A stretch of 64,000 bases of DNA from Procambarus clarkii (taxonomy: Eukaryota; Arthropoda; Malacostraca; Decapoda; Cambaridae). Below the pieces are notes generated by a model. The model saw nothing but the letters and a program-made list of their open reading frames with translations, ran no database searches and had not been told where the DNA came from. Of the stretch, positions 1 through 64,000 are shown piece after piece (positions within the stretch are counted from its first letter, which is position 1; every line of letters begins with the position of its first letter). The position numbers and the translations under genes are program-made. The stretch lies in assembly GCF_040958095.1 (NCBI RefSeq), contig NC_091160.1, positions 36,533,165 through 36,597,164 on the forward strand, given 5' to 3'.

Positions 1-444
1 ATCTAATACATGATATTTTAACCATTCATATGAAATATACTCCAATCACTGTTGCATGAAAACTATTCTGGTTACAGAAGAATATGCTAACACCATTTCA
101 CCAGCACCGATGCAAATTCGAATATTATCAACAATATGAGGCATCCGACGGTGCATAGTAATTTTACTAGAAAAGCTCGTGTCTGGCATTCTGTTCATTT
201 GCTCTAATCTTGCAATTACTACATTGGAAGTAAGACAATTCTACAATGCCAACATCACAGGCCAAAGGTTTATGTACAAAACTAATCAACTTTAAAACCA
301 CCAGAACTTACCATCCCCTCACACAATACCGTCAACGAAATGATAACGGGACTTGTTAACCAAGCCGTATTTAATATCTTAAAAGGCAAAGTTTGATTGC
401 ATTAAGTAACAGGTAGAGGGTGAACTGGCAGGAGCATTCTCTTG

Positions 445-487
<43 letters not shown>

Positions 488-1660
488 TGCACTAGAAATG
501 GCAAAACAAAGTATATTCGTAGCAGTCTTCAACAGCACGCCAGTTACCCGTTTAATAGAAAGTCAACACTGCATCAACAGTGCAGCAGTGTCTTACCAAC
601 ACTCTAGATTTAGGGAGAGAATGTTCTTTATAATGCTTAGTTCAACAAATGTTTAATAATATTGGTGATAGATGTAAAATGGCTCATACAATCACAAAAA
701 TCACAGTAATGAGTAATAGTAAAAGGTGAATATTTAAACCCAGACCTACTAAAGAGTACAATATTACACAAAAAATAAAGAAACTCATTAAGTTAGATAT
801 ATCCTGGAGGGTACATAATAAAACTCAACAGATGGAGAGGATCATCTAAATCCACTCCAGGGATTATTGTGGAGAGCAGCCCGGACCACCTCGCTCCCCA
901 CCGACCTACAGAACTAACTGTATTTTTTATAGGTCTCTTCTTCTAGACTGAGCAACACCATCCACATGCTAATAGCTCGAGGCCGCATGTTGGATGGTGT
1001 GGCTCAGCTGGCCGAACACCAACATCAGATGGTGGTCAGCTCCAAGAGGCAGGGCTACTCTTTTGTACATAGATCATTCCTGTGCTCCAGTTTAGGGACA
1101 GCAGATATGGACAACAAAGCCAAGGGGAGGGGGGACAAAAATACCAGAGGATGTTCTGGGTTGTTGCATTGAGAAATGAAAACACTTTAAATCAGAGGTT
1201 ATTCCTATGACCCTGTATATAACAATTTTTTAAACAACTTTTACAAAGCAGTAACCCAGGCACATCCCTGCAAGTGGTAGTGATAGAGGGGGAAATATAA
1301 TCAACAATACTACTAAAAATACAGAAAAATATAAAGGAAGACAAAATTTGGATAGTGTATAAGTGATATCATTCAGGAGCTTGACAAGGGAGGGGCAGGG
1401 ATTAATGGCAGGCTATTGTCAGTATTAAGGAAACATGTGCACACTTAAAGAGCTTTATACAAGACAAATTTTCATCCTATACTGCAGCACCTGCACAAGG
1501 TGGTGAGGTATGGAGTTACATCACTGAATAAAACGACATATTATGATGCATTGTCCAAATATACGACTCTTCGGTCATGCCTGCAACATATGTTTAAGGC
1601 ACTAAAAAATAAAAATAAAATAAAATAAACAAACAGCTTAAGCTGTTTGGAGCACTTGCA
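1..1660 (-). other. 3' UTR / 3' flank of IPO7
   Basis: This lies downstream of the IPO7 stop codon. I see no coding sequence with family similarity. It contains a homopolymer of 37 A on the + strand (448-484). An ATTAAA-type signal on the minus strand lies near 652-657, but the true polyadenylation site cannot be fixed from sequence. A short frame at 966-1172 (+) is not recognised as a gene. Confidence 0.5.
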
Positions 1661-1725
1661 TTAAGAGCCAAAAGATCCACCGAAGTTGAAGCTTGAAGGA
1701 ACTGCAGTTTGTTGAAAATTATAAC
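1661..1725 (-). CDS. IPO7: IPO7 visible exon 21 (last coding exon)
   Basis: Completes a Gly codon, then encodes [20 protein letters not shown] and a TAA stop (1663-1661). Human IPO7 ends [19 protein letters not shown], so PSSFNFGG fixes the identity and frame. Acceptor is TTTTTTCCAG. Confidence 0.93.
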
Positions 1726-3717
1726 CTGGAAAAAATGAAAGGAAATCTTAAGCCATCATACCAAGAAATCCTAATTTAGTAAACTCCTTTATAAATTGGA
1801 AGTATGTGTGTAAGTGATATTGTGTGAATGGGAGTCTCACTCCCAGGGTCTAACAGGGGGGGGAAAATTAAATGTGAAAACATGAAAGCCAATTAACAAG
1901 ATAACATGCACAAAGAACAAAGATGATACATTCCACTCACCAGAAGTTGTAGATTAGGTCTGAATTCCCATAAAGTAATACATGGACATACTTTAAACTA
2001 GGTATGGTTCGATGGCATAAGGATGAGTGAGAAATGTATCCCAGGCTGACATATCTCACGATACAAACAGGGGGTTGGTGGCGTGGTGGTGGCAGTGATG
2101 GCAGCAACATGGTACGATAAGGATACCAACAGGGTGGTTTAATGAGTACACAATGATGTGTGTATGTGGAGTGATAGTGGTGATGGAGGTAGGGGAGGTT
2201 AAAGAGGGAGCAAGAGAGGTGCAGGGAATGTGGGAGGAAGGGAAGGGGAAGGTGGAGGTATCAGATTACCATGGGGTGTGCATCCAAGGAACTGCCAGAC
2301 GTCCCCACCAAGACTGCTGCCACAGAAATTAATTATGAATAATTGTTCTGATGCTTAAGGGAAACTTATATATATACAGTATATATATACAGAAAGACTA
2401 CAATATACTATTCAAAGCACAATCAAGATAATGACCTATAACCCCCCCCCCCCCATTACACATACTACATTATATATAAAATTATATATCTAAATCTTAT
2501 AATTAAAAGCAAGACCTACACTAGTAGATCAAGATGGCTATGCCTGTTTTGCCCAATAGCCAGTGTTTTTTTATTAACACTACACATCTCTGCCAAAAAT
2601 TGTAATATTTAATGACACTAACATATTCTGCAATAGCATTAAGCACATGACCCTGAAGTGCAAAAATAGTAAATTTGAAAAATATGTGAAGTGAAATGTG
2701 TGTGTAGTAAATGTAATGAAAAAATATATTTAGCACTTTAGCTCCTTTTAGGGCAGAGCCATAACCAAGCAGTACTCATCACTTCGAGAGGAGCACAAGT
2801 GCTGAAAACTATTTCCCGCTTCCACAGTTTATTTTTTTCAATCCGTGGTTGTGTTCTGTGACACTATAATTACAGTAATGGTAGTTAGTTATTGTTGTGT
2901 TGACCTAATTTGTTCAATTAACACTATTGCACTGTGGGCGTGTGCCCTGCAAATCTGACGTCTTGCCCCAGGCGGTGCTGGGCGAGTGTGCAACACTGAA
3001 ATGTGTATACTCGTTTCAGTTTTCTCACCTTAATTCTCGTGCTATGTCGTTCGTTTTGGTATCTTTGTGTTCGCAATTAAATTCCCTGCAGGTGTATATG
3101 CATATATTGTCCAAAAGCCCGGAGTGACTCTCCTTAGCAAAGCCTAAAGTTACTCGTGAACGAGCACCAATTAGCACACCGCAACCTAACGTGTATACTC
3201 GCTCAGTTTGATAACATCAATATTTGTATTGTGCGTAGGCGCAAAACGAATATTGGCGCGTATTTTAAAGCTAGTCCCATAATAATAAGAGCAATAAATG
3301 GAATTTTAACATTTCACATTGTGCGCGATCTAAAGGCGCTCATTTTAAAACCACTCCCAGATTGATAGGATGAAATTTAAATTTTTAACAAATATTTTAA
3401 AACGTGGATGCCGTTCATGTCACCAGATTGGAAGAAAAAATTCTAGGCCAGATGGCTCCAAATAAACCAATTGCATAACATTTAATTTAATAAATTAAAA
3501 AATGTCAATTCATCAAAACCTAAAAGCAGCATAACATTGGCTTTGTGCAAATTTGAGAAGTTCTAAAGAGACTAACGGACCTATAATAAAACAGTCGAGA
3601 TGCACGGGGCCGTGGCAGGATTTGAAAATGGGCATGTTCCAAGTTTTAACAATTTAAACTATTTAAGAATGGGGCGAGTGAGTCAAACTTCAGATGAACT
3701 CGTGTAGGATATAATAA

Positions 3718-3754
<37 letters not shown>

Positions 3755-6700
3755 GAGGGGTTATTACATGTATGCTCTGAATTTGCAAGTTACTTTAAAA
3801 GATAATAAATATGCATGCATGTGTGTGCGTATGTTTATAGTAACTACTCGATAATAAGAACATCTTGGTATTCTGCTGGTTCTAACTTTGGTTTGGAGAC
3901 CAGTAACGCAAGCCTCATATACCGATCTGGCAGTCATTAAAACAGTTGGCCAGTACCAAGTTCGTTTTGGCATTGGCGCAACCACACATGGCAAGCAGCC
4001 AACAACCTCGATTGTCAACGAGTCATCAACTAAATCTTTAATATTTAAAAAATTATAGTTTAATGAAGCAAATTGCAAAATGTGATTTGGTCAACATTCT
4101 TCAGCCATGTTATTGTGACATCTGCACAAGCAAATTACAATTAAGAAAATATTAGGAAATAATTTATAAAATTTGTCATTTGTAAATACCTTTTATAGTA
4201 TATGAGGTTTTTTTTTGGGGGTGTGGTGGGTTGGAAGGGAAGGGGGGGGGGGGGGGGTGTGGGGGGTGGACACGTACATGCCATGTCATACGAAGTGTCC
4301 TGGTTGTTTACTGTGGCCTCATGTGGCCAGCTTCAGTTTTGAAGTACAGGTACTTATTATTTTTATTGCGATCTTCAACTTCAATTGAATTCATGAACAG
4401 TATTATAATATACTTAATACAATACAAGCACAGCAGAGGATGACAATCTTCATCAGCTTTGTAAAAATAAGTCAAATGATAAATTATTAAAACAAGTTTC
4501 CACCTGTGACCACTTGTTCCACTCATGCTAAATAGTTTGTCTTTGTCCACCCTGTCAATTCCTGAGAATTCTGTAGCTGATGATCATGTCTTCCCTAAGA
4601 GTATGTTATATCACTAACAAAAATAGTGAACACAATATTTCATCTCTGTGAGATGAAAGACTCGATCGCCACTGCCTATCATTAATTTTAAATTAAACAA
4701 CTTTAAATTTTATCAATTTCTTGGAAGATGAACAGAGGTTCTTTGGAGGTTCAAGCACACAATTACTACTTACCACAAACAGAGACCATAATGCATTGTA
4801 GCTGACTCGAGGCAGTTGTGACCTTGAGCACTGCCTCTAGTGCCACATTGTGGCACTAGAGGAAATATAAGGGGAATATACAAAATTAAAGTGCCCACCT
4901 GTACCAGTAGGAGCTCCAGGATAAAACTAGTCTTACGTATTAAAGAACAGTTTGATGAATATGCAAGTATACCAGGAGAGGGTTCTGGGAGTTCTTGTAC
5001 TCCCTGAGCCCAGCCTGGTCTCAGGAAACAAGAATGCAAAGAGGATTTGAAGATCAACCATGATAAAATAAATAATTGAAAGAGTGAAATATATAATTAA
5101 GAAAAGTTACCATCACCATCTGTCAGAAGTGTGGGAGGAAGAATCATTCCAGTAGTGTTGAACAGCAGGCCATAGGGGCCATATAAATTGCTGAAAATAT
5201 TCAAGAGTTTTTTTTAGGGAAATAATGGAATAGAAGTTTTGTGTCAGGGGTAGGATCAAATTGATAGCCAAAATAATAAACATGGTTACCAACATGGATG
5301 AATACAATACAAAAAGATCGATTTTGTTGGCTTTAGTGAAGAAAATAATACAAGTGGTTTTCAAAACAGGCTGGCAGAGAGTATTGTAAGATTTCATTAA
5401 GAAATCATCGTAAATTTAACCGTCGGGCTCTGCGCTTCTTATTTCCTAACAACCCTGTGGTGAACAGGGAAAATTACCTTTCGAGGTTATCTTGAGATGA
5501 TTTTAGGGCTTAGCATCCCTGCAGCCTGGTCCTCGACCAGACCTCCTTTTTGTTACACACCCCCAGGAAGCAGTCTAACTCCCAGGTACCTATATTTACT
5601 GCTAGATAAAATTAGCATCAGGGTGAAAGAAACTCTGCCCATTTGTTTCCGCCTTCACCAGGGATCGAACCCGGAACCTCATGACCGCGAATCCGAAGCG
5701 CTGTCCACGCAGCTGTTAGGTGCCCTAGAAAGCTGATGAAATTGTACATAAAAGCAACCAAGTGAACTCACTAGACGAAAGGTATGTGATGGGCAGAGGG
5801 AATCATGTTCCTGAAAATTGTGTATACCTAGAGAGAAAAATACTGAAGTGACAATGGGGGGGGCCCTATCTTCCAGTCACTGATAGGTAAGACCCCCCCT
5901 CCCACACACAATTTAAAACCTGGTAAAGTATGCCTGTGATGAAGTTTGCCATTAATAGGAACTTTACCCTATTTTCTGTGTCCTTCAGATTAGTAGTGTA
6001 TTTTTAGATAACATGCCGTTTCCCAAGAACTTAACTTGCATTATAGTTGGGGTCCACTCTATTGTACTGGTATATTCTAGAGGAATATTTGTACAAACTG
6101 TATAACCTAAGATAAAAGGAATTTTTGTACAATACATAATAAAAAGATGGAACACCAAAAAATGTGGACAGAAATGGAAGTCGGCACCTGCTGGGCATCA
6201 GGTTTGCATATTAAGAGAAAACAAGAACATTTAAAGTCATATACACTTGCCTCCACTTTGCTGAATCTTCTTGCTCTGAGCTGCAGCATGCCTCTGGTCT
6301 GCTAGTGTTGCCACTTCCAGCATTATTTTCCGCTGATCTGCATTAAGACTTCCTGTCAATGCTTGATACCATACTGGGGCAGTGCTCTCTAGACCTGATG
6401 AAAAATTGGTATTTACACTAAGATAATATGACAAAGCACACTATGATACTTAAGTCTTCTTCCCATTGTCTGAAAATATTATTTTAAAGACCCAAAAATA
6501 TCTTCAATTAAATCAGTATAGTTTTATCAATATAATATTTATTTGCAAATGCTTAGAAGCCTCCAGCTTTCAATTTTTCCCACTAATTATCTCCTAAGTT
6601 CTAAATTACTAGCCATCCTTATCTTTACAGAAGTGACCAGTGGCCTATGAGCAACATACTCAAAACACACACAACTTGTGAATCTAACCAACATTTGAAG

Positions 6701-9700
6701 TATCTTAAACATTCACCAAAGTAGATATGATAAAAATGGAATTAGGCAGACTTATCAAATCAGAGGGCTAACATACTTCGATACACTCACGTCGTTAAAT
6801 AAGAACAGTGCAATGAGTAAAATTAACATACTCCTCATAAACTGATATGTAAGCAAGTAATTATCAATAGAAGGCACCAAACCGGGAAGGCTATGTAGCA
6901 CCATCAAATGTGCGGGATAATCAGAGGGCGCTAAATATTAACAAGGATGCCAATACGAGAACAGAAACACACAAGGCGAACGATATCAAAAGTATCTGAG
7001 TCGCCAAGAATTCTATCGAGGGACAAGTGACTGCGGGGGACGGTCGGAAAACAAGACACACGCTCATCCTAGATGTCAGAACATTCAACAAGGATATGCA
7101 CGACCATAAGAGGAACAATGCAATTTGGACAATAAGGAGCAGGGCGGCGCTCCATCAAGTGACCGTGAGTCAAACGGGTATAGCCAATACGTAATCTAGC
7201 CAGAGCCGTTTCCCAATGCCAGTTAGGGTGGCAGGAGGAAGGCCACTGGGACACACGACTCTTTAAGAGTACGCAGTTTGTTACCAATAAAAGAAGACCA
7301 ACAACTCTGCCAGCGGGCAAAGATGGAGGCATGAATAACTGGGTAAAAATCGGAATAAGGAATACCTTCACGTGAGATGGGACAAGTGCGGATAGCGTCA
7401 TTAGCGGCAGCATCCACACGCTCATTTAAAGACGCCAACATGGCTGGGAACCCAGCAAAACTCAACCGACTTAAATTTACTGGAGATAAGAAACAGCCAA
7501 TGTTGAATCTCGATGACCACCGGGTGGACTGGATTAAAGGACCCTAAAGCCATGAGGGCACTACGAGAGTCAACTACCACCACGAAGGAGGACTGACACC
7601 GGGAAAGCAGGAGACGATGAGCATAGAGAATAGCATAAAGTTCTGCTGTGAAGATGCTAGTCTCCAGAGGAAGGCGACACATATAAGTGTGGCTAGGAAA
7701 AACAACAGAGTAGCCCACACCGTCAGCAGACTTAGACCCATCGGTGAAGATGGGAACAGAGTGGGAGTGAGAAGAAAAGTGCTCAAGGAAGAGGCGTTTC
7801 AGAACTGTAGGAGGGGTAGAAGCTTTAGTAATGCCGGTCAGAGAAGTACAAAATTTGGGAAGGGGGACCCTCCACGGGGTAGGGATGGAACAATACGAGG
7901 AGAAACATTGGTAATATGAAGCGAAAGAGAATCTTGTAAGCGAGTCAAACAGACAGAAAGAGGGAGGTGAAGAGGAACATGAACTACACGAGGGGTAAAA
8001 GTCAAAGCACGATACAAGCGAGAGTGAGGAAGTTGGAAGGATCGCGAAACATAACGAAGACTGTAGCGATCACGGCGGTCCTGGAGAGACAAGAAGCCAG
8101 TGTCAGTGTACAAGCTGAGGGCAGGAGTTGAACGAAAAGCACCAGAGCCGAGGCGCAACCCAATATGGTGCAACGGAACAAGACGGTGAAGAGTAGAAGG
8201 AGAAGCAGAAGAGTATGCAGGGCAACCATAATCAAGTTTAGACAGGACGAGGGAGGAATGCAAATAGAGGAGCGCTATCCGCTCCCCAAGAAGTATGGAA
8301 CAAAACCTTAAGTAGGTTAAGGGCCTTAGAGCATTCAACACGGAGGTAAGAGATATGGGGCAACCAAGACAAACGAGTGTCAAAGAATAACCCCAAGCGC
8401 TTCGCGGAATCATTGTATTCAAGGGGACGACCATAAAGTTACAGGGACGAAAAACGACTCGCTTCCGAGTAAAAGTCAAGGCACAAGTCTTAGTAGTAGA
8501 GAACTTGAAGCTATGATTGGTGGCGCAAGATGACACGGCATCAATCGCAAGTTGAAGCCGCCGTTGAAGGAGAGGTGAATCATCACCCTAACAGCAAAGA
8601 GTAAGATTGTCAACATAAAGAGCGAAGATGCCAGTAGGAAGGGAGGAAAGAAGACCATTGAGGGCAACCAGAAAAATAGTACTCAGAACACTACCTTGGG
8701 GTACAACTTCATACTGCCGAAAAGAGGCAGAGAGTGGTACCAAGTCTGACCTGAAAGGTACGACGAGAGAGAGAAAGCTTTGAAGGAAGAGAGGGAGATT
8801 ACCACGAAGGCCAAAAGAACAAAGTTGGGACAGAATATGGTATCTCCAAGTCGTGTCATAAGCCTTTTCCAGGTCAAAAAGGACAGCAACAACGGAGGTC
8901 TTCACAGCAAAAGCAGTACGAATATAGACCTCCAAGTTCACCAGGACATCTGTTGTGCTGTGGCACTTGTGAAAACCAAACTGAGAAGGAGAGGTGGTGA
9001 TGGTGTTCCAAGAACCACATCAGGCAGACATTTACCATACGCTCAAAGAGCTTGCAGACACAACTTGTGAGAGCAAAAGTGAGAAAATCAAGCAGTGAAC
9101 CACAACAAGGACCTAGTGGTATGCAAGCAAAACATGCCAGAGTGCACTCCAGAAAAATCTTCACTGCCTGACATTATAATGGAAGGGGACTCCCCTTCCA
9201 AACAGTAACACCTCTCCTCTTCTCCACCAACTCACCACCTTCCATATGCCAACAGGAGTCAACAGCAAGGGTAAGTAATAACTTAAACATACTTTGGTAG
9301 TGTAGATTTGGGTGAAATAGATATAAAATTTACTTTGAAGTGAAGTTTTTGGGGAGCCAGGAATGGATTGATTCATTTCCCATTATTTCTTATGGGGAAA
9401 TTCGCTTCGGTTTACGAACAGTCTCCAGGAACGGATTAAATTCTTAAACCGAAGTACCCCTGTATATACAATATCGAGGAGAAAACTATGCTTAAGAATG
9501 GATGTCAACTAACTCTGCATGACTTCTTTGAAAACCCAGTATTCATCTATTTCACAGTCATCTTTGTCCAATGGAGTTGTGAAGGATTCTAATGCAGTTT
9601 CATCCATTTCTTCATCCAGACCTTCCTCATCATCATCATCGTCGTCATCATCCTGAATCAAATTAACCAAAATTATTGCTATGAATTTCCTAAATGAAAA

Positions 9701-12700
9701 GTGAGCAACCATAACAGAAGATTCACATATTTAATATGAAAATATTAAGAACATTTAAAATGGGTATAATACCAAAAACTAGTGTAAAATTTAGAGGAAC
9801 TTTTATGTAAGTATATAATTATAGAGGCTTTGAAGGTATTTTCTATGAGTCTGGTCTACTTAATTTTATATTAACACTAACTTAATAATCCTTACAGTTT
9901 TTCATTTGCAATAGGTTTACTGATTTTTAGCCTTAATTTTAAAGCATTTTTTTCCCTAGGGATATACCTACACATACCCAAAGACACTGGCTACTCACTG
10001 TGTTACTCAAGCCAGTAATAGTGAAGCTGATCTACTATATAGTGACATAATATATGTGGGGAGGGGGGAAGGGATGCTTCTAATGTAAGACAAACCTGTA
10101 TGCAAGTATTTATGGTAAACTGTGCTGTAGCTGAAGCCTTGTTTACTTTCTCTTCCAACTTTTCCAAATACTCATCACCATTATCATCCAATTCATCTTC
10201 ATCACTCTCTAGCACTTCTGCAAACAAGATATTCAAAATGTCAAGAACATCAGTAATTCAACAAATCCTCCATCACAAGCAATGAATGAAATGTTGACTT
10301 ATTAGCCAGTATATGACTTGTACAGCACACAACCGACAAGATCAATCTTCAATCTGTAAAACACTTTCCTCAATAAATTTTATGATATATAATCGGTCTA
10401 TGGAAGGTTAGGAAAGGCGTTTTGGTTACGCTGATTTAAGGAGTTCACAATACACATTTTGAGTCATTTTCAAACATGGACAGTGATGTCTGTAGATTTT
10501 AATCAGTATTTGGACTTGTGTTGCAAACCTCAGTCCTTTGTTTTGATATTGAGCCACAATAATTTTCTACAACTTCTCGAGCCTGAACTCAATACAACGG
10601 AATCTTTTGAAGTCTTTAGCATCATCATCATCATCCATAATTCTTATCTTTCTTTAATCTTAGTGAGTTTATTTACCAACCAACTCTTATATACAGTATA
10701 ACAAATGTTTCAACTGAACATCCACCAGCCCTGGTTCACAAGTAAGTAATTTTCAAAAGATGGCACCAAACCGAGAAGGCTATGTAGCACCATCAAATGT
10801 GCAGAGTAATCAGAGGGCGCTAAATATCACCAAGGATTCCAATACAAGAACAGAAACGCATAAGGCGAACGATATCAAAAGTATCCGATTCACCAAGAAT
10901 TCTATCGAGGGACAAGCGACTGCAGGGGACGGTCGGAAAACAAGACACGCTCCCTGGCTCACAAATTCAAGCCTCACCCTGCACCTAATTTGAATATGCA
11001 ATAGTAAACAAAGATTATTTTTAAATAAGTCAAGTACAAAGTTATTTGAAAAATCATGGACACATTTACCATCTGACAAGTGTCAGATGTTAGTAAAGTG
11101 CATGTTAAGTGTATCTTGAAAGGTTGTGTGTTCAATATAACCCTAGTGAAGAGGTACATTATTGTAACTAAAAAGGCACTGATCACCATCTGGTGGGTGT
11201 CAAATAACTCTGTTCCTAGTGCTTGTGGCCATAAGAGCATGTAGCCCGTGCTTACATAGCCTTCCTTTAGGAGCTCCATCATACCAAAGTTAGTCCAATC
11301 CATTCATGCTCAAATACATAAATGACAATCTTTCACATTATCAATATTACCTAAAAAATTAATAAGCAATAAACAAAGAGAGAGGTAAGGAGGTTTAAAA
11401 GACTATCTCACCATGTTCAATATCTTCATCGTCATCATCATCATCGTCGTCGTCATCGTCATCCTCTTCACTGGCTTTTGCTGCAATTGTAAAAGTATTA
11501 GTTAAAGTGTTTTTGCTTCAATATATTCAATATGCAGTAACACATTGTATTCACTAAACCTACTTTACCAAAATAATTAGCATGAATATGGTGAAACCAA
11601 GACCTTTTAACCCTTGTGAATTTTAACTCAGAGCTAAGTAGAGCCTTTCTGTTCCAGACAATGGGAGTTAAACACTGGTGCGAAGTTCCAGGAGCAAACT
11701 GGTCATGATGTACAAAATACTGTACCAAAAACCATAATGCAGACAAGCTAGATAATTTTAACCGAGAAGTAGAACTAGAGGTTATGTGAAAACTTTAAAA
11801 CAAACAAGCCACAGGAATTCAAGTTGCTATTCCTTCAGAATACTAGTGAACACAGACTGAATTGAAGAGGTAGTCAATGTCAATAATTCCATTCATAACT
11901 TTTTAAAGTAAATATGGCAAGTACGGGAGGGAAGGAGGGGTGGCGGCGGCTCCCCCACAAAATTATAATCCCTAAAAACAAGCACACTGTTAGACAAGAA
12001 CCAAAGCAAATTTCAAAGTTACCTGCATAAGCTCTTTTTAAACCCTGGAACAGCAAGAGCATAGCTGGAAGAATTTCCTTATGGCACTCCTGTAGAACTC
12101 CCAAGCGTTCTGGCCCTAGTTGAAGCAATGTGCACATTCCCAAGACACAGATCTTACGGTCGTGAAGTCTGTAGAATGTTTATCAGTAAATAATGCAGCT
12201 TTTCCAATTTTCATAATTCAAACAATATTACATTAAATGAGGTGGTGCAAAGCATTTATTTTATTCTAACCAAAGGCAATATCATTCATAAATGGGGGGG
12301 TGAAATATTTGTGTTGTGTTCTACATACTATAGTTATTCGTACACTTTGAACAGGTGTAAAATTATAAGAGGCAGTTACCAGAGGATTCTCCAAGAACCA
12401 CTAATCCTGCTTTATTATTCAGCTCAATATAATGCCTCAGTCTTAGAAAGGGAATGTCAATTCTCGTAACTATTAAAACAATTTGGAACAAAATTAATAG
12501 CAGTGCTAATTTAAAAATAATGAAAGGCCGTTTTTGAAATGCCTTCGCAGTTTTGAAAGTTTACGTAGCACAGGCTAAAATATCAGCAAGTATACTTTCT
12601 GGGGACAAATAAAATTAGCCCCTCCTTTATATCCATACATGTATTTAAAATATAGATATTACAGAGGGGGTAGATAGGTCAGACAAGCTTATTATATGAA

Positions 12701-15700
12701 TGTGTTTACTTATCAGTGACTTTGGTGAATAAGAACTAGCTCTATCCTAACCTACAATCATGTGTGGTCTGCCTGGGCTCTGGCCTCGACCCACTGCTCA
12801 ATTTTAATTAACCCTGCCAAAGGAAGCAAACTTTTACTTGCCTAGTTATACTTGTGGGGGATGAGCTATGGCTTTTTGGTCCTGCCTCTTGACCACTTAA
12901 CCAACTGCTGTACAGGTTACAGAGCCTACTGGGCTCATCAAAACCAAATAAGCAAGCCTTGTAGCATGCTGGGTGCAGCCAGCTACTAAACCAATCTTAC
13001 TCAGACTTACCCAAGGAAACAGTCTGTATCATGAATCCACTGCTTGATGAAGTGCGACGTAAGAGTTATTGTTGTGTTGGGTAACATTGTAGATTCTAGA
13101 ACTTGTAGGAGTGGGTCTGGGGCAGTATACAGTGTTGCTATTACTACCTGCAACAAACACTTAACTGTGATAAGCCTGAATTACACACAAAAATACAGCA
13201 TATCTGTAAATTGCCATAATTTGGGAAAAATCAATATTTTTAACTTTTCCTTTGAACAATACAGGAAACTTACAAATTCCAAGCCATTGCATTTTGGGTC
13301 AAATTTATCAGCCCTTCACTTTTTTTTGTTTTTTGTTTTGTTTTTAACTGCCAGGAAAATCCTTTATACTTGTTAAGTTATAGAATGAGATTACAGGAAA
13401 AATCATGGAAAACAATATTAGTTGTCTTTGGGTCTTGCAAGATGAGAAAATTTGTTGCTGTCAAAACTAGGTGATGCGGCTTCACTCCCCAAAGTCATGC
13501 GAGTGCCACTCTCTTACTGTGTATCGTCCATAGGAACTTTCAGGGAGGCCCTGCTGTTGTCACTATTACTAATATTCAATAATCCATGAATATTTTAGTT
13601 GCTAAGCTCAAACAGCAGTGTAGGAAGTCCCCGACATTAAGAGATTGATGAATTTATCATAATGGCCACACACTTTACAGAGCCCTGTCAACTGCACTTG
13701 GCAAACCTACCTTAGCCAATTTTTTCAGTAACCCAGATATGAAAGCAATCAAGGACACTATCATACCCGACCTAACTTTAGAAACTCAAAATGTGCTGAA
13801 GCCACTACAAGTGTTAATGGCCACAGCATGTCGTGACTGAAGATAAGCCACCAACACCGAACATTTTTAAAAGCCAAACAAACCTATCGTGCAAATAAAC
13901 AAACTTGCCTGCAATAGCATTGTGCGCAACTCTGTAGTTTTGACTTCTCGCAGCAGTCGCTCTACTACCAGTTGAATTATTGACCCCAAACACTGGTTGA
14001 TGCGACCCTGGCACTGCAGAACCACCACCTCAAGCAGCTTGGCAGCATGGCATTCATCATCCTCCGAACAGTCCTGAAAAATAAAGTATTGCATAACCAA
14101 AATCTTCACAAGTAATATTTTCCCAGTGAGGGAACATGATTTCACAGAAATAAACAAGGATGTCATTTTTAAAAGTCCAGTATAGGGTCATTCTATGACA
14201 GGGCCCAACATCAAATCCCATTGAATTTTTCTCCAAGTTGTGTTGGTCTCAAAAACCAAAAATTAAAATTTCACATCAATCTGACATTTGGTTAACACTT
14301 TGGCACATTGGGCGAGAGAATGCCACCCCACCCCACGGTGCACCACTAGCATTCCACAGGAGCGTGCGGTAATACTGAAAAGTGTATACTCTTTTCAACT
14401 TTGTCATCTCAATTCTCATCCTAGGTTTTTCAATTTGGTATCAATGTGTTCCCAATAGAATTCTCTACAGGACTAAAAGCATATAAAGTCCAAAAGCCCG
14501 GTATACCATCTGCAACAGAGAAAGTGAGAGCGTGTTACCCGGGAGCGTGCAAGAGCAATAAAATGTGTCCTTGCTTGCCTTATTTTATTTGTCTGTCCCT
14601 TCCTCTTTCTATTACACAATTTGATAATAGTCCAAGACGGACCGAAACATCGCTATGTCTGCATTTTCTGATGTGCGGTTTGGTCATATTTTCAGCCACG
14701 TTATTGACTCATCGTCTACATGCATACCAACTCACAGGAAAATTGAAAGCTAATTTCATTGGGGAGGAGGGGGGGGGGGGCCATGTCATAAAACAGCCCT
14801 ATATTAAAGTATGCTTTGTGTTATCCATAACAAACAACACCAGGCTGACTGCAGAATAAATTATATATCACTGGCATTCAACCAACATTCAACATATTGA
14901 CATATAAAAATGTCATGTTATACAAACCTGCGTTAGTATGGTCTTGCACATTTCATATACTGCCAAAAGATGAGCCTCGTTGCTTAAAAATGCATCCGGG
15001 TCAACAGTTACGTAATTATGCAGGGCTGGCATCATCTCCGTGAAGTAGTCAAAGCCATCGTTCCGGAACATCTGCATGATAAGAGAATTTACAAAACCTA
15101 TTTGAAAAAGTTGGATATACAAAAAAAAAAAAAAAAAAAAAAGATACTGCAAGAGCTCAAGCGATGGAATAATTAGCAAAGTGTTTAAAATAGACAAGAG
15201 TAAATGGAAATAAATCATTCCAGTGAACTAAGTAAATCGTACACTGGTTGGCCGAGGCCACCCACAGAACTTCTAGGAGAATATAAATAGGTTTCCCTTT
15301 TTTGTCCCTACCGAGACTCCTTGTCAATAATTATACTCACTGCAATTCCACTTAAAATGATACACATTACTATGTCAATAAAGACTTCCATTCTGCAAGT
15401 TTCATTTCTGCTTGTTATCTCCATTTCTTTGTCACTTATATTTCCTGAGGCAATCCTCAGAAAATTTTTGGTTTCTCTAAAGTGAATGAATACTAAATGG
15501 GCCAAGCAACTGAATACCAGGCTATAGAGGTTCAACACTAATTTCCAAAATGAAAAAGGGAGCACTCTTTATGTACTTTATACCACAACAAATTAACATT
15601 TTAAAATGTACAGAAATTTCATTAATGGTGTAGTTCAAGTACCTATCAAAAGCCTTACGAGTTTCCAATGCATATAATAGGTACAGCAAATAACTTCTGT

Positions 15701-18700
15701 GCATAATATGCACAGTATTTTGGGGTCAGTCAAACAAAATTCCTTTTCTTCCAATACTTTCAAGTTGGTTTGTTACATTTTTAATTTCTAGCAAGAAAAA
15801 ATAGGGGCTATACATTAACAATTACTGTATAGGGCTTAACGGCACCACTATATATTAAACCATTTTTTTTTTAGCACAAGAACAAAGTTGCCTATCACAC
15901 TTAAAAGTCTGTAAAGCATGGAGTGGCTAAAGTCACTTTTAGCACTAAAAGCATTCAATTATGGTGGAAAGTGAAATACCAGTGGCCAAAGAGGCAACAT
16001 TCAGAACAAACTCAAAGGGAAATTTATGAAGTCAGCTGCACTTACCTGATACATCATTTCGAAACATTTCCAAAGGTCTGGAGAGATTCTTGTACTCGTA
16101 AGGCTATAAATGAGTGCAAGTGCTTCTTCATAAAACTCTGAAGGAGAGAAAATAAAAATAGTGTCAGATATAAAAGGAATCTTTCTTGGATTTGTTCTTG
16201 CTAGTGAAAGATCAATTTTAACATGAAAATAATTACATACATAATTATTTGAAGTGTCACGGGACGTACCCCCAATCCTTGTGAAGGACAACTTTTCGAA
16301 ACACTGCCTCCTTGCGCCCCGCCTTACAGTTACTTCTACTGGTCCCCACTCTGGATGTTCAAGTTCACAGTAGTAATGACTCGAAGTTGTGGAAGGATAT
16401 GGTTTCTAGAACATCTGTGCACTCCACTTTTTAATCAACTATATAATGTGAGTATTTTCTTAAAAGAATGTCTCATCTGGGTTTCAATCTTCCACCCTTG
16501 TTCTGTTTCTCCCAATTAAAAGGGCCTGTTTTTGTCAATCCTGTCTATTCCTAAATGTTGGCAGTACACAAACAGGATGACATCAGGAACAAATTTAATG
16601 TACAGTGTTTACCAAAAGAGGAGCTTTGGATATTCCCACACGTGAGCCAGAGAGACAGACAGACAGAGAGAGGGAGGGAAGGGACCCACAAGACTAGAAT
16701 ACAAATTATCAACAAGTACACAGGTACATACTACACCTGGACTACTACCCGTACCCGTACTTCTACCGAAACTGGACGAAACACTACCAAAACAACACAC
16801 ACTGGACCTGGGTGGAGAGGGGGAGAACTACCAAAGCCCACAAGAAGTGACACGCAATATGGGAAATCATTCATATTTGCAAACATATAAGGTCTAAAAC
16901 CAAATTCAAGAAATGAAGTTCATAAATGGCCCCCTAATAGAATTGAACTCAATATTTGGTGCATTTACAGAAACCCACACAAAATACCACATGATAGTGA
17001 AATATGGATCCCAAATTATAATCTATATAGATGTGACAGTAATTAGGGCAAGTGGAGGAGTAGGTCTGTATATTAACCACTTAACTGCACCAACCGAGAA
17101 AACTCTCTATTTTTTCATACCCATTCTAAATGTGTGGGGGGTTAGTTGTGTATGAAATGGACTCTTAGGACCTCCAGAGAGGGGCAGCCATCTTGGAAAA
17201 AAATCCCAGAATGCCCTAGGGCTGCTGGCTTGGTTAGTACTGAATGAGCAACCTTGGGTGGCGCACGCGTTTCTGGCTCCGAAACAGCTGTCTGACGCGG
17301 TGTTGAAAGATCGCGCTCTGTCGGTGAAATTCAAACCTTATTGTTTGAAGAACATAAGTCATAATTTTGGTGAAGCTAGGTGCAATAAGGACCTAACACA
17401 AAGGTCGGATGCAAGTTATACAGCACCTATGAGGACGATACAGCGACCATATCCAATTGTAGCTCTGAGCGCCACCCTGGCCCACCTATGCTATCTCCAA
17501 TTTATTTAGATGATACATAAATGAATTGTTTTCTGTGTTCAGTGATGATGCATCTGATACAAATAGCATAGATGAACAGTGTTAGCAGCTTCCATGGTGG
17601 TGTTTTCCAGATAATTTCAAGAATAGCTGAATCTCTTCTTGACTGACGGACACTCTTGGAGGCTAGCTGAATCTCTTCCTGTGTGGGAACCATACAAAGC
17701 GATCTTTTCACGACTACCTTACGTTTTACAAGCTTGGCTACAAAACACCTACAGGTACTAATGCCAAGGGTGTACGTGAGTGCGTTATTTGCAAGCGCAC
17801 ACAACGAAGAAACCGGAAGCGAAATCTATCTGTACTTGGTGCAACGAGAGCGAAGTTGCGCTGTGTACCATGGACTACTTTGTTGATTATTACTCACTTC
17901 CGAAGTACTGAGTGTGTAATACAGTGTTACTGTGTAAATGGTGTGTGAAACAATACATACTGTCTCCACTCGATCATCCGGATTATATGGGAAGGACCCC
18001 CAGCCGGATTTTCACATTTTTCGGATAATGGTACTTTTTCACCTACGAGTCCAAAAGTGACCATTTCCAACTATTTTTATACTACAAACATAATTTGAAT
18101 TGCCTTGCCACATATAATTATTAAACATTCAATTAGAAACCTCAACTTACCTTGTTGGTGTTCGTCTTCTTGATTGATGCCACACATCTTTAAGTTAAGA
18201 ATTCTTAACAATTTACATAACCTATACTAACACAATACTAAAATTAACACTTAAAATTATTGTACAGTTCATTAAGCAAAGTTAGTTTTGACTGCCAGCT
18301 ACTAAAGCTTCAGTGGTTGAAGGCATTTGGCTTGCCTGTGACGCCTCACTTGTTTAAGGCACTTGCTTGTGCCTCACTTGTTGAAGGTGAGGCACCACAG
18401 GCTTGCCTGTGGCGCCTCACTTGTTGAAGGCGCTTGCTTGCGCCTCACTTGTTGAGGGCGCTTGCTTGTGCCTCACTTGTTGACGGCACTTGGCTTGCCT
18501 GTGGCGCCTCACTTGTTGAAGGCATTTGGCTGCCTGTGATGCCTCACTGGTTGAACAACACGTAACTTGTCTTTAATTGCTAGGACAACCTTCTTCCTCT
18601 TAACAGCTCCAGAACGATTGATGCTGCTACATAGTCTTGGCCATAAATGTTTAAAGTTACTATGAAAATAAAAAAGTTGTTTAAACAAATATTTCACTAC

Positions 18701-21700
18701 TGGTGCAGCACTGTGGTATAACACGAGGGACGGGAGCACATGGGTTGACCAGTGTTGGACGGGCCCACTTGGGGCAGTTATAGTACGTTACGTAGGCCGC
18801 CAGGAGGAAAAAACTAAATATTTTTGAAGGAAACTTCAGCCTGTGCACATTGCTTTTAGGAAACTTATTTATTTGTTATTACATAATTACTAGTACTTAT
18901 TTCATTTGTTTTTGGCTAAGATTAATTGTTCTAAAATTAATGGTAATTCCTGTACCCTGGTGGTCCCTCCCACCCTCCCGACACCACTTACTCACCCCAC
19001 CATGCCTCTAGAGCCACAGGCAGACGGAATTAATACGGTATGGCCGAATTTAACCTTTAAATTTAACCTTTAACAATTTTAATTGACTGTGATTTAATGG
19101 CCAAACCAGCTTTAAGAGTGATCAGGAGCCAGGTCACTAGTTTCATGGAAACCAATGGCCTCCACAATCCAGGCCAACATGGATTCAGAGTGGGAAGATC
19201 ATGCCTCTCACAGCTACTTGACCATTAAGACAAAATCACTGAGGCATTAGAAGAAAAACAATGCAGATGTTGTATACACAGACTTTGCAAAGGCATTCAA
19301 CAAATGTGACCATGGAGTGATTGCACACAAAATTAGGTCATGGGTATAACTGGTAAGTGCGAAGCTGGATACTCAATTTCCTGTCGAACAGAACACAAAG
19401 GGTAACAGTCAATCAAATAAAATCGAGTCCGAGCGCAGTTAAAAGCTCTGTACCTCGAAGTACAGTCCTTGCACCACTGCTGTTCCTTATTCTCATATCA
19501 GATATAGACAAAAATACAAGTCACAGCTTTGTGTCATCCTTTTGCAGATACAAAAATCAGCATGAAAATTACCTCTGCAGAAGACATTGAAAAACTGCAA
19601 ACAGATACAGCAGAATCTCGAGTGACGATCGCCTCAAATGGCGAGCATTTTGGGTAACAATCGCCGATAATTCGTCTCGTATGGCGACTGCTCGTTTGTA
19701 TAACACCAACCGTTCGGGTTGGGGACAAGAGGTTTTCGAGCCTGTTCCTCCTGCCAAGGCCTCTGGGTCTTACCAGTGGCACTTTCTTACTGCCTTTCCC
19801 ATAGACTTCCTTTTCTTTAAGGGCAGAGGGCTTGGAGGACGGGTCTGCCCCGGGGCCTCTGTTGCGGATTCCTGGGGCTGTGGGGGGATGCCTGCTAGCA
19901 GTTCTGGGGCGGTTTGCCACAGAACTGTAAACATGTATTTAAGCCTACAATGAATGTATGAATATATCTATAAAAATGTAAAACAATGGGGACAACCGAG
20001 GGAACAAGAATTGGCCCATATAAGGCAGCTCCTATATATAAAGGCCAATAGGCCATCTATAGTTCCTCAATGTTCAATTGATGATTACAACCCCAAACAG
20101 TTATGAAAACCGTATGAATCAGTATACATGTATAAATATCAGTATATATATTATAATGAAATTTTATACCATGACGATTGCTGATGTTGCAACACCTGCG
20201 ACGATAACCACAATCAAGAAATGATAGCAGCATTTTCGTCGTTGGTCCTGGTAAACTCCACTACATCCATATAGAGCTATTATGTTCATAATAGCAGCAC
20301 TGGTATAAAACCCAGGCAATAATACATTCACAATCGCCTTGAGAATGGTCCAGGATGGACTGAAACGTCGTCATCCCTTCACTTTCTAGGGTGTGGTCTG
20401 GTCAACGGGCAATAATAGTTTAAATCAAAGTATGATAACCGCACTACCCATATTAGTCAACTTGTGAAAATAACAGCACTCTGAGGGGTGCAGTTAAAAC
20501 GAGTGTTAAAAATCAACAAAGGATATTTCTACTTAAAAAAAAAAAAAAATTCAATCAAGAGTGCGTTCCAAGCCATTACGACAATCTAGGACTAGGAAGG
20601 TCAGGATAAGGAATCTTCTCCAGCATGGAATCCATACTGGAGAACCTGAAGAATTTAGATATTTGTAATATGCCTAGTACTAGAATTACAGTGATTTATA
20701 GCAAGAAAGACAGGTTAAGAACTCATTCTAATATGTTGAGAAAGTACAAGGTCTCTTTGCAATTAACAGGTGGAAAGCACTAAAAGTACAAGTTGGTTAA
20801 GCAACCTTCTCAATAACTTAATGAGCAAACATGATTCAGTACTAACAAAGATACTCCAGTTACAAGAAGCTGCATATAAAGTATAGAGCACTAAACTTCA
20901 CTTCATAAAAATTGATGGGCATCCATTTAGAATCTTCCCTTTACCATTAGTGTATACATAATTCCTGAAATTATCAAGCCGACATGCAAATAACCTGAAA
21001 TTTATAATTATATTTTTTAATTGAATAAATATAGCCATCTTGTAATCTTGGAAAGCAACAATTTGATAATATGTAATGGAATTGTATTTTTGAAAAAAGC
21101 AATATGGCAAAAAAAACTTACCCATCACATTTTTGGTGAGGATAAGACCAACAACTTGCAGTGTAATTGGTTCAATCTGTTCCATTATTTTAGGATTCTC
21201 TTCCATGCAGTTGATTAGGGTTTCAATTGTGCTAAGCAAGCCCATGGCTGTTATGGCCTTCTCATCTGCACCATCTTCAGCATCCACGACCTAGAAGCAT
21301 AACAATTCTTGCTTTCAAAGCATACAAAATAATCACCACCTTCAATATACAGCCAAATTTAATGGCTAACAAATTTAATCAGTAAAGAAAAAATGGCAAA
21401 GCAATTTAAATAATGGACTCTTAAAAAATGGCAGTTGGTAATTAAGTTGAAAAAGGGACTAGGAACAATATCCCTTATCTGAACAGTTTACTCTTCCAGT
21501 TAGCTCTTTATATTGGTCATCTTGAAGTTATATTTGTATTGGCCCTGCAAATACTCCATTTTCAACCTTGGAATGGCCCAATACCCAATTATATGGCCTC
21601 AAAATATTAGCTCACTCATGCAAATTACCTCCAAACTAACATTTTCAGAAAGTGTTCCTCATTTTTATTTAGCACACCACCACCTAAAAGAGCACACAAA

Positions 21701-24700
21701 TTTAATTTAGTAATAAATAGATAATATAAACTAAAGTAATTTGGAACTGAGCATGTTTATTTTCAAGATAAATTTTTAATGTCATTCACCAATACAGTTT
21801 GAAAAAGGCAGATAACAGTACTCCCAATGATATCTGGTTACATTCTGCCCGAGTTACAAACTTCAAAAAATGTCTAAATGATAAATTCAGTTAAATACAT
21901 GTTGAAAACTATCCATGGCTAATATAGGGTAAAAAAAAATGAGTAATCATCAGTTGGATTTAGAAATAAATTTACGATCCAAATAAATAAAACAGAAGAT
22001 ACATGAACAAATCCACAAGGGTCGTGACGAGAATTCGAACCTACGTCTGAGAGCATCCTAGATGCTGTAACTTTTTGTAAAGCTGCTTATAACGCTGCTC
22101 TCGGACATAGATTCGAATCCCTTGTAGATTTGTTCATTTGATGCATCACGCTATTGTGATTTGTGTGTGTAACAGAAGACCCATTCATTACAACAGAAAA
22201 CTTGCTTTTAATCACCTGTTGGAATGTTGCTGCTAACTGAGTACACATTTCTACAGCAATTGGTGTCAGTTGGTCAGTGTAGGTGGTGACAATCTTGCAC
22301 ATCACATTGGTTAAATCATCATTTTCAGTCTCCTTTATGACCTTAAGTAGTTCTTGAACAATTGGTCTAATCTGGAAATCATAATAATTGCATATTCATT
22401 AGCTTGATACAAAAGTCAAAGTCACTTATTAAACAGATGAGATGAGGAAAAGGCATTTCTTTACAAATGTTCATATGCCCATTATTAAAAGAGCAGAGTG
22501 AAAATATTGAAACTTGTCACCAATATGGAACTTAAAGTTTACAATTATTAACAGGCCAATGAAAAAAATTCTCAAGAATCGATACAACAATAAACACATT
22601 ATAAAGTTAACAATGGAGTTCACTCACATTTGGTTCCACTATTTTCTCAGCTTTGTTTTGAGAGGCGAGGAAAGCTGAAAGAGCCATAGCTGCTTCTACC
22701 TTGACTGGTAGGTCGTGATCATTGAGTAGGGAATTCTGAATACAGTTCATGGCTGCCATAATGTTTTGATCCGATTTGAATCTAATCTCATCAAAGTTTT
22801 GCAGGATCCAACAAGCCTGAAAGATTTTTGTTTCATTAGATGTACAATAGGTATATTTTAATTAGTATACTGTACTGCTTCAAGAACTATCCACTAATTC
22901 ATTTTTGGGAACAATTAGAATAAATAAATCAATAAAACAAAACACATTCCTGCATACATTGAGTGGAAATCATTAAGAAATTAACATGATGAATGTGAAA
23001 ATATATAAACACGAAGGGAAAATAAACAAAAAATTATTTGAGCCCTTTTGTGTTAACACATCAGCAAAAGTATAATCAATGCAATATAGTACTTTAATAC
23101 ATAGGCAAGGAAAAGAAAGGTGATATTCGAGGTGAAAAACAATATCTTTGTAACATTGGTTCCTGAACATAAGAATATGTGGAAACTGCACAGTCCAATG
23201 ACCAATACATGCAAGTTCCTACAAGTAATGTCCCTATGGGCATAGTTGTCTATTAATCATAAGTAATTACCTAAGTGTAGTTACAGGATGAGAGCTACGC
23301 TCGTGGTGTCCTGTCTTCCCAGCACTCTTTGTCATATAACACTTTGAAACTACAATCTACTGCACATCTAGCCGCGTCAACACGGGGCATAATCTAGCCT
23401 CTAGAGCCAACCTCGAAATACATAATAACAGGGGAGGGGGGGGGGGGGGAACCTTGCAAAGTGAAGTTGTCTCAAATGGTCCGAGTATTAAATGAAATCT
23501 TTTCCTCATACAAGTAAGCTGTTCTCCTCCCAATATATCAGTTAAAAAAAGGGTGCTGCATGACCCAATAATAATATGCAACTTGTTCACACCAGCATAC
23601 ATAAGTATGGAAGTTTGAAACCAATGTGCATTGACTTTTTCCAGATATTGCAAAAACAGCACAAATAAATAAAATAAAATTATATATATATATATTAAAA
23701 AAAGGTGGAAACTATAGTATTGGAGTTAGGAATTTCTTTGGAAACAATAAATGAACACAGTACTGTATTACGTAAAGTCAGCCAAAATAAATATTGTTAG
23801 CTTTCCTCTCCACATTTTACAACCTTTTACAAGATTATTTAAGACTAGAATACCACACTACACTTACCCGTGCTCTCATGAAGCCAAATGGACTCTGAAA
23901 CTCAGGAAAGACATATTGGGCAATCATAGTTTCCATCTGATCCTTGTAGATCTTCTTCTTGAGCAATACACCTCCCATTGTGCCAATCTACATAAAGGAA
24001 AAGAAGAAAACTTGAATTACACTCATAATAGCTTTCCTTAAAATTTACAGTTATTTCTGAGCTATCACACTCGGTTACTCCCAAAAGACAAGGTCCTACT
24101 GCATCCCCTAATAAAGATCTCACCTAAGATAATATTCAACATAACATTCCAGCAGTAGGAAATATCGCTGCTGGTTGCATTATTTTAAGAGATGGCTATT
24201 CTGGTCCAATTGCCTAGTCAAGATCTTAGTATCTGCTCAAACTCCCATCTCAGTGTAAGGCAATCAAAATTGTTATGAACAAATGCTGGCATTCAAGGGG
24301 TTGCAAACTACGCACTGGAAGCTCCTTATAGCATGCCTCTAGTTGTTTTAGTTCCCATCTAGTACCTTAACCAAGTCCTCTTAATTCAGGTACTATCTCT
24401 ACTGTGTTAAGTAACATCTTTACTGTGTTACGTAGCATCTCTACTGTAGTGACTAGCCTTATTGCAAATTTATCTTGTCTTTTTTTTCCTGAATGCTATT
24501 TTTAGATCTCCCAGCTTTCCATGTGCAGCCAATGTATACATGTCAGCATGAGCATCATGTGTAAAAGACAAGCTACAATATTTAAGAGAAGCTCGCAACT
24601 GGAAAACCATTTCAAATCAAGATAGATCCGCTTATTTAGTACAATAATGTAAGACTAAATATGCAATTACCATATGCATAACACCATCCTTGTGTCTTGG

Positions 24701-27700
24701 ATCAACATTGGGTGTAGTCAACACTTGCATTAAAAATATCATAGTTTTCTCCAGCATCTCCTTCCTCTTACGCACAGTAGATAAAAGGAGCGCCTGGGCT
24801 GCTGTCACAGGAGACACAAGGTCCTCATATATATCTGCACAAAAGAAAAGTACAATATTAGTGGGACTTATTAGTGGGACTTTGACATATTGAAAGATAT
24901 AAAATAGCATATATATGATACATAGTAGTTTAAACAAAATATACAATCAAAAATGTTTGTTACACAGTACTAATAATCTTTCCTCATTTATAACCAAACA
25001 CATAAGTCTTCAAATGTTGTAACAGCAAAATTTATGAGCAGTGCCTAGCAAGATGCTAAACGTTAATATAACCTAAATCTTAACCCTTTCACTCCAAGCA
25101 CAGGAAATGCAAAAAGCTAATCCTGAATAAAATTCAAACTTCATTTGCAAATAATGTGCAAGGTGCACTTTATTCATAAATAAGGAATGACTGATTCATT
25201 TAAATAATATCACCCTTTTGTTTCAGGGGTGGATTGCAAATGGAATCAGTTCCCACCACTGCTTGCCAGCAAATATATAAAACTTTTATGACCTGATAAA
25301 AAATGAAGTTGGTGATCATTCATATCTAGATTTGGACTCTTCAAACTATCCAGGATGCAACTCACTGCATCATAGCGCCAATCCTAATGTAACTCGGATG
25401 AAATTAAACCTAATTGGTCAAGGCCAGCTAATATGATTCACCTTACAAATAAGAATGGCTACCTACTCAGAAGATAAAATTAATCTGACAATATTTCATG
25501 TCCAACATAATTAAGAATGTTTAAATTTCAGATTTACATCAGCAAGACATCTTACCAAATTTAACCCTAACATATTCATATGGGTCTGAATTCCATAGTT
25601 CTTGATCCGAGTCAGAATAGCACATTAGGGGGAAAAGCACATCTTGAACCACTGATAACATGTGAGGCTTCAGAAGTTTCCATGCTATAGACTGACCCAC
25701 GCTGTAAAAAAAAAAAAATATATAGTCATTTAAATAGATTAATTTCTTGATAGCATGCAGTAATCAAGAATGGTATAACCATTATATATTAAAATACTAC
25801 ATAGTATTATTAAAATACTAACACTGGTGTAAAATATGCTGGCCTACTTGTGTGTACTGAAATCGAGATCGTCGTAACAGCCTTAAATCGTAGCTATTGT
25901 ACCTAGTGCATCTATACCTCCCAATATTTTTCCTTTTTAAGTCATGGGAATATATTCCACCAGTGGTAGTTGGCTGAAATTCATTCCATTTGTTTACCAC
26001 TCTCACCTGCTTGAGTCTTAATCCAATTTTCTATTCCTTCAGTATCTTATGCAATGTAATCATTATCTTTTGACCTATTTTCTCATGAGCTTATCTTATC
26101 TCTGGTACTCATCGCATGGCAAATCTTTTGACATTTTTCATTTTCTTCTTGTGCTTAATTGGATAGTTTACTGCCGGAGCTGTACAAATCTTGCCAAATT
26201 TCTTTAAAGCCATTCTCATGTTAGCTAGTCTTCCTTACACGGCTGACATTGTATTGTTGTGTGCCTCTCGTGTTAAATCACAACCCAATATTATTTTTTT
26301 TCGATACGTACATTTGTCTCCCTAATAAACTGTAATGGCCTTTTGTCTTCTCTGATCTAAACCCCCCATTCACTATGAACGATCTTTCCTCTTTCATTGG
26401 CACTCTTCCAGGTGTCGACACACTGCTATGAAGTGTGTTAAACAGTACCTCTCTCTGCTACCAATTTTGGTTGTCTAGCGAGTGGTCTGATCCCACTGTA
26501 TTCCTTGCATCTATTTCCACCAGGTGCCTCTAACTATCATTTGCTAATATACTGTACCACAAATGATAGTTACGCCCATCCCATCTTCAAGGTCTAAAGC
26601 AGAAAACAATATGCTCTCCCGACATCACCACAGGACATGGCAAATCTTGAGGGAGTGGGATAAAGATAATTATCAGGGAAATCATTAAGCAATTAACACT
26701 ATAGCACTTTTGAGGGAGGAGCAGCATCACACGGTATCTCTTATTAGACAACCAATTGGCAGTGCAGGCCAAGCATATTTTACTTTAACATTTCAAACTA
26801 AAGTAATTTTTTAGATATACAGTGCATGTGGAGGAAAATGCAAAAACAAAATTAATTTTAAGGATTATCAGTAGGACATACTAATACAGTATGAATAAAG
26901 CTATAAGGATTTATTGCAAGTTAAACAAATTCTGATTCATAACCACACATTTTCTACTACTATGTAGCTTTACTGTATTTTGATAAGCATGAAAAAAAAA
27001 ACCTTTATTTTCATTTTACTGACCATCTCTCAAATTCACCGAGATTCATTTATAAAATGTTCACAGGAGACACCCGTTCTCTTCTAACACACACTTTCGC
27101 AGCCTATGAACTTGTGATATAATTATGTACTCACCCCTGTTCCAAATAATGAAGAGTTTGCTGCAACACCCGAGGCGAGATGTAAATTTTATTACGATAC
27201 AAGTCCAGGATCTTCATTAGTACCTGGAGAATGCCTTGTGTAAAGGTTTTGATAAACCAAACGGCAAACTGCTTGTATTCTTTACTTACTGTGCTGGGAC
27301 AACCATATCTGCAATAGACAAATATTTAGGAAGACTGCATAAATATTGAATTTTATAGCTTAAACATCATTTTTCAGCGATACAACTGTACTCCAGATAT
27401 TACTAATGAGAATAAAGAATTTGCAAAGTCTTCACATTTGCCTCCAAATGCAAACACCTTATTCCTCCCTACAAAATTTACATAATTAAACATGATAATG
27501 CTATTCATTAAAATCTTTGGAACATTATTTGAAACCTCCAGGAAGAATTCAACATAAGGCTGCCCTCCAAAACGGCACCATTCTAAGACAGAAAAGGAGC
27601 AAAATAAGTTTAAAACGTAAATATTACTTTGTTTTCACACATACAGATAATAATGACAAACAAATTATTAAATTTAGGTAAATACAGGGTAAAGATGTTC

Positions 27701-30700
27701 CAGCAATTGCATGACGGCTCTACATGCTAGAGCCTTTAATGGTGTTAAATAGTAAGCACAAGTTATTTGTTTTGTCTCAAGAACTTTGAAACCACCAAAG
27801 AATGGCTCCTGGTAGTATTGTATTCTTGAAGTGCTCTAGGTTGAACATGAAACCTAAGAAGTACTTGACTTGCTTAGGCAACGAGTTCAACCATACATCT
27901 AATAGCTTAAGACAGCAGTTGATTTTAAAAATATATTGATCCACATATCTAAAAATAAATAACCATTTAACCCTTAGACCGCACAATACATACATACAGT
28001 ATATGATTTGACAAAATAATTTAACACAAGTTTTTAAAACTTGTACATACACTTTCCAATTTTTTTGGCATAATCAACTAGGCAAATGCTCCAACTCTGT
28101 CTAAATGATCACAGCCTAACTTGAAAAACAAGAGAATCAAAATTAATTTTAGAATTGAATATTGAAAACTTCAGATTTTCAATTCAGAATAAAAAATATG
28201 AACTATCACCAATTGTTCATTAATAATATTATTCTCTCAGAATAGCATATGATCTTCATTTTCATCAAATTAGAATATAGGTTTTCAGTATAGTTTACTG
28301 TAACAAAAATCGTCAACAGAGCATTTGAAATATGCGGCCAATTTAGACAAAAAAAATTATAACTCCAAATGTATAGTTTATGAAAAATCCATTCTGAAGG
28401 GATTGCAGAACAGACAGCTGAGCAGACGTCAAAATAGTGAGAATCAGTCAAAAACTGGACATTTTGGAAGCCATTCAAAGTTGAAACTCTAGTTTCAGGG
28501 ATAATTGAAGTTGACGTTATCAATCATGAATAAAGGTAGTTTTAATTCATTAATTTAATTGTATATTTTAATTAACATTGTTTGGCATTCGTACTTGAAT
28601 ACATGAAGGTTGTAGGTGTGTTAAAATGAATTCAAGAAAAAATAACCCCCAAAAAACACAAAATATAGGTATATTATAATGGTTTAGGGGATATATTTAG
28701 GGTATACTTTATATAAGTGAAAATGCCCTACTATGGTCCCTAATCATCAAAACAACCTCGAGACAATGAAAATAGTTTGAAATCAGAACAAATCAGTCAA
28801 AAAACATTAAGTCCCAAGTTTTGGGAGTTGTGACTGATTTATTTGTTGACCAATTTCATTCTATCTTCACATAATTTGGAAAACATGCATTCTCCAGTAT
28901 ATAAAGGTTACAACAAAATCAGATAATAAACAAACGAGAAAAAACTAAAATCATTGATAATCATTGATTAAACATTGATGAAAGTAACATATAAACATTG
29001 GACAATGTATTTATATGATATATAACAAAATAAAGCATATTAACAGTTATTTATTATTATTTGAGTTGTTATGCATTACTCAGCAGTGATACAAAGGCAT
29101 CAACTGCATATCCACTTTATGGACACTTCTTACTACTACGGTACTATTCTTTGAGCGTCAGGTGCTTGCATCTTTTCATTACCGAATGATCCTTCAGTTC
29201 CAGTTACTAGCTGTTCTCCTTATCAACAAAATGTTCTTATTTTTGTAAATTTGTCTAAAATCAATTTCTGAAGATATTTTGATGAAAGCTTCACGACACT
29301 GAAGCCAATGAGTTGGAGACTTGTTTAACTTTAAGTTATTATTACATAATTCAAATATTTTTCACTTGTATACCCCCAATATGCACGGTCTAAGGGTTAA
29401 TTATCTTCCTAATGTCCTGGTCACAATATCTCTCCAACATTTTATGCTCTTCAACAAGTAAAAAATATTTACACAATGATACAATACAGCCATCACAACC
29501 CACCTGATCAAGTATCACCTACAAAAAGGTCATCCTTACCTCTCAAATATTCTAGCCAGGATATGAAGAGCCCATTTTTTAATCTTCCACCATGGTAAAT
29601 CTGGTCGTTCTTCCTCATCAACTTGCAAAGTCTGATCTGGTACCAGACGATCTGCAACTTGCCGTATGACTTCCATCCATTCAGTGAACTGTTCACGACT
29701 CAGCAACTCTAGAGGCAAGTGGTACTGCAGAGAAAAAATTTTAAAGATGAAAATTTTCACAGATATTTTGCTAACAAGTAGAAAACCCCCTAATGCTTTG
29801 ACCAAAAATAATACATACAAGAGTTGAAACAAATTACAGGGTAGTGCCATTAACATGTCATATTTACAAATATTTATTTGACTTTGTAATGTGTTTAACT
29901 AAGTACTAGTTAAATTTTCTACTTTAGCAAAATTGCCATTTTCAAAATATGGAGCAAGGCACAACATGGAAATCCCCACATTATGAAAAGCTCCCAATAT
30001 ATGTAGCTACAGACTACCTAAGAATAATAATTTTAGACATCAATATGAAAGTGTTAAATAGAAAACATTAATCATTTCTAACCAAAATTAATTTGATGAC
30101 AATTACCTGTGTTAGAGCATAAAATATCTTTAGGACGAGTTTTTGTAGTAGTGTGGAATGCTCGGATGGGTCTGGCAGTAGGTGTACCATCCTCTCATAA
30201 CACATTGGAAGTAGCATTCTCATTGCCTCGTGCAGTGGACCTCTATCTTCCTTCTTTTTGTATCTAGGAAAACCAAACTGCATGATTAAAATCTAAGCTA
30301 TGAAATGCATTGCACTAATTTTTTGTTTTCCTTATTTTGTATCAGGGTCTTGGAAACTACCCAGGTACAGGTCCTAGTAGTACTGTGTTCCTGATTTGCT
30401 CTAGGTTGATTTTGTCTCTAAAACAGTATACATAACTGCTTCAGAAAAGATTATCAACCAAAAATAAAGGCCTCGGCAAATTCAAACTAATTTGACTAAA
30501 ACATTAGACATGAGCATAATGTGGAAGTGGTATTAGTTATATTTCTAAACTGTTCTATTTGCTACCAACCTTTGGCTTTAATCAAATAACTTAAACTTAG
30601 GAGAATGCTGAAAGAACATTGTTGCTTATGAGACTGCCTTATAAATAACTCGAATCCCACTTATCCCATTTCTAACTCGTGTTGACTGCTTACCATCACA

Positions 30701-33700
30701 TGACATTCTGGTTCACCCAGAGTGAATCCAGCACCATCCTATTGTCTGTAAATTTAAGGAAATTGAGATTTGCATGCAAATCCCTAAGAATGTCCATTGT
30801 TGATATCAAGCTACTACTGTATTAATAGTGATACAAATGGTATACATCATTATATAAAGGATTTTTGGAACACATCGCACTATCGCTCCCAAAAGTATTT
30901 ATTCTAAATACCGAGTTCGAGAACACTTGTATCATTCATTCATCCATATTTACTATTTTTCTGAATACAAGAAATATTCAACATGTAACTACAAATTTCA
31001 GGAACTGATATCAGTCAGAATTTAGTTGATTTGAAAATGATCAAGGCAGCATACTTTTCAATTTGAAATAGTATTCATTCGCCAAAAAACAAAAAAATTT
31101 TTTTTTAATATTTTAATTGTGCAGTGTCTGAAGTTAGGGAACTTTGGTACCATACTAAGATAAATAATGCCCAACATGTTCTCTACCATTGTCACAATCT
31201 TAAAGTCTAGATTAAGAAATCTTACATAACATGCTCTGCATTCTCACATTTTTAGTTTTTCTCTAACTCTTGCCATCCATATATACTTTGTCTCTTCTCT
31301 CATTCAGTTTACATTCACAGAATTCTGTCTTAATCCTACACTGTTCTTGGCACTAACTTTGTCCTATAAGCATTTCCTTTCATTCAAAATGTCAAACTGA
31401 GCTATATAAAAAAAAAAAAAATTCTAATAAAATATTTCTTGAATACCTCCCACATGGCAACAATCATTTAGTTAGTCACATGCAGAGACTAGCAAATTGA
31501 ACTTAAGACTTTCAAATTTACCATACAATGTCATTGTATACCACTAATATCTGATCAGACAGGTTTCATATATTTCTCTTACCTACTTTATATCAAATAT
31601 ATTTGAATATATATTTTAACATTTTTCTGCAAAACATATTTTAATGCTTTTTTCTGCATGTTTATAACTGATATTTATTACCATTTCATTATCTTGCAAC
31701 AACAACCCCCCCCCACTGCACACTGTCTTAGTTATTAATCCTGTCTTAAGGAACACACACACATCTACAAAGCCAAGCTCAACCTAGATCTTGAGCACTT
31801 ATGTACATTCTTATTCTTAACAAATGTATTAGTAGATAACTTTTTATTACAGCACATTTAGTGTGCAGCCCTTACTTCATACTGGAATGCCATGTGCATC
31901 CACCACATCATTCTAATTGCCCATAACTACTAAAACATCTTGGAACCACAACAATCTCACTCTCTAAATTAACTGGAATATGTACTAAACTAAATTTACA
32001 CTCACTCAAAATTTTTTACAAGTTGATAAAGACACAGAAGACTGCCATTCCAGAGACTTGTGTCTGGATTCTGGAGGTATATACTTATTTTATCAACAAT
32101 AGTTGTCCATCTTCCTGGGAAGTCGTGTTTCACCATCTGATATGTACACACAGCCAGCTGCACTCTGTAACATAACCAATTATTAGTTTAATCTCTGGGC
32201 GCTGATAATAATAGCCGACAACACCGCTGTGTTCAAGAAAAACATAGTTTTCTCCATAGAAGGGAAAAAAATCTTAAACAAAACAAAATTAACAATCTTA
32301 AAACTAAGATTGTTAAAATGTGTTCCCTGATCACGGGATAAATAATAACAAAAATCGTAGGCGACATATTTTGGCCGCAATAGGGCAAGGAAGTCTGGCA
32401 AGATTGTGGAGCTGACACAGTACACGTCCAGGGCCAGTCTCCTCCACCTGAGTCATCAGATGGGAATTGCCACAAAGATATTACTGTATTACCTAAATAT
32501 TTCAATGTCTGATTTTTTTTGTAGTATTATTATTCAATAATGTGTAGTGTAATAAATTTATATAATAAAGTGTGTGAACCATTGCTATACTCAAAAGTAT
32601 GGTGTGCATATTAGTGATTGAATTATGGTCATTAAACAATACAAAAATATTTTTGCCGTTTTTACACTACAGTATATACACACGTTATATAAAAGTATCT
32701 GCATGTTTTGTTCACAATAACGAACCATTAAGCTGGTATGGTGCATCAAAACAGCATAGTGGCCACCAACACACCAGTCAACAAACGACGCTGCCTCACT
32801 CGCCAACATTCCTCCTCCCACCATACTGTTCGTGCTGTTATTACACTATATACACATGCCTTATGTATGTATTTACATGTGTAGCATATTTAAACATGAT
32901 AAAAATAGGGCAATAATAAATTATAAATGCTTTTTTAGCAGACCCTTTGTTGTCTACAAGCCAGAAGCCAAGGTCAATCCAGGAACTGCTCACATGCCAG
33001 GCTCTAGGCAACCTTTGCATCAAATAAGAACTTTCCAAAATACCAAGTCACCACAAGAAGTCACCAATACAAGGCTTAGAGTGAATAGCTCACATAAGTC
33101 CTCAAAACATCCAAGCATGAAACAGTGGCAATGAGGACAATCAAGGGCCAGTTCAGAGTCATTTCAATGCTCCAACCACCACCTACCTCTTGCCTACCTG
33201 TTGACGATTGCTAGGATCTGTGTCTCCATGGCCTGACCTCTGACCAGGCCTAAATACCTTGTACAATGACTAATCCAAATTCCATTTCAAATCTCATATC
33301 CAGAAGAAATGCCAAATTAAAACCTATTGGTAAAATTAAACTTCCTTGCACCAAGAATCTAGACCATTCAGTACACCTTGCAACATTTTGAGACCAATGC
33401 TTACTTGGTTGCCATTACCGAGATCACCAGAAAGTGGATTCGAATACACCCACGGGTTCACGAGCTGCGAGGCGTGGATAGCGATTATCAGGAATAAACA
33501 TGTACACAGAATGTACAAAATTAAGAAAATTATGATGACCAAACCCCACATCAGAAGAAGAAACAACGACATTTTGGTGTGTCCTGGACCTGAAAAGACG
33601 AAACGTTGTTTCTTCATCTCCTGATGTGTGATTTGGTCAAATCTCCAGCCCTGTTATTGTGTCATAGTTTGCAACAAAACTATTTCACCCTGTTGCAAGT

Positions 33701-34413
33701 CATCATTATTCCTAAAATAACAACTGTACTGTACATTATCTCTTTTCCCCATTTGAGTGACATCATTACAAAGTAAAAAAAATTCTAACAAAACACTTAT
33801 TTACTGGCAGAAACAAACGTGGAAATCAGTGACATCATAAGACAAGCATGGCAACAACAGTAAATAAGGCAATCAGAGAAACCAGAATAGAAAAACAGAA
33901 ATACCGGAAGGGCCCAGCAAACTGAGTTTAGGCAATGCACAGGAGACTAACAGGTGAAAATCAAAGTATTGGTCCAAAAGTTTCCAAGACAAGAATCCAA
34001 GAAAAACATTCCTTCATCAAGCATCACTGTATTTTTTTGGTCATTAGATTGTACACAAATTAACAAGCAGATACTTTGGAATCCCATTTGTAAACAATCC
34101 TTCATAATATTTATCATTAAAAGATATTCAGTAATTAATTCATTGTTGTGTATTTTCCCACAAGCAAAAAGCCTTACCTCACCAAGTCTGGAGCATGGAC
34201 AACTGCATCTACTATGGCATCCCGGATCATGGCACGATCTTGTTCATGTATATGAAAAGGTTTGGGTTCACCACACTCATACTCTGCATCCTTCCAGTAT
34301 TGTGCCACCATATTTTTTAAGTAAATTACTCCTGCTTGACGTACAGGCATATCTAATTCTCCCATCATCACTACTTGAAGGAGGGCTGGTGTAAATCCAA
34401 TTATTTTTTTCAT
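1661..34413 (-). CDS. IPO7: Importin-7 (nuclear import receptor), 21 visible coding exons, first exon missing
   Basis: Importin-7 is a karyopherin-beta receptor that carries ribosomal proteins, histone H1 (with importin-beta) and signalling proteins such as ERK and Smads through the nuclear pore, and releases them on binding RanGTP; the Drosophila orthologue is moleskin. I assembled 21 minus-strand exons by similarity to the animal family and by splice sites. Lengths total 3078 nt, giving 1025 codons plus stop with all phases consistent. Human IPO7 is about 1038 residues, so only some 30 N-terminal residues are absent. Landmarks in visible numbering: importin-beta N-terminal domain (about 1-80), [20 protein letters not shown] (about 227-246), HEAT-type helical repeats throughout, an acidic stretch (about 848-935), and the C-terminal PSSFNFGG motif. 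Two donors are GC (13908-13907 and 6250-6249). An importin-8-like paralogue is less likely because arthropods usually have one IPO7/8 gene. Confidence 0.95.
2918..3130. repeat. TTAA-starting dispersed repeat, copy A
   Basis: Starts TTAACACTATTGCACTGTGG and contains GTGTATACTCGTTTCAGTTT and GTCCAAAAGCCCGG. It aligns with 14292-14505 over about 200 bp with clear divergence. The start at TTAA fits a piggyBac-type target, but I could not find the far end. The 3180-3220 region repeats the GTGTATACTCG motif. Confidence 0.6.
3709..3753. repeat. AAT trinucleotide microsatellite
   Basis: About 13 consecutive AAT units followed by an A run. Other simple tracts in this intron: C13 at 2442-2454 and G16 at 4242-4257. 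Confidence 0.95.
4940..5020. repeat. Degenerate fragment of LINE-tail repeat
   Basis: Contains GGGAGTTCTTGTACTCCCTG and AGCCTGGTCTCAGG, similar to the LINE tail at 36770-36800 (GGGAGTTGTTCTACTCCCCA). Too short and diverged for more. Confidence 0.4.
5476..5735 (-). mobile_element. tRNA-derived SINE
   Basis: The minus strand begins with a tRNA-like head: an AGCTGCGTGGACAGCGCTTC-type region and a B box GGGTTCGATCCC (complement near 5662-5673). The body contains the complements of GGGCTTAGCATCCC and CCTCGACCAGACCTCC. I recognise this family as abundant in crayfish and other decapod genomes. It sits in the last intron of IPO7. Confidence 0.75.
6251..6394 (-). CDS. IPO7: IPO7 visible exon 20, followed by a GC-AG intron
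   Basis: Encodes [20 protein letters not shown] through KIQQSG, matching human [19 protein letters not shown]. To keep the family's GGY junction and reading phase with the last exon, the donor is GAG|GCAAGT (GC at 6250-6249). GT-type alternatives nearby either break the phase or insert extra residues. Confidence 0.9.
6850..9164 (-). mobile_element. Jockey-like non-LTR retrotransposon, 5'-truncated and dead
   Basis: Same strand as IPO7, inside the intron between exons 19 and 20. Visible order on the minus strand: reverse transcriptase with [12 protein letters not shown] (about 8878-8843), VVPQGSVLS (about 8710), and the active-site box as YVDN instead of YVDD (8617-8606); then a thumb/connection region; then RNase H motifs [20 protein letters not shown] and WVPSHVG (7718-7422); then a C-terminal segment with [20 protein letters not shown] (about 7200). 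Several frameshifts and stops separate these blocks. Jockey-type assignment is from motif style; the exact clade is not certain. Confidence 0.88.
9514..9652 (-). CDS. IPO7: IPO7 visible exon 19
   Basis: Begins with eight Asp residues, then [20 protein letters not shown] and [11 protein letters not shown]; human has [30 protein letters not shown]. Acceptor GATTCAG, donor GTTAGT. A dead Jockey-like LINE sits in the following intron. Confidence 0.92.
10096..10217 (-). CDS. IPO7: IPO7 visible exon 18
   Basis: Encodes [20 protein letters not shown] (human LGSDEDDIDEDGQEYLEIL), then [21 protein letters not shown] placed the donor at CAG|GTTTGT. An alternative phase-0 donor, AAA|GTAAAC, would drop 17 residues from VNKAS onward. 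Invertebrate relatives have a similar KVNKAS extension, so the longer form is preferred. Confidence 0.85.
10740..10960 (-). mobile_element. Solo 3' tail of the same Jockey-like LINE
   Basis: About 200 bp that matches 6855-7060 closely (shared words include AACCGGGAAGG/AACCGAGAAGG, GGCTATGTAGCACCATCAAA and GGACGGTCGGAAAACAAGAC). It is strongly 5'-truncated, the usual outcome of incomplete target-primed reverse transcription. It sits in the intron between exons 17 and 18, in the same orientation as the longer element. Confidence 0.88.
11412..11480 (-). CDS. IPO7: IPO7 visible exon 17, poly-aspartate exon
   Basis: A 69-nt exon encoding KASEE, then a run of 12 Asp residues, then EDIEH. It forms the start of the long acidic insertion that human IPO7 also has at this place. 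At DNA level it is an imperfect GAY repeat, so length variation between alleles is likely. Acceptor TTGCAG, donor GTGAGA. Confidence 0.9.
12023..12168 (-). CDS. IPO7: IPO7 visible exon 16
   Basis: Encodes [20 protein letters not shown] through [11 protein letters not shown], matching human LHDRKMCVLGLCALID / LLFNGLKRAYA. Acceptor TCTACAG, donor GTAACT. Confidence 0.94.
13011..13147 (-). CDS. IPO7: IPO7 visible exon 15
   Basis: Encodes [20 protein letters not shown] through [15 protein letters not shown]; human has [20 protein letters not shown]. Acceptor TTGCAG, donor GTAAGT. Found only once, since the second copy starts downstream of it. Confidence 0.92.
13909..14073 (-). CDS. IPO7: IPO7 visible exon 14, followed by a GC-AG intron
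   Basis: 55 codons, phase 0: [20 protein letters not shown] through [15 protein letters not shown]. The next exon begins VVIATLY in phase 0 (human RTMCLQVAIAALYY), so the donor must follow CAG directly. The bases there are GCAAGT, a strong non-canonical GC donor. Both copies share it. This is also the last exon present in the second copy. Confidence 0.93.
14292..14505. repeat. TTAA-starting dispersed repeat, copy B (and 40050-40262)
   Basis: Starts TTAACACTTTGGCACATTGG and shares GTGTATACTC, TTTTCAA, TTGGTATC and GTCCAAAAGCCCGG with 2918-3130. Present in both large-repeat copies. Confidence 0.6.
14625..14725. repeat. Dispersed repeat with GAAAC-to-GGTTTGGTCA core (also 40383-40483)
   Basis: Core: GACGGACCGAAACATCGC, a variable stretch, TGTGCGGTTTGGTCA, then CAGCCACGTTATTGACTCAT. 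Related copies lie at 33567-33665 and 20343-20412, with a fragment at 4080-4135. I recognise this pattern as a common decapod repeat of unknown class. Confidence 0.65.
14928..15071 (-). CDS. IPO7: IPO7 visible exon 13
   Basis: 48 codons in phase 0, including [20 protein letters not shown], almost identical to the human sequence. Acceptor ATGCAG, donor GTTTGT. The counterpart at 40691-40837 has three single-base insertions. Confidence 0.95.
16046..16137 (-). CDS. IPO7: IPO7 visible exon 12
   Basis: Short exon encoding [20 protein letters not shown] through WKCFEMMYQ (human [20 protein letters not shown]). Acceptor TCCTTCAG, donor GTAAGT. Confidence 0.93.
16800..17080 (+). mobile_element. CR1-like LINE endonuclease fragment
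   Basis: Translates in part as [20 protein letters not shown], then a run ending [11 protein letters not shown]. These are the two hallmark boxes of the APE-type endonuclease of CR1-like LINEs (FTETH, and GGGVxLYI). The frame stops abruptly at a TTAA (17081-17084), where piggyBac-type sequence begins. Second copy at about 42571-42853. Confidence 0.75.
17081..17911 (+). mobile_element. piggyBac-like transposase remnant
   Basis: The end of the coding relic shows a cysteine cross-brace typical of the piggyBac C terminus: CVIC (17781-17792), then after a one-base frameshift CTWC (17831-17842) and a lone Cys (17864-17866), followed by [11 protein letters not shown] and a TGA stop (17909-17911). 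The upstream part (17081-17770) is too decayed to read as one frame. A TTAA at 17081 fits the target site of this superfamily. Second copy: 42854-43681. Confidence 0.65.
18298..18560. repeat. Imperfect tandem repeat with CTCACTTGTTGAAGGC core
   Basis: About seven degenerate units, each carrying a GCCTCACTTGTTGAAGGC-like core and a CTTGCTTGTG or GGCTTGCCTGTGG spacer. Unit length varies from about 26 to 36 bp. The counterpart is 44073-44325. The two copies differ by a templated inversion at 18387-18402. Confidence 0.85.
19085..19610 (+). mobile_element. LINE reverse transcriptase fragment (CR1-like), dead
   Basis: Blocks in different frames: [16 protein letters not shown] (about 19178-19225), [20 protein letters not shown] (about 19270-19330), then [20 protein letters not shown] and [18 protein letters not shown] (19357-19520). 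The family QGT before VLAPLLF is changed to RST, and the FADD active-site box is destroyed by a frameshift (FCRYKN). Stops and shifts make it non-functional. Second copy about 44860-45390. Confidence 0.85.
19610..19965. repeat. GC-richer block of unknown origin
   Basis: A stretch clearly richer in G+C than its surroundings, open in more than one frame on both strands, with no domain I recognise. It directly follows the LINE fragment and is present in both copies (about 45390-45740), so it is probably another interspersed repeat. Confidence 0.4.
21122..21290 (-). CDS. IPO7: IPO7 visible exon 11
   Basis: Encodes [20 protein letters not shown] through ILTKNVM plus one base, equivalent to human DEEGSDDKAVTAMGILNTI. 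Acceptor CTTCTAG, donor GTAAGT. It is followed by the longest intron seen (about 5 kb, 16138-21121), which holds the nested transposon relics. Confidence 0.93.
22005..22145. repeat. Head-to-head tRNA-like SINE halves (foldback)
   Basis: Left half carries GACGAGAATTCGAACCTACG (complement of a B box), right half carries the reverse form ending in ATTCGAATCC. In the second copy (about 47780-47925) the right arm is better kept: GACGTAGGTTCGAATCCTTG, with a perfect GGTTCGAATCC B box. The two arms are inverted around a short AT-rich centre. Confidence 0.65.
22216..22371 (-). CDS. IPO7: IPO7 visible exon 10
   Basis: 52 codons, phase 0 at both ends: [20 protein letters not shown] through [17 protein letters not shown]. 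Acceptor TTTCCAG, donor GTGATT. The second copy (47998-48153) has two synonymous changes (CAG/CAA and ACT/ACC). Confidence 0.94.
22628..22816 (-). CDS. IPO7: IPO7 visible exon 9
   Basis: 63 codons, phase 0 at both ends: [18 protein letters not shown], then [15 protein letters not shown] and [10 protein letters not shown]. Human counterpart is ACWVLHYFCEVKFKSDQN / MPVKVEAAIALQVLI. Acceptor TTTCAG, donor GTGAGT. Confidence 0.95.
23868..23987 (-). CDS. IPO7: IPO7 visible exon 8
   Basis: Exactly 40 codons in phase 0: [19 protein letters not shown] through GFMRAR, corresponding to human [19 protein letters not shown] / GYMRAR. Acceptor TATGTAG, donor GTAAGT. Confidence 0.95.
24671..24834 (-). CDS. 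IPO7: IPO7 visible exon 7
   Basis: Encodes [18 protein letters not shown] through [11 protein letters not shown], matching human VFEDFISPTTAAQTLLF / DPRKKDGALHM. Acceptor TTGTGCAG, donor GTAATT, ending in phase 0. Confidence 0.94.
25556..25701 (-). CDS. IPO7: IPO7 visible exon 6
   Basis: Encodes [14 protein letters not shown] through [10 protein letters not shown], including [16 protein letters not shown] (human VIFPLMCYTDADEELW). Enters with one base completing Gly, leaves with one base of Asp. Acceptor TTTTACAG, donor GTAAGA. Confidence 0.94.
25820..26480 (-). mobile_element. LINE C-terminal tail fragment (also 51586-52260)
   Basis: Minus-strand blocks [10 protein letters not shown]-stop-VPEIR and [18 protein letters not shown] resemble the conserved tail of CR1/RTE-type LINE polymerases (VQRRATKxVPELR ... 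RVVNxWNxLP). Multiple stops. Located in the intron between exons 5 and 6. Confidence 0.65.
27135..27308 (-). CDS. IPO7: IPO7 visible exon 5
   Basis: Encodes [14 protein letters not shown] through [14 protein letters not shown], matching the human YGSPGNVSKEYNEF / [14 protein letters not shown] region. The exon contains an internal GTAAGT (27289-27284) that resembles a donor but would break the frame if used. Normal donor GTGAGT, acceptor ATTGCAG. Confidence 0.93.
27967..29400. mobile_element. TTAA-bounded MITE-like element, copy 1
   Basis: Left end TTAACCCTTAGACCGCACAA (27967 on) and right end TGCACGGTCTAAGGGTTAA (to 29400). These are inverted copies sharing TTAACCCTTAGACCG and a following CA. 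The 1434-bp interior is AT-rich and has no coding similarity, but contains an inner hairpin around 28793-28850 (AAATCAGTCA / TGACTGATTT). TTAA ends fit a non-autonomous piggyBac-type element. Confidence 0.7.
29540..29724 (-). CDS. IPO7: IPO7 visible exon 4
   Basis: Begins in phase 0 with YHLPLELL and ends with [20 protein letters not shown], the most conserved stretch of the family. Acceptor CTCTGCAG, donor GTAAGG. The second copy (55307-55491) differs by one synonymous Val codon (GTC/GTT). Confidence 0.95.
30107..30263 (-). CDS. IPO7: IPO7 visible exon 3
   Basis: Encodes [19 protein letters not shown] through KIFYALTQ, equivalent to the human segment ending IFKIFYALVQ. Starts with the third base of a Glu codon and ends in phase 0. 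Acceptor CCTAG, donor GTAATT. Confidence 0.93.
32006..32164 (-). CDS. IPO7: IPO7 visible exon 2
   Basis: Encodes the segment with [12 protein letters not shown] and ends in LYQLVKNF; the matching human stretch is the HxIIKHDYPSRW / LYQLVKNYE region. It is entered with one base (completing an Arg codon AGA) and left with GA, which the next exon completes to Glu. Acceptor TTACAG, donor GTGAGT. Confidence 0.93.
33537..33638. repeat. Long hairpin repeat (also 59310-59411)
   Basis: Left arm GACCAAACCCCACATCAGAA (33537 on) pairs with right arm CTGATGTGTGATTTGGTC (33621-33638); pairing continues inward through GAAACAACG / CGTTGTTTC. The right arm is the core of the dispersed repeat also seen at 14625. 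Confidence 0.8.
34178..34413 (-). CDS. IPO7: IPO7 visible exon 1 (second coding exon of the gene)
   Basis: Encodes residues 1-78 plus two bases of the visible protein, including [13 protein letters not shown], the conserved core of the importin-beta N-terminal (Ran-binding) domain. The acceptor TTTACAG lies directly before the ATG at 34413 and the donor is GTAAGG. The ATG looks like a start but is almost certainly internal: the family has about 30 residues before this point and a perfect acceptor abuts it. Confidence 0.93.
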
Positions 34414-35410
34414 CTGTAAAGATTGCAGACATAATAACTTTGTTAGAATTATTGTAGTTTTATTGTAATGACAACAGCTTGTTAAGAGTATTCAATGAGC
34501 AGGAATTACATGAAACTATTGGAAAAGATAAAATCAGTGCATAACTATTCTTTTTTTTTATTTAATTAGTAATGTGTACACATTTTGTTGCAAATGTTTA
34601 TGGTATTTTATGTAAACATGACATTCACAACAGAAAAAGTGTGTATTTGAACCTAATCTGTAATAAAAAAATTGTTAACTTCTTACACATGTTATGAGAA
34701 AAATAAAATTAATAGAATAAAGGATAAGAAGAAATAAATGGAAAGTTTTAAAAAGAAGTATTTAAGGCAGAAGTAATATTCACGACTTCTGCATACTGTA
34801 TACAGTATAGTATTGTATATGGATGGACCTACCAAGAAATGAAGCAAAAGTAAACCTCAAGTACCTGTAAAAGGAATCCCAGAGTTCTGAACCTCTGAGC
34901 TGCAAACATGCAATCAACACCATCCTCTGAACCTTCAAACCAATGTCTGCAGTGGTATGGACATCACCACGTAGCCTGCTTGCCCATATATAGTATCAGA
35001 TCCAAACTCTGGCAGCATCTGTAGACAGTGGTTGTTACCATCCACCTGCCTACACTGCTCAGTCAAATCATTTTTGTCCTGGATTGATTAATGGTGAGCA
35101 TAGTATCAAGATATTTTCTGGGATGGCCCTCAACAGCTTCCCAGTTCATTTGCTTCCATACTAAACACACCCAGAGGCCTAGGAGGCCTCTGAATTTCAT
35201 AAGCCTTTTGAACACCATGGTGACCCACAATTGCTCCAAACCAAGTAAAAGTGCCCAGAAAGCACAGGTAAAACAAAAACTACATACTGTACTTTGATTA
35301 AAGAGAAAAGATGGAACAATGAAAAACTGTAGTTTGCCCAATGACAACAAATTAGGCACTTGTACCCAAGCACAACCAAGTAAGTAAAGTCATAGATTTA
35401 AACTAATGAA

Positions 35411-35592
35411 ACACAGCTGCTGGAGAAATATAAAAAAACATTCTTTCACAGAGTGATAGACAATTGGAACAAGTTAGGCGAGGTGGTGGTGGAGGCCAAA
35501 ACCATCAGTAATTTCAAAGCATTATATGACAAATGTGCTGGGAAGATGGGACACCACGAACATTGCTCTCATCCTGTAACTACACTTGGGTA
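35411..35592 (+). mobile_element. LINE C-terminal tail fragment (also 61181-61374)
   Basis: The second copy reads RVIDNWNKLGEVVVEAKTIS followed by NFKALYDK, the standard tail motif of CR1-like LINE polymerases. Copy 1 lacks four bases (CAAA) just before this motif and is shifted. Confidence 0.75.
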
Positions 35593-36148
35593 ATTACACC
35601 ACCAGGTGGATTCATTCGTGACCAGTCAGCATCATAAGCTTCCTGCCTATGCTAAATTTACTGCAATCCATTCCACTTGGACACTGCCTCTCCAGGCCCT
35701 GCTACTGAGTAGTTTTGGTAAACCTGACTCTGGTGATGTTCTCTCCAGTGTTCCTTGTTGGCATGTGAGAGTCCCTGGTGGTGGAAACTGTCATCTCTAA
35801 CCCAAAAGGTGGGACACATATGGATGATCATTAACAATTTTGAAACATTCAACTCTTCCTAGGTAAACTCTGCATAATTTGACACACCAATGAGTGAAAC
35901 AATGGTTATCTGCTTAACCACTGGCACATGTGTTTTCCAAACCCCACATCTTAGCAGACTATAAAATGCCTTACATTTTTCAAAGTATTATAATGAGAGG
36001 ATGCTTAAGTTTTGGGAAAAGGGGCAGCACACGCTTTATATTAATACATCCAGTCTCTTGTAACTCCTGGAAGCAGAGTTGGATTCATTCAACTCGCCTA
36101 GTACCCCAGGTTTGATTCCAAAGCGGGAGAGAAATGGATGGATATGTT

Positions 36149-36409
36149 TGTTATACTCAAATTCTGTCAGTTGAAATGTAACCAATCGCAGGCGAGTAGG
36201 CCTCTGACGTCATGCCAGACAGAGGAGCATCAGCCATGCTCCCAGCAGCCTCAGTTATCCTCACAGACTCAGAGTAGAAGGACCTCGGCTAGGCAGATAT
36301 ATACCTTGCTATCTCAGTCAATAAATATATACAGAAGCGACTACTGTGTCTACCTTCTACCCGAACAAGGCAAACGAATGTTTTCTTTCTCCTAATGCCA
36401 CTGTTAACA
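36149..36409 (+). mobile_element. Possible solo LTR (also about 61930-62194)
   Basis: 261 bp that start TGTTATACTC and end CACTGTTAACA, so the ends are TGTTA...TAACA. In between, in promoter-like order: CCAAT (36182), a perfect cAMP-response element TGACGTCA (36205-36212), TATA-like GATATATA (about 36296), and AATAAATATATA. No target-site duplication is evident and no internal retroelement genes are near, so solo-LTR status is an inference. Confidence 0.4.
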
Positions 36410-36754
36410 GTAACTAGGTACCTGGGTTTTTCCATGCCAAATAGACACAAATCTGAACTCTTCTGTTGTCAATCTCCTTGCTAGCTAAATCTCTCTGACC
36501 TATAGATTCTTCTTTATGTTTAAGCCTCTCCAGCAGCCCTGTTTTCCGTGTGCAGTATACATTATTTTACCCTCCCTCTCCAACTTGACACTGGTAAATG
36601 CTCCAGATTTGGACATTGTAACAACACAGGATCAACACTTAATTTACATTCCTGGGTCTTCTCATATCCACCACAGGAAACGTGTGCACTGCCTTCAACT
36701 GGCATTCCTTCCTTCTCAAAACAGTTCATTCTTTATTGGAGGTCTTACCTGCTT

Positions 36755-37065
36755 GACGGGGTTCTGGGAGTTGTTCTACTCCCCAAGCCTGGTCTGAGGT
36801 CAGGCTCAACTTGTGAGAGTTTGGTCAACCAGGCTGTTGCTTGGAGCGGCTCGCAGGCTCACATATCCACCACAGCCCGGTTGGTCCGGCACTTCTTGAA
36901 GAAAACTATTTAGTTTTCTCTTGAAGATGTCCATCGTTGTTCTGGCAATATCTTTTATGCTTGCTGGAAGGATGTTGAACAACCATGGACCTCTGATGTT
37001 TTCAACTGTTTGCACCAAGGATTTCACAAAGACACTCTTCACTCCCGTGAATGTGGGATCTCCAC
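36755..37065 (-). mobile_element. LINE C-terminal and 3' fragment (also 62538-62850)
   Basis: Minus strand encodes RGPWLFNILPASIKDIARTT and DIFKRKLNSFLQEVPDQPG, then SLRAAPSNSLVDQ. This is the tail of a LINE polymerase family common in decapods; the frame is intact over 78 codons in both copies but lacks the polymerase domain. Confidence 0.75.
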
Positions 37066-37604
37066 CTGTTACTGACCAACACCTGCTTACAGTGAGCCTG
37101 AGAGCTGGCTCTCAGCTACCTTGTCCCTCACAGTTCTGAGTTACAGCAGCCATCACATGGGAAGGGAGCCAGGTCTGGGTGCAAGATGACATCCTGGTTA
37201 AAAATATGCCTTCTCTTCCCTTTCAAAACAGATCACTTAAAAATCATGGAGGTTCACATCGTTAGGCTTGCTAGTGTGGGACTTACTAGTGTTCCCTGGA
37301 TGGATGGGATGCTTACTGTCTTGTTCCGATACATTCATGTTTCAGGGAACGAGTTTCAGTGTGTCACCCCTGCTATCACTTCTGGTCGTCTCTCTTTGGG
37401 CTAAACTTCAAGCACCTTCAGCAGGATAACTAACAATTTAACTAAACACAAATGCAATGGGAGGAAAATGGAGAGGCAGGGGGGGGGGGTGAGTATATAT
37501 AATAAAAAAAACTTCAGGGGCTTAAAAGATTTTGGCATCTTATAAAATTTTACCAGTTTGTAAAAGCAGTTTTCAAAATTTTGGGCATGTTATTTGCATT
37601 GCAG

Positions 37605-38500
37605 CCACCCTAGCCAGGTGCCCCAAAATCAGGCACCCTAGCCATGTGCCCCAAAATCAGGCACCCTAGCCATGTGCCCCAAAATCAGGCACCCTAGCCA
37701 TGTGCCCCAAAATCAGGCACCCTAGCCAGGTGCCCCAAAATCAGGCACCCTAGCCAGGTGCCCCAAAATCAGGCACCCTAGCCAGGTGCCCCAAAATCAG
37801 GCACCCTAGCCAGGTGCCCCAAAATCAGGCACCCTAGCCAGGTGCCCCAAAATCAGGCACCCTAGCCAGGTGCCCCAAAATCAGGCACCCTAGCCAGGTG
37901 CCCCAAAATCAGGCACCCTAGCCAGGTGCCCCAAAATCAGGCACCCTAGCCAGGTGCCCCAAAATCAGGCACCCTAGCCAGGTGCCCCAAAATCAGGCAC
38001 CCTAGCCAGGTGCCCCAAAATCAGGCACCCTAGCCAGGTGCCCCAAAATCAGGCACCCTAGCCAGGTGCCCCAACCAGCCACCCTAGCCAGGTGCCCCAA
38101 CCAGGCACCCTAGCCAGGTGTCCCAACCAGGCACCACCACACCACCCTAGCCAGGTGCCACAACCAGGCACCCTAGCCAGGCACCACCACACCACCCTAG
38201 CCAGGTGCCACAACTAGGCACCCTAGTCAGGCACCACCACACCACCCTAGCCAGGTGCCACAACCAGGCACCACCACACCACCCTAGCCAGGTGCCACAA
38301 CTAGGCACCCTAGTCAGGCACCACCACACCACCCTAGCCAGGTGCCCCAACCAGGCACCCTAGCCAGGTGCCCCAACCAGGCACCCTAGCCAGGTGCCCC
38401 AACCAGGCACCCTAGCCAGGTGCCCCAACCAGGCACCCTAGCCAGGTGCCCCAACCAGGCACCCTAGCCAGGTGCCCCAACCAGGCAACCCTAGCCAGGT
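37605..38500. repeat. Minisatellite, 28-bp unit with shorter variants, copy 1
   Basis: Tandem units of CACCCTAGCCAGGTGCCCC followed by AAAATCAGG; period 28 bp, roughly 16-17 units up to about 38075. Then come 26-bp units in which AAAATC is replaced by AACC, plus a composite block with CACCACCACACC spacers (about 38130-38340). The first units carry CATGTG in place of CAGGTG. The array is cut by the gap. Confidence 0.97.
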
Positions 38501-39000
38501 NNNNNNNNNNNNNNNNNNNNNNNNNNNNNNNNNNNNNNNNNNNNNNNNNNNNNNNNNNNNNNNNNNNNNNNNNNNNNNNNNNNNNNNNNNNNNNNNNNNN
38601 NNNNNNNNNNNNNNNNNNNNNNNNNNNNNNNNNNNNNNNNNNNNNNNNNNNNNNNNNNNNNNNNNNNNNNNNNNNNNNNNNNNNNNNNNNNNNNNNNNNN
38701 NNNNNNNNNNNNNNNNNNNNNNNNNNNNNNNNNNNNNNNNNNNNNNNNNNNNNNNNNNNNNNNNNNNNNNNNNNNNNNNNNNNNNNNNNNNNNNNNNNNN
38801 NNNNNNNNNNNNNNNNNNNNNNNNNNNNNNNNNNNNNNNNNNNNNNNNNNNNNNNNNNNNNNNNNNNNNNNNNNNNNNNNNNNNNNNNNNNNNNNNNNNN
38901 NNNNNNNNNNNNNNNNNNNNNNNNNNNNNNNNNNNNNNNNNNNNNNNNNNNNNNNNNNNNNNNNNNNNNNNNNNNNNNNNNNNNNNNNNNNNNNNNNNNN
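38501..39000. other. Assembly gap of 500 N
   Basis: Exactly 500 N between a minisatellite on the left and the start of the second repeat copy on the right. The round size suggests a placeholder. No overlap is resolved across it. Confidence 0.99.
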
Positions 39001-39666
39001 TAACTTTTCCTTTGAACAATACAGGAAACTTACAAATTCCAAGCCATTGCATTTTGGGTCAAATTTATCAGCCCTTCACTTTTTTTTGTTTTTTGTTTTG
39101 TTTTTAACTGCCAGGAAAATCCTTTATACTTGTTAAGTTATAGAATGAGATTACAGGAAAAATCATGGAAAACAATATTAGTTGTCTTTGGGTCTTGCAA
39201 GATGAGAAAATTTGTTGCTGTCAAAACTAGGTGATGCGGCTTCACTCCCCAAAGTCATGCGAGTGCCACTCTCTTACTGTGTATCGTCCATAGGAACTTT
39301 CAGGGAGGCCCTGCTGTTGTCACTATTACTAATATTCAATAATCCATGAATATTTTAGTTGCTAAGCTCAAACAGCAGTGTAGGAAGTCCAACATTAAGA
39401 GATTGATGAATTTATCATAATGGCCACACACTTTACAGAGCCCTGTCAACTGCACTTGGCAAACCTACCTTAGCCAATTTTTTCAGTAACCCAGATATGA
39501 AAGCAATCAAGGACACTATCATACCCGACCTAACTTTAGAAACTCAAAATGTGCTGAAGCCACTACAAGTGTTAATGGCCACAGCATGTCGTGACTGAAG
39601 ATAAGCCACCAACACCGAACATTTTTAAAAGCCAAACAAACCTATCGTGCAAATAAACAAACTTGC

Positions 39667-42600
39667 CTGCAATAGCATTGTGCGCAACTCTGTAGTTTTG
39701 ACTTCTCGCAGCAGTCGCTCTACTACCAGTTGAATTATTGACCCCAAACACTGGTTGATGCGACCCTGGCACTGCAGAACCACCACCTCAAGCAGCTTGG
39801 CAGCATGGCATTCATCATCCTCCGAACAGTCCTGAAAAATAAAGTATTGCATAACCAAAATCTTCACAAGTAATATTTTCCCAGTGAGGGAACATGATTT
39901 CACAGAAATAAACAAGGATGTCATTTTTAAAAGTCCAGTATAGGGTCATTCTATGACAGGGCCCAACATCAAATCCCATTGAATTTTTCTCCAAGTTGTG
40001 TTGGTCTCAAAAACCAAAATTAAAATTTCACATCAATCTGACATTTGGTTAACACTTTGGCACATTGGGCGAGAGAATGCCACCCCCCCACGGTGCACCA
40101 CTAGCATTCCACAGGAGCGTGCGGTAATACTGAAAAGTGTATACTCTTTTCAACTTTGTCATCTCAATTCTCATCCTAGGTTTTTCAATTTGGTATCAAT
40201 GTGTTCCCAATAGAATTCTCTACAGGACTAAAAGCATATAAAGTCCAAAAGCCCGGTATACCATCTGCAACAGAGAAAGTGAGAGCGTGTTACCCGGGAG
40301 CGTGCAAGAGCAATAAAATGTGTCCTTGCTTGCCTTATTTTATTTGTCTGTCCCTTCCTCTTTCTATTACACAATTTGATAATAGTCCAAGACGGACCGA
40401 AACATCGCTATGTCTGCATTTTCTGATGTGCGGTTTGGTCATATTTTCAGCCACGTTATTGACTCATCGTCTACATGCATACCAACTCACAGGAAAATTG
40501 AAAGTGTGAGCTAATTTCATTGGGGAAGGGGGGGGGGGGCCATGTCATAAAACAGCCCTATATTAAAGTATGCTTTGTGTTATCCATAACAAACAACACC
40601 AGGCTGACTGCAGAATAAATTATATATCCACTGGGCCATTCAACCAAACATTCAACATATTGACATATAAAAATGTCATGCTATACAAACCTGCGTTAGT
40701 ATGGTCTTGCACATTTTCATATACTGCCAAAAAGATGAGCCTCGTTGCTTAAAAATGCATCCGGGTCAACAGTTACGTAATTATGCAGGGGCTGGCATCA
40801 TCTCCGTGAAGTAGTCAAAGCCATCGTTCCGGAACATCTGCATGATAAGAGAATTTACCAAAACCTATTTGAAAAGTTGGATATACAAAAAAAAAAAAAA
40901 AAAAAAAAAAAAGATACTGCAAGAGCTCAAGCGATGGAATAATTAGCAAAGTGTTTAAAATAGACAAGAATAAATGGAAATAAATCATTCCAGTGAACTA
41001 AGTAAATCGTACACTGGTTGGCCGAGGCCACCCACAGAACTTCTAGGAGAATATAAATAGGTTTCCCTTTTTTGTCCCTACCGAGACTCCTTGTCAATAA
41101 TTATACTCACTGCAATTCCACTTAAAATGATACACATTACTATGTCAATAAAGACTTCCATTCTGCAAGTTTCATTTCTGCTTGTTATCTCCATTTCTTT
41201 GTCACTTATATTTCCTGAGGCAATCCTCAGAAAATTTTTGGTTTCTCTAAAGTGAATGAGTACTAAATGGGCCAAGCAACTGAATACCAGGCTATAGAGG
41301 TTCAACACTAATTTCCAAAATGAAAAAGGGAGCACTCTTTATGTACTTTATACCACAACAAATTAACATTTTTAAAATGTACAGAAATTTCATTAATGGT
41401 GTAGTTCAAGTACCTATCAAAAGCCTTACGAGTTTCCAATGCATATAATAGGTACAGCAAATAACTTCTGTGCATAATATGCACAGTATTTTGGGGTCAG
41501 TCAAACAAAATTCCTTTTCTTCCAATACTTTCAAGTTGGTTTGTTACATTTTTAATTTCTAGCAAGAAAAAATAGGGGCTATACATTTACAATTACTGTA
41601 TAGGGCTTAACGGCACCACTATATATTAAACCATTTTTTTTTTAGCACAAGAACAAAGTTGCCTATCACACTTAAAAGTCTGTAAAGCATGGAGTGGCTA
41701 AAGTCACTTTTAGCACTAAAAGCATTCAATTATGGTGGAAAGTGAAATACCAGTGGCCAAAGAGGCAACATTCAGAACAAACTCAAAGGGAAATTTATGA
41801 AGTCAGCTGCACTTACCTGATACATCATTTCGAAACATTTCCAAAGGTCTGGAGAGATTCTTGTACTCGTAAGGCTATAAATGAGTGCAAGTGCTTCTTC
41901 ATAAAACTCTGAAGGAGAGAAAATAAAAATAGTGTCAGATATAAAAGGAATCTTTCTTGGATTTGTTCTGGCTAGTGAAAGATTAATTTTAACATGAAAA
42001 TAATTACATACATAATTATTTGAAGTGTCACGGGACGTACCCCCAATCCTTGTGAAGGACAACTTTTCGAAACACTGCCTCCTTGCGCCCCGCCTTACAG
42101 TTACTTCTACTGGTCCCCACTCTGGATGTTCAAGTTCACAGTAGTAATGACTCGAAGTTGTGGAAGGATATGGTTTCTAGAACATCTGTGCACTCCACTT
42201 CTTAATCAACTATATAATGTGAGTATTTTCTTAAAAGAATGTCTCATCTGGGTTTCAATCTTCCACCCTTGTTCTGTTTCTCCCAATTAAAAGGGCCTGT
42301 TTTTGTCAATCCTGTCTATTCCTAAATATTGGCAGTACACAAACAGGATGACATCAGGAACAAATTTAATGTACAGTGTTTACCATAAGAGCTTTGGATA
42401 TTCCCACACGTGAGCCAGAGAGAGACAGACAGACAGAGAGAGAGGGAGGGAAGGGACCCACAAGACTAGAATACAAATTATCAACAAGTACACAGGTACA
42501 TACTACACCTGGACTACTACCCGTACCCGTACTTCTACCGAAACTGGACGAAACACTACCAAAACAACACACACTGGACCAGGGTGGAGAGGGGGGAGAA

Positions 42601-45600
42601 CCACCAAAGCCCACAAGAAGTGACACGCAATATGGGAAATCATTCATATTTGCAAACATATAAGGTCTAAAACCAAATTCAAGAAATGAAGTTCATAAAT
42701 GGCCCCCTAATAGAATTGAACTCAATATTTGGTGCATTTACAGAAACCCACACAAAATACCACATGATAGTGAAATATGGATCCCAAATTATAATCTATA
42801 TAGATGTGACAGTAATTAGGGCAAGTGGAGGAGTAGGTCTGTATATTAACCACTTAACTGCACCAACCGAGAAAACTCTATTTTTTCATACCCATTCTAA
42901 ATGTGTGGGGGGTTAGTTGTGTATGAAATGGACTCTTAGGACCTCCAGAGAGGGGCAGCCATCTTGGAAAAAAATCCCAGAATGCCCTAGGGCTGCTGGC
43001 TTGGTTAGTACTGAATGAGCAACCTTGGGTGGCGCACGCGTTTCTGGCTCCGAAACAGCTGTCTGACGCGGTGTTGAAAGATCGCGCTCTGTCGGTGAAA
43101 TTCAAACCTTATTGTTTGAAGAACATAAGTCATAATTTTGGTGAAGCTAGGTGCAATAAGGACCTAACACAAAGGTCGGATGCAAGTTATACAGCACCTA
43201 TGAGGACGATACAGCGACCATATCCAATTGTAGCTCTGAGCGCCACCCTGGCCCACCTATGCTATCTCCAATTTATTTAGATGATACATAGATGAATTGT
43301 TTTCTGCGTTCAGTGATGATGCATCTGATACAATAGCATAGATGAACAGTGTTAGCAGCTTCCATGGTGGTGTTTTCCAGATAATTTCAAGAATAGCTGA
43401 ATCTCTTCTTGACTGACGGACACTCTTTGAGGCTAGCTGAATCTCTTCCTGTGTGGGAACCATACAAAGCGATCTTTTCACGACTACCTTACGTTTTACA
43501 AGCTTGGCTACAAAACACCTACAGGTACTAATGCCAAGGGTGTACGTGAGTGCGTTATTTGCAAGCACACAGAACGAAGAAACCGGAAGCGAAATCTATC
43601 TGTACTTGGTGCAACGAGAGCGAAGTTGCGCTGTGTACCATGGACTACTTTGTTGATTATTACTCACTTCCGAAGTACTGAGTGTGTAATACAGTGTTAC
43701 TGTGTAAATGGTGTGTGAAACAATACATACTGTCTCCACTCGATCATCCGGATTATATGGGAAGGACCCCCAGCCGGATTTTCACATTTTTCGGATAATG
43801 GTACTTTTTCACCTACGAGTCCAAAAGTGACCATTTCCAACTATTTTTATACTACAAACATAATTTGAATTGCCTTGCCACATATAATTATTAAACATTC
43901 AATTAGAAACCTCAACTTACCTTGTTGGTGTTCGTCTTCTTGATTGATGCCACACATCTTTAAGTTAAGAATTCTTAACAATTTACATAACCTATACTAA
44001 CACAATACTAAAATTAACACTTAAAATTATTGTACAGTTCATTAAGCAAAGTTAGTTTTGACTGCCAGCTACTAAAGCTTCAGTGGTTGAAGGCATTTGG
44101 CTTGCCTGTGACGCCTCACTTGTTTAAGGCACTTGCTTGTGCCTCACTTGTTGAAGGTGCTTGGCTTGCCTGTGGTGCCTCACTTGTTGAAGGCGCTTGC
44201 TTGCGCCTCACTTGTTGAGGGCGCTTGCTTGTGCCTCACTTGTTGACGGCACTTGGCTTGCCTGTGGCGCCTCACTTGTTGAAGGCATTTGGCTGCCTGT
44301 GATGCCTCACTGGTTGAACAACACGTAACTTGTCTTTAATTGCTAGGACAACCTTCTTCCTCTTAACACCTCCAGAACGATTGATGCTGCTACATAGTCT
44401 TGGCCATAAATGTTTAAAGTTACTATGAAAATAAAAAAGTTGTTTAAACAAATATTTCACTACTGGTGCAGCACTGTGGTATAACACGAGGGACGGGAGC
44501 ACATGGGTTGACCAGTGTTGGACGGGCCCACTTGGGGCAGTTATAGTACGTTACGTAGGCCGCCAGGAGGAAAAAACTAAATATTTTTGAAGGAAACTTC
44601 AGCCTGTGCACATTGCTTTTAGGAAACTTATTTATTTGTTATTACATAATTACTAGTACTTATTTCATTTGTTTTTGGCTAAGATTAATTGTTCTAAAAT
44701 TAATGGTAATTCCTGTACCCAGGTGGTCCCTCCCGACGCTCCCCTCCCACCCTCCCGACACCACTTACTCACCCCACCATGCCTCTAGAGCCACAGGCAG
44801 ACGGAATTAATACGGTATGGCCGAATTTAACCTTTAAATTTAACCTTTAACAATTTTAATTGACTGTGATTTAATGGCCAAACCAGCTTTAAGAGTGATC
44901 AGGAGCCAGGTCACTAGTTTCATGGAAACCAATGGCCTCCACAATCCAGGCCACCATGGATTCAGAGTGGGAAGATCATGCCTCTCACAGCTACTTGACC
45001 ATTAAGACAAAATCACTGAGGCATTAGAAGAAAAACAATGCAGATGTTGTATACACAGACTTTGCAAAGGCATTCAACAAATGTGACCATGGAGTGATTG
45101 CACACAAAATTAGGTCATGGGTATAACTGGTAAGTGCGAAGCTGGATACTCAATTTCCTGTCGAACAGAACACAAAGGGTAACAGTCAATCAAATAAAAT
45201 CGAGTCCGAGCGCAGTTAAAAGCTCTGTACCTCGAAGTACAGTCCTTGCACCACTGCTGTTCCTTATTCTCATATCAGATATAGACAAAAATACAAGTCA
45301 CAGCTTTGTGTCATCCTTTTGCAGATACAAAAATCAGCATGAAAATTACCTCTGCAGAAGACATTGAAAAACTGCAAACAGATACAGCAGAATCTCGAGT
45401 GACGATCGCCTCAAATGGCAAGCATTTTGGGTAACAATCGCCGATAATTCGTCTCGTATGGCGACTGCTCGTTTGTATAACACCAACCGTTCGGGTTGGG
45501 GACAAGAGGTTTACGAGCCTGTTCCTCCTGCCAAGGCCTCTGGGTCTTACCAGTGGCACTTTCTTACTGCCTTTCCCATAGACTTCCTTTTCTTTAAGGG

Positions 45601-48600
45601 CAGAGGGCTTGGAGGACGGGTCTGCCCCGGGGCCTCTGTTGCGGATTCCTGGGGCTGTGGGGGGATGCCTGCTAGCAGTTCTGGGGCGGTTTGCCACAGA
45701 ACTGTAAACATGTATTTAAGCCTACAATGAATGTATGAATATATCTATAAAAATGTAAAACAATGGGGACAACCGAGGGAACAAGAATTGGCCCATATAA
45801 GGCAGCTCCTATATATAAAGGCCAATAGGCCATCTATAGTTCCTCAATGTTCAATTGATGATTACAACCCCAAACAGTTATGAAAACCGTATGAATCAGT
45901 ATACATGTATAAATATCAGTATATATATTATAATGAAATTTTATACTATGACGATTGCTGATGTTGCAACACCTGCGACGATAACCACAATCAAGAAATG
46001 ATAGCAGCATTTTCGTCGTTGGTCCTGGTAAACTCCACTACATCCATATAGAGCTATTATGTTCATAATAGCAGCACTGGTATAAAACCCAGGCAATAAT
46101 ACATTCACAATCGCCTTGAGAATGGTCCAGGATGGACTGAAACGTCGTCATCCCTTCACTTTCTAGGGTGTGGTCTGGTCAACGGGCAATAATAGTTTAA
46201 ATCAAAGTATGATAACCGCACTACCCAATATTAGTCAACTTGTGAAAATAACAGCACTCTGAGGGGTGCAGTTAAAACGAGTGTTAAAAATCTACAAAGG
46301 ATATTTCTACTTAAAAAAAAAAAAAAAATTCAATCAAGAGTGCGTTCCAAGCCATTACGACAATCTAGCACTAGGAAGGTCAGGATAAGGACTCTTCTCC
46401 AGCATGGAATCCATACTGGAGAACCTGAAGAATTTAGATATTTGTAATATGCCTAGTACTAGAATTACAGTGATTTATAGCAAGAAAGACAGGTTAAGAA
46501 CTCATTCTAATATGTTGAGAAAGTACAAGGTCTCTTTGCAATTAACAGGTGGAAAGCACTAAAATTACAAGTTGGTTAAGCAACCTTCTCAATAAGTTAA
46601 TGAGCAAACATGATTCAGTACTAACAAAGATACTCCAGTTACAAGAAGCTGCATATAAAGTATAGAGCACTAAACTTCACTTCATAAAAATTGATGGGCA
46701 TCCATTTAGAATCTTCCCTTTACCATTATACATAATTCCTGAAATTATCAAGCCGACATGCAAATAACCTGAAATTTATAATTATATTTTTTAATTGAAT
46801 AAATATAGCCATCTTGTAATCTTGGAAAGCAACAATTTGATAATATGTAATGGAATTGTATTTTTGAAAAAAGGAATATGGCAAAAAAAACTTACCCATC
46901 ACATTTTTGGTGAGGATAAGACCAACAACTTGCAGTGTAATTGGTTCAATCTGTTCCATTATTTTAGGATTCTCTTCCATGCAGTTGATTAGGGTTTCAA
47001 TTGTGCTAAGCAAGCCCATGGCTGTTATGGCCTTCTCATCTGCACCATCTTCAGCATCCACGACCTAGAAGCATAACAATTCTTGCTTTCAAAGCATACA
47101 AAATAATCACCACCTTCAATATACAGCCAAATTTAATGGCTAACAAATTTAATCAGTAAAGAAAAAATGGCAAAGCAATTTAAATAATGGACTTAAAAAA
47201 TGGCAGTTGGTAATTAAGTTGAAAAAGGGACTAGGAACAATATCCCTTATCTGAACAGTTTACTCTTCCAGTTAGCTCTTTATATTGGTCATCTTGAAGT
47301 TATATTTGTATTGGCCCTGCAAATACTCCATTTTCAACCTTGGAATGGCCCAATACCCAATTATATGGCCTCAAAATATTAGCTCACTCATGCAAATTAT
47401 CTCCAAACTAACATTTTCAGAAAGTGTTCCTCATTTTTATTTAGCACACCACCACCTAAAAGAGCACACAAATTTAATTTAGTAATAAATAGATAATATA
47501 AACTAAAGTAATTTGGAACTGAGCATGTTTATTTTCAAGATAAATTTTTAATGTCATTCACCAATACAGTTTGAAAAGGGCAGATAACAGTACTCTCAAT
47601 GATGTCTGGTTACATTCTGCCCGAGTTACAAACTTTAATAAATACCTAAATGATAAATTCAGTTAGATACACGTTGAAAAACATCCATGGCTAATACAAG
47701 GTAAAAAAAAATTGGTAATCATCAGTTGGATTTAAAAATAAATTTAGGATCCAAATAAATAAAACATAGAAGATCCATGAACAAATCCACAAGGGTCGTG
47801 ACGAGAATTCAAACCTACGTCCGAGAGCATCCCAGACGCTGTAACTTTTTGTAAAGCTGCTTATAACGCTGCTCTCTGACGTAGGTTCGAATCCTTGTCA
47901 TGGCCTTTTAGATTTGTTCATTTGATGCATCACGCTATTGTGATTTGTGTGTAACAGAAGACCCATTCATTACAACAGAAAACTTGCTTTTAATCACCTG
48001 TTGGAATGTTGCTGCTAATTGAGTACACATTTCTACAGCAATTGGTGTCAGTTGGTCGGTGTAGGTGGTGACAATCTTGCACATCACATTGGTTAAATCA
48101 TCATTTTCAGTCTCCTTTATGACCTTAAGTAGTTCTTGAACAATTGGTCTAATCTGGAAATCATAATAATTGCATATTCATTAGCTTGATACAAAAGTCA
48201 AAGTCACTTATTAAACAGATGAGATGAGGAAAAGGCATTTCTTTACAAATGTTCATATGCCCATTATTAAAAGAGCAGAGTGAAAATATTGAAACTTGTC
48301 ACCAATATGGAACTTAAAGTTTACAATTATTAACAGGCCAATGAATAAATTTCTCAAGAATCGATACAACAATAAACACATTATAAAGTTAACAATGGAG
48401 TTCACTCACATTTGGTTCCACTATTTTCTCAGCTTTGTTTTGAGAGGCGAGGAAAGCTGAAAGAGCCATAGCTGCTTCTACCTTGACTGGTAGGTCGTGA
48501 TCATTGAGTAGGGAATTCTGAATACAGTTCATGGCTGCCATAATGTTTTGATCCGATTTGAATCTAATCTCATCAAAGTTTTGCAGGATCCAACAAGCCT

Positions 48601-51600
48601 GAAAGATTTTTGTTTCATTAGATGTACAGTAGGTATATTTTAATTCAGTATACTGTACTGCTTCAAGAACTACCCACTAATTCATTTTTGGGAACAATTA
48701 GAATAAATAAATCAATAAAACAAAACACATTCCTGCATACATTGAGTGGAAATCATTAAGAAATTAACATGATGAATGTGAAAATATATAAACACGAAGG
48801 GAAAATGAACAAAAAATTATTTGAGCCCTTTTGTGTTAACACATCAGCAAAAGTATAATCAATGCAATATAGTACTTTAATACATAGGCAAGGAAAAGAA
48901 AGGTGATATTCGAGGTGAAAAACAATATCTTTGTAACATTGGTTCCTGAACATAAGAATATGTGGAAACTGCACAGTCCAATGACCAATACATGCAAGTT
49001 CCTACAAGTAATGTCCCTATGGGCATAGTTGTCTATTAATCATAAGTAATTACCTAAGTGTAGGTACAGGATGAGAGCTACGCTCGTGGTGTCCTGTCTT
49101 CCCAGCACTCTGTCATATAACACTTTGAAACTACAATCTACTGCACATCTAGCCGCGTCAACACGGGGCATAATCTAGCCTCTAGAGCCAACCTCGAAAT
49201 ACATAATAACAGGGGAGGGGGGGGGGGGGGACCTTGCAAAGTGAAGTTGTCTCAAATGGTCTGAGTATTAAATGAAATCTTTTCCTCATACAAGTAAGCT
49301 GTTCTCCTCCCAATATATCAGTTAAAAAAAGGGTGCTGCATGACCCAATAATAATATGCAACTTGTTTACACCAGCATACATAAGTATGGAAGTTTGAAA
49401 CCAATGTGCATTGACTTTTTCCAGATATTGCAAAAACAGCACAAATAAATAAAATAAAATTATATATATATATTAAAAAAAGGTGGAAACTATAGTATTG
49501 GAGTTAGGAATTTCTTTGGAAACAATAAATGAACACAGTACTGTATTACGTAAAGTCAGCCAAAATAAATATTGTTAGCTTTCCTCTCCACATTTTACAA
49601 CCTTTTACAAGATTATTTAAGACTAGAATACCACACTACACTTACCCGTGCTCTCATGAAGCCAAATGGACTCTGAAACTCAGGAAAGACATATTGGGCA
49701 ATCATAGTTTCCATCTGATCCTTGTAGATCTTCTTCTTGAGCAATACACCTCCCATTGTGCCAATCTACATAAAGGAAAAGAAGAAAACTTGAATTACAC
49801 TCATAATAGCTTTCCTTAAAATTTACAGTTATTTCTGAGCTATCACACTCGGTTACTCCCAAAAGACAAGGTCCTACTGCATCCCCTAATAAAGATCTCA
49901 CCTAAGATAATATTCAACATAACATTCCAGCAGTAGGAAATATCGCTGCTGGTTGCATTATTTTAAGAGATGGCTATTCTGGTCCAATTGCCTAGTCAAG
50001 ATCTTAGTATCTGCTCAAACTCCCATCTCAGTGTAAGGCAATCAAAATTGTTATGAACAAATGCTGGCATTCAAGGGGTTGCAAACTATGCACTGGAAGC
50101 TCCTTATAGCATGCCTCTAGTTGTTTTAGTTCCCATCTAGTACCTTAACCAAGTCCTCTTAATTCAGGTACTATCTCTACTGTGTTAAGTAACATCTTTA
50201 CTGTGTTACGTAGCATCTCTACTGTAGTGACTAGCCTTATTGCAAATTTATCTTGTCTTTTTTTTCCTGAATGCTATTTTTAGATCTCCCAGCTTTCCAT
50301 GTGCAGCCAATGTATACATGTCAGCATGAGCATCATGTGTAAAAGACAAGCTACAATATTTAAGAGAAGCTCGCAACTGGAAAACCATTTCAAATCAAGA
50401 TAGATCCGCTTATTTAGTACAATAATGTAAGACTAAATATGCAATTACCATATGCATAACACCATCCTTGTGTCTTGGATCAACATTGGGTGTAGTCAAC
50501 ACTTGCATTAAAAATATCATAGTTTTCTCCAGCATCTCCTTCCTCTTACGCACAGTAGATAAAAGGAGCGCCTGGGCTGCTGTCACAGGAGACACAAGGT
50601 CCTCATATATATCTGCACAAAAGAAAAGTACAATATTAGTGGGACTTATTTACATATTGAAAGATATAAAATAGCATATATATGATACATAGTAGTTTAA
50701 ACAAAATATACAATCAAAAATGTTTGTTACACAGTACTAATAATCTTTCCTCATTTATAACCAAACACAAGTCTTCAAATGTTGTAACAACAAAATTTAT
50801 GAGCAGTGCCTAGCAAGATGCTAAACGTTAATATAACCTAAATCTTAACCCTTTCACTCCAAGCACAGGAAATGCAAAAAGCTAATCCTGAATAAAATTC
50901 AAACTTCATTTGCAAATAATGTGCAAGGTGCACTTTATTCATAAATAAGGAATGACTGTTCATTGAAATAATATCACCCTTTTGTTTCAGGGGTGGATTG
51001 CAAATGGAATCAGTTCCCACCACTGCTTGCCAGCAAATATATAAAACTTTTATGACCTGATAAAAAATGAAGTTGGTGATCATTCATATCTAGATTTGGA
51101 CTCTTCAAACTATCCAGGATGCAACTCACTGCATCATAGCGCCAATCCTAATGTAACTCGGATGAAATTAATCCTAATTGGTCAAGGCCAGCTAATATGA
51201 TTCACCTTACAAATAAGAATGGCTACCTACTCAGAAGATAAAATTAATCTGACTATTTCATGTCCAACATAATTAAGAATGTTTAAATTTCAGATTTACA
51301 TCAGCAAGACATCTTACCAAATTTAACCCTAACATATTCATATGGGTCTGAATTCCATAGTTCTTGATCCGAGTCAGAATAGCACATTAGGGGGAAAAGC
51401 ACATCTTGAACCACTGATAACATGTGAGGCTTCAGAAGTTTCCATGCTATAGACTGACCCACGCTGTAAAAAAAAAAAAAAAATTATATTGTCATTTAAA
51501 TAGATTAATTTCTTGATAGCATGCAGTAATCAAGAATGGTATAACCATTATATATTAAAATACTACATAGTATTATTAAAATACTAACACTGGTGTAAAA

Positions 51601-54600
51601 TATGCTGGCCTACTTGTGTGTACTGAAATCGAGATCGTCGTAACAGCCTTAAATCGTAGCTATTGTACCTAGTGCATCTATACCTCCCAATATTTTTCCT
51701 TTTTAAGTCATGGGAATATATTCCACCAGTGGTAGTTGGCTGAAATTCATTCCATTTGTTTACCACTCTCACCTGCTTGAGTCTTAATCCAATTTTCTAT
51801 TCCTTCAGTATCTTATGCAATGTAATCATTATCTTTTGACCTATTTTCTCATGAGCTTATCTTATCTCTGGTACTCATCGCATGGCAAATCTTTTGACAT
51901 TTTTCATTTTCTTCTTGTGCTTTAATAGGATAGTTTACTGCCGGAGCTGTACAAATCTTGCCAAATTTCTTTAAAGCCATTCTCATGTTAGCTAGTCTTC
52001 CTTACACGGCTGACATTGTATTGTTGTGTGCCTCTCGTGTTAAATCACAACCCAATATTATTCTTTTCGATACGTACATTTGTCTCCCTAATAAACTGTA
52101 ATGGCCTTTTGTCTTCTCTGATCTAAACCCCCCATTCACTATGAACGATCTTTCCTCTTTCGTTGGCACTCTTCCAGGTGTCGACACACTGCTATGAAGT
52201 GTGTTAAACAGTACCCCTCTCTGCTACCAATTTTGGTTGTCTAGCGAGTGGTCTGATCCCACTGTATTCCTTGCATCTATTTCCACCAGGTGCCTCTATC
52301 ATTTGCTAATATACTGTACCACAAATGATAGTTACGCCCATCCCATCTTCAAGGTCTAAAGCAGAAACAATATGCTCTCCCAACATCACACAGGACATGG
52401 CAAATCTTGAGGGAGTGGGATAAAGATAATTATCAGGTGAAATCATTAAGCAATTAACACTATAGCACTTTTGAGGGAGGAGCAGCATCACACGGTATCT
52501 CTTATTAGACAACCAATTGGCAGTGCAGGCCAAGCATATTTTACTTTAACATTTCAAACTAAAGTAATTTTTTAGATATACAGTGCATGTGGAGGAAAAT
52601 GCAAAAACAAAATTAATTTTAAGGATTATCAGTAGGACATACTAATACAGTATGAATAAAGCTATAAGGATTTATTGCAAGTTAAACAAATTCTGATTCA
52701 TAACCACACATTTTCTACTACTATGTAGCTTTACTGTATTTTGATAAGCATGAAAAAAAAAAACTTTATTTTCATTTTACTGACCATCTCTCAAATTCAC
52801 CGAGATTCATTTATAAAATGTTCACAGGAGACACCCGTTCTCTTCTAACACACACTTTCGCAGCCTATGGACTTGTGATATAATTATGTACTCACCCCTG
52901 TTCCAAATAATGAAGAGTTTGCTGCAACACCCGAGGCGAGATGTAAATTTTATTACGATACAAGTCCAGGATCTTCATTAGTACCTGGAGAATGCCTTGT
53001 GTAAAGGTTTTGATAAACCAAACGGCAAACTGCTTGTATTCTTTACTTACTGTGCTGGGACAACCATATCTGCAATAGACAAATATTTAGGAAGACTGCA
53101 TAAACATTGAATTTTATAGCTTAAACATCATTTTTCAGCGATACAACTGTACTCCAGATATTACTAATGAGAATAAAGAATTTGCAAAGGCTTCACATTT
53201 GCCTCCAAATGCAAACACCTTATCCCTTCCTACAAAATCTACATAATTAAACATGATAATGCTATTCATTAAAATCTTTGGAACATTATTTGAAACCTCC
53301 AGGAAGAATTCAACATAAGGCTGCCCTCCAAAACGGCACCATTCTAAGACAGAAAAGGAGCAAAATAAGTTTAAAACGTAAATATTACTTTGTTTTCACA
53401 CAATACAGATAATAATGACAAACAAATTATTAAATTTAGGTAAATACAGGGTAAAGATGTTCCAGCAATTGCATGACGGCTCTACATGCTAGAGCCTTTA
53501 ATGGTGTTAAATAGTAAGCACAAGTTATTTGTTTTGTCTCAAGAACTTTGAAACCACCAAAGAATGGCTCCTGGTAGTATTGTTTTCTTGAAGTGCTCTA
53601 GGTTGAACATGAAACCTAAGAAGTACTTGACTTGCTTAGGCAACGAGTTCAACCATACATCTAATAGCTTAAGACAGCAGTCGATTTTAAAAATATATTG
53701 ATCCACATATCTAAAAATAAATAACCATTTAACCCTTAGACCGCACAATACATACATACAGTATATGATTTGACAAAATAATTTAACACAAGTTTTTAAA
53801 ACTTGTACATACACTTTCCAATTTTTTTGGCATAATCAACTAGGCAAATGCTCCAACTCTGTCTAAATGATCACAGCCTAACTTGAAAAACAAGAGAATC
53901 AAAATTAATTTTAGAATTGAATATGGAAAACTTCAGATTTTCAATTCAGAATAAAAAATATGAACTATCACCAATTGTTCATTAATAATATTATTCTCTC
54001 AGAATAGCATATGATCTTCATTTTCATCAAATTAGAATATAGGTTTTCAGTATAGTTTACTGTAACAAAAATCATCAACAGAGCATTTGAAATATGCGGC
54101 CAATTTAGACAAAAAAAATTATAACTCCAAATGTATAGTTTATGAAAAATCCATTCTGAAGGGATTGCAGAACAGACAGCTGAGCAGACGTCAAAATAGT
54201 GAGAATCAGTCAAAAACTGGACATTTTGGAAGCCATTCAAAGTTGAAACTCTAGTTTCAGGGATAATTGAAGTTGAAGTTATCAATCATGAATAAAGGTA
54301 GTTTTAATTCATTAATTTAATTGTATATTTTAATTAACATTGTTTGGCATTCGTACTTGAATACATGAAGGTTGTAGGTGTGTTAAAATGAATTCAAGAA
54401 AAAATAACCCCCAAAAAACACAAAATATAGGTACAGTATATTATAATGGTTTAGGGGATATATTTAGGGTATACTTTATATAAGTGAAAATGCCCTACTA
54501 TGGTCCCTAATCATCAAAACAACCTCGAGACAATGAAAATAGTTTGAAATCAGAACAAATCAGTCAAAAAACATTAAGTCCCAAGTTTTGGGAGTTGTGA

Positions 54601-57600
54601 CTGATTTATTTGTTGACCAATTTCATTCTATCTTCACATAATTTGGAAAACATGCATTCTCCAGTATATAAAGGTTACAACAAAATCAGATAATAAACAA
54701 ACGAGAAAAAACTAAAATCATTGATAATCATTGATTAAACATTGATGAAAGTAACATATAAACATTGGACAATGTATTTATATGATATATAACAAAATAA
54801 AGCATATTAACAGTTATTTATTATTATTTGAGTTGTTATGCATTACTCAGCAGTGATACAAAGGCATCAACTGCATATCCACTTTATGGACACTTCTTAC
54901 TACTACTATTCTTTGAGTGTCAGACAGGTGCTTGCATCTTTTCATTACCGAATGATCCTTCAGTTCCAGTTATTAGCTGTTCTCCTTATCAACAAAATGT
55001 TCTTATTTTTGTAAATTTGTCTAAAATCAATTTCTGGAAGATATTTTGATGAAAGCTTCACGACACTGAAGCCAATGAGTTGGAGACTTGTTTAACTTTA
55101 AGTTATTATTACATAATTCAAATATTTTTCACTTGTATACCCCCAATATGCACGGTCTAAGGGTTAATTATCTTCCTAATGTCCTGGTCACAATATCTCT
55201 CCAACATTTTATGCTCTTCAACAAGTAAAAAATATTTACACAATGATACAATACAGCCATCACAACCCACCTGATCAAGTATCACCTACAAAAAGGTCAT
55301 CCTTACCTCTCAAATATTCTAGCCAGGATATGAAGAGCCCATTTTTTAATCTTCCACCATGGTAAATCTGGTCGTTCTTCCTCATCAACTTGCAAAGTCT
55401 GATCTGGTACCAGACGATCTGCAACTTGCCGTATAACTTCCATCCATTCAGTGAACTGTTCACGACTCAGCAACTCTAGAGGCAAGTGGTACTGCAGAGA
55501 AAAAATTTTAAAGATGAAAATTTTCACAGATATTTTGCTAACAAGTAGAAAACCCCCTAATGCTTTGACCAAAAATAATACATACAAGAGTTGAAACAAA
55601 TTACAGGGTAGTGCCATTAACATGTCATATTTACAAATATTTATTTGACTTTGTAATGTGTTTAACTAAGTACTGGTTAAATTTTCTACTTTAGCAAAAT
55701 TGCCATTTTCAAAATATGGAGCAAGGCACAACATGGAAATCCCCACATTATGAAAAGCTCCCAATATATGTAGCTACAGACTACCTAAGAATAATAATTT
55801 TAGACATCAATATGAAAGTGTTAAATGGAAAACATTAATCATTTCTAACCAAAATCAATTTGATGACAATTACCTGTGTTAGAGCATAAAATATCTTTAG
55901 GACGAGTTTTTGTAGTAGTGTGGAATGCTCGGATGGGTCTGGCAGTAGGTGTACCATCCTCTCATAACACATTGGAAGTAGCATTCTCATTGCCTCGTGC
56001 AGTGGACCTCTATCTTCCTTCTTTTTGTATCTAGGAAAACCAAACTGCATGATTAAAATCTAAGCTATGAAATGCATTGCACTAATTTTTTGTTTTCCTT
56101 ATTTTGTATCAGGGTCTTGGAAACTACCCAGGTACAGGTCCTAGTAGTACTGTGTTCCTGATTTGCTCTAGGTTGATTTTGTCTCTAAAACAGTATACAT
56201 AACTGCTTCAGAAAAGATTATCAACCAAAAATAAAGGCCTCGGCAAATTCAAACTAATTTGACTAAAACATTAGACATGAGCATAATGTGGTAGTGGTAT
56301 TAGTAATATTTCTAAACTGTTCTATTTGCTACCAACCTTTGGCTTTAATCAAATAACTTAAACTTAGGAGAATGCTGAAAGAACATTGTTGCTTATGAGA
56401 CTGCCTTATAAATAACTCGAATCCCACTTATCCCATTTCTAACTCGTGTTGACTGCTTACCATCACATGACATTCTGGTTCACCCAGAGTGAATCCAGCA
56501 CCATCCTATTGTCTGTAAATTTAAGGAAATTGAGATTTGCATGCAAATCCCTAAGAATGTCCATTGTTGATATCAAGCTACTACTGTATTAATAGTGATA
56601 CAAATGGTATACATCATTATATAAAGGATTTTTGGAACACATCGCACTATCGCTCCCAAAAGTATTTATTCTAAATACCGAGTTCGAGAACACTTGTATC
56701 ATTCATTCATCCATATTTACTATTTTTCTGAATACAAGAAATATTCAACATGTAACTACAAATTTCAGGAACTGATATCAGTCAGAATTTAGTTGATTTA
56801 AAAATGATCAAGGCAGCATACTTTTCAATTTGAAATAGTATTCATTCGCCAAAAAACAAAAAAATTTTTGTTTTAATATTTTAATTGTGCAGTGTCTGAA
56901 GTTAGGGAACTTTGGTACCATACTAAGATAAATAATGCCCAACATGTTCTCTACCATTGTCACAATCTTAAAGTCTAGATTAAGAAATCTTACATAACAT
57001 GCTCTGCATTCTCACATTTTTAGTTTTTCTCTAACTCTTGCCATCCATATATACTTTGTCTCTTCTCTCATTCAGTTTACATTCACAGAATTCTGTCTTA
57101 ATCCTACACTGTTCTTGGCACTAACTTTGTCCTATAAGCATTTCCTTTCATTCAAAATGTCAAACTGAGCTATATAAAAAAAAAAAAAAAATTCTAATAA
57201 AATATTTCTTGAATACCTCCCACATGGCAACAATCATTTAGTTAGTCACATGCAGAGACTAGCAAACTGAACTTAAGACTTTCAAATTTACCATACAATG
57301 TCATTGTATACCACTAATATCTGATCAGACAGGTTTCATATATTTCTCTTACCTACTTTATATCAAATATATTTGAATATATATTTTAACATTTTTCTGC
57401 AAAACATATTTTAATGCTTTTTTCTGCATGTTTATAACTGATATTTATTACCATTTCATTATCTTGCAACAACAACCCCCCCCCCCCACTGCACACTGTC
57501 TTAGTTATTAATCCTGTCTTAAGGAACACACACACATCTACAAAGCCAAGCTCAACCTAGATCTTGAGCACTTATGTACATTCTTATTCTTAACAAATGT

Positions 57601-60187
57601 ATTAGTAGATAACTTTTTATTACAGCACATTTAGTGTGCAGCCCTTACTTCATACTGGAATGCCATGTGCATCCACCACATCATTCTAATTGCCCATAAC
57701 TACTAAAACATCTTGGAACCACAACAATCTCACTCTCTAAATTAACTGGAATATGTACTAAACTAAATTTACACTCACTCAAAATTTTTTACAAGTTGAT
57801 AAAGACACAGAAGACTGCCATTCCAGAGACTTGTGTCTGGATTCTGGAGGTATATACTTATTTTATCAACAATAGTTGTCCATCTTCCTGGGAAGTCGTG
57901 TTTCACCATCTGATATGTACACACAGCCAGCTGCACTCTGTAACATAACCAATTATTAGTTTAATCTCTGGGCGCTGATAATAATAGCCGACAACACCGC
58001 TGTGTTCAAGAAAAACATAGTTTTCTCCATAGAAGGGAAAAAAATCTTAAACAAAACAAAATTAACAATCTTAAAACTAAGATTGTTAAAATGTGTTCCC
58101 TGATCACGGGATAAATAATAACAAAAATCGTAGGCGACATATTTTGGCCGCAATAGGGCAAGGAAGTCTGGCAAGATTGTGGAGCTGACACAGTACACGT
58201 CCAGGGCCAGTCTCCTCCACCTGAGTCATCAGATGGGAATTGCCACAAAGATATTACTGTATTACCTAAATATTTCAATGTCTGATTTTTTTTGTAGTAT
58301 TATTATTCAATAATGTGTAGTGTAATAAATTTATATAATAAAGTGTGTGAACCATTGCTATACTCAAAAGTATGGTGTGCATATTAGTGATTGAATTATG
58401 GTCATTAAACAATACAAAAATATTTTTGCCGTTTTTACACTACAGTATATACACACGTTATATAAAAGTATCTGCATGTTTTGTTCACAATAACGAACCA
58501 TTAAGCTGGTATGGTGCATCAAAACAGCATAGTGGCCACCAACACACCAGTCAACAAACGACGCTGCCTCACTCGCCAACATTCCTCCTCCCACCATACT
58601 GTTCGTGCTGTTATTACACTATATACACATGCCTTATGTATGTATTTACATGTGTAGCATATTTAAACATGATAAAAATAGGGCAATAATAAATTATAAA
58701 TGCTTTTTTAGCAGACCCTTTGTTGTCTACAAGCCAGAAGCCAAAGTCAATCCAGGAACTGCTCACATGCCAGGCTCTAGGCAACCTTTGCATCAAATAA
58801 GAACTTTCCAAAATACCAAGTCACCACAAGAAGTCACCAATACAAGGCTTAGAGTGAATAGCTCACATAAGTCCTCAAAACATCCAAGCATGAAACAGTG
58901 GCAATGAGGACAATCAAGGGCCAGTTCAGAGTCATTTCAATGCTCCAACCACCACCTACCTCTTGCCTACCTGTTGACGATTGCTAGGATCTGTGTCTCC
59001 ATGGCCTGACCTCTGACCAGGCCTAAATACCTTGTACAATGACTAATCCAAATTCCATTTCACATCTCATATCCAGAAGAAATGCCAAATTAAAACCTAT
59101 TGGTAAAATTAAACTTCCTTGCACCAAGAATCTAGACCATTCAGTACACCTTGCAACATTTTGAGACCAATGCTTACTTGGTTGCCATTACCGAGATCAC
59201 CAGAAAGTGGATTCGAACACACCCATGGGTTCACGAGCTGCGAGGCGTGGATAGCGATTATCAGGAATAAACATGTACACAGAATGTACAAAATTAAGAA
59301 AATTATGATGACCAAACCCCACATCAGAAGAAGAAACAACGACATTTTGGTGTGTCCTGGACCTGAAAAGACGAAACGTTGTTTCTTCATCTCCTGATGT
59401 GTGATTTGGTCAAATCTCCAGCCCTGTTATTGTGTCATAGTTTGCAACAAAACTATTTCACCCTGTTGCAAGTCATCATTATTCCTAAAATAACAACTGT
59501 ACTGTACATTATCTCTTTTCCCCATTTGAGTGACATCATTACAAAGAAAAAAAAATTCTAACAAAACACTTATTTACTGGCAGAAACAAACGTGGAAATC
59601 AGTGACATCATAAGACAAGCATGGCAACAACAGTAAATAAGGCAATCAGAGAAACCAGAATAGAAAAACAGAAATACCGGAAGGGCCCAGCAAACTGAGT
59701 TTAGGCAATGCACAGGAGACTAACAGGTGAAAATCAAAGTATTGGTCCAAAAGTTTCCAAGACAAGAATCCTAAGAAAAACATTCCTTCATCAAGCATCA
59801 CTGTATTTTTTTGGTCATTAGATTGTACACAAATTAACAAGCAGATACTTTGGAATCCCATTTGTAAACAATCCTTCATAATATTTATCATTAAAAGATA
59901 TTCAGTAATTAATTCATTGTTGTGTATTTTCCCACAAGCAAAAAGCCTTACCTCACCAAGTCTGGAGCATGGACAACTGCATCTACTATGGCATCCCGGA
60001 TCATGGCACGATCTTGTTCATGTATATGAAAAGGTTTGGGTTCACCACACTCATACTCTGCATCCTTCCAGTATTGTGCCACCATATTTTTTAAGTAAAT
60101 TACTCCTGCTTGACGTACAGGCATATCTAATTCTCCCATCATCACTACTTGAAGGAGGGCTGGTGTAAATCCAATTATTTTTTTCAT
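39667..60187 (-). CDS. IPO7: Second copy of IPO7 exons 1-14 (partial; probable alternate haplotype)
   Basis: Fourteen exons repeat those at 13909-34413, in the same order and with the same splice sites: 59952-60187, 57779-57937, 55874-56030, 55307-55491, 52896-53069, 51318-51463, 50449-50612, 49646-49765, 48410-48598, 47998-48153, 46896-47064, 41817-41908, 40691-40837, 39667-39831. Together they correspond to 752 codons. The coding differences I found are synonymous except in 40691-40837, which carries three 1-nt insertions. The seven C-terminal exons are absent because this copy begins at the N-gap edge. Introns differ from the first copy by scattered SNPs and small indels. This pattern fits an allelic contig placed next to its partner better than an independent gene. 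Confidence 0.85.
40691..40837 (-). pseudogene. IPO7: IPO7 exon 13, second copy, frame broken by three homopolymer +1 insertions
   Basis: 147 nt versus 144 nt in the intact exon at 14928-15071. The extra bases are one G in 40788-40791, one A in 40729-40733 and one T in 40714-40717. Read on the minus strand, the frame is lost from the first insertion until the third restores it. Flanking intron sequence shows the same kind of single-base additions, so consensus error is more likely than a true mutation. Confidence 0.85.
53729..55167. mobile_element. TTAA-bounded MITE-like element, copy 2
   Basis: Same terminal inverted repeats and flanking TTAA as 27967-29400, with small internal indels: an extra ACAGT near 54434 and changes near 54903-54925. 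Confidence 0.7.
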
Positions 60188-63100
60188 CTGTAAAGATTGC
60201 AGACATAATAACTTTGTTAGAATTATTGTAGTTTTATTGTAATGACAACAGCTTGTTAAGAGTATTCAATGAGCAGGAATTACATGAAACTATTGGAAAA
60301 GATAAAATCAGTGCATAACTATTCTTTTTTTTTATTTAATTAGTAATGTGTACACATTTTGTTGCAAATGTTTATGGTATTTTATGTAAACATGACATTC
60401 ACAACAGAAAAAGTGTGTATTTGAACCTAATCTGTAATAAAAAAAATTGTTAACTTCTTACACATGTTATGAGAAAAATAAAATTAATAGAATAAAGGAT
60501 ATGAAGAAATAAATGGAAAGTTTTAAAAAGAAGTATTTAAGGCAGAAGTAATATTCACGACTTCTGCATACTGTATACAGTATAGTATTGTATATGGATG
60601 GACCTACCAAGAAATGAAGCAAAAGTAAACCTCAAGTACCTGTAAAAGGAATCCCAGAGTTCTGAACCTCTGAGCTGCAAACATGCAATCAACACCATCC
60701 TCTGAACCTTCAAACCAATGTCTGCAGTGGTATGGACATCACCACGTAGCCTGCTTGCCCATATATAGTATCAGATCCAAACTCTGGCAGCATCTGTAGA
60801 CAGTGGTTGTTACCATCCACCTGCCTACACTGCTCAGTCAAATCATTTTTGTCCTGGACTGATTAATGGTGAGCATAGTATCAAGATATTTTCTGGGATG
60901 GCCCTCAACAGCTTCCCAGTTCATTTGCTTCCATACTAAACACACCCAGAGGCCTAGGAGGCCTCTGAATTTCATAAGCCTTTTGAACACCATGGTGACC
61001 CACAATTGCTCCAAACCAAGTAAAAGTGCCCAGAAAGCACAGGTAAAACAAAAACTACATACTGTACTTTGATTAAAGAGAAAAGATGGAACAATGAAAA
61101 ACTGTAGTTTGCCCAATGACAACAAATTAGGCACTTGTACCCAAGCACAACCAAGTAAGTAAAGTCATAGATTTAAACTAATGAAACACAGCTGCTGGAG
61201 AAATATAAAAAAACATTCTTTCACAAACAGAGTGATAGACAATTGGAACAAGTTAGGCGAGGTGGTGGTGGAGGCCAAAACCATCAGTAATTTCAAAGCA
61301 TTATATGACAAATGTGCTGGGAAGATGGGACACCACAAACATAGCTCTCATCCTGTAACTACACTTGGGTAATTACACCACCAGGTGGATTCATTCGTGA
61401 CTAGTCAGCATCATAAGCTTCCTGCCTATGCTAAATTTACTGCAATCCATTCCACTTGGACACTGCCTCTCCAGGCCCTGCTACTGAGTAGTTTTGGTAA
61501 ACCTGACTCTGGTGATGTTTTCTCCAGTGTTCCTTGTTGGCATGTGAGAGCCCCTGGTGGTGGAAACTGTCATCTCTAACCCAAAAGGTGGGACACATAT
61601 GGATGATCATTAACAATTTTGAAACATTCAACTCTTCCTAGGTAAACTCTGCATAATTTGACACACCAATGAGTGAAACAATGGTTATCTGCTTAACCAC
61701 TGGCACATGTGTTTTCCAAACCCCACATCTTAGCAGAGACTATAAAATGCCTTACATTTTTCAAAGTATTATAATGAGAGGATGCTTAAGTTTTGGGAAA
61801 AGGGGCAGCACACGCTTTATATTAATACATCCAGTCTCTTGTAACTCCTGGAAGCAGAGTTGGATTCATTCAACTCGCCTAGTACCCCAGGTTTGATTCC
61901 AAAGCGGGAGAGAAATGGATGGATATGTTTGTTATACTCAAATTCTGTCAGTTGAAATGTAACCAATCGCAGGCAAGTAGGCCTCTGACGTCATGCCAGA
62001 CAGAGGAGCATCAGCCATGCTCCCAGCAGCCTCAGTTATCCTCACAGACTCAGAGTAGAAGGACCTCGGCTAGGCAGATATATACCTTGCTATCTCAGTC
62101 AATAAATATATACAGAAGCGACTACTGTGTCTACCTTCTACCCGAACAAGGCAAACGAATATGTTTTCTTTCTCCTAATGCCACTGTTAACAGTAACTAG
62201 GTACCTGGGTTTTTCCATGCCAAATAGACACAAATCTGAACTCTTCTGTTGTCAATCTCCTTGCTAGCTAAATCTCTCTGACCTATAGATTCTTCTTTAT
62301 GTTTAAGCCTCTCCAGCAGCCCTGTTTTCCGTGTGCAGTATACATTATTTTACCCTCCCTCTCCAACTTGACACTGGTAAATGCTCCAGATTTGGACATT
62401 GTAACAACACAGGATCAACACTTAATTTACATTCCTGGGTCTTCTCATATCCACCACTGGAAACGTGTGCACTGCCTTCAACTGGCATTCCTTCCTTCTC
62501 AAAACAGTTCATTCTTTATTGGAGGTCTTACCTGCTTGACGGGGTTCTGGGAGTTGTTCTACTCCCCAAGCCTGGTCTGAGGTCAGGCTCAACTTGTGAG
62601 AGTTTGGTCAACCAGGCTGTTGCTTGGAGCGGCTCGCAGGCTCACATATCCACCACAGCCCGGTTGGTCCGGCACTTCTTGAAGAAAACTATTTAGTTTT
62701 CTCTTGAAGATGTCCATCGTTGTTCTGGCAATATCTTTTATGCTTGCTGGAAGGATGTTGAACAACCATGGACCTCTGATGTTTTCAACTGTTTGCACCA
62801 AGGATTTCACAAAGACACTCTTCACTCCCGTGAATGTGGGATCTCCACCTGTTACTGACCAACACCTGCTTACAGTGAGCCTGAGAGCTGGCTCTCAGCT
62901 ACCTTGTCCCTCACAGTTCTGGGTTACAGCAGCCATCACATGGGAAGGGAGCCAGGTCTGGGTGCAAGATGACATCCTGGTTAAAAATATGCCTTCTCTT
63001 TCCTTTCAAAACAGATCACTTAAAAATCATGGAGGTTCACATCGTTAGGCTTGCTAGTGTGGGACTTACTAGTGTTCCCTGGATGGATGGGATGCTTACT

Positions 63101-63386
63101 GTCTTGTTCCGATACACCCATGTTTCAGGGAACGAGTTTCAGTGTGTCACCCCTGCTATCACTTCTGGTCGTCTCTCTTTGGGCTAAACTTCAAGCACCT
63201 TCAGCAGGATAACTAACAATTTAACTAAACACAAATGCAATGGGAGGAAAATGGAGGCAGGGGGGGGGGGGTGAGTATATATAATAAAAAAAACTTCAAG
63301 GGCTTAAAAGATTTTGGCATCTTATAAAATTTTACCAGTTTGTAAAAGCAGTTTTCAAAATTTTGGGCATGTTATTTGCATTGCAG

Positions 63387-64000
63387 CCACCCTAGCCAGG
63401 TGCCCCAAAATCAGGCACCCTAGCCATGTGCCCCAAAATCAGGCACCCTAGCCAGGTGCCCCAAAATCAGGCACCCTAGCCAGGTGCCCCAAAATCAGGC
63501 ACCCTAGCCAGGTGCCCCAAAATCAGGCACCCTAGCCAGGTGCCCCAAAATCAGGCACCCTAGCCAGGTGCCCCAAAATCAGGCACCCTAGCCAGGTGCC
63601 CCAAAATCAGGCACCCTAGCCAGGTGCCCCAAAATCAGGCACCCTAGCCAGGTGCCCCAAAATCAGGCACCCTAGCCAGGTGCCCCAAAATCAGGCACCC
63701 TAGCCAGGTGCCCCAAAATCAGGCACCCTAGCCAGGTGCCCCAAAATCAGGCACCCTAGCCAGGTGCCCCAAAATCAGGCACCCTAGCCAGGTGCCCCAA
63801 AATCAGGCACCCTAGCCAGGTGCCCCAAAATCAGGCACCCTAGCCAGGTGCCCCAACCAGGCACCCTAGCCAGGTGCCCCAAAATCAGGCACCCTAGCCA
63901 GGTGCCCCAAAATCAGGCACCCTAGCCAGGTGCCCCAACCAGCCACCCTAGCCAGGTGCCCCAACCAGGCACCCTAGCCAGGTGTCCCAACCAGGCACCA
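63387..64000. repeat. Minisatellite, copy 2, running off the window end
   Basis: Same unit and same variant order as at 37605. The 28-bp section is longer here (about 20 units up to roughly 63940), only one unit has CATGTG instead of three, and a single AACC-type unit lies inside the 28-bp block near 63853. Length difference between the copies is as expected for minisatellite alleles. Confidence 0.96.

Follow-up and report, generated by a model that had tools for sequence, protein, structure and literature searches.

A 25-kb direct repeat on the two sides of an assembly gap

Does this locus carry a real duplication within the gene for importin 7 (IPO7), or has the assembly set two versions of the same region one after the other? 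The window, that is, the whole 64-kb stretch analysed, contains one run of N, which covers positions 38501-39000 and is exactly 500 N long. When the two sides of this gap were compared by BLAST, 13241-38222 matched 39001-63999 in direct orientation over 25,074 columns with 98.8% identity. The first homologous bases are 13241 and 39001, and the initial 390 bp of the match are identical. These results agree with an earlier note on this DNA, which had described a near-identical direct repeat across a 500-N gap, the second copy starting at the first base after it.

The first copy (13241-38500) forms the right end of the contig before the gap (contig 1), and the second copy (39001-64000) forms the left end of the contig after it (contig 2). 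Position 39001 is the first base of contig 2, so that zero bases precede the start of homology there. At the other side of the gap, the units of a tandem array in contig 1 could be aligned by BLAST up to 38500; unit-for-unit matching covers the part of the array that has a counterpart in copy 2 before the window edge. The homology therefore dovetails at the facing contig ends, running from 39001 in contig 2 and up to 38500 in contig 1. Copy 2 is truncated by the window edge at 64000, and its right end lies out of view. The left flank of contig 1 (1-13240) is not repeated past the gap within the window.

Both copies lie on the same scaffold, separated by the 500 N, and the sequence between the end of copy 1 and the start of copy 2 consists of N alone, which could conceal a junction. 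In one published assembly made with 3D-DNA, 500 Ns were the spacer between contigs (PMC10320752). We infer that the N run at 38501-39000 is likewise scaffold filler joining two contigs. No exact 8-base word on the same strand was common to the final 900 bp of copy 1 and the 500 bp that precede 13241; thus, no repeat that could drive unequal crossover is seen at the visible ends.

Gene model of IPO7 across the repeat

The peptides of exons 2-8 matched Xenopus importin 7 (PDB 6n88_A) with an E-value of 3.5e-163, and those of the later exons matched the same protein with 1.1e-120. The importin-beta N-terminal domain (IBN_N, Pfam) was also detected in the exon peptides (E 8.5e-10). These matches confirmed the identification of the gene as IPO7, which lies on the minus strand.

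Exon borders were placed by hand: a human guide sequence was matched by tblastn, and borders were chosen among the AG and GT/GC candidates close to the matches. Because they were hand-picked, the splice dinucleotides are partly given by construction, and the real test of the model is the agreement of intron phases together with an open frame. By this test the model of contig 1 holds: copy 1 and the left flank jointly give exons 2-22 (21 exons) in one open frame of 1008 codons to the stop codon, beginning at about residue 29 and with consistent intron phases. Two of the modelled introns have a GC donor instead of GT, namely, those after exon 15 (13907-13908) and after exon 21 (6249-6250).

Exons 2-15 are inside the repeat, whereas exons 16-22 are single-copy and lie in the left flank. 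In copy 1, exons 15 to 2 occupy 13909-34413 on the minus strand, and all 14 exons (2256 coding bp) are in frame. In copy 2 they occupy 39667-60187, also on the minus strand; 13 of the 14 exons equal their copy 1 counterparts in length, and exon 14 is longer by three bases and internally out of frame. Exon 16 (13011-13147, minus strand) belongs to the unrepeated flank, and the homology starts 93 bases to the right of it, within intron 15. Introns 1 and 15 both appear to be phase 0, the phase of intron 1 being deduced from the start of exon 2 only. We had considered that a tandem copy would break the IPO7 frame, and this argument was dropped on account of the shared phase.

Exon 1, which should encode residues 1-28, was not found in the window either by tblastn with a human N-terminus or by residue patterns, and such a short exon could be missed. 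The repeat thus comprises exons 2-15, contrary to the earlier statement that it includes exon 1. Exon 1 probably lies beyond 64000 on contig 2. When the two contigs are overlaid, they make up one gene, with no surplus in the visible part, and contig 1 wants exon 1 only. Contig 1 carries exons 2-22 and contig 2 runs from intron 15 towards exon 1, so the two look like the two ends of one tiling path.

Differences between the copies

Copy 1 has 24,361 bp ahead of a minisatellite. Over this stretch, 24,295 columns could be aligned with copy 2 and contained 119 SNPs; the 62 indels total 154 bases and are at most 14 bp long. An initial MAFFT alignment had given 133 SNPs and 57 indels in the same region; the counts changed upon affine-gap realignment, which was used throughout, because clusters such as that at 15093-15105 were misaligned run-length changes. 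With 14 bp as the largest indel, no whole element is private to one copy, in line with the earlier observation that transposon relics sit at matching places in both.

The SNP divergence is 0.39% outside a 319-bp patch described below. There, transitions outnumber transversions (57 vs 36; P 3e-8 against equal rates), and the coding sequence contains three SNPs against 9.3 expected from the noncoding rate (P 0.017). All three are synonymous (codons 231, 570, and 583). Coding indels are likewise scarce if exon 14 is left out (0 in 2112 bp vs 4.9 expected, P 0.007), but with exon 14 counted there are three against 5.9 expected (P 0.16), so that this deficit holds only without that exon. The transition excess and the deficit of coding SNPs suggest that most of the differences resemble biological variation and not read error. 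Most look like polymorphism, the exception being a cluster of run-length changes at 40628-40871. The earlier note had called the coding differences synonymous; this is right for the SNPs, whereas exon 14 of copy 2 bears three 1-base insertions that give two stop codons.

The insertions are at 40714, 40729, and 40788, within the run-length cluster of copy 2 (40628-40871, corresponding to 14868-15105 in copy 1). The whole block has 23 one-base run-length indels, and seven of them fall in these 238 bp of copy 1; in six of the seven copy 2 has the extra base. None of 20,000 uniform simulations reached seven in 238 bp, a width whose bounds were chosen after the cluster had been seen. The cluster is bordered by one long run of G and one of A, and short-read polishing may fail between such runs. 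The cluster looks like a local consensus error, and copy 2 is probably the erroneous one because copy 1 is in frame there. We also considered that copy 2 is a decaying pseudogene, as its three insertions and two stops might imply, and rejected this because the indels are clustered and the other 13 exons of copy 2 are free of indels.

The divergent patch spans 21806-22124 in copy 1 (47578-47908 in copy 2) and holds 26 SNPs in 319 bp (8.2%), whereas the maximum in 5000 simulations was 11. It overlaps a palindromic element at 22003-22137 and extends some 200 bp beyond that element. The patch could have arisen by conversion from a further copy of the element, by mis-polishing, or as a segment of an old allele. 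The palindromic element contains the word GGTTCGAAT, which we take to be similar to a tRNA B box.

Spread of SNPs along the block

Outside the patch, the index of dispersion of the SNPs was 0.91 in 1-kb bins and 1.10 in 2-kb bins, and with the patch included it rose to 5.7 and 6.9, respectively; the patch was dropped from this test only after it had been seen. The earlier description of the intron SNPs as scattered does not fully stand, since 26 of the 119 SNPs are packed into 319 bp. In rough coalescent simulations (constant population size, a broad theta prior, one bin fewer than in the data, and a similar number of SNPs), values as low as those observed appeared in 0.5-8% of pairs at rho/theta of 0.1-3 and in 6-23% at rho/theta of 10, compared with 42-65% without recombination. 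Hence, with the patch excluded the SNPs are distributed more evenly than is usual for recombining alleles, and with it included they are far too uneven. The even spread leans towards a single age for the whole block, as would follow a duplication, or towards a locus with little recombination. We had thought of the SNP spread as proof of alleles; this use was abandoned, and since the SNPs outside the patch are too even, the spread was counted against alleles.

Minisatellite at the contig end

A 28-bp minisatellite occupies 37602-38500 in copy 1, where contig 1 stops inside the array, and 63384-64000 in copy 2, where the array continues to the end of the window. Tandem arrays are usual places for contigs to break. 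Both arrays show a leader, a 52-bp variant block, and then a 26-bp variant block in the same order. The shared 52-bp block is preceded by 16 units in copy 1 and by 19 units in copy 2, so the unit number does differ between the copies, as had been noted from the sequence. Furthermore, T-variant units number three in copy 1 and one in copy 2, and copy 2 carries an additional 26-bp unit. This pattern would fit two alleles of one minisatellite.

Origin of the repeat

Taken together, the positions of the contig ends, the 500-N gap, and the joint fit of the contigs to one IPO7 support the earlier proposal that two alleles of one locus stand in series. We regard it as highly probable that the repeat is an assembly artefact, in which a heterozygous contig overlap (a false heterotype duplication) was left unmerged. 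The contig of one haplotype would run from the 3' end of IPO7 through exon 2 and stop in the minisatellite of intron 1, and the contig of the other haplotype would start in intron 15 and continue past exon 2 towards exon 1. Both would cover the same 25 kb, and the assembler would have left them unmerged on account of SNPs at about 0.4%, 62 indels, the 8% patch, and the unequal length of the arrays. The scaffolder would then have set the contigs end to end with 500 N between them. We infer that the two copies are alleles. The apparent duplication of IPO7 is probably not real, and most likely the genome carries a single IPO7 here. Gaps between the members of a pair on one scaffold are among the published marks of false duplication (PMC9516828).

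If the duplication were true and recent, exons 2-15 would have been copied in tandem and in frame within IPO7, and the gap at the minisatellite would conceal the junction. The locus would then resemble partial (intragenic) tandem duplications, in which internal exons of one gene are directly repeated, and the shared phase of introns 1 and 15 would let a transcript keep its frame, exon 1 itself being unseen. The SNPs outside the one patch are spread as evenly as after a split of a single age, and a breakpoint within the minisatellite would allow a contig break to hide the junction; graph assemblers tend to cut at repeat borders. However, unlike in such duplications, the junction is unseen and contig 2 starts exactly where the homology starts. 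On this reading, the base right behind the junction would have to be the first of contig 2, without any minisatellite left ahead of it. Copies distinct enough to be assembled separately should also yield junction reads, a second set of 14 exons would have to be accommodated inside one IPO7 gene, and the visible ends share no repeat, although the right breakpoint, if there is one, would be hidden in the gap. We therefore judge this duplication to be unlikely.

Two further explanations appear less plausible still. In a homotype false duplication, one haplotype would have entered the assembly two times at the end of a contig, and the differences would be read errors. A length of 25 kb is within long-read range, and the run-length error cluster lies near an end of copy 2. 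Homotype false duplications often occur at the boundaries of contigs, with lengths close to that of a read (PMC8081667). The excess of transitions, the low rate of coding SNPs, the indels of 8-14 bp, and the differing minisatellite maps are nevertheless unlike random read errors, and this explanation is very improbable. It is just as hard to credit that a paralogue from a dispersed segmental duplication elsewhere in the genome was misplaced beside IPO7. Such an origin would account for both a single age of the block and the missing junction, and the insertions in exon 14 could then be real decay; yet these insertions are clustered with other run-length changes, the other 13 exons of copy 2 are without indels, and contig 2 continues in the very direction in which contig 1 still wants exon 1.

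Relation to known cases of false duplication

An unmerged allelic overlap at IPO7 would probably be an artefact of a well-known kind. It is similar to the heterozygous overlaps described in the purge_dups paper, in which matching contig ends are both kept as primary and left in place by scaffolding (PMC7203741). That paper links such overlaps with high heterozygosity, for which it cites most insects and marine animals. It is also similar to the false heterotype duplications of the Vertebrate Genomes Project (VGP), in which an assembly gap separates allelic copies on a single scaffold; in a published figure of an earlier zebra finch assembly, ZBTB11 is for the most part duplicated next to itself (PMC8081667, PMC9516828). 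The purge_dups method also requires read depth (PMC7203741) and the VGP cases draw on depth, k-mers, and linked reads (PMC8081667, PMC9516828), whereas the evidence at IPO7 comes from the sequence itself.

If left in place, the artefact would yield either a false second IPO7 gene or a fused model that repeats 14 exons, and it would be counted as a gain in copy number. When reads are absent, false duplication is strongly suggested by gene content that is divided between contig ends facing each other. A true duplication, on the other hand, would give an IPO7 locus with doubled internal repeats and hence a test of what a nuclear import receptor tolerates.

Other contents of the window

The window gave 0 Rfam matches at the gathering cut-off and 0 tRNAs with ARAGORN. 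Its repeats are of a style that would point to an arthropod and perhaps to a crustacean. A search for IPO7 relatives in viral contigs returned seven pattern matches, of which none was confirmed. For 6851-9400, no phage match was obtained. Within this interval, remains of a retroelement were found at 7425-9019 on the minus strand, in the intron that separates exons 20 and 21 of IPO7 (intron 20). They include a remnant of a reverse transcriptase at 8591-9019 (Pfam RVT_1, E 9.3e-13), together with an RNase H match below the Pfam cut-off.
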